DNA from: Rhizobacter sp. Root1238
GTDB taxonomy: Bacteria; Pseudomonadota; Gammaproteobacteria; Burkholderiales; Burkholderiaceae_C
NCBI RefSeq assembly: GCF_001425825.1
Contig: NZ_LMDM01000020.1
Span: 84,979 to 145,323 of the forward strand
Direction: 5' to 3'
DNA: 60,345 nt
Position numbers and translations under genes: made by a program. The notes under the pieces were generated by a model. That model was not told the origin of the DNA. It ran no database searches and saw nothing but the letters and a program-made list of their open reading frames with translations. Position 1 is the stretch's first letter. Each line of letters starts with the position of its first letter. Below, piece after piece: positions 1 through 60,345 of this stretch.

Positions 1-957
1 GTAGAAGGTCTTCAGCGGGCTCCATCCGCCCGGGTTGGCGATGTCGGGGTTGGTCGAGTACGCGGCATTGCCGTTCTGGGTCACCAGGTACCACAGCCGC
101 GAAGGCGCATGGAAGAACACGAACGGCGCGGCCCGGTACCCGGCCCCGATGGCGCTGGCGTCGAGGAAGTAGGGCGTTGCCGATCCGGCGTTCGACCAGT
201 CCGTGAAGGAGCGGTATTCAAGGCCCCACCCGTTGCCCTTGGCCTGGGTGGAGAACACGTGCCACAGGCCGTTGTAGTACACGACCGACGGGTCCTTGAT
301 CGCCACTTCCGGGAACTGCGCCGCGGGCTTGGCCACCATCAGCGCCGCGCTCGAGGTCCAGCGGAAGCTGGACGGCAGCGCCACGTTGCCGGTGCCGCCG
401 CCCGGCGGCGGTGTGGTGGTGGTGCCGACGGGCACGAGCGCCCAGGTCTGGTTGCGGCCGCTGAAGTCGGTGTACTGCGTGACGTCGCCACCATCGGCGG
501 TGGACGCGCCGGCGACCTCGAGCGCCTTGCCCGAATTGCGGTTGATGAAGCGCACCGCGTTGTTGTCGGTGCCGACCAGCTGCCACTGCTGGTTGCTGCC
601 GTCGTGGTCGGTGTACTGGTTGACGGCGGCCCCGTCGGCGGTGGAGAAGTTCCACACGTCGACGACCTTGCCCGAGTGCCTGTTCTTCAGCCGGTAGCTG
701 CCATTGCCGGAACTCACCAGCTGGAACTGCTGGTTGGCGCCGTCGTGCCGGCTCCACTGGCGGAACTCGGCGCCGTCGCCGGTCATCCAGTTGTAGAGGT
801 CGAGCGCCTTGCCGCTGTTGGCATTGACGACGACGTACCAGGTGTTGGCGTCGACCGTGACGGCGGCCTGTGCCGGGGCGGCCACCAGCGCGCCCGCCGA
901 CAGCACGAAGGCCGCCAGCGTCGACAGCGTGTTGCGAAGTTGCATCGTGTTCTTCAT
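1..957 (-). CDS. GH62 alpha-L-arabinofuranosidase with N-terminal ricin-type lectin domain (3' end outside window)
   Basis: Secreted enzyme expected to release arabinose side chains from arabinoxylan. The visible 319 residues are a signal peptide (about 1-32, ending APAQAA), a ricin/CBM13-like beta-trefoil (about 33-175) with three Q-x-W-type repeats (NQQFQL, NQQWQL, NQTWAL), a Thr/Pro/Gly linker (about 177-188), then the start of a GH62 domain (FRWTSS, IKDPSVVYYNG with the expected catalytic-base Asp, and AYSTNPDI). The start at 957 is preceded by GGAGAC. The gene runs off the left edge, so the C-terminal half of the catalytic domain is not seen. It lies in a run of minus-strand xylan-degrading genes. 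The family call is firm; substrate preference is inferred from the family. Confidence 0.85.
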   Translation of the reverse strand, partial: MKNTMQLRNTLSTLAAFVLSAGALVAAPAQAAVTVDANTWYVVVNANSGKALDLYNWMTGDGAEFRQWSRHDGANQQFQLVSSGNGSYRLKNRHSGKVVDVWNFSTADGAAVNQYTDHDGSNQQWQLVGTDNNAVRFINRNSGKALEVAGASTADGGDVTQYTDFSGRNQTWALVPVGTTTTPPPGGGTGNVALPSSFRWTSSAALMVAKPAAQFPEVAIKDPSVVYYNGLWHVFSTQAKGNGWGLEYRSFTDWSNAGSATPYFLDASAIGAGYRAAPFVFFHAPSRLWYLVTQNGNAAYSTNPDIANPGGWSPLKTFY

Positions 958-985
958 GACATGTCTCCGTTCAGGTGAGAGGGGC

Positions 986-2314
986 TCACAGGTCACCGAA
1001 TCCGATGGCGCCATTGCAATGCAGCCATTCGCTGCGGCCGCTGCCGCCGCCGCACCGGCCGTTCTGGTACACGCCGGTGTTGTAGGTCTGGTTCTCGGCC
1101 TGCCGCACATTGCCGTTCACGCTCAGGTAGTCGACCTGGACGTCACGGCCCGCGGCGTCGTTGGTGAACTCCACCGTGCTGCCGCCCGACAGGCTGGTCG
1201 TGAAGGTGTAGTTGGTCATGGTCCTGCCGAGCGTCCAGCTCTGCACCGCGGTGCCGCCGATGCGCAGCGTCACGCGTTCCTGGCCCGAGGTGCCGCGTGC
1301 GCGCACGACGATGGACTTGGTGGTCGTGCCGCCGCCGCCGCCGGGATTGCTGCTGCGCACGTAGTTGGCGAGCCAGGTCAGCGCCGGCCGCTCGCTGCCG
1401 TCGCGGCGCACGAGGTGGGAGTTGGCCACCCAGGTCTGGCCTTCGATGTAGCCCCACAGCGTGACGCCGGCGACGGCCGGGTGCGTCCACAGCAGCGGGA
1501 ACTTCTCCCGATAGCGCGCCAGCTGCGTGGCGTCGTCACCGGTCATGTCCAGCTCGGACACGTAGATCGGCAGGCCGGCCTGGGCCAGCGAGTCCAGGTT
1601 CTGCGTGATCGTCGCCGGCGCCAGGTTGTCCATGCTGAAGTAGTGCGACTGGATGCCCACGCCGTCGATCAGGCCGCGCGACTTCAGGATGTTGACGATG
1701 CCCTTGTAGCGGTTCACCGCATTGGCGTCGTTGATGATCCCGTACTCGTTGATCAGGAGCTTGGCGTTGGGGCAGTGCTGGCGCGCCTTCTGGAACGACC
1801 AGACGATCCAGTCCCAGCCGGTCGCGCCCGCGCCGCCGAGGGCCTCGCGGTAGCTGGCCGGCTGGTGCAGCGGCTCGTTGACCACGTCGATGTACTGCGT
1901 CTGCGGGTAGCGCTGGCAGTACTGCCGCATGAAGTCCTCGACCTCTTCGGCCTGTTGCGCGGGGCCCAGGCTGCCGATCCATCTCGGCTCCTGCGAACCC
2001 CACACGAAGGTGTGCTGCTTGAACGCGAAGCCGTTCGAGCGGGCGTAGTTGTAGGCCTGGTCGAGCTGGCCCCAGTTCATCTGGCCGCGCGCCGGCTCGA
2101 CCGACTCCCACTTGCCGGCGTTCTCGGGCGAGACCTGGTTCCAGTAGGCGCTGAAGTTGCCGGGCGGGTTGCCGGCAATGATGTTGCCCAGGAACTTGGG
2201 CTTGCCGACGGCGATCTGTGCGTGCGCCAGGCCGGCTGAACCCAGCAGGCCGAGGGTGGCCGCGGTGCAGATCGTGGTGCGGCCCATGGCCGTGAAGATG
2301 CGTGAGGTGTTCAC
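986..2314 (-). CDS. GH10 endo-beta-1,4-xylanase with C-terminal CBM60-like xylan-binding module
   Basis: Secreted endoxylanase (442 aa). The chosen start is the GTG at 2314, preceded by GGGAGAC; the reading frame extends further upstream but without a ribosome site. Signal peptide about 1-32 (GLAHA). GH10 barrel about 34-320 with acid/base Glu147 in VVNEP and nucleophile Glu254 in SELDM, plus the WGxxQ-type loop. A Gly-rich linker (about 324-330) leads to a Ca-dependent CBM60/CBM36-like domain (RARGTSGQE, VEFTNDA, RDVQVDYL). It ends 29 bp before the GH62 gene and follows the GH30 gene by 43 bp, so the three may be co-transcribed as a xylanolytic unit. No LacI-type operator is visible directly upstream. 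Confidence 0.92.
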   Translation of the reverse strand: MNTSRIFTAMGRTTICTAATLGLLGSAGLAHAQIAVGKPKFLGNIIAGNPPGNFSAYWNQVSPENAGKWESVEPARGQMNWGQLDQAYNYARSNGFAFKQHTFVWGSQEPRWIGSLGPAQQAEEVEDFMRQYCQRYPQTQYIDVVNEPLHQPASYREALGGAGATGWDWIVWSFQKARQHCPNAKLLINEYGIINDANAVNRYKGIVNILKSRGLIDGVGIQSHYFSMDNLAPATITQNLDSLAQAGLPIYVSELDMTGDDATQLARYREKFPLLWTHPAVAGVTLWGYIEGQTWVANSHLVRRDGSERPALTWLANYVRSSNPGGGGGTTTKSIVVRARGTSGQERVTLRIGGTAVQSWTLGRTMTNYTFTTSLSGGSTVEFTNDAAGRDVQVDYLSVNGNVRQAENQTYNTGVYQNGRCGGGSGRSEWLHCNGAIGFGDL

Positions 2315-2357
2315 TGTTCGTCTCCCTTGATGTGTTGAACGGATCGGATCGACTTTC

Positions 2358-4499
2358 TCAGTTGACCAAGGTCGTGATGCTCTTGGCCGGCAGCGAAATG
2401 GAGAAGGTGTTTGCACTGACGCCGATGGCGGGCTGCCGCTCGAACGTGGCGTTCGCGGTGGTGCGGTACGGCGTCAGGCTGGTCAGCGATCGACCGGCGG
2501 GGGCGATCGAGGTCGTGAGGGTGACGTCGGCCGCGTTCTCGTTCACGAGCACGACCACCGCCTTGCTGTCGGCCGCGCCGGGCGGCGTTCCGAACGCCGA
2601 GACGCGGACGCCCTTTTGCGGCAGCGAGGTCGCGTCGTAGTGGACGTAGCCCGGACGAATGAAGTACGAGAAATGCTTCAGGCCGATGCCGAAGTAGGTC
2701 GGCTTGTTGTTCGTGCCGATCAGGCCGGTCGGCGTCGCGTCGTTGGAATTGACGAGCCACCAATGGACGTAGGCGTTGTACTGCGACAGCGTCAGGCCGT
2801 CGTGGACTTCCTTGGCCATCGCGATGGCGTCGTCGACGCTGGTCGGCCATGACGTCTTGCCGTCGGCCTTGTTGACCGAATCGAGGAAGTGCTCGGTCAT
2901 CCAGACCTCCTTCCCGAGCTTCTGGGCCGCGCCGGAATAGTTCGGTGTGCCGCCGTACAGGTGACCGCCGACGATCGAGAGGGCGCTGGCGGCCTTGGCG
3001 TCGGCCAGCAGCGTGTCGGTGGTGGCCTGCGAGTAGTAGAACGACTCCGGCGCCATCAGCTTGGTCGTCGTGCCGGAGATGGCCGCTGCGCCGTAGCCGC
3101 CGACCCAGGCCGTCATCTCGTCGGCGTTCCACAGACAGGACTCGTAGTCCTTGGGATCCCAGTCGGGCTCGTTCTGCAGCGAGACGGCGTAGAGCTTCAC
3201 GTTGCGGCTGGCGGCGTACCGGATGTAGGCGTTCAGGTACTGGGCGTAGTCCGCGTACTTCGCGGGATCGAGGCGCCCGCTGTAGAGCGGGTTCGTGCGA
3301 TCGGCGTTGACGATCTTCAGGCTCGCGGGCGGCGACCACGGCGAGGCGAAGACCAGGGCGCCGCGTGCCTGCGCGGAAATGCCGTTCTCGAGCTCCGCGG
3401 TCCATTGACCGGTATCGGCCGTCCTGGCGGAAGCGTTCCAGTCGGCGGGCGCGATCCGCAGTCGAAGGATGCTCAGCCCGAGGCTGTCGGCGCCGCTGGT
3501 GCCGAACAGGACGTTCATGCGGTCGTCCGTCATCTTGTTGTAATACCAGGCCGCCGAGCCGCCGAACCCCTGGACGGTCTGCTTCGCATCGCCGAAGTCG
3601 ATGGCCGCCATGGCCGGGGCGGGCGCGATGGTCAGCGTGGTGCTGATCACCGACGAGATGTAGTGCGCGCTGTCCTTCGGGACGAACGTCGCCTGGACGA
3701 GCGCCGTCCCGGCGGCGGCCGTCGTCGCGGTGCCCAGCGGCTTGCCGTCGGCGGTCATGTAGGAGGCTGGATCGGCGGTGCCCTGGATGCCATAGATCGC
3801 GTACGGCGCGGTGGTGATCTGCGAGGACGTGAGCGCGGTCCCCTGGAGCACGGCCGACGGAAGGTCCCAACGGACCGGCGGCTGCGCCTTGTGGACCGTC
3901 AGCTTGCGCACGACGGTGGTCGTCGGGTACTTGGTCTTGTCCTGCGGCGTGAACGTGAGCGACAGCGTCTGGACGCCGACCTCGGGCTTCGCGCCAACGG
4001 CGGGTGCATAGGTGAACGTGCCTGCGACGCTCGCCTTCGCGTTCAGCTGGGCCGTGCTGAGGGCCGTTCCCCAATCGATGGCGGCTGGATCGGGCCAGGT
4101 GATTTGCACAGCGGGCGCAGGCGCAGGCGCAGGCGCAGGCGCAGGCGCAGGCGCAGGCGCAGGCGCAGGTGCAGGTGCAGGCGCAGGCGCAGGTGCAGGT
4201 GCAGGTGCAGGTGCAGGTGCAGGTGCAGGTGCAGGTGCAGGTGCAGGCGCAGGCGCAGGCGCAGGTGCGGGTGCGGGCGCAGGTGCGGGCGCAGGTGCGG
4301 GTGCGGGTGCGGGCGCAGGTGCGGGTGCGGGTGCGGGTGCGGGCGCAGGCGCAGGCGCAGGCGCAGGTGCGGGCGCTGACCCGACCGGTGCGGCAGCGGT
4401 GCCCGAGTCGTTACCACCACCGCAGGCAGACAGCACCATGGCGCACAGCAGTGCACTCGTTGCAGTGGCGAGTCTGGGTCGTTGGCTGGGCATGCTCAT
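2358..4499 (-). CDS. GH30 glucuronoxylanase-like lipoprotein with long Ala-Pro linker and Ig-like repeats
   Basis: Predicted surface lipoprotein (713 aa). Lipobox LSAC with Cys26; an almost pure Ala-Pro linker about residues 41-130 encoded by a hexanucleotide repeat; two Ig-like repeats (about 131-290, each ending in FTPQD/FVPKD-type motifs); and a GH30 catalytic domain (about 291-713) opening with [13 protein letters not shown]. Putative acid/base is Glu444 (QNEPDW) and nucleophile Glu536 (TEHF). GH30 enzymes of this type cut glucuronoxylan. ATG at 4499 or 4493; upstream AGGATC gives weak support for 4499. The linker may span the cell envelope. The exact GH30 subfamily, and so specificity, is inferred. 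Confidence 0.85.
4111..4377. repeat. Hexanucleotide repeat array encoding the Ala-Pro linker
   Basis: About 45 tandem hexamers read on the plus strand as GGCGCA, GGTGCA or GGTGCG. They lie wholly inside the GH30 gene and encode alternating Pro-Ala on the minus strand. The variants occur in blocks (GGCGCA, then GGTGCA, then mixed GGTGCG/GGCGCA), as expected for expansion by slippage or unequal exchange. Whole-hexamer changes keep the frame, so linker length can vary without breaking the enzyme. Confidence 0.95.
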
Positions 4500-4853
4500 C
4501 GTGAAGATCCTGTTGCGTCAAAGTGCGGGCGCCATCTCTTTCGATGTGCAACGCCCCCGATTTCCGGCGCGATTGTGTGAGTCGCGATGTGAGGAAAATT
4601 GACGAAACTTGCGGAAACGATGGATGCCCACGCAGGGCGTTGGCGCTGCGAGACGCAGTGCAACAGAGTGCAATTTCAACGCATCCGATTTACATCGAAT
4701 CGGGTCGATGCCCCGGATGCACCGGCCCGCGTACTCATGCAGATCGGCGAGGGCGGCGAGGGCGGCGCATCGAGATCATGAATCGATCGACAGCCGATCA
4801 TTTCTTCGGTAGGCGCGACCGCCAGACTTCGGGCCTTTGGCGGAGTCCAGGTC
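4500..4853. other. Intergenic region between divergent GH30 and solute-binding-protein genes
   Basis: This 354-bp stretch holds no convincing gene. It must contain the two divergent promoters, but I see no strong -35/-10 pair and no copy of the LacI-type TGCAAGCGCTTGCA palindrome found elsewhere in the locus. Base composition is slightly more AT-rich than the neighbouring genes. Confidence 0.5.
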
Positions 4854-5756
4854 ATGTCTTCATTTCAGCCCCGCGCGTTGCTGTGCCTGCTGCTGCTTGG
4901 TTCCACCGGCGCCGCGTGGTCGCAATCCCAGGGCGACACCCTGGCCAGGATCCGCGACAGCCGGACCATCACCATCGGCGTGCGCGAATCGGCCCGGCCC
5001 TTCTCGTTCCTGAACGCGCAGAAGCAACCCATCGGCTACTCGGTCGAGTTGTGCATGAACGCCGTCGAGGAGATCAAGCGCGAGCTGAAGCTCGGCGAAC
5101 TCAAGGTGCAGTTCAAGGTCGTCAGCGGCGCGGAGCGCATTCCCAAGCTGCAGAGCGGCGAGATCGACCTCGAATGCGGCTCGACGACCAACACGCAGGC
5201 GCGCCAGCAGAAGGTCGATTTCAGCTACTCGTTCTTCGTGGCCTCGATGCGCGTGCTGACGCCCCGAAGCATTCGCGTGGAGTCCGTGAAGGACCTGAAC
5301 GGATTGCCCATCGCGCTGATCAAGGGCACCACTTCGGAGAAGCTGTTCAGGCAATTGGCCGATGGAGAACTGCGTGCGGAGTTCCAGTCCTATGCCAGCA
5401 ATGCCGAGGCGTACCAGGCGCTGAAGGAAGGCCGGGCCCGGGCCTTTCCGCAGGACGACTCCTTGCTGCTCGGCCTGGCGTCTGCCGACAGGGCGCTCGA
5501 TTCGCTCGAGGTGAGCCCGCTGGCGCTGTCGGTCGAACCCTATGCGGTGATGGTCCGAAAGGGCGACAAGGCCTTGCTGGCGGCCGTGGACCGCAGCTTG
5601 ATGCGGCTCTACGCGAGTGGCGAGATCAACGCGCTGTACGACAAGTGGTTCATGACCGACACGCTGACGATCCGGATGAGCCGGCTGACGCGCGACGGTT
5701 TTGCACGCCCCAACAAGGAGGCTGGCGTCGCGGCGCTGCTCGGCTTCTCGCTCTGA
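4854..5756 (+). CDS. Periplasmic amino-acid-type solute-binding protein (SBP_bac_3)
   Basis: Family 3 extracellular solute-binding protein (300 aa), resembling GltI-type polar amino-acid receptors of ABC importers. Signal peptide about 1-23; the family signature ITIGVRESARPFSFLN and GYSVELCMNAV is near the N-terminus, followed by IDLECGSTTNT. GGAGTCCAGGTC precedes the ATG. No permease or ATPase gene adjoins it, so it is either an orphan receptor or a stand-alone sensor-type protein. It diverges from the xylanase genes, and a link to carbohydrate use is positional only. Confidence 0.8.
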   Translation: MSSFQPRALLCLLLLGSTGAAWSQSQGDTLARIRDSRTITIGVRESARPFSFLNAQKQPIGYSVELCMNAVEEIKRELKLGELKVQFKVVSGAERIPKLQSGEIDLECGSTTNTQARQQKVDFSYSFFVASMRVLTPRSIRVESVKDLNGLPIALIKGTTSEKLFRQLADGELRAEFQSYASNAEAYQALKEGRARAFPQDDSLLLGLASADRALDSLEVSPLALSVEPYAVMVRKGDKALLAAVDRSLMRLYASGEINALYDKWFMTDTLTIRMSRLTRDGFARPNKEAGVAALLGFSL

Positions 5757-5768
5757 TTCCGACGCCGT

Positions 5769-6470
5769 TCAGCGACCCAGCGCGAGGCGCCCCACCTGGA
5801 AGTCAACGTCGCGCTTGCCGCCACCCACCTTGGCGTCGGCCACTTCCACGGCCGACAGGGCGCCCTGCGTGACCGCGATGGTTCGCGCATTGGCACCGCA
5901 GTACGACTCGGAGGCGAACCTGGCCAGCGGGATGCTGTACTCGCGCAGTTCCGGCGTGACCGGCTGCAGCACGACGGGGTAGCAGCCGGCATCGCGAATG
6001 GCCTTCTCGTCGCCGAGCACGCGGATGCGCAGCACGCCCGGCGTGCTGGCGGCGAGTTGCAGCGTCAAGGTCTTGTAGGCCGAGGCGTCCACCGGTTTGC
6101 CTGCGCGGCCCACGCCGACGGTGAAACCGACCCCGGCCCAGGTGCTGCCCTTCTGCGGCCAGATCACCCCCGTCACGCGGGCGACCCCATCGGCGGCCGC
6201 CAGCTTGCCGACCGAGGCATCGCCGGCCTTCTCGGCATACGCGAAGGCATCGGTGGAGCCGCCTTGTTCGGTCCCGGCGCCGGCCTTCATGGTCGCCAGC
6301 ACGAGGCGGGTGCCGTCGACCGCCGGCTCGGCGGCCGTGCTGGTCGGTGCGCGCGCGGCGTCGTTGCTTGCGGCGGCCGTCGGTGCGCGCGCCGTGGTGC
6401 AGCCCGCGGCCAGCACGGCGACGATCAGGGTGGCGAGCGCTGCAGGGCCCGTGGCGCTTCTGGTGTTCAT
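5769..6470 (-). CDS. Small lipoprotein with putative carbohydrate-binding domain (paralogue A)
   Basis: 233-aa lipoprotein (lipobox LAAGC, Cys24) with one beta-rich domain about 55-233. The domain carries GSTWAGVGF, LRIRVLG, a DAGCYPVVLQ motif and SYCGANARTI. Similar motifs recur in the N-terminal half of the GH16-like protein at 11103 and, more weakly, in the lipoprotein at 12640. Its ATG overlaps the stop of the GH26 gene (ATGA) and is preceded by GAGGAAACC, so it is translationally coupled. I do not recognise a named family; a galactose-binding-like or CBM-like fold is an inference from the pattern and from glycosidase neighbours. Confidence 0.75.
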   Translation of the reverse strand: MNTRSATGPAALATLIVAVLAAGCTTARAPTAAASNDAARAPTSTAAEPAVDGTRLVLATMKAGAGTEQGGSTDAFAYAEKAGDASVGKLAAADGVARVTGVIWPQKGSTWAGVGFTVGVGRAGKPVDASAYKTLTLQLAASTPGVLRIRVLGDEKAIRDAGCYPVVLQPVTPELREYSIPLARFASESYCGANARTIAVTQGALSAVEVADAKVGGGKRDVDFQVGRLALGR

Positions 6471-7516
6471 GCCGGTTTCCTCGTGGTGGTGATGGACAGC
6501 AGCGCGTTCCCATTGCCGCGAATGGACGCGCGGCGAAGGCCCTGGATGGCGGCGCGCCAGCAGTCGTTGCTGGAGGTCAGCGCCCAGCTGGTCTCCTTGA
6601 CGATGTCGAACCAGGTGAAGGCGCGGACGTTGGGCAGCGTCTCGATGTCGCTGAACATGCGCTCGATCCACGCGACCTTGTCGCCGCCGATTTCCGAGCA
6701 GCCGAGTTCGGCCAGCACGATGGGCTTGGACGGCGCGATCTCGCGCGCCATGGCGACCGCAGCGCCGAAGACCTGGCTGAAGGGCTTCCAGTGCGACCAG
6801 CTCTGGCTGGTGCCGAAGTTGTAGCCGTCGATGCCGATCCAGTCGACGTACTCGTCGCCGGGGTAGGCGGCGCGCGGGTCGTTCCAGGACTCCGCGGGCG
6901 TGCTGTCGTTGTTGAAGCACCAGACCCAGCGGACCTTGTGGGCGCCGGCCGCGCGAAAGCGCTCGACGATGTGGCGATGGGCCCGCGCAAAGAGCTGGGG
7001 CTGGCGCCCGTTCTTCACCAGGCACCAGGGGTACCAGTCGCCATTGAATTCATGGCCCACGCGCAGCATGAAGGGGTGGTCGATGCGTGCCGCGCCCTGC
7101 GCCCACGCGTCGATGGTGGCATCCCACTTGCCTGCGACGATGTCGGCGAGCGGCACGGGGCTGTTGTCGAAGCCCCAGGGCTCCCAGGTCACTTGCGCCG
7201 CCACGCCGTGCTGCGCGAGGAACCGGATCTGCGACTCCGGAAAAGCCGCGCCGAAGCGGGTGAACCACATCGCGGCCGCCGGCTGGCGGCGCAGGTCGGC
7301 TTGCGCGTCGTCCAGCAGGTCGGGCAGCGCGCTCTCGCGGAAGAGGCCGAAGAAAATGCCGCGGGCGCTGTCCTCGTCGCGGTCGACGATGACCGGCAAT
7401 GCCAGCGCATCGTCGAGCCCCGACGCCTTCTTCGGCGGACTGCCGCAGGCCGGCAGGCCCAGGCCGAGCGCCGAGGCGGCGAGCAGGCGGCGGCGCAGGC
7501 GTTGATCGGGCCTCAT
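6467..7516 (-). CDS. GH26 family glycosidase lipoprotein (mannanase- or beta-1,3-xylanase-like)
   Basis: 349-aa lipoprotein (LPAC, Cys24) with a full GH26 barrel. Putative acid/base Glu156 sits in GHEFNGDWYPW and nucleophile Glu270 in VLAELGCSE. Known GH26 activities include endo-beta-mannanase, lichenase and beta-1,3-xylanase; sequence alone does not decide which. The start overlaps the stop of the upstream glycosidase (ATGA at 7513-7516) and its own stop overlaps the next ATG, giving a tightly coupled three-gene operon behind the LacI-type operator at 8863. Confidence 0.87.
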   Translation of the reverse strand: MRPDQRLRRRLLAASALGLGLPACGSPPKKASGLDDALALPVIVDRDEDSARGIFFGLFRESALPDLLDDAQADLRRQPAAAMWFTRFGAAFPESQIRFLAQHGVAAQVTWEPWGFDNSPVPLADIVAGKWDATIDAWAQGAARIDHPFMLRVGHEFNGDWYPWCLVKNGRQPQLFARAHRHIVERFRAAGAHKVRWVWCFNNDSTPAESWNDPRAAYPGDEYVDWIGIDGYNFGTSQSWSHWKPFSQVFGAAVAMAREIAPSKPIVLAELGCSEIGGDKVAWIERMFSDIETLPNVRAFTWFDIVKETSWALTSSNDCWRAAIQGLRRASIRGNGNALLSITTTRKPA

Positions 7517-8841
7517 GGTGCCAGCTCCAGCCGGACGATCGCCATCGAGCGGGCGGGCAGGGTGATCGTGCGCTCCGCCTGTGCGGCGAGCGGCTGCAAC
7601 GGCTTCTCGTCGTCCGCGATGCCCGCGTCGAAGAAGCGTGCGTCCTTCAGCGTCAACGCGGCCTGGCCGTCGATGCGCACCGGACGGGCCTGGGTGCCGG
7701 TGTTGAACAGCACGAGTTGAAACTGCGAGCCTTTCTTCGTCGCATGGGCCCACAGCATCGGGTCGCTGCTGGTCGCTTCGACGAAGGCGCCGTCCAGCTC
7801 GCCCAGCATGCCGAAGCCGTAGTAGGTCGGGCGCGGCACGCCCGCGGTGTCCAGCAGCCCGTGGAAGCCGGTGCCCATGTAGGCGAAGTAGTGGGCCAGG
7901 CTCACCCCTTGCTGCGCCATGCGCAAGGCCGATTCGGCCGCCCACATCGCACCCACCTGGTCGGACAGGAAGCGCGGCCGGTCGGTGTGCCACGACAGGC
8001 CGTATTCCGTCACGCCGAACCGGATGCTTCGCTTGTGGCCGAGCGGGTTGCGTGCGCGGTCCTTCCACAGGGCGGAGAAGCGTGCGGTCAAGCGGTCGAC
8101 CTCGGTCACCGTGGCGAGCGCGGCCTCTTCGGTGCCATCGCCTCCGGTGGGGTAGATGTGCCAGGTGAGCACGTCCACGGCGTCGCCGCAGAGTTCGACG
8201 AAGCGCTCGAGGAAGAGCGGGGCGCCGGGCTGGTCACCCGAGACGGCGGGGCCGGCGATCAGGGCCTTCGGGTCCTCGCGGCGAATCGCCGCGGCCTGCT
8301 CACGAAAGACGTCGCAATAGCGCCGGACCGTCCAGCTCGCGTCGCCGCGCACGGTGCTGAACAGATCGGGCTCGTTGCCGATCTCCCAGATCCTGACGTC
8401 CAGCCCGCGGGCGCGGGCCAGGCGCACGGCGCGGGCCGCGTCCTGCGGCGTGTTGGCGCCCGGGCGGTCGGGTCGCCCCTGGAACACGCGCGTCTGCACG
8501 AGCAGCTCGCGTTCGCCCGCGACCTGCGACAGCAGCGACTTGAACGCGTCCAGCGTCGGCTCGTCCATGTCGTGGTCATCGCCGACGTTGCCGCCAGGAA
8601 AGCGCAGTGCAGCGGCCGGAACCTTGGCCAGTTCATCGCGGAATTCCGTCACCGACATCCAGTTGCCGAAGTTGAACCCGGACAGCACCTGCCGATTGAC
8701 GGGTGGACCGGCGCGCGACGGGTCGATGCGCACCGTGGCGACCTGCGCGTTCGCCCAGGTCGCCACCGTGACGGCGAAGACGCCGACGCAGCGCGCGAGC
8801 GAGCGGAGGGGGAGGGGGTGAGGGAGGGCTTTCGGCTTCAT
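7513..8841 (-). CDS. Secreted clan GH-A glycosidase (GH39/GH51/GH79-like)
   Basis: 442-aa secreted protein; signal peptide about 1-32 (ATWANAQ). It shows the two-glutamate layout of clan GH-A: acid/base Glu157 in IWEIGNEPDLF and nucleophile Glu279 in FGVTEYGLSW, followed by a beta-sandwich (about 350-442). The exact family is uncertain; beta-xylosidase, arabinofuranosidase or glucuronidase-type activity would all fit. First gene of the operon: a perfect palindromic operator lies 22 bp upstream of the ATG. The Met at 8841 was chosen over a start at 8916 because the signal peptide begins there and the operator would otherwise be inside the gene. Confidence 0.75.
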   Translation of the reverse strand: MKPKALPHPLPLRSLARCVGVFAVTVATWANAQVATVRIDPSRAGPPVNRQVLSGFNFGNWMSVTEFRDELAKVPAAALRFPGGNVGDDHDMDEPTLDAFKSLLSQVAGERELLVQTRVFQGRPDRPGANTPQDAARAVRLARARGLDVRIWEIGNEPDLFSTVRGDASWTVRRYCDVFREQAAAIRREDPKALIAGPAVSGDQPGAPLFLERFVELCGDAVDVLTWHIYPTGGDGTEEAALATVTEVDRLTARFSALWKDRARNPLGHKRSIRFGVTEYGLSWHTDRPRFLSDQVGAMWAAESALRMAQQGVSLAHYFAYMGTGFHGLLDTAGVPRPTYYGFGMLGELDGAFVEATSSDPMLWAHATKKGSQFQLVLFNTGTQARPVRIDGQAALTLKDARFFDAGIADDEKPLQPLAAQAERTITLPARSMAIVRLELAP

Positions 8842-8862
8842 GGCCGGCACGATAGCGCGCCG

Positions 8863-8876
8863 TGCAAGCGCTTGCA
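8863..8876. promoter_or_regulatory. LacI-type operator upstream of the GH-A/GH26 operon
   Basis: TGCAAGCGCTTGCA is a perfect 14-bp palindrome with the central CG typical of LacI/GalR-family operators. It lies just upstream of the minus-strand glycosidase start, and the LacI-family gene begins 134 bp away. The same core recurs at 10142. Binding by that regulator is inferred. Confidence 0.8.
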
Positions 8877-8990
8877 ACAGAAGGGCCTGACCGTTCTTGC
8901 GAATCGTCGGATGCAAGCGGGAAACCCCGTGGTTTGCCGGGCGTCATACCCCGACCCGCGCGGCCCTTTTCCTTCCATGCGCCAGAAAGT

Positions 8991-8998
8991 CAAGCGCT
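8991..8998. promoter_or_regulatory. Possible degenerate LacI operator before the lacI-type gene
   Basis: CAAGCGCT matches the core of the two perfect palindromes. About 10 of 14 operator positions agree when flanks are included. It lies 11 bp before the ATG of the LacI-family gene and could mediate autoregulation. This is a weak site. Confidence 0.3.
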
Positions 8999-9009
8999 AT
9001 CATCGAGCC

Positions 9010-10032
9010 ATGCCCATCGAAAACACCAGCGTCACGCTCGAAGAGGTGGCGCGCCTGGCCGGGGTTTCCACGAGCACGGTGTCGCGCTACCTGAGCGGCA
9101 CCCATGTCGTCGCCGAAGAAAAGGCGGCGGCGATCGAGAGCAGCATCAAGCGCCTGAACTACCGGCCCAACCTGGTCGCGCGCGGCCTCGCCAAGGGCCG
9201 CACGATGACGGTCGGCGTGCTGACGCAGGAGATCTCCAGCTCGTTCTTCAACGAAGCCATGCGCGGCGTCGAGGACGGGTTGGCCAGCCACCGCTACGAG
9301 GCCATTTTCGTGAGCGGGCACTGGAACAAGGTCGAGGAAGAGCAGCGCTTGATGTCGCTGATGGGCCGCCGGGTGGACGGCGTGATCCTGCTGGTCGGCG
9401 ACCTGGACGACGAACTGCTGGACCACCATGCGCGCGGCGTGCCCACGGTGCTGCTCGGGCGGCTGTCGGCGTCGATGCGGGTGCATTCGCTGTGCTTCGA
9501 CCACCATGCCGGCGCCAGCGAGGCGGTGCGCCACCTGCTCGAACTCGGCCATCGCCGCATCGCCTTCATCGCCGGCCCGCCGGGACGCCAGGACGCGGAA
9601 GAGCGCCTGCGCGGCTACCACGACACGCTGGTCGCGGCCGGGCTGCCCTTCGACGAGCGGCTGGTGGCGCCGGGCGGCTACGTCGAGACCGGCGGCGTGA
9701 CGGCGATGAACATGCTGCTCGATCGCGGCCTGCCGTTCAGCGCGGTCTTCGCCGCCAACGACGACTCCGCCTACGGCGCGATGCTCGCGCTGTACCGGCG
9801 CGGGGTGCGCGTGCCCGACGACATGTCCATCGTCGGCTACGACGACCTGTCCCATTCCTCGTTCTCGCTGCCGCCGTTGACCTCGGTGCGGCAGCCGCTG
9901 CGCGACCTCGGCCGCGAGGCCGCGGGGGCCGTCGTCGCGCTGATCGAGGGCCGCAAGCCGCCGCGCGCGACGATGGCGAAGCTGGAATTGATCGTCCGCG
10001 AATCGACCAAGGCGGTTCCTGTCACAGGTTGA
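9010..10032 (+). CDS. LacI/GalR-family transcriptional regulator
   Basis: 340-aa repressor with an N-terminal helix-turn-helix (LEEVARLAGVSTSTVSRYLS, about 9-28), hinge helix (NYRPNLVARGLAKG) and a periplasmic-binding-protein-like ligand domain (VGVLTQEISSSFFNE to the C-terminus). It sits between the divergent glycosidase operon (starting 8841) and the AraC-GH16 operon (starting about 10174), each preceded by the same perfect palindrome. It probably represses both until a xylan- or glucan-derived sugar binds. ATG at 9010 was chosen because the HTH begins a few residues later. The ligand is unknown. Confidence 0.9.
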   Translation: MPIENTSVTLEEVARLAGVSTSTVSRYLSGTHVVAEEKAAAIESSIKRLNYRPNLVARGLAKGRTMTVGVLTQEISSSFFNEAMRGVEDGLASHRYEAIFVSGHWNKVEEEQRLMSLMGRRVDGVILLVGDLDDELLDHHARGVPTVLLGRLSASMRVHSLCFDHHAGASEAVRHLLELGHRRIAFIAGPPGRQDAEERLRGYHDTLVAAGLPFDERLVAPGGYVETGGVTAMNMLLDRGLPFSAVFAANDDSAYGAMLALYRRGVRVPDDMSIVGYDDLSHSSFSLPPLTSVRQPLRDLGREAAGAVVALIEGRKPPRATMAKLELIVRESTKAVPVTG

Positions 10033-10141
10033 CGCAGGGCGCCCCGTCCCGGTGCACCCCGGCCGCGAAACCGCAAGATCGGTCAGGTCCGTTCAGGGTT
10101 CCTCCCTGGGCCGGCACCGGCAGACCGTTCATACACTGGCC

Positions 10142-10157
10142 ATGCAAGCGCTTGCAT
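10142..10157. promoter_or_regulatory. LacI-type operator upstream of the AraC-GH16 operon
   Basis: ATGCAAGCGCTTGCAT is a perfect 16-bp palindrome sharing its 14-bp core with the site at 8863. A TACACT -10-like element at 10132-10137 lies just upstream, so the operator covers the expected transcription start, a position suited to repression. Confidence 0.8.
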
Positions 10158-10173
10158 GAACGCTGCCACGGAC

Positions 10174-11106
10174 ATGACCATGACCCACCCGACTTTCCAC
10201 GGCATCGAGAGGCCATGCGGCCCGGGCCTGCCACCTGTTCGCCCGCGCGAGCAACCGTCGCTGCGCAGCCACCACCTGCGGCGCATGGAGCAGGTGCTGG
10301 ACCACGTCGAGTCGCACCTGTCGAAGGACCTGAGCCTGGAGCGGCTGAGCGATTGCGCAGCGTTCTCGCCCTTCCATTTCCACCGGCTCTTCCTCGCCTG
10401 GAGCGGCGAGACGGCGAAGGAGTTCGTGCGGCGGCGCCGGCTCGAGACGGCGGCCGGCCGGCTGCGCCACTGCCCGAACGAGAAGGTCACGGCCGTCTCG
10501 CTCAGCTGCGGCTTCGCGTCGCCGGAAGCCTTCGCCCGGGCCTTCCGCGAGCACTTCGGCATGACGCCGTCGCGCTGGCGTTCGGGCGGGTGGAACGACT
10601 GGCGGACGCCGGCCGACGAGGGCCGGACCGCCACCAGCGGCCGTGTCGAACTCAGGCACTTCGAGGCGAAGGAATACCTCTACATGCGCGAGCGCGGCGA
10701 CTACGGCCACAGCTCGGAGATCCTGCGCATGCGCTTCGTGCCCTGGGTCGACAGCCTGGGCCTGTCGGACCGGCCGATGCTGTCCATCGGCCTCGACGAC
10801 CCGGCCATCACCTGCGCGGCGCATTGCCGCATGGACGCCTGCGTCGAGCTGCCCGCGGGCTGGCAGGACCCCGGCCTGAGGGCCATGCGAAAGAGCCTGC
10901 CGGCGCACTGGGCGGCCTGCCTGCGCTACGAGGGCCCGTCGAGCGAGATCGGGCGCGGCTGGAACACCTTGCTCACCGAATGGCTGCCGACCTCTCCCTT
11001 CGCGCTCGCGGAAGGACATTTCATCCAGCGCTGCGAACCCGGCTCGCCGCCGCCCGGTTCGCCGTTCGTGCGCTGCGAGCTGTGCATGCCGGTCATTGCG
11101 CAATGA
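10174..11106 (+). CDS. AraC-family regulator with GyrI-like effector domain
   Basis: Transcription factor with an N-terminal AraC/XylS DNA-binding domain (two HTHs, FSPFHFHRLFLAWSG and CGFASPEAFARAFREHFG) followed by a GyrI/AraC-effector-binding-like domain to the C-terminus. An in-frame ATG at 10156 lies inside the operator palindrome and would leave almost no leader, so 10174 (or 10180) is preferred; no start has a strong ribosome site. The stop overlaps the start of the GH16-like gene (ATGA at 11103-11106), so the two are translationally coupled. It probably acts downstream of the LacI regulator in the same sugar response. Confidence 0.8.
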   Translation: MTMTHPTFHGIERPCGPGLPPVRPREQPSLRSHHLRRMEQVLDHVESHLSKDLSLERLSDCAAFSPFHFHRLFLAWSGETAKEFVRRRRLETAAGRLRHCPNEKVTAVSLSCGFASPEAFARAFREHFGMTPSRWRSGGWNDWRTPADEGRTATSGRVELRHFEAKEYLYMRERGDYGHSSEILRMRFVPWVDSLGLSDRPMLSIGLDDPAITCAAHCRMDACVELPAGWQDPGLRAMRKSLPAHWAACLRYEGPSSEIGRGWNTLLTEWLPTSPFALAEGHFIQRCEPGSPPPGSPFVRCELCMPVIAQ

Positions 11107-12536
11107 AGCGCGCACCGTGGTACCTGGCGGCGCTTGCCGCGGCATGGCTGTCCGTGCCGGCCCGGGGCGCCGACGCACCGTCGGTGGTGTGGGCCGATTT
11201 CAGGACCGCTCCGGCCGGCCGCGCGCGCCCGCCGGTGAATCTTCTGCAGATCTCCGAGAAGCCCGGCGATGTCGCGGCCGATCCGCTCGGCGTCCACGAC
11301 GGCGGAGTGCGGGTGTCCGGCCGCCTGAGCCGTGCGCACGGCAGCACCTGGAGCACGCTGGGCGTGGACGTGGGAGCAGCTCGTGGCGGGGCGGCGATCG
11401 ACCTCTCCGCGTTCCGCAACCTGCGCATCCGGCTCGTGTCGCCGACCGAACAGGTGCTTCGCATCCGGATCAAGGGCACCGACACGAGGCTGCAGAACAC
11501 CGGCTGCTACCCGGTGCTGCTGCAGAAGGTGCGGGGCACGATGGACATCGACATCCCGCTCGCGGTCTTCGAGCCCGAACCCTATTGCGCCGGCAACGGC
11601 GCGAGCATCGCGCAGACGCTGCCGGCCGTCGCGAGCGTGGAGGTCACGGCCAACGAACCGTCGGACGAGCCGGTGCGCTTCGAGGTGGGACGCATCGAGT
11701 TCTCGAATGCCGCGAGCGAGGCGGCGGCCGTTCCCCGCGAGACGCGGGACGCGGCGTGGCGGCTCGCCTGGGCCGACGAGTTCGATGCGGCGGCCACGGG
11801 GCGGGTCGACGAGAAACGCTGGCGCGTGCACAAGGCGCCCGGCGGCGCAGGCCCGCAGCTCGACGGCGCCGGCCACTTGCTGCTGCCGCCCGCGAGCAGC
11901 CTTCGCGTGCGTCCGACGGGCGCGATGGTCTACGGCCGCATCGAGTTGCGCGCGAAGCTGCCGGCCGGCAGCGCACGCGTCTCGCTGCAAGGGGCCCCGC
12001 TGGCATCGCTCGACTGGCTGGAAGCCGGCGAGATCGCACTGGTCGAGAAGGAGGGGGCCGACCTCGGCCTCGGCCTGAATGCGCCGGGCATCGGCGACGA
12101 GCCGGCGTTCCATGCGTCGGTGGCATTGACGCCTTCGGATGACGGCTTCCACCGCTTCTCGCTCGAATGGGACCCGGTGAAGATCCGCTGGGCCGTCGAC
12201 GACGTGGCGGTGAAAGCAGTGCTGCGCGCCGACGTGCCGGCCGGCGCGCGCGATGTCTTCGAGCAATGGCCCTTCCTGCTGAACCTGGAGGTCGGACCGG
12301 GCGCCGAGCCGATGCTCGTCGACCAGGTCCGCATCTACCAGAAGGACGAGCTTGCTGCCGTGTCGCGCGCGCGGGTGGCGGCCTGGAAGACGGCCTACGA
12401 CTCGTTGAACGTCGCGGCGCCGGTCGCCCGTCCGGTGGCGAAGCCGACGGCGCCGCGCGCGGCCGCCGAGCCGGCCGCACGCACGCGCGTCGTCACCTGC
12501 GAGCGCAACAAGTTCGGCTTGATGATGTGCTACTGA
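11103..12536 (+). CDS. GH16-like secreted protein with degenerate active site and N-terminal putative binding domain
   Basis: 477-aa secreted protein. Signal peptide about 1-22; domain about 25-205 similar to the small lipoprotein at 5769 (GSTWSTLGVDV, LRIRIKG, NTGCYPVLLQ, PYCAGNGASI); GH16-like jelly roll about 215-420 (DEFDAAATGRVDEKRW, YGRIELRAKLPAGS, FHRFSLEWDPVKIRWAVDD, VDQVRIYQ). The GH16 catalytic signature E-I-D-x-x-E reads E310-I-A-L-V-E315: both glutamates stay but the assisting Asp is Ala312, and the usual preceding WPxxGE context is altered. It may be weakly active or act as a glucan-binding protein. Low-complexity Ala/Pro tail about 435-465. Confidence 0.7.
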   Translation: MKRAPWYLAALAAAWLSVPARGADAPSVVWADFRTAPAGRARPPVNLLQISEKPGDVAADPLGVHDGGVRVSGRLSRAHGSTWSTLGVDVGAARGGAAIDLSAFRNLRIRLVSPTEQVLRIRIKGTDTRLQNTGCYPVLLQKVRGTMDIDIPLAVFEPEPYCAGNGASIAQTLPAVASVEVTANEPSDEPVRFEVGRIEFSNAASEAAAVPRETRDAAWRLAWADEFDAAATGRVDEKRWRVHKAPGGAGPQLDGAGHLLLPPASSLRVRPTGAMVYGRIELRAKLPAGSARVSLQGAPLASLDWLEAGEIALVEKEGADLGLGLNAPGIGDEPAFHASVALTPSDDGFHRFSLEWDPVKIRWAVDDVAVKAVLRADVPAGARDVFEQWPFLLNLEVGPGAEPMLVDQVRIYQKDELAAVSRARVAAWKTAYDSLNVAAPVARPVAKPTAPRAAAEPAARTRVVTCERNKFGLMMCY

Positions 12537-12639
12537 GCAGCGGGCGCTGAGCGCAAGAACGGCACGGTCAAACGCAAACCCACGACGGCGCCGCAGGCAG
12601 CGCGAGAACACCATCCACGTGTCACTTCAGGAGACACCA

Positions 12640-13371
12640 GTGGATCAGATGGTTCGGCGTTCAATTCGACATTCATGCACCGCCTTGACCGCGCTCTTCG
12701 GCGCGGTGGCGCTCACGGCTTGCGGCGGGGGAGGGTCCAGCGTCCCCACCTCGGCCGCCCCCACACCGGCCGCGTCCGCGCCGCCGTCGGCGCCCGTGCC
12801 GGCATCGCCCGCCGGTCCTTCGGCGGGCGATGTCGCGTTCGCCACCCCGGCCAGCGCGACGGACACCAGCGAGGCCGGCAAGATCGAGACCTACTTCTTC
12901 GCGGAGAAGAGCAGCGAGATCGTTGCCGGTGCGGTGACCCAGGCAGCGGGCGAGGTGGACTTCAGCGCGTCGCTGTCGGGCAACCAGGCCTATGCCGGTA
13001 CCGCGATCCGCGTCTATGCGCCCGGCAACACCGGCGTGGCCCCGGTCAGCGCCTTCAATGCCTCGGGGTTCACCAAGCTGAAGATCCGGTTGAAGTCGTC
13101 GAGCGACGGCGTCCTGTCGATCAAGCTCCAACCGAGCCCGGTGGCCGGCGACGGCTGCACGGCGACGGCCCAGGCCATCGTCGACGCGACCTTGTCCGAA
13201 CTCGTCATCGACCTGAACGACGCGATGTTTGCGCTGCCGGACTACTGCAACGGCACCGGCTCGAAGGTCGGCACCGTCAAGGCCGGTCTCTTCGCGATCG
13301 ACGTGATCAACGGCGCCACCACGACGGGCTCGCACAACCTGGGCGTGGGCACCGTGAAGCTCGCCCCCTGA
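12640..13371 (+). CDS. Lipoprotein with putative carbohydrate-binding domain (paralogue B)
   Basis: Predicted 243-aa lipoprotein. The GTG at 12640 was chosen because CAGGAGACACCA precedes it; an ATG at 12649 is possible. Lipobox LTAC then GGGG, an Ala/Pro/Ser linker, and a beta-rich domain with LKIRLKSSSDGVLSIKL and ALPDYCNGTGSKVG, resembling the paralogous domains at 5769 and 11103. The GH16 gene follows after 32 bp, so both are probably in one operon. Likely role: substrate capture for the neighbouring secreted glucanase. No named family is recognised. Confidence 0.72.
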   Translation: MDQMVRRSIRHSCTALTALFGAVALTACGGGGSSVPTSAAPTPAASAPPSAPVPASPAGPSAGDVAFATPASATDTSEAGKIETYFFAEKSSEIVAGAVTQAAGEVDFSASLSGNQAYAGTAIRVYAPGNTGVAPVSAFNASGFTKLKIRLKSSSDGVLSIKLQPSPVAGDGCTATAQAIVDATLSELVIDLNDAMFALPDYCNGTGSKVGTVKAGLFAIDVINGATTTGSHNLGVGTVKLAP

Positions 13372-13403
13372 TCGCGCACGACAACCACAACGAGGAGACA
13401 AGC

Positions 13404-14114
13404 ATGATCAATTCCATCGTCAAGGGCGCCTTCGCCACGGTGCTGGCCATGGGCCTGCACCTGAGCGCGCAGGCCACCAATTTCTTCGACGGGTTCGACG
13501 GCACGGGCGGCCCGAACGGGTCGGTCTGGGAGACCGCCAATTGGGCCAACGGCGACATCTTCGGCTGCACCTTCGCGTTCAGCGAAGCGTGGCTGACGGG
13601 GTGGGGCGGGCTGGACCTGAACGTCAACGGCAGCAACCGCAACGCGGTGAAGTGCGCCGAGGTGCGCACCTGGCAGAGCTTCCAGTACGGCAAGTTCGTG
13701 ACCCGCCTGCAGCCCGGCACCATCCCCGGCGGCAACAGCTCGTTCTTTCTCTACACCGGCAACGCGGGCACCTCCAACCACTTCGAGATCGACCTCGAGT
13801 TCATCAAGGGCGGCACCGTGCTGCACACGAACGTGTGGACAGGCGGCCGGCAGAACTTCCAGCAGTTCGCGATCGCCACCGGCTGGCGGACCATCGGCTT
13901 CGAATGGCGGCCGACCTACGTGCGCTGGTTCCACGTCAACGATGCCGGCGCGGAGATGGAGTTCCGGCGCGTCAACACGGCCTTCTCGGCCCCGATGCGC
14001 CTGATGCTGAACCACTGGGTCGGCAACAACTCGTCGGGCGCGGTCGGCTTCGTCGGAACCTACAACGGCGGCGGCGGTCCGGCCTACTACGACTGGGTGA
14101 AGGTGTCGGACTGA
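13404..14114 (+). CDS. Secreted GH16 beta-glucanase (lichenase/xyloglucanase-like)
   Basis: 236-aa secreted enzyme; signal peptide about 1-24 (LSAQA). GH16 with an intact catalytic signature, Glu128-Ile-Asp130-Leu-Glu132 in NHFEIDLEF, and the family features VKCAEVRTWQSFQYGKF and FHTxGFEW-like IGFEWRPTYVRWF. A strong GAGGAGAC ribosome site lies 5 bp before the ATG. GH16 members of this length cut beta-1,3-1,4- or beta-1,3-glucans; which is not decided here. It contrasts with the degenerate GH16-like protein two genes upstream. Confidence 0.87.
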   Translation: MINSIVKGAFATVLAMGLHLSAQATNFFDGFDGTGGPNGSVWETANWANGDIFGCTFAFSEAWLTGWGGLDLNVNGSNRNAVKCAEVRTWQSFQYGKFVTRLQPGTIPGGNSSFFLYTGNAGTSNHFEIDLEFIKGGTVLHTNVWTGGRQNFQQFAIATGWRTIGFEWRPTYVRWFHVNDAGAEMEFRRVNTAFSAPMRLMLNHWVGNNSSGAVGFVGTYNGGGGPAYYDWVKVSD

Positions 14115-14127
14115 CATTCCGACCGGC

Positions 14128-15438
14128 TCAGCGGGGGAACGGAGCCGGATGGGTCAAGTAATCCTGGAACAGGCGTGCGAACTGCCCGCCGTCGGTCGAG
14201 ATGCTGGCCGAGGTACTCCCGCCTGCGCTGAACACGATCGCGAACACGCCCGCCGCGGTGTACTCGGTCGGGTGCGTGAGCATGTAGCGAACATGGTTGT
14301 CCCGGTAGTGACCGGGGGTGCCGCCCGGGGTGGCCGAGGGCACGCCCATCGGCGTCTGCCAGAACAGGACCGGCAGGTTGCCGAGGATGGTTCGCACAGT
14401 GCTCCACTGGCCCAGGTCCTGGTGGAAGTTGGGTGTCGCGACGTTGTTCTCGTCCCAGTAGAACGGGCCGTTGCCGCGCCCCGCGCACTCGGCCACCGGA
14501 GAGGCGAGCTCGAAGCAGCCGGCATCGCGGTCGCTCGTCTGCCCCACCATGAAGTCGGCCTTGTCGGCACCGAGCTTCAACATGAAGTTGCCGACGGTGG
14601 TGGCATCACGTCCCCAGAAGGACGGCGGAAACCCGATCTTCGCCTTGGGCGCATGGGTTCGCCCGAGCAGCAACAGGCATTGCGCGAACCCCACGGCGTT
14701 GTCCGAGAAGGACGGCGGAAACCCGATCTTCGCCTTGGGCGCATGGGTTCGCCCGAGCAGCAACAGGCATTGCGCGAACCCCACGGCGTTGTCCGGCTGG
14801 CCGACGCACTCGCTCACCATGCTCACGCGCGCCGGCACCTTCGTCGGGTCGCCACCCGGAGCGCCCGTCAGCAGGAAGCCCCAGAAGTCCGGTTCCAGGT
14901 TGACGAGCGTGGGCTGCCCCGTCGCGCCGATCTTCTGGTACATCAGCTTGACCTGCGACCAGTAGCTGGTCATGAAGCTCGCGTCGTTGATGGCGCCGAG
15001 GTTGCCTTCGCCCGGGGAGGCCATCTGGTAGAGCGTGAACATCGGGACGGCGCCGGCCGCCTTGACGTTCGCGGAGACATAGGTGACGTAGGCCCCGTCG
15101 GGGCTGTTCCAGTACGGCCACGAGCCGGCTCCGACCCCGACCAGGTAGGTGTCGATGATGTCCGGGTGGATCTGCTGGCTCGTCATGTCGGCGATGGAGT
15201 TGCCGGCGCCGAGGCCGGCCAGCAGCCGGCCGGGCATGCCGAGCGCGGCGTTGATCGACGAGCCGGATGCGGGCACAGGAGCGGGTGCTGGACCGGGTGC
15301 TGGAGCGGCGGGGGACCCGTTGGCGGTCGTCACGGCAGCGTCGCCCGAATTGCTCGATCCACCCCCGCACGCGGCCAGGACGGCGACAAACAGGGTCGTG
15401 GCAAGCGGTCTGATGCGGGCAGGGGTCAGGGTCGGCAT
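14128..15438 (-). CDS. Lipoprotein of unknown function with internal 30-residue tandem duplication
   Basis: 436-aa lipoprotein (LAAC then GGGSS; Ala/Pro linker about 40-60) with a domain from about 62 (AALGMPGRLLAGLGAGN). Motifs such as VPMFTLYQMA, NLEPDFWGF, ADFMVGQTSDRDAGCFE and NLPVLFWQTPMG suggest a TIM-barrel hydrolase-like fold, but I do not recognise a family. A 30-residue segment (DNAVGFAQ...GFPPSFS) occurs twice in direct succession. It converges with the GH16 gene, leaving 13 bp between stops. A role in polysaccharide handling is inferred from location only. Confidence 0.7.
   Translation of the reverse strand: MPTLTPARIRPLATTLFVAVLAACGGGSSNSGDAAVTTANGSPAAPAPGPAPAPVPASGSSINAALGMPGRLLAGLGAGNSIADMTSQQIHPDIIDTYLVGVGAGSWPYWNSPDGAYVTYVSANVKAAGAVPMFTLYQMASPGEGNLGAINDASFMTSYWSQVKLMYQKIGATGQPTLVNLEPDFWGFLLTGAPGGDPTKVPARVSMVSECVGQPDNAVGFAQCLLLLGRTHAPKAKIGFPPSFSDNAVGFAQCLLLLGRTHAPKAKIGFPPSFWGRDATTVGNFMLKLGADKADFMVGQTSDRDAGCFELASPVAECAGRGNGPFYWDENNVATPNFHQDLGQWSTVRTILGNLPVLFWQTPMGVPSATPGGTPGHYRDNHVRYMLTHPTEYTAAGVFAIVFSAGGSTSASISTDGGQFARLFQDYLTHPAPFPR
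14616..14795. repeat. Perfect 90-bp tandem direct duplication
   Basis: Positions 14616-14705 and 14706-14795 are identical over all 90 bases by direct comparison. The unit is 30 codons, so the reading frame of the lipoprotein gene is kept. Zero divergence indicates a very recent event, or an assembly artefact. Confidence 0.97.
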
Positions 15439-15636
15439 GGTGGGGGTCTGTGGGAAGGGCGGGCGGGCCGACGCGAGGCGAGGCGTGCGGAGTCCATGGC
15501 GCCGCAGTGTTCACAAGCGCCGGCGCGCCGTCTTGATCGATTTGTGACGGCGCCGAGGTCTCGACATCCACCGACGCGCCTGCGCAACAGTCCGGCGTGT
15601 CCGGGATGCCGCCGGCTTGAAGCGTCGTCGCGCCCA

Positions 15637-17787
15637 TCACTCCACCTCGACAGTGCGAAGCCGCAGCGCGTTGGCGACCACGCTGACCGAGGACAGCGCC
15701 ATGGCGGCTGCCGCGACGACGGGCGACAACAGCAGCCCGGAGAAGGGGTACAGGACGCCTGCCGCGAGCGGGATGCCGGCCACGTTGTAGGCAAAGCTCA
15801 GGAACAGGTTCTGGCGGATGTTGCGCATGGTCGCGTGCGACAGCGTGCGGGCGCGAACGATGCCCATCAGGTCGCCCTTGAGCAGCGTGATGCCGGCGCT
15901 CTCCATCGCCACGTCGGTTCCGGTGCCCATCGCGACCCCGACCGTCGCCTGCGCCAGGGCAGGGGCGTCGTTGACACCGTCGCCGGCCATGGCCACCACG
16001 CGCCCCTCGCCCTGCAGGCGCTTCACGACGGCGGCCTTGTCTTGCGGCAGCACATCGGCCACCACGTCGTCGATGCCAAGCTGGCGGCCGACCGCCCGTG
16101 CGGTGGTCTTTCCATCGCCGGTGAGCATCACGACGCGCACGCCGGCGGCCCGGAGCGCCCGCAGCGCCTGCGGTGTGGTTGCCTTGATGGGGTCCGCAAT
16201 CGCGACGAAGCCGGCGAGCTTCCCCCCGACGCCGACGAAGATGACCGTCGCGGCCTGTTGCCGCAGCCCATCGGCGTTCTTCTCCAGCGCAGAGGTGGGA
16301 ATCGAATGTTCCGCCAGCAATGCCGCGCTGCCCGACACGACGGGCACGCCCGCCACCGTCCCGACGACGCCCTTGCCCACGGGCGAGTCGAAGTCCGTCA
16401 CCGGCGACAGGGCCAGCCGGCGCTGCTGCGCCTCCATCACGATGGCCATGGCCAGCGGATGCTCGCTGGCGCGCTCGACGCTCGCGAGCTTCTGCAGGAC
16501 CTCGTCGGCCGTGAAACCGGGCGCCGGCTCGATGTGGACGACCTTCGGCCGGCCCTCCGTCAGCGTGCCCGTCTTGTCGACCACGAGCGTGTCGACCTTC
16601 TCCATCTTCTCGAGCGCCTCGGCGTCGCGGATGAGCACGCCGTGCTGGGCGCCCTTGCCGACACCGACCATGATGGACATCGGCGTGGCCAGGCCCAGCG
16701 CACAGGGACACGCGATGATGAGCACCGCCACCGCGGCGACGAGTGCATGGCTGAACGCCGGCGCAGGGCCCCAGACCCACCAGGCGACGAAGGTCAGCAT
16801 GGCGACCAGGATGACCGCCGGCACGAACCAGCCGGCGACCTGGTCCGCCATCCGCTGGATGGGCGCGCGGCTGCGCTGGGCCGCAGCCACCATGTGGACG
16901 ATCTGCGAAAGCAGCGTGTCGGCGCCGACCTTCTCGGCCCGCATCACGAAGCCGCCGGTCTGGTTCAGCGTCCCCGCAGTGACCCTGGAGCCGACGGCCT
17001 TGGCCACCGGGATGGGCTCGCCGGTGACCATCGACTCGTCGACGTTGCCCTTGCCTTCGGTGAGTCCACCATCGACCGGCACCTTCTCGCCGGGCCGCAC
17101 GCGCAGCAGGTCGCCCACCTGGATCGCGTCGACCTGCACGGTCTCGTCGTTGCCCTGTGCGTCGACCTTGACCGCCGTCTTCGGTGCCAATCCGAGCAGC
17201 GCCTTGATGGCGCCGGAGGTTTTCTCGCGCGCCCGCAGTTCCAGCACCTGGCCGAGCAGCACCAGCACCGTGATGACGGCGGCTGCCTCGAAGTAGACCG
17301 CGACCGCACCGTCCTCGCCTCGCAGGTCCGGCGGGAACCAGCCCGGCGCGAGCGTCGCGACGATGCTGTGGAGCCACGCAGCCCCCGTGCCGAGCGCGAT
17401 CAGCGTGAACATGTTCAGGCTCCGGTGCCTGACCGAAGCCGCTGCGCGAGCGAAGAAGGGCCAGCCGGCCCACAGCACCACGGGTGTCCCGAGCAGCAGT
17501 TGAACCCAGTTCGACGCCTGTGGGGCGACGAGGCGGTGGATGTCGACGAGATGGCCGCCCATCTCCAACGCGAAGACGGGCGCCGTCAGCACCGTGCCGA
17601 TCCAGAACCTGCGCGTCATGTCGCGCAGTTCCGGACTTTCTCCCTGGTCCGCCGTCGCGACGACCGGTTCGAGCGCCATGCCGCAGAGGGGGCAGTGGCC
17701 GGGCCCCCGCTGTCGCACCTGAGGGTGCATGGGGCAGGTGTATTCGAGGTCGTGCATTCCACCGGGCTTGTGCATCTCATCGTGCAT
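15637..17787 (-). CDS. copA: Copper-translocating P1B-type ATPase
   Basis: 716-aa heavy-metal exporter of the inner membrane. It starts with a His/Met-rich segment and a heavy-metal-binding domain (YTCPMHPQV...GHCPLCGM, about 16-40) instead of the classical GMTCxxC domain. Transmembrane helices, phosphatase loop TGEP, metal-binding [13 protein letters not shown], phosphorylation site Asp404 in DKTGTLTEG, the HP motif SEHPLA and the hinge GDGxND are all visible. CPC plus the C-terminal YN and MxxSS signatures fit Cu(I) export. GGAGAAGCC precedes the ATG, and a MerR/CueR-like promoter lies upstream. No regulator or chaperone gene is adjacent. Confidence 0.92.
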
Positions 17788-17815
17788 CGGCTTCTCCTTT
17801 CAATCGGTGCAGCGC

Positions 17816-17846
17816 ACTGTGGGCCTTGATATCGTTGGAAGGTCAA
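17816..17846 (-). promoter_or_regulatory. MerR/CueR-type promoter of the copper ATPase gene
   Basis: On the minus strand, TTGACC (-35, 17846-17841) is separated by a long 19-bp spacer from CACAGT (-10, 17821-17816). The element begins ACCTTCC and has AAGG on the far side, the imperfect dyad typical of CueR-like regulators, which need a 19-20-bp spacer. The likely CueR-type gene is not in this window. Confidence 0.55.
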
Positions 17847-17919
17847 GGGGGTGACCGTCGCGACCTGACCCGGCGCACGGCACCTTGGTGGAGGGAAGCC
17901 GGGGCCGGACGGCCCGGCA

Positions 17920-17935
17920 TCCCATGAATATGTGA
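17920..17935. promoter_or_regulatory. Weak, reverse-oriented copy of the TCCCATGTTCATGGGA box before the response regulator
   Basis: Read on the minus strand this is TCACATATTCATGGGA, 14 of 16 matches to the palindrome seen at four other promoters. It lies 77 bp before the response-regulator start and 55 bp before CTTAAGCTCC (17974-17983), a sequence that also recurs before the second sensor kinase (27065-27074). The spacing differs from the strong promoters, so autoregulation is only a suggestion. Confidence 0.4.
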
Positions 17936-18011
17936 GGCCGCAGGCCCGGCCTGCCGCCAGGGCGCGTCCGCGCCTTAAGCTCCGGCCCTTGAACCAGTCG
18001 AAGGTCTAGCC

Positions 18012-18695
18012 ATGGCAACACTCAGTTGGCGGGTTGCGCTGCTTGAAGACGACGCGGAAATCCGCGGCTACTTCAAGGAATGCATCGCCGGCCACCCCTC
18101 GCTGCAGTTGGTGGCGTCATTCGGATTGCTCGCGCATGCGCGCAGCTGGTTCGACTCGCACACCGCCGATGTGCTCCTGACCGACCTGGGCCTGCCGGAC
18201 GGAAACGGCATCGACCTGTTGCGCCACCTGGCGACGACGCAGCCGGCTTGCGAAGTGATCGTGGTGTCGGTGTTCGGCGATGAGGACACGGTGCTGGCCT
18301 GTGTCGAGGCCGGCGCGGTGGGCTACATCCACAAGGACGCCACGCCGGCCGATGTGGCGCAGACCATTCTGGACGTCAAGGGCGGCGCCTCGCCGATCTC
18401 GCCGATGATCGCCCGCAAGGTGCTGGACCGTGTGCGCCAGGCAGCCGCGCCGCGTGCCCAGGCGCCCGATGCGCTGAATGCCGACCTGCTGTCCCCGCGC
18501 GAGGCCGAGGTGCTGGAGCTGATCGCCCGCGGCCTGTCGTACGCCGAGATCGCGCAGCTGAAGGGGGTGACGATGCACACCGTGCAGACGCACATCAAGA
18601 ACCTGTACGGCAAACTGGCCGTTCATTCGCGCAGCGAGGCCGTCTTCGAGGCCGGTCGCATGGGCTTGCTGAGCAGCCTGAAATCCCGGGACTGA
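18012..18695 (+). CDS. NarL/LuxR-family response regulator
   Basis: 227-aa two-component regulator: receiver domain about 8-125 (acidic pair EDD near residue 14, phospho-acceptor Asp in LLTDLGLPDGNG, Lys in YIHKDATPADV) and a C-terminal LuxR-type HTH (LSPREAEVLELIARGLSYAEIAQLKGVTMHTVQTHIKNLYGKL split over two helices). The sensor kinase follows 4 bp downstream in the same direction. As a NarL-type activator it is the best local candidate to bind the palindromic boxes at 20663, 30281, 47936 and 51393; no direct proof is in the sequence. Confidence 0.93.
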   Translation: MATLSWRVALLEDDAEIRGYFKECIAGHPSLQLVASFGLLAHARSWFDSHTADVLLTDLGLPDGNGIDLLRHLATTQPACEVIVVSVFGDEDTVLACVEAGAVGYIHKDATPADVAQTILDVKGGASPISPMIARKVLDRVRQAAAPRAQAPDALNADLLSPREAEVLELIARGLSYAEIAQLKGVTMHTVQTHIKNLYGKLAVHSRSEAVFEAGRMGLLSSLKSRD

Positions 18696-18699
18696 GCCG

Positions 18700-20640
18700 G
18701 TGCTGCTCCATCGGGTCCTTCGGTGCCTGGTGGCGTCGGCACTCCCTTTGTGCGTCGCGATCTGTTTCACGATGTGCGTCGCGACGGGCGCGACGGCGCG
18801 GCCTGCGGGCAGCACGGCCATCGAACCTGCATCGGCACCGGTTCTTGTGCTCGGCGGTGGCCTGTCGCCCGTGCAGGTCACGCGGGTCGATGCGCTGGTC
18901 AGCGCCTCGCGCACCCCACCCGGCGGCGATGCGTCCTGGGCCGCTGCCAGCCTGCCCGATGCGTGGGCGCAGACGCGCCCGGCTTCAGCGGGCACCGTCT
19001 GGTATCGCTTCAACGTGCGTTTCGCGGGCTCGCCGGACGGGCCATGGGCCTTGATGCTGCCAGGCGTCAGCATGAACGCCGACATCTGGGTCAACGGGGT
19101 CCTGACGGGGCGGTCCGGACGCATGGACGCAGGCCTCACGCGGCACTGGAACACGCCCTTGCTGTTTCCGATCCCCGACCGTGCCTGGGCCGCGGGCGAC
19201 AACGTGGTTCACGTCCGCGTGCGGGCGGCCGCCGAGCACCGCGCCGGCCTGGCGCCGATGCTGATCGGGAGCGTCGACGCCATGGCGCAGCGACATGCCG
19301 AACAGGTGTTCTGGCAGAACAGGCTGGTCAGTGCCGCCAATGCGTTCGTGGTGGCCCTGGGCTTGTTCATCCTGTTCGTCTGGCTGCGCAAGCGCGAATT
19401 GACCGACTACGGCTACTTCGCGGTCGGCACCATTCTCTGGGGCTTCAGCAATGTCGACATGACGATGCAGGACCCGCCGATGCCCGACGCGGCCTGGCAG
19501 TGGTTGATCGTCGTGACGAGGATGTGGTCGGTGGTGCTGATCAACCTGTTCTGCCTGCGCTTTGCCGGGCGGCGCATCCCGAGGCTCGAAGCAGCCGCAT
19601 TGGCGTTCTCGCTGATCGCCGCGCTCGTCGTGGCCGTCGCGCCTGCCCATGGCCAGGGCGTCAACCCCCTCCATGCGCTGTTGATGGCGCCCGTGCTCGG
19701 CACCGGCGGCTGGGTGCTGGTGGTGATGCTGCGCAGTCTGGTGACGGACCCGAAGCGCGACGATCTCCTGCTCGTGCTGGTGGTGATGGCCACCTGGCTG
19801 GCCGGACTGCACGACATGATGGTCGCCGCAGGGCTGCTGCCGTTCGGGCACATCCATGCGCTGCCTTACGTCGCGCCCGTGCTGGTGTCGGCACTGGGCT
19901 GGATGATCGCCGGCGAATACAGCCGTGCACACCGCGCGGTCGACGCGCTGAACGGCGACCTGACCGCACTCGTGCACGCACACGAGGCCCAGCTGCATGA
20001 ATCGCTGGACCGACTGGCGCGCAGCGACCGCACGCTGGCCGTGGCCGCCGAACGTGCGCGCATCCTGCGCGACATGCACGACGGCGTGGGCTCGCTGCTG
20101 ACGAGTGCCGTGCGCCAGCTCGAAGGCGGGCGCATCTCCACCAGCCGCGTCCTGGAGTCGCTGCGCGAGTCGATGAGCCAGCTGAAGTTGTCCATCGACG
20201 CCATCAACCTGCCGGTGGGCGATGTCAATGCCTTGCTGGCCAGCCTGCGCTACCGGCTCCAGGCGCGCATCGAGGCCTCCGGCGTCGAGCTGCACTGGGA
20301 TGTGGGGCCACTGCCGCTGTGGCCGACGGGAACCCATGACGCGATGCGCCACCTGCAGTTCCTGTTGCTCGAAGCACTGTCCAACGTGATGCAGCATTCC
20401 CAGGCCACCGCAGTGACCCTGGCCGCGCGAGGCGTGGCCGCGGGCATCGAGGTGAGCCTCAGCGACAACGGCCTCGGCACGTCCGGCGACGAAGGCAACG
20501 GCCTGCGCTCGATGCGCGAGCGTGCCGCGGCGCTGTCGGCCCGGCTGAGCGTCGTGGCGCGCGATCGCGGTACGCGCGTCGAGATCCTGTTGCCGGTGCC
20601 ACCGCAGGCGCAGGCGGTTTCGACGCCCTGGCCCCCCTGA
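18700..20640 (+). CDS. 7TM (DISM-type) sensor histidine kinase, paralogue 1
   Basis: 646-aa inner-membrane sensor. N-terminal signal/anchor; periplasmic beta-sandwich domain about 60-205 (GTVWYRFNVRF, DIWVNG) resembling the sugar-binding-like sensor of 7TMR-DISM proteins; seven hydrophobic helices about 215-410; coiled-coil; HisKA_3 dimerisation domain with phospho-acceptor His in RDMHDGVGSLL (about 465); and a HATPase_c domain (EALSNVMQHSQA, DNGLG, GLRSMRERA). It begins at GTG 4 bp after the response regulator and probably phosphorylates it. The ligand is unknown. A close paralogue lies at 27162. Confidence 0.88.
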   Translation: MLLHRVLRCLVASALPLCVAICFTMCVATGATARPAGSTAIEPASAPVLVLGGGLSPVQVTRVDALVSASRTPPGGDASWAAASLPDAWAQTRPASAGTVWYRFNVRFAGSPDGPWALMLPGVSMNADIWVNGVLTGRSGRMDAGLTRHWNTPLLFPIPDRAWAAGDNVVHVRVRAAAEHRAGLAPMLIGSVDAMAQRHAEQVFWQNRLVSAANAFVVALGLFILFVWLRKRELTDYGYFAVGTILWGFSNVDMTMQDPPMPDAAWQWLIVVTRMWSVVLINLFCLRFAGRRIPRLEAAALAFSLIAALVVAVAPAHGQGVNPLHALLMAPVLGTGGWVLVVMLRSLVTDPKRDDLLLVLVVMATWLAGLHDMMVAAGLLPFGHIHALPYVAPVLVSALGWMIAGEYSRAHRAVDALNGDLTALVHAHEAQLHESLDRLARSDRTLAVAAERARILRDMHDGVGSLLTSAVRQLEGGRISTSRVLESLRESMSQLKLSIDAINLPVGDVNALLASLRYRLQARIEASGVELHWDVGPLPLWPTGTHDAMRHLQFLLLEALSNVMQHSQATAVTLAARGVAAGIEVSLSDNGLGTSGDEGNGLRSMRERAAALSARLSVVARDRGTRVEILLPVPPQAQAVSTPWPP

Positions 20641-20660
20641 GGCGCGCGGCCCGGGCATCG

Positions 20661-20706
20661 CTTCCCATGTTCATGGGAAGCGCGTGCCGCAACGACTCCC
20701 TAGCAT
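20661..20706 (+). promoter_or_regulatory. Promoter P1: palindromic activator box and -10 element, lipid cluster
   Basis: CTTCCCATGTTCATGGGAAG (20661-20680) is an inverted repeat with 9-bp perfect arms around TT. The -10 TAGCAT is at 20701-20706, exactly 38 bp from the first T of the 16-bp core. The box is therefore centred near -42.5, overlapping the -35 region, as for class II activators. Downstream are the winged-helix regulator and the ACP-desaturase-ligase-SPT-SDR genes. Confidence 0.85.
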
Positions 20707-20799
20707 CAGGCCGCGCTACGCCGCCTCGGCCATCCGCAGTCGAGGGAGGCGTCCACGGACCCACCATGCGCGACGATGTTGCGCGAAGGAAGCCTGACG

Positions 20800-21516
20800 A
20801 TGTCGCAGCAATGCCAGTACGTCTTCCCGCCGTTCCGACTGGATCCGCTCGACGCGACGCTGTGGCGCGATGACGAACGCGTTCCGTTGACGGCGAAGAA
20901 CTTCGCGTTGCTGTCGTACCTGGTGACGCACGCGGGACGGTTGGTCACGCACGATGAGATTCTCGACGCTGTCTGGGCCCATCGCTGCGTCAGCCCGTCC
21001 GTGCTGAAGGGCGCCGTCGCGAGACTGCGCGCGGCCCTGGCAGACGATGCGAAGCAGTGCCGCTTCATCCAGACCGTCAACCAGCGCGGGTATCGCTTCG
21101 TGGCGAACGTGGACGTCTGCCCGCGTGGCGAGTCTCGGCCGCAGCCCGGGACCGATGACGCCGGCGCCGCCGCAGGTCCATCGAATCGGTTTCGGCACGA
21201 GGCGCCGGGCCGGGAGCTCGAACGTGTTCTGCAGGCAGCCCCGCACGCGGGTCCGCGCATCGTGGTCCTGACGGGCGAAGCCGGCTCCGGCAGGTCGGCC
21301 CTGGTCGAGATGCTGCTGCGCGATCCGATCGGCATCCCTGCGCCCTGGGCTGCGCTCGGCCTCGGCGACTGGTGCTCGCTCATCGAAGCGCTCTGTCGCG
21401 AGCAGCGGCTGATGATCGTGATCGATCCGGCTCACTGGAACGGCGCCGGCGGAAGTTCGATCGGCGCGACGCGGTGCCCGCCACAAGGGTCGGGACTCGG
21501 ACGGCACGTCGAATGA
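20800..21516 (+). CDS. Short OmpR-type winged-helix regulator with truncated P-loop domain
   Basis: About 238 aa. N-terminal OmpR/PhoB-like winged helix (about 5-105: LLSYLVTHAGRLVTHDEILDAVW, RGYRFVANV), then a linker and the beginning of an ATPase: Walker A GEAGSGRSALVE and a Walker B-like LMIVIDPAHW, after which the protein soon ends. Related CadC/AfsR-like regulators are much longer (STAND ATPase plus repeats), so this one looks C-terminally shortened. ATG 20800 is preferred over 20776 because AAGGAAG precedes it. It is the first gene behind promoter P1 and may relay or fine-tune the same regulon. Confidence 0.75.
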   Translation: MSQQCQYVFPPFRLDPLDATLWRDDERVPLTAKNFALLSYLVTHAGRLVTHDEILDAVWAHRCVSPSVLKGAVARLRAALADDAKQCRFIQTVNQRGYRFVANVDVCPRGESRPQPGTDDAGAAAGPSNRFRHEAPGRELERVLQAAPHAGPRIVVLTGEAGSGRSALVEMLLRDPIGIPAPWAALGLGDWCSLIEALCREQRLMIVIDPAHWNGAGGSSIGATRCPPQGSGLGRHVE

Positions 21517-21617
21517 ACCCAGATGTGACGTCGACGAGACCACGCGGCGCGGCTCGCGGCCTATCGTTCCTGCACGCCCAGCGCCAGCGCGCCGGGTCCC
21601 AACCGCGAGGAGTCACC

Positions 21618-21917
21618 ATGTCGAACAAGAGCTACGCGCTGCAAGACGTGCAGGACTGCGTCATCCAGGCCCTGGCGAAGCAGGCAGGCTGCGAGGCGCG
21701 GGCCATCGGCCCGCAGCATTCGTTGAAGCACCTGGGCCTCTCGTCCATCGAGGCCACGGCGTTTGTCGGCCACATCGAGGAATCCCTCGACCTGATGCTG
21801 GACCTGACGATCCTGTATGACCATGCCACGGTCGAAAGCCTCACCCGATACCTGTTCGATCGGCTGGTGGCCAAGACCGCCGCCACCGCCGTGGCCGTGC
21901 CGGCCGGCCTGGACTGA
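21618..21917 (+). CDS. Acyl carrier protein (lipid cluster)
   Basis: 99-aa acyl carrier protein. The 4'-phosphopantetheine attachment motif reads HLGLSSIEA (normally LGxDS), with Ser43 the expected modified residue; a Ser replaces the usual Asp before it. GAGGAGTCACC precedes the ATG. It is followed by a desaturase and a fatty acyl-AMP/ACP ligase, so it probably carries a fatty acyl chain dedicated to this pathway rather than to primary fatty-acid synthesis. Confidence 0.88.
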   Translation: MSNKSYALQDVQDCVIQALAKQAGCEARAIGPQHSLKHLGLSSIEATAFVGHIEESLDLMLDLTILYDHATVESLTRYLFDRLVAKTAATAVAVPAGLD

Positions 21918-21959
21918 TGCGGCGTCCACGCCATCCCCTTCACGACCCGGGAGCCACCG

Positions 21960-22853
21960 ATGCCGATCGTTGAACCGAATCGCGATCTCTACGTCGTCCT
22001 GCGGCCACAGGCCCACCGGAAGGAGCGGCTGGCGATCGCGGCAGCCGTGCTGGTGTCGACGGTCATGGGCCTGGCCGCGATTCCGTGCGCCTTCGTGTGG
22101 GGGGTGTCCGGCCTGGATGCGGGACTCTTCGTCCTCTTCTACCTCGCCAGTGGATTGGGCATCACCGTCGGCTATCACCGCCTCTTCGCGCACCGCAGCT
22201 TCCGAGTGGGCCCGTTCTGGCGCGCGCTGCTGGCGGTGTTGGGCTACACGGCGGGGCAGGGGCCGGTGGTGTACTGGGTGGCCCACCATCGCCTGCACCA
22301 CGCCCGCACGGACACCGACTCCGATCCCCACAGCCCCATCGACCAGACCGGCGGCGTCAGCGCGCGATCGTTCCTGCACGCCCATGTCGGCTGGATGTTG
22401 ATGAACAGGAAGGCCAACGCCGGCGCATTGGCGCCCGACCTGCTGAGGGATGCGGCCCTGGTGCGGCTGGAGAAGCACTACCTGCGGATCCACGTGGCGT
22501 CGATCCTGTTGCCCGGCGTCATCGCGGCACTGGTGACCGGGTCGCCGGCGGCCGCCGCGAGTGCCGTGCTGTACGCCGGGTTCTTTCGGCAATTTGCTGT
22601 GCTGCAAGTGGTCTACGCGATCAACTCCGTCTGCCACGCCTTCGGACGGCGCAGCCACGAAACGGATGACGCCAGCAGAAACGTCTGGTGGTTGAGCGTG
22701 TTGTCGCTGGGCGAGTCCTGGCACAACAGCCACCACGCGAACGCCGGGGCGGCCAATTTCGGCCGGCACTGGTACGAGATCGACATCGGCTATGCCGCCA
22801 TCCGGTTGCTCGCCGCACTGGGCGTGGCGACGGAAGTCGTCCGCGTCAAATGA
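21960..22853 (+). CDS. Membrane fatty-acid (delta-9-type) desaturase
   Basis: 297-aa membrane di-iron desaturase. The three histidine boxes are present: HRLFAH (His73 on), HHRLHH and WHNSHHA, with hydrophobic segments between. It would introduce a double bond into an acyl-CoA or acyl-ACP, here plausibly on the adjacent ACP. GGGAGCCACCG precedes the ATG. The last bases overlap a possible start of the ligase gene (ATGA at 22850). Regiospecificity is not decided by sequence. Confidence 0.9.
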   Translation: MPIVEPNRDLYVVLRPQAHRKERLAIAAAVLVSTVMGLAAIPCAFVWGVSGLDAGLFVLFYLASGLGITVGYHRLFAHRSFRVGPFWRALLAVLGYTAGQGPVVYWVAHHRLHHARTDTDSDPHSPIDQTGGVSARSFLHAHVGWMLMNRKANAGALAPDLLRDAALVRLEKHYLRIHVASILLPGVIAALVTGSPAAAASAVLYAGFFRQFAVLQVVYAINSVCHAFGRRSHETDDASRNVWWLSVLSLGESWHNSHHANAGAANFGRHWYEIDIGYAAIRLLAALGVATEVVRVK

Positions 22854-22885
22854 ACATCGGCGGACATCGATTCGTGGAGCCCAAG

Positions 22886-24655
22886 ATGCCCATGCGCCAT
22901 GCATTTGCCGAATCCCTGACCCAACTGCTGGCCGCACGAGCATTCCAGTGCGGTGGTCGCGTGGCCTATCGCTTCCTGGCGCGCGATGCCGACGGCGATC
23001 CGTCGATCACCTACGGCGAACTGCATGAACGTGCGCAGCGGGTTGCGGCTTCGCTGCAGGCCGCCGGCCTGCGCGGCGAACGCGTCCTGCTGTACGTCGG
23101 CACCAGCGTGGACTTCCTCGTCTCGTTCTTCGGGATCCTGCTGGCCGGCGCCGTCGCGGTCCCGTTGAGTCCGCCCCACTTGTCGCGCGCGCTCGCGCGC
23201 TCCGAATCCATCGTGCGCAACGCCGGGGCCAGGATGGCCATCGTGCCCGGCACGATGCTGAAGCGATTCGTGCAACTGCAGGCGAGCAACGAAGCCTTTG
23301 CCGCGCTGCAGTTGACAACGCCGGACGAGCTCGCCGCCGGCACCTCCGGCCGCTGCATCGACGCGACGGCCTCCAGCGAATCGCTGGCCGTGCTCCAGTA
23401 CACCTCCGGATCCACCGCGACGCCCAAGGGCGTCTGCATCAGCCACGGCAACTTCCTGCACAACGCGGCGATGATCAGTCGGGCGATGGGATTGAGCGAG
23501 CGCACCGTGGGTGTCAGCTGGTTGCCCCTGCACCACGACATGGGCCTGATGACGGGCGTGATCGGTCCGCTCTTCAATGGCTGCCTGATGACGCTGATGC
23601 CGGCCAGCGCATTCGTGTCCGACCCGCTGGCGTGGCTGAAGGCCCTGACGCGGCAACGGGCCACGGTCACCGGTGCGCCGAACTTCGCGTACGAGTTGTG
23701 CCTCGAGAAGGTGCTCCCCGAGCAACTCGCCGACCTCGACCTGAGCAGCCTCGAAGTGGCCTTCTGCGGTGCCGAAACCGTGTGCGCCGACACGTTGACG
23801 CGATTCGCATCGCGTTTCGAGGCCTGCGGTTTTCGCAGCCGTTCGTTCTTTCCATGCTACGGGCTCGCCGAGGCGACCTTGATGGTGTCGGGCGGGCCTG
23901 CAGGCGAGGCGGCACGCTTCGTCACCGTGGCCACGTCCGCACTCGGGCAGGGCCGCGTCGCCGCCCCCCGGGCCGACGAGCCGGCGCAGCGGCTGGTGAG
24001 TTGCGGACAGGCGCTGGCCGGCCTGGATGTGGCCATCGTGGACACGGACACCCTGCGGCCGTGCCCCGCGGACCGGGTGGGCGAAGTCTGGGTCCGTGGC
24101 AGCAGCGTCGCGCGCGGCTATTGGGGCCTGCCGTCGGAGACCGAGGCGGTCTTCAACGCCCGGATGGCCGGGGAGGGCGGCGCAGGGTTCCTGCGCACCG
24201 GCGATCTCGGCTTTGTTCGGGACGGCGAACTGACGATCGTCGGGCGCCTGAAGGAATTGATCGTCATTTGCGGCGTCAACCACCACCCGCAGGACATCGA
24301 GGCGACCGTCGAGACCTGCCATCCGGCGATCGGCCGGCATGCCGGCGTCGCGCTGCCGTTGGAAGAGAACGGGCGCGAGTCGCTGCTGATCGTGCAGGAG
24401 ATCAAGCGGACATGGCGCAGCGATCCCCAGCCCGTCCTCGACGCCATCATGGCCGAGGTCGCGCAGCGGCACGGCATACGTCCCGCCGTCGTGGTGCTGG
24501 TCAGCCACGGCAGCCTTCCCCGGACCACCAGCGGAAAGCTCCAGCGCTGCGTCGCGCGCGCAGCCCACCTCGGCGGCCGCCTCGATGTGGTGGCCCGCAG
24601 CGACGTGCCCGCGCCCGGGCCGGGCCCCTTGCATCCCCAACCGGTCGCCGCCTGA
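22886..24655 (+). CDS. Fatty acyl-AMP ligase / acyl-ACP synthetase
   Basis: About 589-aa ANL-superfamily ligase of the FAAL type. AMP-binding motif YTSGSTATPKGV (a Gly-to-Ala change inside), WLPLHHDMGL, the CYGLAEATL adenine-binding motif and GDLGF; FAAL-like AFCGAETV segment. It would activate a fatty acid as acyl-AMP and load it on the ACP two genes upstream. Start is ambiguous: ATG 22886 has GGAG at good distance, while ATG 22850 overlaps the desaturase stop. Ligase, ACP and SPT-like enzyme together parallel known bacterial sphingolipid loci. Confidence 0.87.
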   Translation: MPMRHAFAESLTQLLAARAFQCGGRVAYRFLARDADGDPSITYGELHERAQRVAASLQAAGLRGERVLLYVGTSVDFLVSFFGILLAGAVAVPLSPPHLSRALARSESIVRNAGARMAIVPGTMLKRFVQLQASNEAFAALQLTTPDELAAGTSGRCIDATASSESLAVLQYTSGSTATPKGVCISHGNFLHNAAMISRAMGLSERTVGVSWLPLHHDMGLMTGVIGPLFNGCLMTLMPASAFVSDPLAWLKALTRQRATVTGAPNFAYELCLEKVLPEQLADLDLSSLEVAFCGAETVCADTLTRFASRFEACGFRSRSFFPCYGLAEATLMVSGGPAGEAARFVTVATSALGQGRVAAPRADEPAQRLVSCGQALAGLDVAIVDTDTLRPCPADRVGEVWVRGSSVARGYWGLPSETEAVFNARMAGEGGAGFLRTGDLGFVRDGELTIVGRLKELIVICGVNHHPQDIEATVETCHPAIGRHAGVALPLEENGRESLLIVQEIKRTWRSDPQPVLDAIMAEVAQRHGIRPAVVVLVSHGSLPRTTSGKLQRCVARAAHLGGRLDVVARSDVPAPGPGPLHPQPVAA

Positions 24656-24667
24656 AAGGAGCTGCAC

Positions 24668-26020
24668 GTGCTGGATCAATCCGAGAACTGCGACAACCCG
24701 GTGGCCACGATGACGCACGCTGAGCACGCTGAACACGAGCGTCGCACGACGACCCGGGGCCCGATCGACTCGCGGCATTCGAGCCTGTACGAGTTCCTCG
24801 TCGCGTCGCAACAGGATGCCTTGGCATTCACCGAGCGCTTCGACCAGTTGTCGGAGTACGTCGACGACCTGATGCGCCGCAGGCACTACCACTACCGGCG
24901 CGTGAGAACCAGCGGCTCGTCCGGGTTCGCCACGCTGCAGGACCGCGACAGCGGGCGCGTCGTCGAGGTGGTCAACCTGGCGTCGAACGACTACCTGGAC
25001 CTGTCCCAGCACCCGGCGACCATCGCGGCCAGCATCGCGGCGACCCGGCGCTACGGCGCCGGAACCAGCGCGTCGCCCGCCGCCATCGGCAACACCGACC
25101 TGCACGAGAGGCTGGAGCGCGAGCTCGCCGACTTCACGAACTGCGAAGCCGCGCTGCTGTACAGCTCCGGCTTCGGCATGAACTGCGGCGTGCTGTCGGC
25201 GCTGTTGCGGCGCAACGACCTCGCCATCGTGGACAGCTGCGTGCATGGCAGCGTCATGGAAGGTTGCCGCGGCGCGCCGATGCGGATCTTCGAGCACAAC
25301 GACCTCGACTCGCTCGAGCGCATCCTGGTGCGCTCGCGAGGCCAGTACGTCAATCGGCTGGTCGTCGTCGAGGGCGTGTACTCGATGGACGGCGACCTGG
25401 CGCCGCTGGCGGACATCGTCGAGCTCGCACGCCGCCACGGCGCGATGCTGATGCTCGACGAGGCGCATTCCACCGGCGTGTTCGGCGCTGAAGGGCGAGG
25501 CACCGCCGAGCACTTCGGCATCCTCGGCCAGGTCGACATCGTGGCCGGCACCTTCAGCAAGAGCCTGGGCAGCGTCGGCGGCTTCGTGGCGGGGTCGCGC
25601 CGGCTGATCCGCTACCTGCAGATGGCCAGCCGGCACTACGTGTTCTCGGCATCGGTGCTCCCGTGCGTCGCGGCTTCGGTCCTGGAGGCCCTTCGCATCC
25701 TCAAGGACGAGCCCGCGATCCGCGAGCGCCTGTGGCGCAATGTCGAGCACTTCGGGCGCGGATTGCGTGCCCACGGCTTCGACATCGGGGCCGGCGCCTC
25801 GGCCATCTTTCCGGTCATGGTCCGCGACGATCTGAAAGTCAAGGCGCTTTGCAGCTGCCTCTATGACGACGGCATCGTCGTCACACCGGTCGTGTTCCCG
25901 GGGGTGCCCGAGAAGCAGTCCCGCATCAGGCTGAGCGTGACCAGCGGACTGGAGCTGCAGCACATGGACCATGCCCTGGAGCGCCTGGCACACCACGCCA
26001 AGGCACTGCAGATCATCTGA
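24668..26020 (+). CDS. Serine palmitoyltransferase-like alpha-oxoamine synthase
   Basis: 450-aa PLP enzyme of the alpha-oxoamine synthase family (SPT, AONS, KBL, CqsA). PLP features: DEAHSTGVFG and Schiff-base Lys298 in GTFSKSLGSVGGF. The FSKSxGxxGGF form is that of serine palmitoyltransferases rather than CqsA or KBL. It has an N-terminal extension of roughly 100 residues before the NLASNDYLDL motif. Start is GTG 24668 with AAGGAG 7 bp away. It would condense an amino acid, probably serine, with an acyl thioester to give a 3-keto amine; the next gene would reduce it. Confidence 0.87.
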   Translation: MLDQSENCDNPVATMTHAEHAEHERRTTTRGPIDSRHSSLYEFLVASQQDALAFTERFDQLSEYVDDLMRRRHYHYRRVRTSGSSGFATLQDRDSGRVVEVVNLASNDYLDLSQHPATIAASIAATRRYGAGTSASPAAIGNTDLHERLERELADFTNCEAALLYSSGFGMNCGVLSALLRRNDLAIVDSCVHGSVMEGCRGAPMRIFEHNDLDSLERILVRSRGQYVNRLVVVEGVYSMDGDLAPLADIVELARRHGAMLMLDEAHSTGVFGAEGRGTAEHFGILGQVDIVAGTFSKSLGSVGGFVAGSRRLIRYLQMASRHYVFSASVLPCVAASVLEALRILKDEPAIRERLWRNVEHFGRGLRAHGFDIGAGASAIFPVMVRDDLKVKALCSCLYDDGIVVTPVVFPGVPEKQSRIRLSVTSGLELQHMDHALERLAHHAKALQII

Positions 26021-26052
26021 GCACGTGCAGACACTGCACCAAGGAGACGTCG

Positions 26053-26850
26053 ATGGGTCGAATTCGCAATTCAGACACGGTCCTGATCGTCGGGGGGTCG
26101 CAAGGCATCGGCCTGGCCATTGCGCGGCGGCTGTGCGTGTTGGACTGCCGGATCGTCATTGCCGCGCGGCACGTCGCGGCCCTGGACCAGGCGCGCGCCG
26201 AGCTGGCCGGCATCGCCGGCAGCCGCGCCACCATCGAGACGCTGGTGGTCGATGTCTGCCGCCACGACAGCGTGCTGGCCCTGCGCGATGAGCTGATCGC
26301 CCGGATCGGCACGCCCACCCATGTCATCAATTGCGCGGGGAGGGCGGTCGCCGCCTATCTCGAAGAGCAGCCGCTGGAGGACTATCGCTCGATGATGGAC
26401 CTGAACTTCATGGGCACCGTCCACCTCAGCCATGCGTTCCTGCCGCTCTTCCGCGCGCGAGGAAGCGGCCATCTGATCCATGCGTCCTCGATCCTCGGTT
26501 TCGTGGGCTCGTTCGGTTGGGCCGCCTATGCCGCGACCAAGTTCGCCGTGGTCGGCTATTGCGAATCGGTCTACTCCGAGTACCGCAGGCACGGCGTCGA
26601 GGTCTGCGTGCTGTGCCCACCGGCCACCCTCACGCCGGGATTCGACACCGAGAACAAGACCAAGCCGGCCGCGGTGCGCGAGGCCGAAGCCTGGATCGAG
26701 CCGGTGACGGCAGACTACGTGGCACGCGCTCTCCTCAATGCCATCGCCCGCAAGCGCTTCATGGTGGTTCCCACGCTGAAGGGGCGCTTCCTCTACCGCG
26801 CCACGCGCTGGTTGCCCGGTCTCGTGCGTCACCTGGCGGCAGCCCGCTGA
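26053..26850 (+). CDS. Short-chain reductase, 3-ketosphinganine reductase-like
   Basis: 265-aa classical SDR: NAD(P)-binding GGSQGIG (about 15-21), active-site Ser in SSILGF, Tyr159 and Lys163 in YAATK. The segment TPGFDTENKTKP matches the signature of eukaryotic 3-ketodihydrosphingosine reductases (TPGFxxENxTKP). Placed 32 bp after the SPT-like gene, it most likely reduces the 3-keto product to a sphingoid-type base. A hydrophobic C-terminal stretch may associate it with membrane. Function is strongly suggested by motif and neighbour but not proved. Confidence 0.87.
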   Translation: MGRIRNSDTVLIVGGSQGIGLAIARRLCVLDCRIVIAARHVAALDQARAELAGIAGSRATIETLVVDVCRHDSVLALRDELIARIGTPTHVINCAGRAVAAYLEEQPLEDYRSMMDLNFMGTVHLSHAFLPLFRARGSGHLIHASSILGFVGSFGWAAYAATKFAVVGYCESVYSEYRRHGVEVCVLCPPATLTPGFDTENKTKPAAVREAEAWIEPVTADYVARALLNAIARKRFMVVPTLKGRFLYRATRWLPGLVRHLAAAR

Positions 26851-27161
26851 TCCCGATTCCCCGGTCGCTCGCGATCGAAGGAACGGAAGGAACTGAAGGA
26901 ACCCAACGACGTAACAGGCCGTAAAACACTCGCGAAGCGGCCGTTCCTGCATGTCCCCCGCAGGCGGCGCGCGGCTGATGTCGCGGGGCAGCGACGTCCC
27001 AACGCGTCCCGCGAACATGTGAGCGCAGGGTGCAAGGTGGGGACGGACATCGGCTGACTTCGGGCTTAAGCTCCCGTCATGCAGTACGCCGCGTGGTCCT
27101 TCTCCGAATCGCTTTTGATATTTCGATGGGGTCGGCGTCACCGCACGCACCGGACCTGTTG
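26851..27161 (+). promoter_or_regulatory. Leader region of second sensor kinase with weak box
   Basis: This 311-bp stretch has no convincing gene. A GGAACxGAA micro-repeat lies at 26879-26905. At 27007-27022 the minus strand reads TCACATGTTCGCGGGA, 13 of 16 matches to the regulon palindrome. CTTAAGCTCC at 27065-27074 recurs before the response regulator (17974) and may be part of a -10 region. Box-to-CTTAAG distance is 58 bp here versus 54 bp there. Confidence 0.35.
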
Positions 27162-29000
27162 ATGACGATGGGACGCCGCCTGCGCGTGCTGATGGCCGCG
27201 TGGTTGCTGGCTGACGCAGCGCATGCCGCTGGCGTCGTCGCGCTGTCGCCACCGAAGAACGTCGTGTCCATCGCGGACCTGGAAGCCGTCGTGTCCGTGA
27301 GCGAACAGCCACCACCCGACACCGCGGACTGGCGGCCGGTCCGGCTGCCTGACCGCTGGGCAGAAAACGGCCGGGCGCGCGCAGGGACCGTGTGGTACCG
27401 GCTGCGCGTTCACATCGATCCCGGGCAGCGCGACCTGTGGGCCTTCGAAGTGGCCTACGCGACGATGAACAGCGACCTGTGGGTCAACGGGATGCTGGTC
27501 GGGAGCGCCGGGCGCATGGAACCGGGCAACCTGACGCGTCACTGGAACACACCGCTTCTGTTCACGGTTCCGTCATCGGCATGGACGGCAACGGACAACC
27601 TGGTCTACCTGCGGGTGCGCTGCGGGACCAGCAGCGACGGCGGCCTGGGCCACCTGTTCGCGGGGCCGGCCGATGAGCTCTCGAAGGTCCATGAGCAACG
27701 CGTCTTCTGGCGAACCGGCCTGCTGACCGTCGCCGACGCCTACATCTTTGCGCTCGGGGTGCTGTTCGCGATCATCTGGTTGCGCCGCCGCGAAGCCCTG
27801 CAATACGGCTATTTTGCGGCGGCGACTCTGTTGTGGGCCGTCTGCACGAGCAACGACCTCCTCAGCGACCCGCCGTTGTCGCAGCATGCCTGGCAGGTGT
27901 TGATCTTCGTCTGCAACATCTGGACAGCGCTGTTGTTCGCGCTGTTCTTCCTGCGTTTCGCGGGCCGGGTATTGCCGCGCCTGGAGCGCGGCGCGATCGG
28001 CTTCGTGCTCGTTGCCAACGCGGTGCAGATCCTGGTCAACCCGGACTGGCAGCAGATCGCCTTCGCGGTGGCGATCCTCGGTGTGCTGCTGCTGTGCGGC
28101 TGGGCGACCGTCGTGCTGCTGTCCGATGCGCAGGGCCGGTCGCGGCGCGACCGGCTGTTGCTGGGCATCGCCGCTGCCATCGGGATGGTCGTCGGAGCCC
28201 ACGACTGGCTGCTCACGATCTTCGTCCTGCCGTTCGACGGGACTCACCTGGTGGCCTACGCCGCTCCGCTGGTGCTGTCGATCTCGGCGTGGGTGATTGC
28301 CGGCGACTACACCCGCGCCCAGGAGGACCTGGCACGGTTGAATCGCCAGCTCGCCGATCGCGTGCGGCAGCGCGAGGTGGAACTGCGCGCGTCCTTCGCC
28401 CACCTCGCCGAGGCCGATCGCGATTTCGCGGTGGCGACCGAACGGGCGCTCGTGCTGCGCGATCTGCATGACGCCGTCGGCACCCGCCTGGCCATTGCCA
28501 TGCGGCAACTCGAAGAGGAGCGCGCCGCACCGCTGACGGTCGCCCAGACGCTGCGCGAGACGCTGGACCGGCTCAAGCTGCTGATCGATGCGCTGACCAT
28601 GCCGCCCGGCGACGTCAATGCGTTGCTGGCCAGCTTGCGCTATCGCCTGCAAAGGCGCATCGAAGCCGCCGGACTGGACCTGCGCTGGGAAGTCGATCGG
28701 CTGCCGCACTGGGAAGCCGGCGAGCATGGCGACACGATGCGCCGCCTGCAGCGGCTGTTGCTCGAGGCGATATCGAACACCCTGCGACACTCGCAGGCCA
28801 CCGAACTGCACCTGGCGGCGAGCGCCACCGATGGCGGCATCCGCGTCGCGCTCACGAACAACGGACGTGGCCTGGACGACGTGCCGGTCGCAGGGCTGCG
28901 AACGATGCACGAGCACGCGGTCGGGCTCGGTGCCGTGCTGGAGATCGGCTCGACCGACCTCGGCGGTTCCATCCGGCTGATGCTGCCGCCGACCCGTTGA
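27162..29000 (+). CDS. 7TM (DISM-type) sensor histidine kinase, paralogue 2
   Basis: About 612-aa sensor with the same architecture as the kinase at 18700: signal peptide (LMAAWLLADAAHA), periplasmic beta-sandwich (GTVWYRLRVHI, DLWVNGMLVG, RHWNTPLLF, the last shared word for word with paralogue 1), seven TM helices, HisKA_3 with His in RDLHDAVGTRL, and HATPase_c (EAISNTLRHSQA, NNGRG). No response regulator adjoins it, so it may feed the regulator at 18012. Start chosen at ATG 27162, where the signal peptide begins; 27126 is possible; no clear ribosome site. Confidence 0.83.
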   Translation: MTMGRRLRVLMAAWLLADAAHAAGVVALSPPKNVVSIADLEAVVSVSEQPPPDTADWRPVRLPDRWAENGRARAGTVWYRLRVHIDPGQRDLWAFEVAYATMNSDLWVNGMLVGSAGRMEPGNLTRHWNTPLLFTVPSSAWTATDNLVYLRVRCGTSSDGGLGHLFAGPADELSKVHEQRVFWRTGLLTVADAYIFALGVLFAIIWLRRREALQYGYFAAATLLWAVCTSNDLLSDPPLSQHAWQVLIFVCNIWTALLFALFFLRFAGRVLPRLERGAIGFVLVANAVQILVNPDWQQIAFAVAILGVLLLCGWATVVLLSDAQGRSRRDRLLLGIAAAIGMVVGAHDWLLTIFVLPFDGTHLVAYAAPLVLSISAWVIAGDYTRAQEDLARLNRQLADRVRQREVELRASFAHLAEADRDFAVATERALVLRDLHDAVGTRLAIAMRQLEEERAAPLTVAQTLRETLDRLKLLIDALTMPPGDVNALLASLRYRLQRRIEAAGLDLRWEVDRLPHWEAGEHGDTMRRLQRLLLEAISNTLRHSQATELHLAASATDGGIRVALTNNGRGLDDVPVAGLRTMHEHAVGLGAVLEIGSTDLGGSIRLMLPPTR

Positions 29001-29031
29001 GCCGGTCATCCGGGTCGCACCCGGGTTGGCG

Positions 29032-30222
29032 TCACACCGGTCCCTGCTGCAACTCCCTGCGGAGCTTCGCCCGGTCGACGCCATCGGCACTTTGCACGAC
29101 CAGCAGATGGAAGAACTCCGCCCGGGTGTGCGCCCGGCCGGCGGCCCTCTTGACCACCACCGCGGCAATCGGCCCCATCTGGCTCGCCAGCACGCGGCAT
29201 GCGTGGGCCAGCACATCAGGGCCCAGGGGTTCGCTGCCGGTGACGTCGGTGGTGCCGAAACACGAGTCCAGGCCCGCCCACGATGTCGTGATGGTGGCGT
29301 CGGCGAACCACGGCGCGGCCAGGGCCTGCACCTCGATGCCATCGACGCAGGACGAGATCGCGGGCGCCACCTCGGAGCGTTTCGACAGTGCGTCGCGAAA
29401 CTGCGCGGCGCTTGCGAACCGGGCGCCCGGGTCCTTGGCCAGGGCCGTCGAGACGATCGAGTCGTAGAAGGCATGCCGGGTCGTCGTCGCGGTCGCGCTC
29501 GGCACCGGTGGATCGTCGTCCAGCGTTGCGCGCATCACCGACCGCGAGCGCCCCTTGAACGGCACCTCGCCGGTCAGCAGCCGGTACAGCAGCACGCCGG
29601 CGGCGAAGATGTCCACGCGATGGTCGAGCCCCCCTGCGGTGTACTGCTCCGGGGCCATGTACCCCGGCGTTCCGACCCCGGGGCTTCCCTGCGTCAGTGC
29701 GACGTCTTCGACGCGCGCAATGCCGAAGTCGGCGAGCTTGACCTCGCCCCGCGGCGTGACGATCAGGTTCTCGGGCTTGATGTCCCGGTGCCAGACGCCG
29801 TGCCGGTGCACGCACTCCAGCGCGTCCAGCAACTGGTCCATGATGCGCAGCACCTCGGCCTCGGACAGCAGCGGCGTGTGCGACAGGATCCGTCCGAGGC
29901 TGCGCCCTTCGACCAGTTCCATCGCGATGAAGGCGCAGGCGTCGTCCTCGCCGTATTCGTAGATGGCCACGATGCCGGGGTGGGACAGCCGGCCGACCGC
30001 TCGCGCTTCGTTCCTGAAACGCGCCGCGACGAGGGCTGCCGTCCGGTCGTGATCGAGGAGCTTCCGCAGGATGACCTTGATGGCCACCGGCCGCTGAATC
30101 GCCGGATCGAAGGCTCGATAGACGACGCCCATCGCGCCATGTCCCAGTACGCCGGTGATGGCGTATTTGCCAACGTGCGCAGGGTGAAGGGCACGCCGGG
30201 GCGCATCAGCAAAGTCGATCAT
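29032..30222 (-). CDS. Hanks-type Ser/Thr protein kinase
   Basis: 396-aa cytosolic kinase. Kinase domain about 20-285 with Gly loop GHGAMGVVY, Lys in VAIKVI, catalytic HRDIKPEN, metal-binding DFG, and APEQ. The last ~100 residues (CVDGIEVQALAAPWFADATIT... to LRRELQQGPV) form a conserved-looking domain I cannot name. No transmembrane segment is seen. Its start lies 31 bp from the -10 element of promoter P2, which carries the same palindromic box as the lipid operons, so the kinase is probably co-expressed with them. ATG 30222 has only a weak ribosome site. Confidence 0.88.
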   Translation of the reverse strand: MIDFADAPRRALHPAHVGKYAITGVLGHGAMGVVYRAFDPAIQRPVAIKVILRKLLDHDRTAALVAARFRNEARAVGRLSHPGIVAIYEYGEDDACAFIAMELVEGRSLGRILSHTPLLSEAEVLRIMDQLLDALECVHRHGVWHRDIKPENLIVTPRGEVKLADFGIARVEDVALTQGSPGVGTPGYMAPEQYTAGGLDHRVDIFAAGVLLYRLLTGEVPFKGRSRSVMRATLDDDPPVPSATATTTRHAFYDSIVSTALAKDPGARFASAAQFRDALSKRSEVAPAISSCVDGIEVQALAAPWFADATITTSWAGLDSCFGTTDVTGSEPLGPDVLAHACRVLASQMGPIAAVVVKRAAGRAHTRAEFFHLLVVQSADGVDRAKLRRELQQGPV

Positions 30223-30252
30223 CGAGCGTCCAGCAGTGGGGGCCGTGGTCCG

Positions 30253-30296
30253 ATGGTAGGGAGTCGCCGGCGCTCGCACCTGCCATGAATATGGGA
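30253..30296 (-). promoter_or_regulatory. Promoter P2: activator box and -10 element of the Ser/Thr kinase
   Basis: On the minus strand the box reads TCCCATATTCATGGCA (30296-30281; 14 of 16 matches to the consensus). A -10 TACCAT follows at 30258-30253 within TCCCTACCATCGG, nearly the same context as P1 and P3 (CCCTAGCATCAG, CCCTAGTATCGG). Box-to-minus-10 distance is again 38 bp. Confidence 0.75.
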
Positions 30297-30372
30297 AGCG
30301 ACGCGTGGGAAAGGCTGATGAAATGGCCGCCACTGCAGCTTCACCGTTGCCGACCTGCCCGCAACGCGCACG

Positions 30373-31098
30373 ATGGCCATCAACTACTACCCGGTCGCTG
30401 CCCCGGATCGCATGCGCTCTCACTTCGGCGTGGTGCCGCCTGGGGGTGACATGGCGGCACGAAGTCTCCCGCGCTATCTCGCGCCATTCATCTCGCGGGC
30501 GCCGGATGGGATCCGGCCCGGGCGCGACAGGCCGCGCTGCGGCTGCGAGCCTTCTTCGTGTCGTTGCAAGACGTTGACGCTCGGCCGGCGCGCCCAGGAC
30601 GCGCCGGCCGACATCGCCGGTGAGCTGGCCTTGTTTCGCGGGGCGTGGCATCGCGGTCAACGCTGCATCGTCCCCACCGAGGCCATCTACGAACTCGACT
30701 ACCAGACCGGCAGGCCGGTTCGGTGGCGCATCACCCGCCGCGATCGCGCGCCGATGGGGATTGCCGGCCTCTGGCGCTGGTGGACGGACAGCACGACCGG
30801 CGAGGAAGTCCCCAGTTTCACGATGCTCACCGTCAACGCGGACACGCACCCGCTCATGATGCAGTTCGGCAAGCCATGGCAGGAAAAGCGGATGGTCGTC
30901 ATCCTGGACGAGGCGGACCACGACGCCTGGCTCAGCTGTCGCGCCGAGCAGATGATGAGCTTCATGCAGCCGTATCCGTCCGACCAGCTGACGGCAGAGC
31001 CCTGGCCCAAGGGCCGTTCGGGTGCCACGCCCACCTGGCCCGGCGGCATCACCGTTCTCTGGGACGCCGAGCGTCTTCCGGCAGGCGAAGAGGGGTGA
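30373..31098 (+). CDS. Divergent SRAP (YedK/HMCES-like) protein lacking catalytic Cys2
   Basis: 241-aa protein clearly related to SOS-response-associated peptidases, which protect abasic sites through a thiazolidine formed by Cys2. Family motifs CIVPTEAIYELD, MGIAGLWRWW, FTMLTVNADTHPLM and KRMVVIL are present. However, the protein starts MAINYYP where relatives start MCxNYxP, so Cys2 is absent, and the internal segment that normally holds the NARxE motif (about residues 50-90) is replaced by an unrelated Arg/Cys-rich stretch. It may be a decaying gene or one with a different role. The weak start context leaves the N-terminus slightly uncertain. Confidence 0.7.
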   Translation: MAINYYPVAAPDRMRSHFGVVPPGGDMAARSLPRYLAPFISRAPDGIRPGRDRPRCGCEPSSCRCKTLTLGRRAQDAPADIAGELALFRGAWHRGQRCIVPTEAIYELDYQTGRPVRWRITRRDRAPMGIAGLWRWWTDSTTGEEVPSFTMLTVNADTHPLMMQFGKPWQEKRMVVILDEADHDAWLSCRAEQMMSFMQPYPSDQLTAEPWPKGRSGATPTWPGGITVLWDAERLPAGEEG

Positions 31099-31161
31099 CT
31101 CTCCAGGCTGCTGGCGGTCATTCCTGCCGCGCGGCCTCCACGGCGTCGAAGGTGAGCCCGC

Positions 31162-31878
31162 TCAGCCGGCCTGCGCCGTGAAGTAGTCCGGATGCGCCAG
31201 GCGGATCGCGTCGATCTGCCCCAGCGTGCCGGAGAGGTGATCACGCAAGCTCGCCTGCGCCGCGGCAACGTCGCCGCTGGCGATGGCGTCGACGATGCGG
31301 CGGTGGTCGCGCACGATCGCGCGCTGCTTGCCGAGGGAGGGCAGGTTCAGCATGCGCAGGCGGTCGACGTGGCCGCTGTGCTTGCGCACCAGGTCGAACA
31401 GGTCCGGCACGCCGGCGGCGACATACATCAGCCGGTGGAACGCCCGGTCGGCCGCGATGAAATCGAGGTAAGCCGTGCTGCCCGTCAACGCCGTCTGCAC
31501 GTCGATCTGCGCGCGCAACTGGCTGAGCAGCACGGCGTCGGCATGCCCGGTCAGGGTGAGCACCACCTCGGCCTCGATGGAACGGCGCAGGAACTGCGCC
31601 TGCGTGGCAGCCGCCGCATCGATGCGGCTCACGACCGTGGCGTGCTGCGGAAAGATGTCGACCAGGCCCTCTTCGCCGAGCTTGATCAGCGCATCGCGAA
31701 CCGGCGTCTGGCTGAGGCCGAAGTGCGCCGCCAGGTCGGCCCGCGACAGCACCGTTCCCGGGGCCATCTCCAGCGACAGGATCAGGTCGCGCAGGCGCTC
31801 GAAGACCTGCGGCGCCGCATGGCGCGAGCGATCCAGGGCAGCGGAACGGCTGGGGGACGAGGCAGGCATGGCGCTCAT
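31162..31878 (-). CDS. GntR-family regulator (FCD subfamily)
   Basis: About 238-aa repressor: N-terminal GntR winged helix (LRDLILSLEMAPGTVLSRADLAAHFGLSQ, then TPVRDALIKLGEEGL) and a helical FCD ligand-binding domain with the expected metal-binding Asp/His residues (DRAFHRLM, DHRRIVDAI, LRDHL). Divergent from the TctC-type receptor; a perfect palindrome lies between them. ATG 31878 chosen; GTG 31908 would place the start inside the operator. It probably controls the receptor and the glucarate-dehydratase-type enzyme in response to a sugar acid. Confidence 0.88.
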   Translation of the reverse strand: MSAMPASSPSRSAALDRSRHAAPQVFERLRDLILSLEMAPGTVLSRADLAAHFGLSQTPVRDALIKLGEEGLVDIFPQHATVVSRIDAAAATQAQFLRRSIEAEVVLTLTGHADAVLLSQLRAQIDVQTALTGSTAYLDFIAADRAFHRLMYVAAGVPDLFDLVRKHSGHVDRLRMLNLPSLGKQRAIVRDHRRIVDAIASGDVAAAQASLRDHLSGTLGQIDAIRLAHPDYFTAQAG

Positions 31879-31905
31879 TCTAGCGGCGGGGTCGGCGCAT
31901 TGACA

Positions 31906-31921
31906 CACTAATATATTAGTG
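31906..31921. promoter_or_regulatory. Palindromic operator between GntR and TctC genes
   Basis: CACTAATATATTAGTG is a perfect 16-bp palindrome in the divergent intergenic region. A TTGACA -35-like hexamer (31900-31905) abuts it on the plus strand. AT-rich palindromes of this kind are typical of FCD-type GntR regulators, so it is probably the autoregulatory operator for both directions. Confidence 0.7.
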
Positions 31922-31987
31922 CTTCACTTCGGGTCAGCGAGCCCCGCCCATGCAGCGCGGCCCCCATTGCCACCACCGGAGACTGCC

Positions 31988-32998
31988 TTGAATCGTCGAA
32001 GCCTCGTGTCGTTCCTGTTGTTGCCAGTGTCATTGCCACTGTCGTTGCCACTGTCCCTGGCCCTCGCCGGCACCGCCGCGGCCCAGACGCCGGAGTGGCC
32101 CCAGGCCAAACCCATCACCTACATCGTTCCCTTCACGGCGGGCGGGTCCACCGACGTGGTCGGGCGCGTCCTCGCCGAGAAGCTGCAGCTCGCGCTGAAG
32201 CAGACCGTGGTCGTCGACAACAAGCCCGGGCAGGGCGGTGGCATCGGTGCGAGCTTTGCCGCCAAGGCCGCACCCGACGGGTACACGCTGTTCGGCGGCA
32301 CCATCAGCACGCACGCGATCAACGCCAGCCTCTACAAGAACCTGGCCTACGACCCGGTGAAGGATTTCGAGCCGGTGGCCCTGGTGGCCACGCTGCCCAA
32401 CGTGCTGCTGGTCGACCCCGCGCTCGGCGTGAACTCGGTGGCGGAGCTGATCGCCCTGCTCAAGAAGGACGAGAAGCGGCGCAGCTTCGCGTCGTCCGGC
32501 GCCGGCACCTCCACCCACCTGGCGGGGGAGCTGTTCGCCGACCTGATCGGCGTGCCGCTCACGCATGTGCCGTACAAGGGGACGCCACCGGCGATGGTCG
32601 ACGTGTCCGCAGGCCAGGTCACCTTCATGTTCGACCAGATGACGGCTGCGCTGCCGCTGCTGCAGTCCGGCAAGCTGAAGCTGCTGGCGGTGACGACGGG
32701 CAAGCGCATCGCGCTGTCGCCCGGCACGCCGACGATGATCGAGTCGGGCGTGCCCGGCTTCGAGATGTCGTCGTGGCAGGCGGTCTACGCCCCCAAGGGC
32801 ACGCCGAAGGCCGTCGTGCACCGGCTGCATGCCGAGATTGCCAGGGCGCTGAAGATGCCCGACGTGCAGGCCAAGCTGGGCGGGCAACTGGGCATGGAGC
32901 TCGTCGGCGGCACGCCCGAGGAGCTGTCGGCGCTGATGGCCCGGGAGATCCCGCGCTGGGGGGCGCTGGTCAAGAAATCCGGTGCCACCGCCAACTGA
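31988..32998 (+). CDS. Tripartite tricarboxylate transporter receptor (Bug/TctC family)
   Basis: 336-aa periplasmic binding protein of the Bug family that is greatly expanded in Burkholderiales. TTG start at 31988 supported by CCGGAGAC six bases upstream. The signal peptide (about 1-34) contains a repeat SLPLSLPLSL encoded by three 12-bp units. Mature motifs ITYIVPFTAGGSTDVVGR and NKPGQGGGIGA are typical. No TctA/TctB genes adjoin. Its neighbour is an enolase-superfamily acid-sugar dehydratase, so a sugar acid is a plausible ligand. Confidence 0.88.
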   Translation: MNRRSLVSFLLLPVSLPLSLPLSLALAGTAAAQTPEWPQAKPITYIVPFTAGGSTDVVGRVLAEKLQLALKQTVVVDNKPGQGGGIGASFAAKAAPDGYTLFGGTISTHAINASLYKNLAYDPVKDFEPVALVATLPNVLLVDPALGVNSVAELIALLKKDEKRRSFASSGAGTSTHLAGELFADLIGVPLTHVPYKGTPPAMVDVSAGQVTFMFDQMTAALPLLQSGKLKLLAVTTGKRIALSPGTPTMIESGVPGFEMSSWQAVYAPKGTPKAVVHRLHAEIARALKMPDVQAKLGGQLGMELVGGTPEELSALMAREIPRWGALVKKSGATAN

Positions 32999-33017
32999 GA
33001 TTGCCACGAGACCCGCC

Positions 33018-34292
33018 ATGACCCGAGACATCCGCATCACCGACGTCCGCATCACGCCGATCGCCTTCCGCGACGGCCCGCTGCTCAATGCCGCCGGCAT
33101 CCACGAGCCATGGGCGCTGCGTGCGATCGTCGAACTCGAGACCAGCGACGGCCGCGTCGGCATTTCGGAGACCTATGGCGACGAGCCGATGCTGCGCGTG
33201 CTGGCGCAAGCGAACGAGCTGGTCCTGGGCCTGTCGCCGTTCGACCTCAATCGCATGGAAGAACGCGTGCGCGCCACCATCCGGCCCGCCCCGGGCGCCA
33301 TCGAGTTCGAGCTGGCGCCCGGTTCGCACACCGCGAAGAATGCCGCCAAGGTGACCAGCACCTTCGAGGTGGCCATGCTCGACCTGCAAGGGCAGCTGCT
33401 CGGTGCGCCGATCGTCGACCTGCTGGGCGGTGCGGTGCGCGACACCGTACCGTACAGCGCCTACCTGTTCTTCAAGTACGCCGAGCACATCGGGCGGCCC
33501 TATGCGGCCGACGCCTGGGGCGAGGGCATCGGCCCGGCGCAGATCGTCGCGCAGGCGCAGCGCATGATCGACGCGTACGGCTTTCAAAGCATCAAGCTGA
33601 AGGGGGGCGTGTTCGAGCCCGCGCACGAGATCGCCTGCATGCGGGCGCTGCGCGCAGCCTTTCCGGGCCTGCCGCTGCGGCTCGATCCGAATGCGAACTG
33701 GTCGCTCGAGACCAGCATCCGGGCCGCGCCCGAACTCGACGAGCTGCTCGAGTACTACGAAGACCCGACGCCGGGCTTGAAAGGCATGGCCGAGCTTGCC
33801 CGGCACACCCGCCTGCCGCTGGCCACCAACATGGTCATCACGACGCTCGACGACTTCCGCAAGGGGGCGGAAACCGGCGCGGTCAAGGTGCTGCTGTCGG
33901 ACCACCACTACTGGGGCGGGCTGCGCGTGACGCAGACGCTCGCGCGCATGTGCGCGCTGTGGGACCTGGGCATGTCGATGCATTCGAACTCGCACCTGGG
34001 CATCAGCCTGATGGCGATGACCCACGTGGCGGCCAGCATTCCGAACCTGACCTATGCCTGCGACACGCACTACCCGTGGCAGGAAGAGGAGGTGATCCGG
34101 GGCGGCCGCGTCGCCTTCGAGAACGGCGCGGTGCGCCTGCCCGGCACGCCGGGGCTCGGCGTCGAACTCGACCGCGGCAAGCTGGCCGAACTGCACGCGC
34201 AGTACCTGGCCTGCGGCGTGCGCAACCGCGACGACCTGGCCCAGATGCGCAAGTACGACGCCGGCTTCTCGGGGCGCACGCCGAGGTTCTGA
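33018..34292 (+). CDS. Enolase-superfamily acid-sugar dehydratase (glucarate dehydratase-like)
   Basis: 424-aa enzyme of the mandelate racemase/glucarate dehydratase type. KLKGG (the KxK-type base), metal ligands in LDPNANW, YYEDP and the ATNM Asn, and the general-base His in MHSNSHLG all match glucarate dehydratases. It would dehydrate D-glucarate or a related aldarate to a keto-deoxy acid. It starts 19 bp after the TctC gene, under likely GntR control. Downstream catabolic enzymes are not in the window. Exact substrate is inferred. Confidence 0.83.
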   Translation: MTRDIRITDVRITPIAFRDGPLLNAAGIHEPWALRAIVELETSDGRVGISETYGDEPMLRVLAQANELVLGLSPFDLNRMEERVRATIRPAPGAIEFELAPGSHTAKNAAKVTSTFEVAMLDLQGQLLGAPIVDLLGGAVRDTVPYSAYLFFKYAEHIGRPYAADAWGEGIGPAQIVAQAQRMIDAYGFQSIKLKGGVFEPAHEIACMRALRAAFPGLPLRLDPNANWSLETSIRAAPELDELLEYYEDPTPGLKGMAELARHTRLPLATNMVITTLDDFRKGAETGAVKVLLSDHHYWGGLRVTQTLARMCALWDLGMSMHSNSHLGISLMAMTHVAASIPNLTYACDTHYPWQEEEVIRGGRVAFENGAVRLPGTPGLGVELDRGKLAELHAQYLACGVRNRDDLAQMRKYDAGFSGRTPRF

Positions 34293-34327
34293 GCGGCGTT
34301 GCGGGCGAGTCTCGAGTCCTGCCCGGC

Positions 34328-35158
34328 TCAGCGCGGGGCCGATGCGGCGGCCGGCGACGCGAGCAGGCGCCGCAGCTCGCGCAGCTTCGCCTTGACCCGG
34401 CGTTCGTTGACGGGCCCGGTGCGCAGCATCAGGCGCTGGCCGGCACTCAGCGCCTGCAACGCCGGGTCGTTGAACTCGTACAGCACCCACGGCCGCGTCG
34501 GCTGCACCGGGCTGTTGACGGTCGGCAGGTGCACGCCGATCGGCGCGGCGGGATCGGGCGTGACCAATAGCTGGTCGATCACCGCGACCAACCGGTCGTT
34601 GAAGTACCCGCCCGGGTAGCCGAGGTCTTCGTAGGCTTGCTGGAACTGCGGATAGAACGCCGCGTAGAGCGCGACGGCCTGCCGCAGGTCCACCGTCTCC
34701 AGCAGCAGCACGTACGGCGTGTAGCGCTGCCCGTTGTCGGCGCTGATGGTGTCGCCATCGCCATGGCGCTCGACCGTGAAGCGGCCTGCGGCGGGACTGA
34801 GCGGCCACAGGCGAGGGGACGCCTGCTCGCGACCCAGGCCATCCACCGTCGCCGCCACGCGATGGGGCAGGTCGTTCATCTGGAACAGCGCGAGCACCGC
34901 ATCGCGGCCGAACAACGCCGTCACCGCTGAAGGGAGGTCGACCGGGGCCGCGGCGGCGTCGGCCTGCAGGTTCTCGATCGGGTGCTGGATGCCCGAGCTG
35001 GCCGCCGGCGGGGCGGCAGCCACCTGGGCGGGCGCGGGCTGCGGCGGTGCCGTGGCCGCAGGACTGACAGGGGCGGGGCGCGCCAGCCAGAACCAGGCGG
35101 CTGCGGCGGCGAGGGCGAGGGCCCCGAGGGCGAGAGCAATCTTCAAACCGGGCTTCAT
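34328..35158 (-). CDS. DUF3014-like membrane-anchored protein
   Basis: 276-aa protein with an N-terminal transmembrane anchor (about 5-27), an Ala/Pro-rich spacer (about 28-60) and a periplasmic domain with LPHRVAATVDGL, GQRYTPYVLLLE, YPQFQQAYEDLGYPGGYFNDRLV and MLRTGPVNERRVKAKLRELR. This resembles the DUF3014 family, whose function is unknown. Single gene, convergent with the dehydratase gene. No operon partner is visible. Confidence 0.75.
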   Translation of the reverse strand: MKPGLKIALALGALALAAAAAWFWLARPAPVSPAATAPPQPAPAQVAAAPPAASSGIQHPIENLQADAAAAPVDLPSAVTALFGRDAVLALFQMNDLPHRVAATVDGLGREQASPRLWPLSPAAGRFTVERHGDGDTISADNGQRYTPYVLLLETVDLRQAVALYAAFYPQFQQAYEDLGYPGGYFNDRLVAVIDQLLVTPDPAAPIGVHLPTVNSPVQPTRPWVLYEFNDPALQALSAGQRLMLRTGPVNERRVKAKLRELRRLLASPAAASAPR

Positions 35159-35243
35159 GCCGCCGCAGCTTACGCTCGATCTGCATCTGACTCGGACGAG
35201 GAAGACTCCTCGTGCTCCGACGGCGCCAGTCGCGGTGCTCTGC

Positions 35244-35696
35244 TCAGAGCGCTGCCCCGGCTTGGTGGATTGCTGCCCTGATGCGCGGGTAGGCGCCACA
35301 GCGGCAGAGGTTGCCGTTCATCGCGGAGTCGATGTCGGCGTCAGTGGGCTTTGCGGTTTTTTCGAGCAATGCAGCGGCGGCCATGATCTGGCCCGATTGG
35401 CAGTAGCCGCACTGCACCACATCGAGTTCGACCCATGCCTTTTGCACGGCAGCCAGGGCTTTGCTTTTGAGGCCATCGATGGTGTCGACACGCTTGCCGG
35501 CAACCTGGGCCAGAGGCGTGACGCAGGCACGCGTGGGTGAGCCATCCACATGCACCGTGCAGGCTCCGCACAGCGCGATGCCGCAGCCAAATTTGGTGCC
35601 GGTCAACTTGAGTTCATTGCGCAAGACCCACAGGAGAGGCATGTCGTCTTCGACATCGAGGGTGGTGGCCTTGCCATTGAGAGTGAAGGTGGTCAT
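35244..35696 (-). CDS. iorA: [2Fe-2S] subunit of isoquinoline 1-oxidoreductase-type hydroxylase
   Basis: 150-aa small subunit of a xanthine-oxidase-family molybdenum hydroxylase. Plant-type cluster motif CGIALCGACTVHVDG with the fourth Cys in TRACVTP, and the second cluster motif CGYCQSGQI...CRCG. It would pass electrons from the large subunit encoded just upstream. The stop-to-start gap to the large subunit is 26 bp. Base composition is somewhat lower in GC than in neighbouring loci. The physiological substrate may be an N-heterocycle or an aldehyde. Confidence 0.9.
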   Translation of the reverse strand: MTTFTLNGKATTLDVEDDMPLLWVLRNELKLTGTKFGCGIALCGACTVHVDGSPTRACVTPLAQVAGKRVDTIDGLKSKALAAVQKAWVELDVVQCGYCQSGQIMAAAALLEKTAKPTDADIDSAMNGNLCRCGAYPRIRAAIHQAGAAL

Positions 35697-35722
35697 GGTG
35701 CTTGGAATCAGGGGTTGTGCGG

Positions 35723-38023
35723 TCAGATCATCTTCAGCGGCAGGTTGCGCAGGCGCTTGCCGGTCGCCGCAAAGATGGCATTGGCCAGCGCCGGTGCCAC
35801 CGGGGGCAAGCCGGGTTCGCCCATGCCTTCGGGGTCTTCGTCACTGGCGACGATGTGGGTTTCGATCACCGGGCATTCGCTCAGGCGCAGCGGCGCGTAG
35901 TCGTGAAAGCTGCCTTGTTGCACGCGGCCTTGTTCGATCGTGATGTCGCCATGCAGCGCCGCCGACAGGCCATACACCACCGCGCTTTCCATTTGCTGCG
36001 CGACGATGCGCGGGTTGACGACCAGACCGCAATCGACCGCGCACACGACGCGTTCGACGCGAATGCCCTGATCGCTGCCCACGCTGGCCTCCACCACCTG
36101 CGCCACCCAGGTGCCGAAGCACCAGTGCAGTGCGATGCCTCGCCCGCGCTTGCGGCCATCGGCTGCAGGCGCGATCGGTGAACCCCAGCCCGCCTTTTCA
36201 GCGGCGAGCTGGAGGACGGCGCCTGCGCGCGCATCGCTGCCGAGCATGGCTTGGCGGAACTTGAGTGGATCGGTCGCCGCGGCGTGGGCCATTTCGTCGA
36301 TGAAGCTCTCCTTGAAGAAGGCCTGATGCGAATGGCCCACCGAGCGCCAGAAACCCACCGGCACCGGAAACTCCATGAACCGATGCATCACGCGCAGGTT
36401 GGGGATGTCATAGGGCTGGTCAAACACGCCCTCGGCCACCGTCTTGTCCGGCCCCGCTGGCGGCATCTGCCCGGCGATCGGCAAGAAGGCTCCGACCCTG
36501 CCCTGAATGGCGCGCGGAGCGTACTTGCCAAACAAAGACTGGCCGGCCGAGCACGCCTCGAGGGCGATGAGCGCGCCGTTGGCATCGAGGCCCCCCCTGA
36601 AACTGGCGGCACAGGCCGGGCGGTAGAAGTCGTGCCGCGTATCTTCCTCGCGCGACCAGAGCAGTTGCACGGGCAGGCCGGAGAGTTCCTTGGCAATGAA
36701 GGCGGCCTGAGCGGCGAAGTCGACCTCCAGGCGCCGTCCGAAGCCGCCGCCGAGCAGGGTCACATGGATCGTCGTGTCTGCGGGTTCAATGCCGCACACC
36801 TTGGCCACCGCAAGCTGCACTGAATCAGGCACTTGCGTGGGAGCCCAGACCGTGGCCTTGCCGTCCTTGAACAGCACGGTGCAGTTCATGGGCTCCATCG
36901 TGGCGTGGGCCAGCCAGGGTGCGGTGTAGTGCGCTTCGTGCTTCCTGGTGGCGGTGGCCAGTGCCGAGCCGGCATCGCCTTGGCCACCAAAGTTGCTGCC
37001 CTCGAAGAGCGCGGCGGCCTGCACCATCTGCTGCAGCATCGCCGCGCTGCTGGCAGCCCCAGCCGCACCGTCGACCCACTGCGGCTTGAGTGCCTCGACG
37101 GCCAGTTTGGCGCGATACCAATTGTCGGCCACCACGGCGACGCCGCCGCTGGCGCCGTGGAGTGGCGGCACGACGATGACTCTGTTGACGCCCTTCATCG
37201 CCAGGGCGGCGGCGCTGTCCACGCCAGCCACTGTGCCGCCGAGTACGGGGCTCATCGCGATGGCCGCATGGAGCTGCCCCGGCTGCTGCACATCGATGCC
37301 GAAGCCGGCCGTGCCGGTTGCCTTGGCGCTCGAATCGAGGCGCCCCAAGGGCTTGCCGATGAGTTTGAACTGCGCCCGCGTCTTGAGCGTGGGCTGGCCC
37401 CGCGTGATCGGTGCGACGCCTTTGGCAATGAGCTCACCAAAGCGCGCCGACCGGCCGCTGGGATGCGCCACCACGCCCGCGCTGACCGTGCACTCCGCCT
37501 CAGGCACCGTCCAGTACCTGGCGGCGGCAGCCAGCAGGCTCATGCGCGCCATTGCGCCGGCTCGGCGCATCGGCTGCCAAGTGTCTTTCACGCTTGAAGA
37601 GCCGCCGGTCATCATGTTCATGAGGTTGCGGGCCATGTAGGCGTTCTGCGTCTGCACCATGGCTTTGAGCAGGCCCCGATCGCGCGGGTGATAGGGCACC
37701 GAATCGCGCACGGCGGCGACGTTGTTGTAGATCTTGTCCACACCCGACGCCTCCACGCGCACGCGCGACCAATCGGCGTCGAGCTCTTCGGCCACCAGCA
37801 TGGCCAACGCGGTGTAGATGCCCTGGCCCATCTCGGATTTGGAGCAGACAACGGTCACCCAATCATCGGCGCCGATCTTCACCCAGCCGTTCAGCGCCAG
37901 TTGGCCTTCGCTCACGGGCATGGCCTGCGCCGTGAGCAGGCGTTCATCGGGCGAGTCGGTCACGCCATAGATCAATGCGCCCGCGGCGCCAAGGCCAGCC
38001 AGAAGGAAGTAGCGACGTTTCAT
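35723..38023 (-). CDS. iorB: Molybdopterin-binding subunit of isoquinoline 1-oxidoreductase-type hydroxylase
   Basis: 766-aa large subunit. N-terminal Tat-like signal or anchor (MKRRYFLLAGLGAAGALI; it lacks a perfect twin-Arg consensus), then the molybdopterin-cytosine-dinucleotide domains with WVTVVCSKSEMGQGIYTALAMLVAEEL, LGGGFGRR and a C-terminal GMGEPGLPP loop containing the family's catalytic Glu. Its start overlaps the stop of the racemase gene by 4 bp. No cytochrome c subunit gene is present nearby, although many IorAB systems use one. Confidence 0.9.
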   Translation of the reverse strand: MKRRYFLLAGLGAAGALIYGVTDSPDERLLTAQAMPVSEGQLALNGWVKIGADDWVTVVCSKSEMGQGIYTALAMLVAEELDADWSRVRVEASGVDKIYNNVAAVRDSVPYHPRDRGLLKAMVQTQNAYMARNLMNMMTGGSSSVKDTWQPMRRAGAMARMSLLAAAARYWTVPEAECTVSAGVVAHPSGRSARFGELIAKGVAPITRGQPTLKTRAQFKLIGKPLGRLDSSAKATGTAGFGIDVQQPGQLHAAIAMSPVLGGTVAGVDSAAALAMKGVNRVIVVPPLHGASGGVAVVADNWYRAKLAVEALKPQWVDGAAGAASSAAMLQQMVQAAALFEGSNFGGQGDAGSALATATRKHEAHYTAPWLAHATMEPMNCTVLFKDGKATVWAPTQVPDSVQLAVAKVCGIEPADTTIHVTLLGGGFGRRLEVDFAAQAAFIAKELSGLPVQLLWSREEDTRHDFYRPACAASFRGGLDANGALIALEACSAGQSLFGKYAPRAIQGRVGAFLPIAGQMPPAGPDKTVAEGVFDQPYDIPNLRVMHRFMEFPVPVGFWRSVGHSHQAFFKESFIDEMAHAAATDPLKFRQAMLGSDARAGAVLQLAAEKAGWGSPIAPAADGRKRGRGIALHWCFGTWVAQVVEASVGSDQGIRVERVVCAVDCGLVVNPRIVAQQMESAVVYGLSAALHGDITIEQGRVQQGSFHDYAPLRLSECPVIETHIVASDEDPEGMGEPGLPPVAPALANAIFAATGKRLRNLPLKMI

Positions 38024-38739
38024 GGGTTTGCGCTCTCGGCGCTGGCGCCGTTCAGCGCGAAATCGACGGCTGAACGGGCGTGCAGATCGGTGGTGTCAAG
38101 CAGCGGCACCCGGCTGTGCTGCGGTTTGATCAACAAGGTGATTTCGGTGCATCCGAGGATGATGGCCTCGGCGCCACGTTGCGCCAGTCGGTCGATCGTT
38201 TGCTGGTAGATCCGGCGAGACTCGTCATTGACGATGCCGACGCACAACTCGTCGTAGATGATTCGATGGACTTCCTGTCGTTCGATCGGTGGGGGGACGA
38301 GCACGTTGAGCCCGTGAAGCCTGGTCAGCCGATCCTTCATGAAGTCCTGCTCCATCGTGAAAGAGGTCCCCAGCAACCCGATCGTCTTCACACCGGCACG
38401 TGCGGCGGCACGCCCCACCGGATCTGCAATGTGGAGAAATGGAATCGTCACGGCCGCCTGAAGGTCATCGATGACCTTGTGCATGGTGTTCGTGCACAGG
38501 ACGATGCAGTCGGCGCCCCCGGCCTGCAGCTTCCGCGCGGCATCCTGGAGAATCTGCGTCGTCAGATCCCAGCGGCCCTCGTGCTGCGCCCGTTCTATCG
38601 GGCCGAAGTCGACGCTCTGCATCAGCGATCGGGCCGAACGCAGCGGCCCGAGGCGCGCGCGAACCCCTTGATTGATGATGCGGTAGTACTCCGCGCTGGA
38701 CTCCCAGCTCATTCCGCCAATCAGACCGATCGTCAGCAT
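38020..38739 (-). CDS. Aspartate/glutamate racemase family protein
   Basis: 239-aa cofactor-independent racemase with the two catalytic cysteines in VLCTNTMHK and ILGCTEITLL and the N-terminal signature GLIGGMSWESSAEYY. Overlaps the IorB start (ATGA) and so is the first gene of a racemase-iorB-iorA operon, an unusual pairing. It could act on an amino acid or hydantoin-like substrate. The AraC gene diverges from it. Confidence 0.9.
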   Translation of the reverse strand: MLTIGLIGGMSWESSAEYYRIINQGVRARLGPLRSARSLMQSVDFGPIERAQHEGRWDLTTQILQDAARKLQAGGADCIVLCTNTMHKVIDDLQAAVTIPFLHIADPVGRAAARAGVKTIGLLGTSFTMEQDFMKDRLTRLHGLNVLVPPPIERQEVHRIIYDELCVGIVNDESRRIYQQTIDRLAQRGAEAIILGCTEITLLIKPQHSRVPLLDTTDLHARSAVDFALNGASAESANP

Positions 38740-38872
38740 TGCTTGGGTGCTTCCGGGTTGATGTCTTGCACGCAGTGTCGAGACAACCGGGCCAGCGAGC
38801 TATCAAGAAATTTCAGAAGCAGCGAACGTGGCTTGGCGGACAATTTCCGCTGCTTGCGACAAGGAAACTGCC

Positions 38873-39700
38873 ATGCCTTCCTCGCGTTCACTGACGGTCT
38901 TGAACGGCCGTCTCAACGTTCATCTGCTTCCCAGTGCCCCTTACAGTGCACGCGACCCCGTGCAATCGCAGGCCCTCGGGGTGGCTCTGGAGCGGCAGAC
39001 GGGGGTGCACGCCATCGATTCGGACCATCGAGTCGACTTCGACACCTGGCCCGGTGTCCTGACCTACACGCCTGCGGGGTTGCCCGTGTTTTCAGAATCG
39101 CAAACGGGCGGCGAGTACCTTGTCGCCAGGTGGACGAGGCCCGTCACCACCGACGACGCCACCGTGTTGCCCAATTTCCGCAAGGAGATGCCGGGACACC
39201 GTCAGGCCTTGGTGCTGGGTCGAGCGATTCGCAAGGCCATGATGGATCCAGACATCGACACGCTTGCGCTTGAAGAACTCGCAGTCCGGTTCGTGAGCCT
39301 CTGCTCGGCGCCACGAACAGCGCCCAAGAACATCGACCGGGCGAGTTGCGCCCGAGTGCTGGATCGGATTGCCGCGGAGTTCGACCAACCATTGACACTG
39401 TCCCAACTGGCAAGCGCCGAAGGGGTGGCGGAAGTCCATTTCCTGCGCGAGTTCTGTCGAGTGGTTGGCATGACTCCCCACGCCTTCATCGTTGAAACCC
39501 GCCTGCAGGCCGCGCGCGCCCTGATCGAGCGAACGGACATGCCGTTGGCGATGATCGCGTTGGAATGCGGGTTTTCGCATCAGTCACACATGGGCTCGGC
39601 ATTTCGGAATCTGCTGGGCTTGACGCCACGCCGCTACCGAAGCTCGTTTCGTGATGGTGGCCGCGCCATTCATGCTCACGAGAGGGGCAGGGGGACATGA
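38873..39700 (+). CDS. AraC-family transcriptional regulator
   Basis: 275-aa regulator with an uncharacterised N-terminal sensing domain (about 1-160) and a C-terminal AraC/XylS pair of HTHs (LTLSQLASAEGVAEVHFLREFCRVVG; LAMIALECGFSHQSHMGSAFRNLLGLTPRRYR). AAGGAAACTGCC supports ATG 38873 over a GTG at 38828. Divergent from the racemase-iorB-iorA operon, which it probably controls. Confidence 0.88.
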   Translation: MPSSRSLTVLNGRLNVHLLPSAPYSARDPVQSQALGVALERQTGVHAIDSDHRVDFDTWPGVLTYTPAGLPVFSESQTGGEYLVARWTRPVTTDDATVLPNFRKEMPGHRQALVLGRAIRKAMMDPDIDTLALEELAVRFVSLCSAPRTAPKNIDRASCARVLDRIAAEFDQPLTLSQLASAEGVAEVHFLREFCRVVGMTPHAFIVETRLQAARALIERTDMPLAMIALECGFSHQSHMGSAFRNLLGLTPRRYRSSFRDGGRAIHAHERGRGT

Positions 39701-40017
39701 CGGCCGCGTGACTGCAGCGCGACGTTTCGGGCCGAATACGCCTACGCTCCGGTGCGACTTGTCGCGGGCTGGTCGCGCGACGGCCGCGATGTCACTACAG
39801 TGCAGGCATGTTCCGCGTCCACCCCATTGCCGCACCGCGCGGCCTGCCGTGCCCGGCGACCCCCCGTGTCGCTGGCCGGCTTCCGGCCGCACATCCCTGA
39901 GCCCGGCGATCACTTCCATCCTCTTTGCGCAAACTTCAGATCGCCGGGCCCGCAGCCCGCGCGATGGCGTGTGTCGGCGACTGCCCGGCATGCGACCGAT
40001 GACTGAAGGAATGCCCG
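39701..40017. other. Intergenic region without recognised gene
   Basis: 317 bp between the AraC gene and the Rnk-like gene. Short open frames here show no domain, codon-bias or ribosome-site support. I see no strong hairpin terminator and no copy of the regulon palindrome. Confidence 0.5.
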
Positions 40018-40440
40018 ATGGAAGTCCTGGCACTTGAGCGCACGCTCACCGAACTCGACCACGTTCGACTCCTGAACCTCCTGCGCCGCGACCGGCGCGG
40101 CGAAGGCTCGTCCACAACCCGGCCGGCGATCGCGCAGGTGCTCGATGCCTGTGCCATCGTGCCGTCCCGCCAGGCCCCGCCCGACCTGGTGACGATGTAC
40201 TCGCAGGTGCTGTTGAAGGACCTCGAGACCGGCCGGCTCAGCAAGCTCTCGCCGTGCTATCCGGCGGATGCGGAGCCCGCGGCCGGGTTCGTCTCGGTGC
40301 TGTCGCCGGTCGGCGCCAGCCTCCTCGGGCTGAGCGTCGGTGCCGTGGCACGCTGGTCCACGCCCGCGGGCGAGGAGGGGGCCGCCGAGCTGGTGGACAT
40401 CCTGTTCCAACCCGAGGCCAGCGGCGACTACGCGTTGTGA
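40018..40440 (+). CDS. Rnk-like GreA/GreB-family protein
   Basis: 140-aa protein: helical N-terminal part (LERTLTELDHVRLLNLLRR) followed by a GreA/GreB C-terminal-type domain (KLSPCYPADAEPAAGFVSVLSPVGASLLGLSVGAVARWSTP), as in Rnk, regulator of nucleoside diphosphate kinase. Such proteins interact with RNA polymerase but lack the long GreA coiled coil. It precedes a universal stress protein by 11 bp, suggesting a small stress-related operon. Confidence 0.8.
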   Translation: MEVLALERTLTELDHVRLLNLLRRDRRGEGSSTTRPAIAQVLDACAIVPSRQAPPDLVTMYSQVLLKDLETGRLSKLSPCYPADAEPAAGFVSVLSPVGASLLGLSVGAVARWSTPAGEEGAAELVDILFQPEASGDYAL

Positions 40441-40451
40441 GGGACATGCAC

Positions 40452-41396
40452 ATGAAATCGTTCAAATCCATCGTCGTGGCCACCGACTTCTCGATCGACG
40501 CCAACAACGCCGTGCGCCGTGCGGCCTTGCTGGCACACGAGCACGGCGCACGCCTGAAGCTCGTGCACGTGCTCGACCCGGCCGGCTGCAAGCTGCTGCG
40601 AGAGTGGTTTTCGCCGCGGATCGACATCGACCTGAAGGCCGCACAGGCACGCGACTCGCTGCGCCGCTTCGCGATCGAGATCGCCGGGCGGTACGACGTG
40701 AGCGCGACGGTCGAGGTGGTGGTCGGTGAGCCGCTCGAGGCCTTGATGCAGGCCTCGGTGCACGCGGACTTGCTGGTCCTCGGCCGGCGCGGGCGCAGCC
40801 GGGTCCGGGTCCTGCAGCTCGGCGGGACCGTGCATCGCATGCTCAGGATCAGCCGGCGTCCGGTGCTGGTCGTGAAGGCGCCGGTCGACGGGGCGTACCG
40901 GCGTGTGCTGGTGCCGGTCGACTTCACGGCCACGTCGGATGCCGCCGTCCAGGTGGCGACCCGGTTGGCCGTCGGCAGCGGTGTCCATGCCTTTCATGCG
41001 ATCGACCCGCACCGGGATGCCATGCTGCGCAGTGCCGACGTGCCCGGCCACATCATTCGCGAGGCCCGCCTGCGGCGCGAAACCGGGACCCTGGCGCGCA
41101 TGCGCCGCAGGGCCGCGGGACTCGGCCTGGACAGCACCCGGTTGGCCTTCGCGGTGGCCCACGGCCACCCGGCGTGGACCACCCTGGGGCAGGCGAGGGA
41201 ACTCGGCGCCGACCTGATCGTCGCCGGCCGGCAGGGGCGATCGACCCTCGGCCAGTTCCTGCTCGGCAGCGTCAGCCGTCGACTCCTGGCCGAGTCCGGG
41301 TGCGACATGCTGATCGTTCCGCGGCCGCGCGATGAACCCGCTGCATCCATCGCGGCGCACGACACCTTCGGGCCGGTCTTCATCCCGCCTGGCTGA
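40452..41396 (+). CDS. Tandem-domain universal stress protein (UspA family)
   Basis: 314-aa cytosolic protein with two UspA domains: about 3-145 (IVVATDFS, then VLGRRGRSR...PVLVVK) and about 150-300 (VLVPVDF, then VAGRQGRSTLGQFLLGSVSRRLLAESGCDMLIVP). The second holds a GxxG-x9-GS-like nucleotide-binding motif, so it probably binds ATP; the first is partly degenerate. ATG 40452 lies 8 bp from GAGGG; an ATG at 40446 is too close. It precedes the Mrp operon by 51 bp. Confidence 0.87.
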   Translation: MKSFKSIVVATDFSIDANNAVRRAALLAHEHGARLKLVHVLDPAGCKLLREWFSPRIDIDLKAAQARDSLRRFAIEIAGRYDVSATVEVVVGEPLEALMQASVHADLLVLGRRGRSRVRVLQLGGTVHRMLRISRRPVLVVKAPVDGAYRRVLVPVDFTATSDAAVQVATRLAVGSGVHAFHAIDPHRDAMLRSADVPGHIIREARLRRETGTLARMRRRAAGLGLDSTRLAFAVAHGHPAWTTLGQARELGADLIVAGRQGRSTLGQFLLGSVSRRLLAESGCDMLIVPRPRDEPAASIAAHDTFGPVFIPPG

Positions 41397-41447
41397 TGGC
41401 GGCCGACTGGGCGGGCCGTCGACGATCCGAACGTAGACTGCCCGCCC

Positions 41448-44357
41448 ATGTCGCTGCTTTTCCTCGTCCTGTTGCCCTTCATCGGCAGCGCGGTCGCCGC
41501 GCTGTTGCCGACCACCGCCCGCAACCTCGAATCGTTGTGGGCCGCGGCCATTGCGCTGGCGATCGCGGTCCAGCTGGCGCTGCTGTACCCGGACGTCGGG
41601 GCCGGCACCGTGGTGACCGAGCGCCTGGCCTGGCTGCCCAGCCTCGGCATCGATGTCGTCGTCCGGCTGGACGGCTTCGCGTGGATGTTCGCGATGCTGG
41701 TCAGCGGCATGGGCCTGCTGGTCATCGTCTATGCGCGCTACTACCTGTCGCCGGAGGATCCGGCGGCGCGCTTCCATTCGCTGATGCTCGGCTTCATGGG
41801 CGCGATGCTCGGCGTCGTCGTCTCGGGCAACCTGGTGCAGCTGGTCGTGTTCTGGGAGCTGACCAGCGTCTTCTCGTTCCTGCTGATCGGCTACTGGACC
41901 CACCGCAAGGACGCGCGCCGCGGCGCACGCATGGCCTTCACGGTCACCGCCACCGGCGGGCTGGCGCTGCTGGCCGGCGTGCTGCTGCTGGGGCACATCG
42001 TCGGCAGCTTCGAGCTCGATGCCGTGCTGCGGGCGGGCGACGTGGTGCGCGCGCATCCGCTCTACCCGCTGGCGCTCGGGCTGGTGCTGCTCGGGGCGTT
42101 GACCAAGAGCGCGCAGTTCCCGTTCCACTTCTGGCTGCCGCACGCGATGGCGGCGCCGACCCCGGTGTCGGCCTACCTGCACTCGGCCACGATGGTCAAG
42201 GCCGGCGTCTTCCTGCTCGCGCGCCTGTGGCCGGTGCTGTCGGGCACCGACGAGTGGTTCTGGATCGTCGGCAGCGCCGGCCTCGCGACGCTGCTGCTGG
42301 GCAGCTACGCCGCGATGTTCCAGAACGACCTGAAGGGGCTGCTCGCCTATTCGACGATCAGCCACCTGGGGCTGATCACGCTGCTGCTCGGCCTGAACAG
42401 CCCGCTGGCCGCCGTGGCGGCGGTGTTCCACATGATGAACCACGCGACCTTCAAGGCCTCGCTGTTCATGTCGGTGGGCATCATCGACCACGAGAGCGGC
42501 ACGCGCGACATGCGCCGGCTCGACGGCCTGTTCCGCTTCATGCCGATCACCGGCACGCTGGCCATCGTGGCTTGCGCCGCGATGGCCGGCGTGCCGCTGC
42601 TCAACGGCTTCCTGTCCAAGGAGATGTTCTTCGCGGAGACGGTCTTCGTCACGGCGCATCCCGCCGTCGAGGTCGGCCTGCCTGCCGCCGCCACGCTGGC
42701 CGGCGTGTTCGCGGTGGTGTATTCGCTGCGCTTCGGGCACGACGTGTTCTTCGGCCCACCGCCCACCGATTGCCCGCGCCAGCCGCACGAGCCGGTGCAC
42801 TGGATGCGCGTGCCGGTGGAGTTGCTGGTGCTGGCGTGCGTGGTCGTCGGCACGCTGCCGGCCTGGTCGATCGGCCCGCTGCTGGCGGTGGCGGCGCAGC
42901 CGGTCGTCGGCGGAACGCTGCCCGAGTACAGCCTCGCGGTCTGGCACGGCTTCAACACGCCGCTGGTGATGAGCCTGCTGGCCACCGTCGGCGGCCTGCT
43001 CGTCTACCTGCGCTTCGCGGATCGCTTCAAGCAGCGCCGGGCGCGCGGCGCACCGCTGCTGCAGGGGCTGGACGGCAAGCGCATGTTCGAGAACCTGCTG
43101 GCCCGCGCCTCGGACGGCGCGCGCCGGCTGGTGCGCCGGCTTGGCACGCGCCGCCTGCAGCCGCAGCTGTTCGCGATGCTGCTGATCGCCGGCCTCGCGG
43201 GCCTCAGCTCCGCGCTCATCGTCCCGCTCGCCTGGGGTGACCGCACGCGCGTGCCGGCCACGCCCGAATTCGTGCTGCTGTGGGTGATCGCCGGCGCCTG
43301 CGCGATCGGCGCCGCGATGCAGGCCAAGTTCCACCGGCTCGCGGCGCTGACGATGCTCGGCGTCGTCGGCCTGGCGCTGTGCATCACCTTCGCGTGGTTC
43401 TCGGCGCCGGACCTGGCGCTGACCCAGCTCGCGGTCGAGGTGGTCACGCTCGTGCTGTTCCTGCTCGGCCTGCGCTGGATGCCCAAGCGCGTCGCGCAGG
43501 ACGAGCCGCGCACCGCCGAACGCGCATGGGGGCGCCGCGGCCGCGACCTCGTGCTGGCGGTGGCGATCGGTGCCGGGTTGGCGGCGCTGTCGTATGCGCT
43601 GCTGACGCGCAGCGCGCCGCTGTCGATCTCGCCGTTCTTCATCGAGAACGCGCTGCCCGGCGGCGGCGGCACCAACGTGGTCAACGTGATGCTGGTCGAC
43701 TTCCGCGCCTTCGACACGCTGGGCGAGATCACCGTGCTGGGCATCGTCGGGCTGACGGTGTATGCGCTGCTGCGGCGCTTCCGCCCGGCGGACGAGGCGG
43801 TCGAGCCGACGCCGCAGCAGCAGGCATCCGCCGAGGCCGCTGGCGCCGACCTGGTCGACCGCGACGGTGACGGCGACGACTGGCTGCCGCCCTACCTGGA
43901 GGTGCCGGCCGTGCTGGTGCGGCTGCTGCTGCCGGTGGCGGGGCTGTTCGCCTCCCACCTCTTCATGCGCGGCCACAACGAACCCGGCGGCGGCTTCGTC
44001 GCCGGCCTGGTGGTGGCCATCGCGTTCATCGCGCAGTACATGGTGAGCGGCACGCGCTGGGTCGAATCGCGGCTGCACCTGCGGCCGCGGCGCTGGATCG
44101 CCGCCGGCCTGCTGATCGCGCTGGCGACCGGGCTCGGCTCGCTGGCGCTCGGACATCCGTTCCTGACGACGTACACCGCCCACGTGACCTGGCCGCTGGT
44201 CGGCGAGGTCCACCTGCCGACCGCGGCGCTGTTCGACCTGGGCGTGTTCGCGGTCGTCGTCGGCTCGACCCTGCTGCTGCTCACCGCGATCGCCCACCAG
44301 TCGCTGCGCGCGCGCCGCCGCCAGGGCCTCGCGGCCGCCGAGGGGAGGGCCGGCTGA
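41448..44357 (+). CDS. mrpA: Mrp/Mnh Na+/H+ antiporter subunit A fused to subunit B
   Basis: 969-aa polytopic membrane protein. The N-terminal ~500 residues are NuoL-like (SAQFPFHFWLPHAMAAPTPVSAYLHSATMVKAG is the conserved transport core, in two parts), followed by the MrpA C-terminal region and an MnhB domain (about 830-955, PGGGFVAGLVVAIAF). A/B fusion is usual in proteobacterial Mrp systems. First gene of a seven-subunit operon; the stop overlaps the start of mrpC. The complex exchanges cytoplasmic Na+ (or K+) for protons and gives salt and alkali tolerance. Confidence 0.93.
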   Translation: MSLLFLVLLPFIGSAVAALLPTTARNLESLWAAAIALAIAVQLALLYPDVGAGTVVTERLAWLPSLGIDVVVRLDGFAWMFAMLVSGMGLLVIVYARYYLSPEDPAARFHSLMLGFMGAMLGVVVSGNLVQLVVFWELTSVFSFLLIGYWTHRKDARRGARMAFTVTATGGLALLAGVLLLGHIVGSFELDAVLRAGDVVRAHPLYPLALGLVLLGALTKSAQFPFHFWLPHAMAAPTPVSAYLHSATMVKAGVFLLARLWPVLSGTDEWFWIVGSAGLATLLLGSYAAMFQNDLKGLLAYSTISHLGLITLLLGLNSPLAAVAAVFHMMNHATFKASLFMSVGIIDHESGTRDMRRLDGLFRFMPITGTLAIVACAAMAGVPLLNGFLSKEMFFAETVFVTAHPAVEVGLPAAATLAGVFAVVYSLRFGHDVFFGPPPTDCPRQPHEPVHWMRVPVELLVLACVVVGTLPAWSIGPLLAVAAQPVVGGTLPEYSLAVWHGFNTPLVMSLLATVGGLLVYLRFADRFKQRRARGAPLLQGLDGKRMFENLLARASDGARRLVRRLGTRRLQPQLFAMLLIAGLAGLSSALIVPLAWGDRTRVPATPEFVLLWVIAGACAIGAAMQAKFHRLAALTMLGVVGLALCITFAWFSAPDLALTQLAVEVVTLVLFLLGLRWMPKRVAQDEPRTAERAWGRRGRDLVLAVAIGAGLAALSYALLTRSAPLSISPFFIENALPGGGGTNVVNVMLVDFRAFDTLGEITVLGIVGLTVYALLRRFRPADEAVEPTPQQQASAEAAGADLVDRDGDGDDWLPPYLEVPAVLVRLLLPVAGLFASHLFMRGHNEPGGGFVAGLVVAIAFIAQYMVSGTRWVESRLHLRPRRWIAAGLLIALATGLGSLALGHPFLTTYTAHVTWPLVGEVHLPTAALFDLGVFAVVVGSTLLLLTAIAHQSLRARRRQGLAAAEGRAG

Positions 44358-44701
44358 TGGAAGTCGTGATCTCCCTCGTCATCGGCGTGATGGCCAGTGC
44401 CGGCGTCTGGCTGGTGCTGCGGCCGCGGACCTTCCAGGTGCTGATCGGGCTGGCGCTGCTGTCGTATGCGATCAACCTGTTCATCTTCAGCGTCGGGAGC
44501 CTGGCCGTCGACCGCGAGCCCATCGTCAAGCCGGGGCTGGTGGCCGACCTCGTCAACTACAGCGACCCGCTGCCGCAGTCGCTGGTGCTGACGGCCATCG
44601 TGATCGGCTTCGCGACGACGGCGCTGTTCCTGGTCGTGCTGCTGGCGCTGCGCGGGCTGTCGGGCGGCGACCATGTCGACGGGCAGGAGGAGCACCCATG
44701 A
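44357..44701 (+). CDS. mrpC: Mrp antiporter subunit C
   Basis: 114-aa NuoK-like protein with three transmembrane helices (ISLVIGVMASAGVWLVL, LIGLALLSYAINLFIF, ALVLTAIVIGFATTALFLVVLLAL-type, last shown in part) and the conserved DPLPQSLVLTAIVIGFA motif. It overlaps the genes on both sides by 1-4 bp, indicating translational coupling within the Mrp operon. Confidence 0.92.
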   Translation: MEVVISLVIGVMASAGVWLVLRPRTFQVLIGLALLSYAINLFIFSVGSLAVDREPIVKPGLVADLVNYSDPLPQSLVLTAIVIGFATTALFLVVLLALRGLSGGDHVDGQEEHP

Positions 44702-46341
44702 CGGCCGCCGCGAATCACCTGCTGGTGGTGCCGGTGCTGCTGCCGCTGGCCACCGCGGCGCTGATGCTGCTGCTGGGCGAGGGCCGGCGCGGCCTGAAGG
44801 CGGTGGTCAACGTGCTGTCGACCGCCTGCGGGCTGGCGATCGCCGTGAGCCTGCTGCTCGGCGTGGCGCAGCGCGAGGCGCCGGCCGCCTTCGGCATCTA
44901 CCTGCCGGGCAACTGGCCGGTGCCGTTCGGCATCGTGCTGGTGGCCGACCGGCTGTCGGCGCTGATGGCGGTGCTGACCGGCTGCGTGGGCCTGGCTTCG
45001 CTGCTGTACGCGCTGGCGCGCTGGCAGCACGCGGGGGTGCATTTCCACGTGCTGTTCCAGCTGCAGCTGATGGGGCTGTACGGCGCCTTCCTGACGGCCG
45101 ACCTGTTCAACCTGTTCGTCTTCTTCGAGGTGCTGCTGGCGGCGAGCTACGGGCTGCTGCTGCACGGCGGCGGGGGCGAGCGGGTGCGCGCCGGCCTGCA
45201 CTACATCGCCATCAACCTGGTCGCCTCGCTGCTGTTCCTGGTCGGCGTCGCGGTGCTGTACGGCGTCACCGGCACGCTGAACATGGCCGACATCGCGCAG
45301 AAGCTGCCGGCCGTGCCGGCCAGCGACCGCGGGCTGCTGCATGCGGGGGCCGCCATCCTGGCCATCGCGTTCCTCGCCAAGGCCGGGCTGTGGCCGCTGA
45401 ACTTCTGGCTGCCGCCGGCCTATGCCGCCGCCAGCGCACCGGCGGCGGCGGTGTTCGCCATCCTGACCAAGGTCGGCGTGTACGCCGTGCTGCGCCTGTG
45501 GACGCTGTGCTTCCCGGCCGATGCCGGTGCCTCCGCCGGCTTCGGCGGCGAGGTGCTGGTGTGGGGCGGCATCGTCACGCTGGCCTATGGGGCGGTGGGC
45601 ATGCTGGCCTCGCAGCAGCTGGCGCGGCTGGCCGGCCATGCCGTCATCGCGTCATCGGGCACGCTGGTCGCGGCGATCGGCTTCGACGCCCCGGCGCTCA
45701 GCGGCGGCGCGCTGTTCTACCTGGCCAGCTCCACGCTGGCCGGCTGCGCGCTGTTCCTGCTGGTGGAGTTGCTGGAGCGGGCACGCGAGGTCGAGGTCGG
45801 CCCGCAGCATCTCGACGACGGCCACCATGCCCTGCCGGCCTTCCTGGATGCCGAGCCGCCCGCCGGCACCAACCTCGACGACAACGAGGAGGCGCTGATC
45901 GGCCGCGCGATCCCCGCGGCGCTGGCCTTCCTCGGCGTGGCCTTCACGGTCTGCGCGCTGGTGACGGCCGGCCTGCCGCCGCTGTCCGGCTTCGTCGCCA
46001 AGCTGGCGATGCTGTCGGCGCTGCTGGGGCAGGGCACGCCGGCCGCCTGGGTCCTGTTCGGGCTGCTGATCCTCTCGGGCCTGTTCGGCGCGATGGCGCT
46101 GATGCGCGTCGGCATGCGCCACTTCTGGACGGTGCAGGACCGCCCGGCCTTGCGCCTGCGCGTGATCGAGACGTTGCCGATCGCCGGCCTGCTGGCCGCT
46201 TCGGTGGCGCTGGTGCTGCAGGCCGAGGCAGGGCTGGCCTACACCCGCGCGGCGGCCGATTCGCTGCATGCGCCGCGGCTGTACATCGATGCGGTGATGG
46301 GTGCGCGGCCGGTCGTCCACGGTGCGGGGACCGCGCGATGA
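44698..46341 (+). CDS. mrpD: Mrp antiporter subunit D
   Basis: 547-aa NuoM/N-like membrane subunit with about 14 helices. Conserved Lys in FLAKAGLWPLNFWLPPAYAAASAPAAAVFAILTKVGVYA region and membrane Glu in FFEVLLAASYGLLL match ion-translocating antiporter subunits. A charged cytoplasmic insertion lies near residues 360-400 (EVEVGPQHLDDGHHA). Overlaps mrpC by 4 bp and mrpE by 4 bp. Confidence 0.92.
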   Translation: MTAAANHLLVVPVLLPLATAALMLLLGEGRRGLKAVVNVLSTACGLAIAVSLLLGVAQREAPAAFGIYLPGNWPVPFGIVLVADRLSALMAVLTGCVGLASLLYALARWQHAGVHFHVLFQLQLMGLYGAFLTADLFNLFVFFEVLLAASYGLLLHGGGGERVRAGLHYIAINLVASLLFLVGVAVLYGVTGTLNMADIAQKLPAVPASDRGLLHAGAAILAIAFLAKAGLWPLNFWLPPAYAAASAPAAAVFAILTKVGVYAVLRLWTLCFPADAGASAGFGGEVLVWGGIVTLAYGAVGMLASQQLARLAGHAVIASSGTLVAAIGFDAPALSGGALFYLASSTLAGCALFLLVELLERAREVEVGPQHLDDGHHALPAFLDAEPPAGTNLDDNEEALIGRAIPAALAFLGVAFTVCALVTAGLPPLSGFVAKLAMLSALLGQGTPAAWVLFGLLILSGLFGAMALMRVGMRHFWTVQDRPALRLRVIETLPIAGLLAASVALVLQAEAGLAYTRAAADSLHAPRLYIDAVMGARPVVHGAGTAR

Positions 46342-46826
46342 AGCGCCTGCTGCCGTCGCCGTGGCTGTCGCTGGGCCTGCTGGGCGGCTGGCTGCTCCTG
46401 ACCCGCAGCCTCGGCATCGGCCAGGTGCTGATGGGCGTCGCGGTGGCGGTGGCGATGCCGCTGCTGATCGCGCCGCTGCGGACGCGGCCCGGGCCGCTGC
46501 GGCGCTGGGGCGTGCTCGTGCGGCTGATCCTGCGCGTCGGCCGCGACGTGCTGAGGTCGGCGACGCAGGTCGCCATCGGCGTGTGGCGTGCAGGCGCACA
46601 CCCGCCGCGCGGTGCCTTCGTCGTCGTGCCGCTCGAGGTGCGCGACGTGCATGCGCTCGCGGCACTCGCGATGATCACGGCCGTCGTGCCGGGCACCGTC
46701 TGGGCGGAGCTGGCCCCCGACCGCAGTGCGTTGCTGATCCACGTCTTCGACCTCGATGACGAGGCCGCCTTCATCCGGCACTTCAAGGCCGACTACGAAC
46801 AGCCCCTGAAGGAGATCTTCGAATGA
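46338..46826 (+). CDS. mrpE: Mrp antiporter subunit E
   Basis: 162-aa subunit with two N-terminal hydrophobic segments (about 10-47) and a soluble domain with the conserved ITAVVPGTVWAEL and HVFDLDDE motifs of MnhE. It overlaps mrpD and mrpF by 4 bp each. Needed for assembly of the antiporter complex in characterised homologues. Confidence 0.92.
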   Translation: MKRLLPSPWLSLGLLGGWLLLTRSLGIGQVLMGVAVAVAMPLLIAPLRTRPGPLRRWGVLVRLILRVGRDVLRSATQVAIGVWRAGAHPPRGAFVVVPLEVRDVHALAALAMITAVVPGTVWAELAPDRSALLIHVFDLDDEAAFIRHFKADYEQPLKEIFE

Positions 46827-47098
46827 GCGATCTGCTGTCGCTGGCGATCACCGCCACGCTGGTCCTGTACGCCGTCGCGATGGGCATCGGCGCGGTACGC
46901 CTGTTCCGCGGCCCGAGCGCGCAGGACCGCGTGCTGGCGATGGATTTCATCTACGTGGTCGGCATGCTGGTGATGCTGGTGCTGGCGATCCGCTACGACA
47001 GCGAGATGTACCTCGAAGGGGCGCTGCTGATGGTGCTGTTCGGTTTCGTCGGGTCGTTGGCGCTGGCCAAGTTCCTGCTGCGCGGCGAGGTGATCTGA
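46823..47098 (+). CDS. mrpF: Mrp antiporter subunit F
   Basis: 91-aa protein with three predicted transmembrane helices, RLFRGPSAQDRVLAMD being the conserved MnhF loop with an essential Asp in homologues. It is preceded by AAGGAGATC, a strong ribosome site inside mrpE. The mrpG start follows 2 bp after its stop. Confidence 0.92.
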   Translation: MSDLLSLAITATLVLYAVAMGIGAVRLFRGPSAQDRVLAMDFIYVVGMLVMLVLAIRYDSEMYLEGALLMVLFGFVGSLALAKFLLRGEVI

Positions 47099-47100
47099 GC

Positions 47101-47436
47101 ATGGGCGAGGTGGCCGAGATCGTCGTGGCGGCACTGCTGGTGGGCAGCGGCGTGGTGGTGCTGATGGCCGCGCTCGGGCTGTGGCGGCTGGGGGACTTCT
47201 TCCTGCGCATGCATGCGCCGGCCCTCGCGTCCACGCTCGCGGCGTGGATCGTCGCGCTGGCCTCCGTCGTGCACTTCAGCTCACAGGGTGAAGGCCTCAA
47301 CCTGCACGCGTGGCTGATCATCATCGTGATGTCGATCACGGCCCCGGTGACGACCATCGTGCTGGCGCGCGCCGCGCTGTTCCGCCGCCGGCAGGCCGGG
47401 GATCGCGTGCCGCCGCCGTTGGAGCGGCGCAGCTGA
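47101..47436 (+). CDS. mrpG: Mrp antiporter subunit G
   Basis: 111-aa last subunit of the operon, three hydrophobic segments and the MnhG signature LGLWRLGDFFLRMHAPALASTLA. The order A/B-C-D-E-F-G is complete, so the operon should encode a full antiporter. No clear hairpin terminator follows. Confidence 0.92.
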   Translation: MGEVAEIVVAALLVGSGVVVLMAALGLWRLGDFFLRMHAPALASTLAAWIVALASVVHFSSQGEGLNLHAWLIIIVMSITAPVTTIVLARAALFRRRQAGDRVPPPLERRS

Positions 47437-47559
47437 TGTCCGCGGGTGAGGGTCGCCTTGCCGTCCCCAGACGCCGCGTGCGCTGATGGGACACGGATGC
47501 GCTGCGGCAAGCGCTGACGAATCTCTCCGGGGCCGCTGACAGAACCTGGCCGAGCGAAG

Positions 47560-47976
47560 ATGCGCACCGCATTCTCGGCCGTGCGCACGGAGCTTGCGGA
47601 CAAGGGCCTGTGGAACATCCAGACGGTGCCCACGGATCCCGCGCAGATGCAGTGGCTGAAGAGGTACTGGTACCAGTCCTTCGACGAGTGGTACATCACC
47701 CAGAAACTGCACCGCTTCGCACTGGGCAAGCTGCGGAAGTCCTACTACCGGGCAGCCATCTCCCACGCACACCAGAACGAGGCGCTGCGCCAGGCGCTGG
47801 TGCTGGCCGAGCTCGACAGCAAGAACCCGATCGATGCCGAGTTCGTTGCCGTCGTGAGGGGCTTGGGAGGTGCGTCTGCCATGAATGCGGCGCCAAAGGC
47901 AGCCAAGTCAACGCTGGAGTCCTTCCGGCGAACGGTCCCATGTTCATGGGACGCATGGGCCGACGTGGATCCCTAG
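47560..47976 (+). CDS. Hypothetical protein, possibly a gene remnant
   Basis: Open frame of 138 codons with GC-biased third positions. The protein is rich in aromatic and charged residues (WLKRYWYQSFDEWYITQKL, FALGKLRKSYYRAA) and has no motif I recognise. Its last dozen codons run through the palindromic box of promoter P3 and reach the -10 element, suggesting that the true 3' end was lost when the regulatory region was placed here. No ribosome site is evident. The rest of 47437-48149 holds only promoter P3 and leader sequence. Confidence 0.35.
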   Translation: MRTAFSAVRTELADKGLWNIQTVPTDPAQMQWLKRYWYQSFDEWYITQKLHRFALGKLRKSYYRAAISHAHQNEALRQALVLAELDSKNPIDAEFVAVVRGLGGASAMNAAPKAAKSTLESFRRTVPCSWDAWADVDP

Positions 47977-47979
47977 TAT
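47936..47979 (+). promoter_or_regulatory. Promoter P3: activator box and -10 element of the acyltransferase operon
   Basis: TCCCATGTTCATGGGA (47936-47951) is a perfect 7-bp-arm palindrome identical to the core at P1 and P4. The -10 TAGTAT is at 47974-47979 in CCCTAGTATCGG, 38 bp from the box start, exactly as in the other three promoters. The predicted leader to the acyltransferase ATG is about 165 nt. Confidence 0.85.
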
Positions 47980-48149
47980 CGGATGCATGGCGTGAAAGCC
48001 AGCATCAATGGCAGGCGAACTGGCAACGCCCGCGAACCATCATGGATCGGAGAACTCGTGAACGTTCCGCAATCGCTATTGGCCTTCTTGCGTCTGGCCG
48101 CAACGAGCAAACGGGCTCCAAATTGAAACAAAAGTGGTGGCCAATTCAC

Positions 48150-49277
48150 ATGAATACCCTCCTGAGATTCATATTCAGGGCGCTGACACTAATTTACCCC
48201 GTCGGCGTCTTCACTAAAGAAGCAAGAACAATCGAAGAAAGACGAGCCGTCTATCGATTTCGATACTCCATTTATTCCAAGGAGCTAAATAGAGATGTAG
48301 AAGGAGTCAATCACAGAGAAGAAATGGTTAGAGATGAACTGGATGAATTGGAGTTCACCAAGGTCTTCTATACAGGATCAATCAACAAAATAACCTCAAC
48401 CATTCGCTTCTTGATTTTTGAGAAGAACTCCTTGACAAAAGAGTTGGTCGACGAATACTCATTGAGTGACTTTGAAGAAATACGCAATCACCCGATCATA
48501 TTTATTGGTCGATTCATGATAGCCAAGAATCTCAGGGGCGGATTTTTTTCCATCAAGGTACTAATTACATTGCTCCATCACCTCGTCGCGAAGTACGAAC
48601 CAAAGGCCATGCTCGCGTCCTGCAAACCAGGCCTTGTCCCCCACTATCGCAAATTCGGCCTGTTCCCATACACCAGCAAATTCGTCGTCTATCCTGATGG
48701 AATTGAAATACCTCTTCTTGGGGTTGCCGATAGAAGACTTCTAGTCGACAGAGGATGTTTCATAGCCTTACTGGTGAAGAATCAGCACCTCTCGAACTTC
48801 AGCCAGGCAGTGGACCGCATCGATTCGTATCGCGGCACAATCGTTGAGCCGGCTGAAATAGAAGGAAGGTTGATTGAGTTTTATGGGCAAAACGAAATCC
48901 TGACTCGAACCCTTCCTTTGATAGACGCCAAGGATATTGCAAGACTTGGGGCCTATCTGCTCGATATAAAGACTCCTACAAAGATAATTCACAAAGGAAT
49001 TGTCGAGCCCTCGGTCTATTTTGTGCTGAGTGGGTCTGTAACCATCAGGACCGAGAGCGGGTCTTCTTCAGAAGAATCCGGAGCGCTGATTGGACTTCAG
49101 GAATACTTCTCATCGTCAAAGATCAGAAAATACGAGGCGATCTGTGTCAATGCGTCCCTTCTGGTGATGACCAAAGGATCACTCGACAAGCTCTTCAAAA
49201 CTCACCGTTCGCTGCGGAGTATTTTTCATTCATTGCAAACTTCCAGAGCAGTGGAAAGACCGCTCAGCTATGAGTGA
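48150..49277 (+). CDS. FeeM/autoinducer-synthase-like N-acyltransferase fused to a cyclic-nucleotide-binding-like domain
   Basis: 375 aa. The N-terminal ~210 residues resemble the GNAT-related N-acyl amino acid synthase/autoinducer synthase fold (ERRAVYRFRYSIYSKEL, IFIGRFMIAKNLRGG, PHYRKFGLFPYT); such enzymes transfer a fatty acyl group from acyl-ACP to an amine or amino acid. The C-terminal part (about 265-355: DIKTPTKIIHKGIVEPSVYFVLSGSVTIR) is a Crp/cNMP-binding-like beta-roll, suggesting allosteric control. Codons are clearly AT-richer than the surroundings. No strong ribosome site at 48150; ATG 48042 in the same frame is possible. It overlaps the next gene by 8 bp. Confidence 0.65.
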   Translation: MNTLLRFIFRALTLIYPVGVFTKEARTIEERRAVYRFRYSIYSKELNRDVEGVNHREEMVRDELDELEFTKVFYTGSINKITSTIRFLIFEKNSLTKELVDEYSLSDFEEIRNHPIIFIGRFMIAKNLRGGFFSIKVLITLLHHLVAKYEPKAMLASCKPGLVPHYRKFGLFPYTSKFVVYPDGIEIPLLGVADRRLLVDRGCFIALLVKNQHLSNFSQAVDRIDSYRGTIVEPAEIEGRLIEFYGQNEILTRTLPLIDAKDIARLGAYLLDIKTPTKIIHKGIVEPSVYFVLSGSVTIRTESGSSSEESGALIGLQEYFSSSKIRKYEAICVNASLLVMTKGSLDKLFKTHRSLRSIFHSLQTSRAVERPLSYE

Positions 49278-50175
49278 TCAATTCAAAATCCCTGAAGTGG
49301 ACTTCAAGGCTCTGAGTTGGGACGATTTTTCCCGCGAATACTTTGAACCCGAAGCGCCTCTGCTGATCAGAAACGTGGGAACTCACCTTGACAGCCTTCG
49401 CAGGGTCACCTCAGAGGTGGTACACGATAGACTGGTAAAGAAGGGGCTTATCAATAGGAGCACGTATTGGTACGAGGGGAGGGGCCCTGAGCTAGAGGAC
49501 TATTTTGAGATTCCCAAGCTTGTGAGAAATTCGCTTGGAAGGTCTTTTGTGAGAGAGCGGTTCTGCAGAATCTGGACCAGCACAGTTGGGCACGTCACTC
49601 CTTGGCACTACGATGGAAACTTCGTCTACGTTTTCAATTTGCAGGTCAAGGGCAAGAAACATTGGCGAATTGTTTCCCCAGAGACACCGGTCAGTGTCTA
49701 TCCATTCAGAAGGATAGCCAGATTGATAGATGATGCCGAGCTGATAGGGCCCTCTCGGCTATCCGCAGAATTTGAGTTGAACGAAGGCGATATGGTATTC
49801 CTGCCGCCCCTCTGGTTTCACAAGGTGACCTCGATTGGAACTGAAAATATCAATGTAAATTGGGTGGCCACAAAGCAAGACGATTATAAAAGGAGCAGAC
49901 TCTTCCACAGAGAGATTGAGTTGCTGAAACTGGGGATCCTGTTTACCAAAGTTGCGGGTCGGAGAAGGGTCGTTGATACACTTCTTGGCGAAGGAGTTGA
50001 CGATTACCTGGAGAATTTTGGCGGTGTTGGATTCAAATTTGTCGAGTCGATTACGAGCGAAGTCTCAAACGCTCGCGCATTGGGCCGGCTTGCAAAGGAA
50101 GCGATGGCCGTTCCCTTTGTATATCTTGATCGAAGGAGCATCAAGACAACCCGGGCAGCTTTCAAGCAAGTCTAA
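49270..50175 (+). CDS. Cupin/JmjC-like Fe(II)/2-oxoglutarate dioxygenase
   Basis: 301-aa cupin_8-type protein. The iron-binding facial triad is visible: HxD in TPWHYDGNF and the distal His in PPLWFHKV, with FELNEGDMVFLPPLW forming the second cupin motif. It would hydroxylate a small molecule or a lipid head/tail, presumably the acyltransferase product. Low-GC like its neighbours. Overlaps the acyltransferase stop by 8 bp, so coupled. Confidence 0.78.
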   Translation: MSDQFKIPEVDFKALSWDDFSREYFEPEAPLLIRNVGTHLDSLRRVTSEVVHDRLVKKGLINRSTYWYEGRGPELEDYFEIPKLVRNSLGRSFVRERFCRIWTSTVGHVTPWHYDGNFVYVFNLQVKGKKHWRIVSPETPVSVYPFRRIARLIDDAELIGPSRLSAEFELNEGDMVFLPPLWFHKVTSIGTENINVNWVATKQDDYKRSRLFHREIELLKLGILFTKVAGRRRVVDTLLGEGVDDYLENFGGVGFKFVESITSEVSNARALGRLAKEAMAVPFVYLDRRSIKTTRAAFKQV

Positions 50176-50187
50176 CGAGGAATCAAG

Positions 50188-51372
50188 ATGGCGATATTCT
50201 GTGCATTATCTGTCTTCGTCACTGGCTTGGTCTTTGTGTTTGTATTGCTCCAGTATAAATCTCTTCGGGATAGCATAGACTTGGGTGACCCCATGCTTTC
50301 GGAGGGGAGGGGAGCCCCGCCTCCAAAGGTGTCCATAGTCATACCCGCTTACAACGAAGAAGAAAACATCAGAGGGTGCGTACTTTCGGCCCTGGAGGAT
50401 TCTGAAGGTCAGTCCATTCCCCATGAAGTCATTGTAGTGGATGACCTGTCTGTAGATAAGACGTGGAAAATCCTGGTCGCTTTGAGAGATGAAATCAAGA
50501 ACCCTCGACTTAAAATTGTAAGAGGGGAACCCAAGGACTCAGGCCAGCCTTGGCAGCTGGGGAAGTCATGGCCGTGTCAGCAGGGTGCGGATATCGCATC
50601 AGGCGAGTATCTTTTGTTTGTCGATTGTGATGTCAGATTAAAAAGCGGCGCAGTCGCAAGGCTTGCGCACGAGATGTCGGCCTGTCAGCTGGATTTACTC
50701 CTGGTCCGACCGAAAGTAGTGTGCAGAAGCCTCGCAGAAAAGATGTTTTTGTCGAATTACTACAGCGTCCTGCTTTTCTATTACCAATCATCTCGGGTGA
50801 ATGATCCAAAGAGCAAATCTGCTGCAGCCGTAGGGCAAGTCATGATGTTCTCCAGGAAGTGTTACGACATGATCGGCGGGCATAGAAGTGCTCCTCACCC
50901 GGTATTGGAAGATGGCTTTCTGGCCAAAGCGGTGAAGACGTCCGGTTTTGCCCTCAAGTATTGCACTGGAAAGCTGCTGTGCGAAATGACTCCATACAGT
51001 TCATTTCGAACCCTATGGGAGGGACAGACCAAGGAACACTATATCGCCCTTGGGTTCAGCAAGACAAGAACAGCGGTCTATTCGATGGGCATATTTTCAG
51101 TATTTTCGATGCCGTTCATATTGATCGGTTATGGGCTGATTGAGTTGAAGTTGTTTCATGACCAGGCTTTTGCTGGTTTTCTGGCTTTCCACCTATTTTC
51201 TCAGTACCTCATGAGGAGATTTGTGTATCTCTATGTCGGTATAACTCCGACGTATTGGTGGTTAAATGGGTTGAGCGGCTTGTTTACAGCAAGCCTTTTC
51301 ATTGCTTCGATGATAAAAGTGGAGACCGGGATATTTTGGACATGGAGAGGGAAAAAGATGAGGCTGGATTGA
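50188..51372 (+). CDS. Membrane glycosyltransferase family 2
   Basis: 394-aa inner-membrane GT2. N-terminal TM helix (about 3-22), catalytic domain with VSIVIPAYNEEENI, VVDDLSVDKT, the DxD metal site in FVDCDVRL, and HPVLEDGFLAKAV (ED general base region); two or three C-terminal TM helices. Topology resembles CruC-type and other lipid-linked glycosyltransferases, so it may add a sugar to the hydroxylated acyl product. CGAGGAATCAAG precedes the ATG. Last gene of the low-GC operon. Confidence 0.82.
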   Translation: MAIFCALSVFVTGLVFVFVLLQYKSLRDSIDLGDPMLSEGRGAPPPKVSIVIPAYNEEENIRGCVLSALEDSEGQSIPHEVIVVDDLSVDKTWKILVALRDEIKNPRLKIVRGEPKDSGQPWQLGKSWPCQQGADIASGEYLLFVDCDVRLKSGAVARLAHEMSACQLDLLLVRPKVVCRSLAEKMFLSNYYSVLLFYYQSSRVNDPKSKSAAAVGQVMMFSRKCYDMIGGHRSAPHPVLEDGFLAKAVKTSGFALKYCTGKLLCEMTPYSSFRTLWEGQTKEHYIALGFSKTRTAVYSMGIFSVFSMPFILIGYGLIELKLFHDQAFAGFLAFHLFSQYLMRRFVYLYVGITPTYWWLNGLSGLFTASLFIASMIKVETGIFWTWRGKKMRLD

Positions 51373-51392
51373 AATCGTTCTGCGTGGGCTTA

Positions 51393-51436
51393 TCCCATGT
51401 TCATGGGAAGCCTGGGCGGGCTGCACTTCATAGCAT
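51393..51436 (+). promoter_or_regulatory. Promoter P4: activator box and -10 element of the esterase-ACP-KAS operon
   Basis: TCCCATGTTCATGGGA at 51393-51408 is identical to the P1 and P3 cores. TAGCAT at 51431-51436 is 38 bp downstream, the same geometry as P1-P3. The leader to the esterase ATG is about 125 nt with no other gene in it. Confidence 0.85.
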
Positions 51437-51568
51437 CGCGACAACTCGCACCCTCAAGGCGGCCATGAGATCCACACCCTTATCTGCCCACCGGGAGACT
51501 CGACGTACCGCCATCGGCGGCCGGAGCTATGGCGCAGGCCCGCAGCCCGCAGGGAAGGGCGCAGCGAG

Positions 51569-52399
51569 ATGAGGCCGTCACGCATCACGGCCCTGTTGCT
51601 GCACAGCCTGTGCAGCACCCCTGACGAGTTCCTGCTGGTGCAAAGCGAGTTGCACCGCGCCGGCCACGGCGCGCGCGCACTCCGAGTGCCGGGCTACTCC
51701 TTCGACGGCGCGGCCACCTCGGCAAACCGGCAAAGCCATCAAGCCTGGGTGCGTACGGTGCTGCAGCAGGTGCGCGAAGAAGCCGTGGCTGGCAGGCGGG
51801 TGGTGTTGGTTGGGCTGTCGGCCGGGGCCGCGCTCGCGCTGGGCGCGACCTTGACCAGTCCGGGCCTCGTGGCGGGGCTTGTTCTGATGTCGACCACGCT
51901 GAATTTCGACGGCTGGGCGGTGCCGGGCTACGGCCGCCTGGTGGCGCTGCCCCTGTATACGCCGCTGGGCCGCTTCTGGAGCTACCGGGAGCGTCCACCG
52001 TTCGGCGTGAAGAATCCCCGCGTGCGCGATTGGGTCCAGGATCAGTTGCGCAAGCGCAGGGAGGCCTGCGCCGGCGCGGCGGTCATCAGCGTGGCCCACC
52101 TGCGCGAGTTCGACCGGCTTCGTCGCCTCGTCCGGCGCCAACTCTCGGCATTTGCCTGCCCGCCCGTGCTGGCCCTGCACGCCCAGGAAGACGACGTGGC
52201 CAGTCCCGACAACGTCCGGCTGCTGCGCGAGCGGCTTCGCACGAGTTCCTTTCGCAGTGTGCTGCTGCATGACAGTCATCACATGATCACGATCGACAAC
52301 GACCGCCTGCAGGTGGCCCGCGAGACAGTGGATTTCGTCGATGCCCTGGCCTTCAAGACTTCCGCAACCGCCACCCCCCGACAAGGAGCCCGTCCATGA
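51569..52399 (+). CDS. Alpha/beta hydrolase (carboxylesterase/thioesterase-like)
   Basis: 276-aa serine hydrolase: nucleophile elbow GLSAG (about residue 91), Asp in ALHAQEDDVAS and His in LHDSHHMITIDND, the layout of monoacylglycerol- and est30-type carboxylesterases. No signal peptide, so cytosolic. It could hydrolyse an acyl thioester or ester in the pathway. The stop overlaps the ACP start (ATGA). First gene behind promoter P4. GC-rich, unlike the preceding operon. Confidence 0.85.
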   Translation: MRPSRITALLLHSLCSTPDEFLLVQSELHRAGHGARALRVPGYSFDGAATSANRQSHQAWVRTVLQQVREEAVAGRRVVLVGLSAGAALALGATLTSPGLVAGLVLMSTTLNFDGWAVPGYGRLVALPLYTPLGRFWSYRERPPFGVKNPRVRDWVQDQLRKRREACAGAAVISVAHLREFDRLRRLVRRQLSAFACPPVLALHAQEDDVASPDNVRLLRERLRTSSFRSVLLHDSHHMITIDNDRLQVARETVDFVDALAFKTSATATPRQGARP

Positions 52400-52668
52400 G
52401 CACCACCACTTTCGAAGCCGTTGCCGATCTGTTGAACACCAAGTTCGACGTGCCGCGCGAGAACATCCAGCTGCAGGCCGAACTGCAATCCCTGGGACTG
52501 GATTCGCTCATGCTGATGGAGTTTGTATTTGCGGTTGAAGATAAGTTTGCAGTGCGCATTCCCGAAGAGAACCTCGACCCCCGTCAGGCTCATCTCACAC
52601 TGGCCGATCTATGCCGGGCGGTGGACGGCTGCCAGGCGCCGGGTGCCACTCTGGCTGCCGCCGCATGA
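52396..52668 (+). CDS. Acyl carrier protein (KAS operon)
   Basis: 90-aa ACP with the canonical attachment motif LGLDSLMLMEF (Ser about residue 37) and a helix III EENLDP. Coupled to both neighbours by ATGA overlaps. With the ketosynthase it would elongate or condense an acyl chain separately from primary metabolism. It is the second ACP controlled by the shared promoter motif. Confidence 0.9.
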   Translation: MSTTTFEAVADLLNTKFDVPRENIQLQAELQSLGLDSLMLMEFVFAVEDKFAVRIPEENLDPRQAHLTLADLCRAVDGCQAPGATLAAAA

Positions 52669-53903
52669 ACCACGGATCCGTCTGCATCACCGGCTACGGC
52701 GTGCTCAGCCCCTTGGGGCCGGACCTGGAGGCCTTCGACGACGCCCTGTTCGGTGGCGACTCCGCCGTGTGCGTTGAAGAGCTGGTGCTGCCTGGCATGG
52801 CGCCATGCCCGGTGCCGCTGGCGCGCTGCGACTTCGACGAAAGCCAGGTGCAGGCACCCTCCAAGGTCGCGCTGGACCGTGGCAGCGCGATGGCCTTGGC
52901 CGCGGCTGCCACTGCCACGCGGCAGGCCGCTTGGGCGGTGGGCGACACGGACCCCGAGCGGGTGGGCATCTATTGGGGCAGCGGCATGGGCGGGGGGGCC
53001 AGCTTCGACGCCAACTGCCACACCGTGTACGCCGAGCAGCGGCGGCTGCGGCCGACCAGCGTCGTGACAACCATGCCGAACGCCGCTCTGGCCGAGCTGG
53101 CCCTGCGCTACGCGGCGCGGGGTGCCGCGATCGGCTACGCCTGCGCCTGCGCCTCGGCCGCCGTGGCCATAGGCGAAGCGCTGCACGCCCTGCGCGCCGG
53201 CCGCCTGGACCTGGCCATCGTCGGCGGCAGCGAGGCTCCGTTGGCGATCAGCATCGTGGGCGCCTGGCACGCGATGCGCGTGCTGGCGCCCGTCGGAGAC
53301 GCCGGCAACGAGCCAGGCCGTGTGGTTTGCCGGCCCTTCGCGGCAGATCGTGCCGGGTTCGCCCTGGGCGAAGGCGCCGCCGCCCTTGTGTTGGAGAGCG
53401 AGGCCCATGCGCGTGCGCGCAGGGTGGGCTGGGATGTGCAACTGAGCGGCTACGCCAGCACCTGCGACGGCCTGTACATCACCCAGCCCGACCCTGCCGG
53501 GCAGGTGCGCGCGATGCAGGCCGCGTTGCGCGACGCCGGGCTGACGCCGGGAGAGATCGGGCACGTCAATGCCCACGGCACGGCCACCATCGTCGGTGAT
53601 GCGGCCGAGGCCGAGTCGTTGGGGCGGGTCTTCGGTGGCAAGCCGCCTGCGGTCACTGCCACAAAGGCGGCGATGGGCCACCTGCTGGGCGCCGGGGGCG
53701 CCGTGGAACTGGTGGCGACACTGCGCGCGCTGCAGCGGCGCATGGCGCCGCCGACGGCGCACCAGGCCGCATTGGACGCCGGCATCGAGATCGACCTTGT
53801 GCGCGGCCAGGCGCGAGAACTGCCGCGGCTGAAGCACGCCATGTCCAACTCATTCGCCTTCGGCGGCACGAACGCGGTGCTGGTGGCGTCTCGCGTCGAG
53901 TAG
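52665..53903 (+). CDS. Beta-ketoacyl-ACP synthase (KAS II/FabF-like)
   Basis: 412-aa condensing enzyme with Cys162 in CACAS, His in VNAHGTAT and His in MGHLLGAGG, the complete Cys-His-His triad of KAS I/II and type II PKS ketosynthases. Ends NSFAFGGTNAVLV as in FabF. Coupled to the ACP by ATGA. An IS3 element begins 38 bp after its stop and may have removed further genes of the operon. Confidence 0.92.
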   Translation: MNHGSVCITGYGVLSPLGPDLEAFDDALFGGDSAVCVEELVLPGMAPCPVPLARCDFDESQVQAPSKVALDRGSAMALAAAATATRQAAWAVGDTDPERVGIYWGSGMGGGASFDANCHTVYAEQRRLRPTSVVTTMPNAALAELALRYAARGAAIGYACACASAAVAIGEALHALRAGRLDLAIVGGSEAPLAISIVGAWHAMRVLAPVGDAGNEPGRVVCRPFAADRAGFALGEGAAALVLESEAHARARRVGWDVQLSGYASTCDGLYITQPDPAGQVRAMQAALRDAGLTPGEIGHVNAHGTATIVGDAAEAESLGRVFGGKPPAVTATKAAMGHLLGAGGAVELVATLRALQRRMAPPTAHQAALDAGIEIDLVRGQARELPRLKHAMSNSFAFGGTNAVLVASRVE

Positions 53904-53992
53904 GCGCCAGAGTCGAAGCACGGTTGCGTCGCTCGCACGGGCTGAATCGCCCCGGGTTCCGATGAGGCTCCTTCGATTGAGAGAATGAAGCA

Positions 53993-54316
53993 ATGAGGAA
54001 GTCCCCGAAGTTTTCACCCGAGGTGATGGAGCGCGCAGTGCGCATGGTTCTTGAGTCGCAGGGCCAGTACGAGTCGCAGTGGGCGGCCATTGAGTCGATC
54101 GCCGGCAAGATCGGCTGCACGAGCGAGACGCTGCGGCGCTGGGTGAGGCAGGCCGAGCGCGACGAGGGACTGCGCCCCGGGCCGACGACGAGCGAGCAGC
54201 AGCGCATCAAGGAGCTCGAGCGTGAGGTACGCGAACTGCGCCAGACCAACGAGATCCTGAAGCTGGCGAGCGCGTTTTTCGCCAAGGCGGAGCTCGACCG
54301 CCATCACAAGAAGTGA
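53993..54316 (+). CDS. IS3-family transposase OrfA
   Basis: 107-aa helix-turn-helix protein (HTH_Tnp_1): [30 protein letters not shown], and a C-terminal leucine-zipper-like coiled coil ([18 protein letters not shown]). It binds the IS ends and provides the N-terminal part of the OrfAB fusion made by frameshifting. Overlaps orfB (GTGA). Confidence 0.9.
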
Positions 54317-55182
54317 GAGCGTTCATCGACGCGCAGCGCGGACGCTACGGGGTCGAGCCGATCTGCAGGGCGTTGCAGGTTGCCCCATCGGGTTACTGGC
54401 GCCACGCAGCGCGCTTGCGGCACCCGGCGCTCGTGCCGCAGCGGGCCAGGCGCGATGCCGTGCTGGTCGATCAGGTCCAGCGGGTGCACCGCGCCAACCT
54501 GCAGGTCTATGGCGCGTGCAAGGTCTGGCGGCAGTTGTACCGCGAGGGCGTGGCGGTGGCGCGCTGCACGGTCGAGCGGCTGATGCGTCTCAAGGGCCTG
54601 CAAGGTGCGCGACGCGGCAAGGCGGTGCGGACCACCACGCCGGACGCGAAGGCGCCGTACCCGCTGGATCGAGTGAACCGGCAGTTCCACGCAGAGCGGC
54701 CGAACCAGTTGTGGGTCAGCGACTTCACCTACGTGTCGACCTGGCAGGGCATGGTCTACGTGGCCTCCGTGATCGACGTCCATGCGCGCTTCATCGTGGG
54801 CTGGCGGGTGAGCAGTTCCATGCGAACCGACTTCGTGCTCGACGAGCAGGCGCTGTACGCACGCAAGCCTGAACGGGACGGAGCGCTGATCCACCACTCC
54901 GACCGCGGCTTGCAGCCCGCATTCAACGAGTCGTCGGTTGGCTCCAAGGGCGACAGCTACGACAACGCGCTGGCTGAGACCATCAACGGGCTGTACAAGA
55001 CCGAGCTGATCCATCGGCGCGCGCCCTGGAAGTCCAAGGAAGCCGTCGAGTTGGCCACGCTCGAATGGGTCTCATGGTTCAACCACCATCGGCTACTCGC
55101 GCCCATCGGCTACATCCCGCCGGCCGAAGCCGAGGCAAACTACCACCGGCAACTCGCCGCGCGTCAGACCATCCCGGCCTGA
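54313..55182 (+). CDS. IS3-family transposase OrfB with shortened DDE core
   Basis: 289-aa integrase-core protein with the first Asp in WVSDFTYV, second Asp in HHSDRG and Glu in NALAE. Between second Asp and Glu only 24 residues are present, whereas IS3 transposases have 35 (D-D-35-E). The missing 11 residues correspond to the QYxSxRYxxRL region, an in-frame loss of about 33 bp. The enzyme is therefore probably inactive. Confidence 0.87.
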
Positions 55183-55497
55183 CTCACACCAACTGGCCTC
55201 CACGAAAACCGGGGCGATTCAGACCGCGGCTGGTTCGCCATTCGCCGGCTGAAGGGCGGCATGGACTCAATGCAATACGAAGCATTGCGAAAGGCCCGCG
55301 ACAGACTACAAACCCGAGCCGAGCGACCCCTTGACGCCAGCCAAGGCGAATTCTCCCGGGCTCGGTCACCGACCGCAACAGCTTTAAAGTCAACGTTCGG
55401 GAGGGGTCGACTGCTTTAAGCTGGTCGCAATCACTCAGATCCGGACGAAGCGACGGCGTTCGTCAGGACCGGCTGTTCAGCTTTCGCCAACAGAAAT

Positions 55498-56370
55498 TTA
55501 GGACGTGTTGCTCGGAGATTTGTCGTTGGAGGCAAACAATTCCGAGGAGATTGCCCTTGGATCGAAGCCGAGGTCTGCATACGTGTAGATGATGATCTCG
55601 GGCTTTCGCTCTACCTGGTCAATCTCCTCAGTCGTGAACGGGAGATCGGAAACAAGCCTCATGCCGTCCTTAGGAACCACGAAGATGAGGACTCCGCGCG
55701 CTTTGCGCCCCGTAATCATCTCGTACGTGGAAGTCGCTGCGTCGACTTGGCGCACCCAGATCGGGGCATCTAGATATCGTTTTCGAAGCCATCGAACCTC
55801 AACTATGACATCCTCAGCAAGATCGTCATCCTGTCGAATAGCGTCCAATTGAAGCGAAGCGTCGCCTTTGAATATCTTCGGTTGACGCTCGAGTAGTAGA
55901 TTGGACTCGCGTTCAAACTTTGCGAGCGCGATCTGCTCGAGGGTCGCATACATCAACAGTGAACGACGGGCAACTGTCTTTGTCGGCAAACTTGGATCAG
56001 CTTGCATCACCGGTGCAGGAGCCGGCGCCACCTCTTCCTCTGTTTCCAAGATCCTGCCTTGTTCCGTGAGTTCTTCAAGGCGACGAATCCTTTCTCCCAG
56101 ACTCGATGAGTACGTCTCCCGCAAAAGGCGCTTGTACTCGCGAAGCGCCTTTCTGTCGATAACGCCAGCGTGGGCCATCTTGTGGTGCTTGTCGCACAGC
56201 AGCACCAGATTCTCGACGCGGTTGTCTTCGCGGTTCTCGTTGATGTGATGGATTTCGAGGTACGTATGCTCCCCGCAGCGGCCGATGGCACAGGCGTGGC
56301 CTGACTCAACCTCTACGGCCCGGCGAAGATCGGCAGTGATTGGTGGCCTTGGACCCTCGTACTTTTGCAT
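55498..56370 (-). CDS. HNH-nuclease domain protein with C-terminal nuclease-like region
   Basis: 290-aa protein. N-terminal HNH motif: CAIGRC zinc-knuckle Cys pair, LEIHHINENREDNRVENLVLLCDKHHKMAH region (catalytic His-His, Asn and His; shown in part). Residues 70-110 form a predicted coiled coil. The C-terminal half (VIVEVRWLRKRY, ARGVLIFVV) has the E-x-K/R beta-strand look of restriction-type or sensor domains but no family I can name. GC is lower than the chromosome average and it lies beside an IS, suggesting acquisition; possibly a defence nuclease. Confidence 0.72.
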   Translation of the reverse strand: MQKYEGPRPPITADLRRAVEVESGHACAIGRCGEHTYLEIHHINENREDNRVENLVLLCDKHHKMAHAGVIDRKALREYKRLLRETYSSSLGERIRRLEELTEQGRILETEEEVAPAPAPVMQADPSLPTKTVARRSLLMYATLEQIALAKFERESNLLLERQPKIFKGDASLQLDAIRQDDDLAEDVIVEVRWLRKRYLDAPIWVRQVDAATSTYEMITGRKARGVLIFVVPKDGMRLVSDLPFTTEEIDQVERKPEIIIYTYADLGFDPRAISSELFASNDKSPSNTS

Positions 56371-56558
56371 TCGCAGCGCCAGAGTCGTGGTGGAGCGGTC
56401 TAACGTGATGTCCTTAAGCAGGATACATGGAGATTGCTGGAGAATGGATCAGCGCGTCCACAACACGGCTTGTGCGCTCGACGACTGCCACCGCCCAATC
56501 AGCGGTCAGTCACCTAGGATTGCTTTAAGGCAAGCACAGACCTCCGCCTGGCCCGTCG

Positions 56559-57234
56559 ATGCATCCCTTCTACGAATCCCATCGCGCCGCCATGGAGGCC
56601 GCCATGCGCCAGCGCCTCGACTTGGCCGAAGCGATGCTGCGCGAGCGCGCGCAGCTGACCGACATCGGCGGGATCCGGCCGCAGGTGATGGACGAATTCG
56701 AGACCGTGCTGACCCAGATGCCCTATGTCGGTGGCGAGGGCCAGCCGCATGAGCGATTTCTTCATGCGCCTGCTGGGCTTCATGGCCATCAGCCGGGTGC
56801 TCCGGCGGCACGGCGTGCCGCTGGCCGTGATCGGCGACATCGAGCGAGAAACCTACAAGGCGCAGTTGCTCACCGTGCCCGAGACGGAACGCCTCGCCGC
56901 CGGGAGCCAGTTCATGTCGCCGGAGAACCAGGCCTTGCTGCGCGAGCAGGCCGCCGAGAGCGCCACCGCCAGCCATCAGAGCGAGTTTCAGCAGGATTTC
57001 GTCTACGACTTCGTCGAGCCGGGCCCGGGCGACACCTTCGAGTTCGGCATCGACTACAAGGCCTGCGGCTTCTGCAAGTTCGCGGCGAGCCACGGCGATG
57101 AAGACATCCTGCCCAACATCTGCGGGCTCGATTTCGTCGCCTATGCCGCGCGGACCATCCAGCTGGAACGGACGCAGACGCTGGCGGGCGGTGCGAGCCA
57201 CTGCAATTTCGGGTTCTCGCGGCTCCCGTCTTGA
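56559..57234 (+). pseudogene. L-2-amino-thiazoline-4-carboxylate hydrolase-like gene with frameshift
   Basis: The N-terminal part (MHPFYESHRAAMEAAMRQRL... to MPYVGG) reads in one frame to about 56735, and the rest (RMSDFFMRLLGF to ASHCNFGFSR) continues in another, from about 56740 to the stop at 57234. Joined, they give a protein typical of the ATC hydrolase family (L-cysteine synthesis from thiazolines). One indel near 56733-56746 in a GC-rich stretch explains the break. A sequencing error cannot be excluded. Confidence 0.72.
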
Positions 57235-57332
57235 CGCATCGCTTCGCGAAGTGGTCGATGGTGCCTGGAGTCGACGATCGTCGAACCAGGGCATGCGCGA
57301 GAGGTGTCGAGCGCGCATGCTAAATTGCGCTC

Positions 57333-57412
57333 GCCCATGCAAACACATGGGCCGGGTTTGGAAGCCCGAATCATTGATCGACAAGGCCACCTCAGCAGTG
57401 GCCTTGTTGTTT
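57333..57412 (+). ncRNA. Candidate small structured RNA with intrinsic terminator
   Basis: Three consecutive stem-loops: GCCCATG/CATGGGC (57333-57352), CGGGT/GCCCG (57353-57368, with a G-U pair) and CAAGGCCAC/GTGGCCTTG (57382-57406) followed by TTGTTT. An extended -10-like TGCTAAATT (57318-57326) lies at the right distance before the first stem. No protein-coding signal overlaps. It fits an approximately 80-nt independent sRNA, but no known family is assigned. Confidence 0.5.
57382..57412 (+). terminator. Rho-independent terminator
   Basis: A perfect 9-bp stem (CAAGGCCAC with GTGGCCTTG) around a 7-nt loop, followed by the T-rich TTGTTT. It ends the candidate sRNA and separates the frameshifted hydrolase from the next gene. 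Confidence 0.7.
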
Positions 57413-57559
57413 GCGCCTTGGCGCCCGTTTCTACGGCGGCCCAGGGCGGGGGAGCCTTCGGGCTCGCCGTCCAATGGTTCGGTCTTCCAACCCTGCTTTG
57501 GGCTGCCACCCTCGTTGTGAAACGGGGTGGCAGACGGTACGTGTTCAAGGAGCCCGGCG

Positions 57560-57874
57560 ATGTCGTCCCCCCACTTCGAAGCCTTCCGATGGACCCGACC
57601 CGAGAGCGACGAGCTCCAGGTCGACGCCCGTCACCTGAACCGCCTGATCGGCCAGGTGATCGACGTGACCCACGGCGTGCGCGTGCTGCTCGAACTGATG
57701 GAGCAGGACGAGATGGCCCTCGTCGACGACGAGCCCACCGTGCTCGATCCGGTCAACACCGGCGCATTGCGCCGCCTCGGCGTGGTCTCGCTGCAGATGC
57801 TGAACAACGAGGCCAGCCGCCTGTGCGAATGGGTCGAGGCCTCGGCGGATCGGACTGCTTCGGACGCAGGGTAG
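57560..57874 (+). CDS. Small hypothetical protein
   Basis: 104-aa protein with a strong AAGGAG ribosome site 7 bp before the ATG. Predominantly helical, acidic, no membrane segment (HLNRLIGQVIDVTHGVRVLLELMEQDEMAL; LRRLGVVSLQMLNNEASRLCEWVE). I do not recognise a family. GC-rich codons match the core chromosome rather than the acquired neighbours. Confidence 0.65.
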   Translation: MSSPHFEAFRWTRPESDELQVDARHLNRLIGQVIDVTHGVRVLLELMEQDEMALVDDEPTVLDPVNTGALRRLGVVSLQMLNNEASRLCEWVEASADRTASDAG

Positions 57875-57989
57875 CCGTTAAGTGCCCCAAGATCGCCGCC
57901 GTCGGCACGAACTGGGGTCGGAGGCAACGTTGGCGCCAGGTCCTGCTTTTTGCCTCATCCCTTGGTCCCAAGCGAAAAACAAGACTTGA

Positions 57990-58466
57990 CCCCAAGCCTG
58001 CTCGAGTTTCGTCGCTGCTATGCGGACATGAATCATTTCAAGCTGTTCAACGACCAGTACGGCTACTGGCGGGGCGACGAGATGATCCGGCTGGCGGCGC
58101 GACTTTCGTTGACGCATTGCGACGCGCAGTAGGATTTCGTCGGCCACGTGGGCTGCGATGACTTCATCTGGATCTTCCAGAGTGAGGATTGGCAGGCGAG
58201 GGCGATGCGCATCATCGACGGCTTTGCGCCGCTGGCGCTGCAGCTGTTCGATGGGGACGCGCAGCAGCGCGGCGGCATCGAGGCGGAGGACCGGCATGGG
58301 GTGATGCGGTTCGTTCCGTGCACGACGATTTCAGAGGAGGCGGTGGGCGGGGCAATAGGGGAGCTACCCGACTGCCGAACAAGTGGCGAATGCGGCTGCA
58401 GTGGCGAAGCACGAGGCGAAGGGGGGGCGGTGGGCGGTGGCGTTGGCGTTTGTGAAGGCGGTTTGA
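57990..58466 (+). pseudogene. Degenerate GGDEF-domain (diguanylate cyclase-like) gene fragment
   Basis: Reads LLEFRRCYADMNHFKLFNDQYGYWRGDEMIRLAA, then an in-frame TAG at 58130, then DFVGHVGCDDFIWIFQSEDWQ in the same frame. The signature GGDEF position is GCDDF. Near 58330-58380 the frame shifts, and the expected tail (SYPTAEQVANAAAVAKHEAK) continues in another frame to a stop at 58464. The N-terminal domains are missing. Non-functional remnant. Confidence 0.72.
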
Positions 58467-58691
58467 GTTGGACGGACGCCGTTTCTCGATACTGCGGGCC
58501 AGTTCACGATCGTCGGGATGCAGGTACCGCGTAGTCGCGATATGCAGCGGTCGAGCGCGCGGATTGAAAGCCATAGGGTAAGTGCTCTCGAGCGAGTTGG
58601 CCGACTGCTGTCTTGGCGCGCTAATCCACGCTGGTGACCGTGCGGGGATTGACTGCAAGCGCTGTTTGGGCGTCAATAGAGTCTGTTTGCT

Positions 58692-60080
58692 ATGCAGTCC
58701 CTTCTAGACCTTTCTACCAACGATCTTCTTGCAAAGTTCGGCATGGGGGGACATGCGCCGGGCTCTGGAAGTGCGGCAGCTCTTAAGGGTCTTCTGGCTG
58801 CCGAATTGATAGTTACCGTCGGTGTTCTGACCCTTAAGAAAAGCAAGTATTTGAACCACCATCCTTGGATCAAGGATGCCGTCGACAGGGTTCAAAATCA
58901 CTGCATTCCAACTCTAAAAAGACTCTTCCAAGAAGATGCAGATACGTTCGATGGCGTGATTAAGGCGCGCATATCTCGCGACAATGAGCCAGACCCAGAA
59001 GTCAAGGCGCGACTCGACGTAGCTGCAGGCGAAACTCTCAAAGAAGCAACCGCGATTCCATTTCGAATCGCGGACGTTTGCGTCGAACTGATTGGGTATG
59101 CGGCTGGCATGTTTGATTCCGGCTTTCGCGCCGCCCGCGGAGACAGTGGGGCCGCATTTAGCGCTGCTATTGCCGGGACACTGTCTGCGGTGTTCATCAT
59201 CAATCTTAATTTAATTAAATTTAACGGCACCTACTGGGCACGACAACAGCAAAAGAGATGCGACGAATTACAGCGAAAAGTTTCGGAGCAGCATCAGAAA
59301 GCACTAGCGCGCATAACCTACTTGCGTACTGAGGCACTCGCTGATCACGATCCTACTGCGCTAGTCGGCAAAATCTTCACCGGGTCGAAGGCGCGCTATA
59401 CTCGCAGAGACATTGACACGCGCGTTGCTGATGTTCAACGTCTCGTTTGGGGGCTTCGAGATGGGATTTGGCTCGATGGTCAATCATCGCCAGATGCTGT
59501 CTCACTCCTCGATCCAGAGATCGCGTTACGCCGCCTGGGTTACAGGCTCGAGGAGCATGATAGTCTTGGGGTATTTAGGTCTGGCACAGATGTATTTGAA
59601 GTAGCGGGTTTGCTGGAATCAGACATAGGTCGAGTTCGGATCTCTGCACAAATGAATCCCAATGTCCGGCGCTTCACCGCCGCACATGAACTTGGGCACG
59701 TCGTGCTTCATCCTCATCTGCTGGAAGCCCATCGTGATCGACCGCTGGATGGCTCGACAATATCGAAGGCCAGTATTGAATTGGAGGCTGACAGATTTGC
59801 ATCCAGCTACTTGATGCCTGCCAACCTTGTTCGAACTCGCTTCATGAAGACATTCGGCAGCGTTCCCTTCGTATTGTCTGAAGAGGCCGCATTTGCTCTT
59901 GTCGGCACTGCATCTCCCAAGGTGCACCAAGTGCTTCGTTCTCGTCGTGGATTGGCCCGCACGCTTGCGGCGGCCGTGAGCTATAACGGACAGCAGCTTA
60001 TATCTCTTGCCGCCCAGTTCAAGGTGTCCATCGAGGCATTAGCCATTCGTCTAGAGGAATTGGGGCTGGTTGCGCCTTAA
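58692..60080 (+). CDS. Cyclodeaminase-like domain fused to ImmA/IrrE metallopeptidase
   Basis: 462-aa two-domain protein. Residues about 5-200 resemble the formiminotransferase-cyclodeaminase/cyclohydrolase (FTCD_C) fold (LLAKFGMGGHAPGSGSAAALKGLLAAELI), followed by a charged helical linker (about 200-225). The C-terminal part (about 260-462) is a zinc peptidase of the ImmA/IrrE family with His332-Glu333-x-x-His336 in AAHELGHVVLHP and the downstream ELEADRFASSYLMP Glu. ImmA peptidases cleave repressors in mobile elements. GC is much lower than the genome. Possibly a defence or stress-switch gene; no cognate repressor is adjacent. Confidence 0.75.
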   Translation: MQSLLDLSTNDLLAKFGMGGHAPGSGSAAALKGLLAAELIVTVGVLTLKKSKYLNHHPWIKDAVDRVQNHCIPTLKRLFQEDADTFDGVIKARISRDNEPDPEVKARLDVAAGETLKEATAIPFRIADVCVELIGYAAGMFDSGFRAARGDSGAAFSAAIAGTLSAVFIINLNLIKFNGTYWARQQQKRCDELQRKVSEQHQKALARITYLRTEALADHDPTALVGKIFTGSKARYTRRDIDTRVADVQRLVWGLRDGIWLDGQSSPDAVSLLDPEIALRRLGYRLEEHDSLGVFRSGTDVFEVAGLLESDIGRVRISAQMNPNVRRFTAAHELGHVVLHPHLLEAHRDRPLDGSTISKASIELEADRFASSYLMPANLVRTRFMKTFGSVPFVLSEEAAFALVGTASPKVHQVLRSRRGLARTLAAAVSYNGQQLISLAAQFKVSIEALAIRLEELGLVAP

Positions 60081-60115
60081 GGCTAAACCCCCGAGTAGTT
60101 TGATCGCATTCCGAA

Positions 60116-60245
60116 ATGCTAATCATGAATTTATTTGTTAAATCGATTTTCATCTCGGCACTGTTTTCTTCATACGAAGCTTGCGCACTGGACGCCTCAG
60201 ACTTCTCTGAACTCGAGGGGTGGACGGTGTCCGCTGTAACGGCGG
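60116..60245 (+). pseudogene. 5' fragment of a small exported protein gene, cut by an IS
   Basis: MLIMNLFVKSIFISALFSSYEACA is a signal peptide, then about 20 residues (LDASDFSELEGWTVSAVTAVKE). Beyond about 60245 the sequence is that of the next IS end, and the frame runs into it until 60319. The native gene is therefore truncated here. Function unknown. Confidence 0.5.
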
Positions 60246-60345
60246 TTAAGGAACCACTGATTTATTCGGGCAGATCTCGATGGCCGAATGAGCTGCGGAC
60301 GGCGAGGATGGCGGCATGAAACAGACGAGCTTTGCGAGCCTGGAG
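60246..60345 (+). mobile_element. Left end of an IS5-type insertion sequence (continues beyond window)
   Basis: AAGGAACCACTGATTTATTCGG looks like the terminal inverted repeat and leader of IS5-family elements common in betaproteobacteria (shown in part: GGAACCACTGATTTATTC). An ATG at 60316 opens a frame typical of their transposases. The exact left boundary is approximate because the right end is not visible. Confidence 0.55.
60316..60345 (+). CDS. IS5-type transposase, first ten codons (partial)
   Basis: MKQTSFASLE is the beginning of a transposase and matches the usual start of IS5-family proteins (MKQTSFAxLxF). The gene continues outside the window. Identification rests on ten residues plus the IS-like leader, so it is tentative. 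Confidence 0.5.
   Translation, partial: MKQTSFASLE

Follow-up and report, generated by a model that had tools for sequence, protein, structure and literature searches.

A palindrome at four promoters of a lipid locus in Rhizobacter sp. Root1238 is a candidate operator of a neighbouring NarL-type response regulator

According to PMC4549865, Escherichia coli NarL binds as a dimer to 7-2-7 sites, one of which lies at -40 to -49 of napF and another at -38 to -47 of yeaR. The system described here resembles NarL at napF and yeaR in the domains of the regulator (Response_reg and GerE), in inverted heptamers that are 2 bp apart and in a site in the -40s of promoters predicted to be activated. The half-site differs, however (TCCCATG, versus TACCCCTAAAGGGGTA in an engineered NarL site), and the kinase is of the 7TMR-DISM type. 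Cluster-situated two-component regulators of biosynthetic loci, mainly from Streptomyces, are likewise encoded within the locus that they control, but here the organism belongs to the Burkholderiales and the pathway is a lipid pathway. With the ceramide/phosphosphingolipid genes of Caulobacter, the locus shares a serine-palmitoyltransferase (SPT)-family enzyme of a bacterial lipid pathway; unlike these, it has a fatty acyl-AMP ligase (FAAL), a desaturase, a FeeM-like acyltransferase, a GT2 glycosyltransferase and a putatively dedicated two-component system. The operator strings reported below were not found in the literature searched.

The window, which is the whole stretch of DNA analysed, comprises 60,345 nt of Rhizobacter sp. 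Root1238 (NZ_LMDM01000020.1); the whole 6.52-Mb genome was also scanned. In the window scan, TCCCATGTTCATGGGA was found three times exactly on the plus strand and once on the minus strand with 14 of 16 matching positions (Table 1), so that all four site coordinates of the original prediction were correct. When up to three mismatches were allowed, the window contained nine matches, which correspond to six places because three of the palindromes match on both strands; 100 shuffled windows gave a mean of 0.41 and at most 4. The two additional sites are imperfect and precede the response regulator gene and the gene for a second histidine kinase-like protein (HK2). Across the whole genome, palindromes with up to two mismatches are confined to the window, and a further genome scan yielded one weak CGCG-centred palindrome on contig C2. 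Chance origin of the set is ruled out by the shuffles together with this exclusivity. A genome-wide regulon was also rejected: strong sites occur nowhere else, and the regulon is thus locus-bound, a single locus holding both the regulator gene and every strong site, as in cluster-situated regulons.

Table 1. Predicted features of the window (positions are counted from its first letter).
Feature	Positions	Strand	Basis
Putative autoregulatory operator copy TCCCATGAATATGTGA, 14/16, 92 bp before the response regulator ATG	17920..17935		
NarL/FixJ-type response regulator (Response_reg + GerE), proposed palindrome binder	18012..18695	+	
Histidine kinase HK1: 7TMR-DISM, HisKA_3 above and HATPase_c below Pfam cut-off	18700..20640	+	
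Candidate operator, exact palindrome, centre about -42.5	20663..20678	+	sequence, genome scan
TAGCAT, predicted -10, ACP/SPT unit	20701..20706	+	
Trans_reg_C (winged-helix) protein, short AAA_16 match below cut-off, first gene of unit	20800..21516	+	
Acyl carrier protein (ACP), start read from frame	21618..21917	+	
Fatty acid desaturase	21960..22853	+	
FAAL-like protein (AMP-binding); ORF start, true start probably further in	22688..24655	+	
SPT/AONS-family PLP enzyme	24668..26020	+	
Short-chain dehydrogenase (SDR)	26053..26850	+	
Weak candidate operator TCCCGCGAACATGTGA, 13/16, before HK2	27007..27022		
HK2, second histidine kinase-like protein, 44% identical to HK1; ORF start, Pfam below cut-off	27030..29000	+	
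Ser/Thr protein kinase, ATG start read from sequence	29032..30222	-	
TACCAT, predicted -10, kinase unit	30253..30258	-	
Candidate operator, 14/16, TCCCATATTCATGGCA	30281..30296	-	sequence, genome scan
Candidate operator, exact palindrome	47936..47951	+	sequence, genome scan
TAGTAT, predicted -10, FeeM/dioxygenase/GT2 unit	47974..47979	+	
FeeM/OlsB-like acyltransferase, C-terminal cNMP-binding-like stretch; both below Pfam gathering cut-off	48042..49277	+	
JmjC/cupin dioxygenase-like protein	49270..50175	+	
GT2 glycosyltransferase; nearest models HpnB and CruG, below their cut-offs	50188..51372	+	
Candidate operator, exact palindrome	51393..51408	+	sequence, genome scan
TAGCAT, predicted -10, hydrolase/KAS unit	51431..51436	+	
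Alpha/beta hydrolase	51569..52399	+	
FabF-type beta-ketoacyl-ACP synthase (KAS), ORF start	52611..53903	+	

In a class II activated promoter, the activator site overlaps or replaces the -35 element and has its centre near -41.5. At all four promoters, in both orientations, a TAnnAT starts 38 bp downstream of the palindrome's first base, and CCCTAnnATCnG is common to three of the four predicted -10 regions, exactly as had been predicted. None of 20,000 draws of four random anchors had a TAnnAT at a common offset; the claim that such a set is unlikely by chance was thus borne out, the observations being far above both shuffles and random anchors. The whole-genome search for palindrome-N22-TAnnAT that had been suggested beforehand returned (up to one mismatch) the four known sites and no others, all of them in the window. 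By geometry alone, these promoters have the layout of class II: the site is centred 42.5 bp before the predicted start, and the best -35 candidates at a spacing of 16-18 agree with TTGACA in at most two of six positions. The copies before the response regulator and HK2 genes (17920 and 27007) are without a TAnnAT at +38; TTAAGCT is found downstream of them (17975-17981 and 27066-27072, respectively).

The response regulator has the domain composition of the NarL/FixJ type (Pfam PF00072, E = 5.2e-19; PF00196, E = 1.2e-15). Against NCBIfam PRK10651, which represents NarL proper, it scores 96.9 bits (cut-off 250), and it is therefore NarL-type but not NarL. By sequence, TCCCATG-TT-CATGGGA is a 7-2-7 inverted repeat, and it accompanies response regulator genes. 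Relatives were taken from the best 30 loci of a family scan plus 20 chosen from the next ranks, with G134:C14 left out, and the match start was used as gene start. A palindrome (arms with up to two mismatches) lies upstream in 21 of the 29 relatives that are 50% or more identical (own gene included) versus two of the 21 below 50% (p = 9e-6, uncorrected for kinship among the relatives); the shuffle control gave 15 in 1,550. Eight of the 29 have no good upstream site, and three of the 21 distant relatives have the 16-mer with three mismatches. Around the closest response regulator in the family sample (G376, 69%), no site with arms having up to one mismatch is found within the surrounding 19.5 kb; the best one, CCCCATCTTCATGGGG, has two mismatches. 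The recognition helix reads HIK in 27 of the 29 closer relatives (YIK in L065, HVK in L081), while 12 of the 21 distant ones have HVR and two have HIK. A Q in this helix had been thought to set paralogues apart, which proved wrong on recount. Matches to the response regulator on plasmids (seven records) have at most 48% identity. In some relatives, this type of regulator is encoded near RNB, TonB-like and transglycosylase genes (L108; RNB also in L112).

The association is also seen when starting from the motif. Family scans covered 399 genomes drawn evenly from a larger group, in which 28 genomes code for a close response regulator (full-length match at E ≤ 3.3e-66; G132 and G223, where the matches are partial, are placed among the others). 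The motif with up to one mismatch occurs in 12 of these 28 (own included) versus 14 of the 371 others (p = 6e-9), and the reversed motif matched one of the 399 genomes. Among 27 motif-only loci in other genomes (L006-L032), seven hold a response regulator homologue, with the match starting 37-102 bp from the motif. Palindrome-N22-TAnnnT (up to two mismatches) is present in 18 of 29 genomes with the response regulator versus three of 29 others (p = 4e-5), a comparison that is not independent because the former set includes genomes with an already known palindrome (G113 and G255 were added after the motif scan had found the regulator there; without them, 17 of 27), that has nine comparison genomes with only 44-49% identical paralogues, and that draws on a sample with related genomes (e.g., G070 and G254).

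Judging from these sequence comparisons, we consider it likely that the response regulator uses the palindrome as its operator, and that both belong to an autoregulated NarL-family two-component switch which activates the four promoters of the lipid locus. A signal would be sensed by HK1, and perhaps also by HK2, leading to phosphorylation of the regulator, which would then bind as a dimer to the 7-2-7 inverted heptamers. As the site at -42.5 stands in for the missing -35, RNA polymerase would be recruited there in the class II manner. The predicted targets are the ACP-desaturase-FAAL-SPT-SDR unit, the FeeM-dioxygenase-GT2 unit, the hydrolase-KAS unit and the Ser/Thr kinase. At the response regulator and HK2 genes, the copies lie at a greater distance from the predicted start (about -60 and -64) and may confer autoregulation. 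Four units and the regulator's own gene thus appear to be switched on via a shared palindrome. Two parts of the original prediction, the choice of this regulator and a regulon with activator-type geometry, are supported here by comparison: by the upstream palindromes of most closer relatives and by the N22 enrichment in genomes with the regulator.

Instead, a different regulator from the locus might bind the palindrome (Trans_reg_C at 20800, GntR at 31165 or AraC at 38828), with the NarL-type protein being a mere neighbour or target. We regard this as quite improbable, even though the Trans_reg_C gene heads an operator-bearing unit: a 7-2-7 palindrome suits the NarL/GerE class, and among 16 larger relative loci (L104-L119), which were chosen around response regulator genes or motif copies, homologues at E ≤ 1e-8 were found in ten for the response regulator, in one for GntR and in none for Trans_reg_C or AraC. 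An origin of the copies as a dispersed repeat or a recombination scar devoid of a regulatory role is less probable still, although low-GC genes lying exactly between the copies at 47936 and 51393 might suggest it. The DNA around the four sites is at background identity (13-24 of 60 positions upstream). These unrelated flanks show that the sites have not been duplicated recently, and they were the reason for rejecting a dispersed repeat; moreover, the -10 spacing is fixed in both orientations, and the palindrome is tied to response regulator genes in other genera.

Repression by the response regulator from these sites, or activation at some and repression at others, is unlikely but has a precedent: as described in PMC4549865, NarL represses frdA, one of whose sites is a 7-2-7 near the start. 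Against it stand the four promoters without a usable -35 and with centres at -42.5, and the spacing in relatives. An exact TATGCT follows 15 of 23 of their upstream sites, at 22 (twice), 23, 24, 33 (eight times), 34 and 39 (twice) bp; most thus fall into two groups, 22-24 bp and 33-34 bp, that differ by about one helical turn, which is what same-face contact with RNA polymerase would require. The spacings of 39 bp (two relatives) and 40 bp (the window's own response regulator gene) are not whole helical turns from 22 and do not fit this pattern.

If activation by the response regulator is accepted, the two-component system would serve a single lipid pathway as its dedicated local switch. The targets are best explained as encoding a rare serine-palmitoyltransferase-like lipid pathway. 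Several ACPs had been listed among them, but just one was found in the 40 ORFs scanned. From about 48001 to 51400, GC is 40-52% per 200 bp, and this FeeM-dioxygenase-GT2 operon was probably acquired. At E ≤ 1e-15, the FeeM-like protein matched itself alone (1 of 399 genomes of the family sample), and one weak match was obtained on plasmids. For the KAS, seven genomes were compared at E ≤ 1e-60: the matches were itself and three at 43-49%, with none in Rhizobacter sp. SG703, G212 and G344. In SG703, the sites of the ACP unit and of the kinase are kept along with their -10 regions. The site before the response regulator gene is identical over 16 bp beside diverged upstream DNA, while the HK2 site varies (TCCCATGAACCTGTGA).

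It is tempting to speculate, although we give this less than even weight, that a mosaic sphingolipid-like glycolipid pathway captured, as its dedicated switch, a widespread two-component system whose sites in other genera precede envelope, lipoprotein and lipase-like genes as well as its own gene. Units, including the foreign low-GC acyltransferase-dioxygenase-glycosyltransferase operon, would have been plugged in singly behind operator copies with identical -42.5 geometry, and the Ser/Thr kinase and second sensor kinase would have joined the same circuit.

The analysis provides a candidate operator for a family of NarL-type response regulators for which a printed site was not found in the literature searched, and it predicts that four separated units make up one lipid pathway, so that the gene content of this pathway and its inducer become directly testable. 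The locus may also illustrate how newly acquired operons are wired to an existing regulator via a 16-bp site at a fixed distance.

A 16-bp palindrome, TCCCATGTTCATGGGA, occurs in the window in three exact plus-strand copies and one 14/16 minus-strand copy (pattern scan), which confirms the original coordinates. Four −10-like hexamers (TAGCAT, TAGTAT, TAGCAT and TACCAT) each start 38 bp past the first base of the palindrome, so that the fixed spacing also holds. With up to 3 mismatches, there are 9 matches at six places, compared to a mean of 0.41 in shuffled windows. TAnnAT at one common offset was obtained in 0 of 20,000 draws of four random anchors. The four promoters are not copies of one recent duplication, because the surrounding DNA is otherwise unrelated (identity of 13-24/60 upstream and 14-25/60 downstream). 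The centre of the palindrome is asymmetric, with RTTC facing all four targets and GAAY facing the regulator and HK2 genes (see the table). The operator of the FeeM unit sits within the 3' end of a 138-aa ORF without Pfam match; the TAG stop codon of this ORF coincides with the first three bases of the −10 at 47974.

Candidate operators, target units and adjoining features of the window
Feature	Position	Details
Candidate operator TCCCATGAATATGTGA	17920	92 bp upstream of the response-regulator ATG
Response regulator	18012..18695 (+)	NarL/FixJ type, Response_reg-GerE protein
HK1	18700..20640 (+)	7TMR-DISM histidine kinase
Operator, ACP unit	20663 (+)	Trans_reg_C protein, ACP, desaturase, FAAL-like ligase, SPT/AONS-family enzyme, SDR
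Trans_reg_C protein	20800-21516	winged-helix; one short AAA_16 match
Candidate operator TCCCGCGAACATGTGA	27007	upstream of the second histidine-kinase gene (HK2)
HK2	27030..29000 (+)	second histidine-kinase-like protein
Operator, kinase unit	30296 (-)	Ser/Thr kinase
ORF (138 aa)	47560-47976	
Operator, FeeM unit	47936 (+)	FeeM/OlsB-like acyltransferase (weak matches), JmjC-cupin protein, GT2
FeeM-dioxygenase-GT2 operon	48042-51372	low GC
Operator, KAS unit	51393 (+)	hydrolase and FabF-type KAS
Transposase pair	53993-55182	HTH_Tnp_1 and rve proteins, immediately 3' of the KAS gene

When the genome (6,521,465 bases, 50 contigs) was searched, every match of the palindrome at ≤2 mismatches was inside the window. 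The split form TCCCATNNNNATGGGA at ≤1 mismatch has one extra, CGCG-centred palindrome on another contig. The pattern suggested by the original prediction, palindrome-N22-TAnnAT, returns only the four window promoters at ≤1 mismatch; relaxing it to 2-3 mismatches adds four hits that are further readings of palindromes within the locus, plus a single unconvincing site outside it. Since strong sites and close matches to the promoter pattern are confined to the window, the predicted regulon is local to this locus.

The regulator adjoins a 7TMR-DISM histidine kinase, and the palindrome (TCCCATG-TT-CATGGGA) consists of two inverted heptamers with a 2-bp gap. This layout is the same as that described for NarL, the output domain of which forms a dimer on inverted heptamers with a 2-bp gap; at the NarL-activated napF and yeaR, such sites are located at −40 to −49 and −38 to −47 (PMC4549865). 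With the −10 at +38, the palindrome centre is at −42.5 from the predicted start, and a recognisable −35 was not found at the four promoters (best: 2/6 matches). Activation from a class II position seems the most likely mode, because of the NarL-like site layout, the centre at −42.5 and the lack of a recognisable −35: a regulator dimer on the palindrome would activate the target promoters. Sequence, spacing, locus exclusivity and regulator association are directly observed, while we infer binding of the regulator to the palindrome, its phosphorylation, the activating sign and the transcription start sites.

The candidate operators before the regulator and HK2 genes are both followed by TTAAGCT, which is more distant than the −10 of the target units (TAAGCT starts 40 and 44 bp past the palindrome, respectively, as counted in the sequence).

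The palindrome might be bound by another regulator of the locus (the Trans_reg_C, AraC or GntR protein). However, 16 larger relative loci, 10 of them with the regulator, contain no homologue of the Trans_reg_C or AraC protein and one GntR match. The NarL-type regulator, as originally proposed, is supported as the regulator of the site by its association with the palindrome in relatives. When 399 family genomes were scanned with the motif alone, 26 had it at ≤1 mismatch (reversed control: 1). Among 27 short loci of other genomes, 7 contain a regulator homologue (38-61% identity, one partial), the match to which starts 37-102 bp from the motif. For the converse test, the 399 genomes were searched with the regulator, and the regions upstream of 50 hits were inspected. 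The arms (≤2 mismatches) are present in 21/29 hits at ≥50% identity (the window's own included) versus 2/21 below (p=9e-6, relatedness ignored); in shuffled upstream regions (31 loci), they were found in 15/1,550. For the full 16-mer at ≤2 mismatches, the numbers are 17/29 and 0/21, and 3/21 hits below 50% identity have it with 3 mismatches. The motif at ≤1 mismatch occurs in 12/28 close-regulator genomes (own included) versus 14/371 others (p=6e-9). The closest relative in the sample (genome G376, 69%) has no good site nearby. One relative has two operator-like palindromes, 30 bp apart, upstream of the regulator gene (L116:9764-9809).

An exact TATGCT follows 15/23 good-arm sites, at 22-24 bp (4), 33-34 bp (9) or 39 bp (2). 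The two main groups differ by one helical turn, which is what an activator would need; the spacings of 39 bp in relatives and 40 bp at the window's regulator gene break this rule.

The region 17893-34295 has 94% DNA identity with Rhizobacter sp. SG703 (Burkholderiales). The regulator, ACP-unit and kinase sites match in 16/16 bases with retention of the −10-like elements, and the HK2 site is not the same. As the homology starts abruptly, just 27 bp upstream of the regulator's operator, switch and first block are, judged from this alignment, one conserved segment. The homology stops where a mandelate-racemase-like gene ends (34295). Palindrome copies in SG703 (≤2 mismatches) are restricted to the first block, and KAS has no match there at E ≤1e-60.

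For the SPT-like protein, a pattern-seeded scan of one genome per species (84,980 species) revealed one close relative, that from SG703 (95%), the next of 20 loci being at 42%. The FeeM-like protein has no relative at E ≤1e-15 in the other 398 family genomes. The FeeM-dioxygenase-GT2 genes have 46-49% GC in a window of 67% GC, and an operator copy adjoins each end of this three-gene operon. From the enzyme classes, an N-acylated, glycosylated sphingoid-like lipid is a plausible product. The Trans_reg_C protein is possibly a truncated version of a larger regulator of the ATPase-linked type.

The operator strings are absent from the open-access papers searched, and no literature was found for the searched combinations of bacterial sphingolipid genes with two-component control and of 7TMR-DISM with NarL. 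A NarL-type, locus-situated two-component regulon is already known as a kind; new, as far as the literature was searched, are this member, its operator and the wiring to a rare lipid locus.

Palindrome-N22-TAnnnT (≤2 mismatches) has 38 matches in 18/29 regulator-bearing genomes, including known sites upstream of regulator genes and double readings of one palindrome, versus 3 matches in 3 of 29 comparison genomes (reversed control: 4 and 2). The TAnnnT is intact in 21 versus 2 of these matches. Downstream genes were read from the sequence and named by eye unless Pfam is stated. Among their products are a phospholipase-like protein of the outer membrane (L139), a ComEC-like protein (L157), GGGG-rich lipoproteins (L137, L142, and a third in L154, where the −10 is imperfect), a secretion-partner protein that Pfam identifies as ShlB (L144) and a secreted protein to which no Pfam family matched (L110/L145); part of the other matches are without evident target. 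As a lead that is short of regulon proof, these envelope-type genes make the regulator family look envelope-directed outside the window locus.
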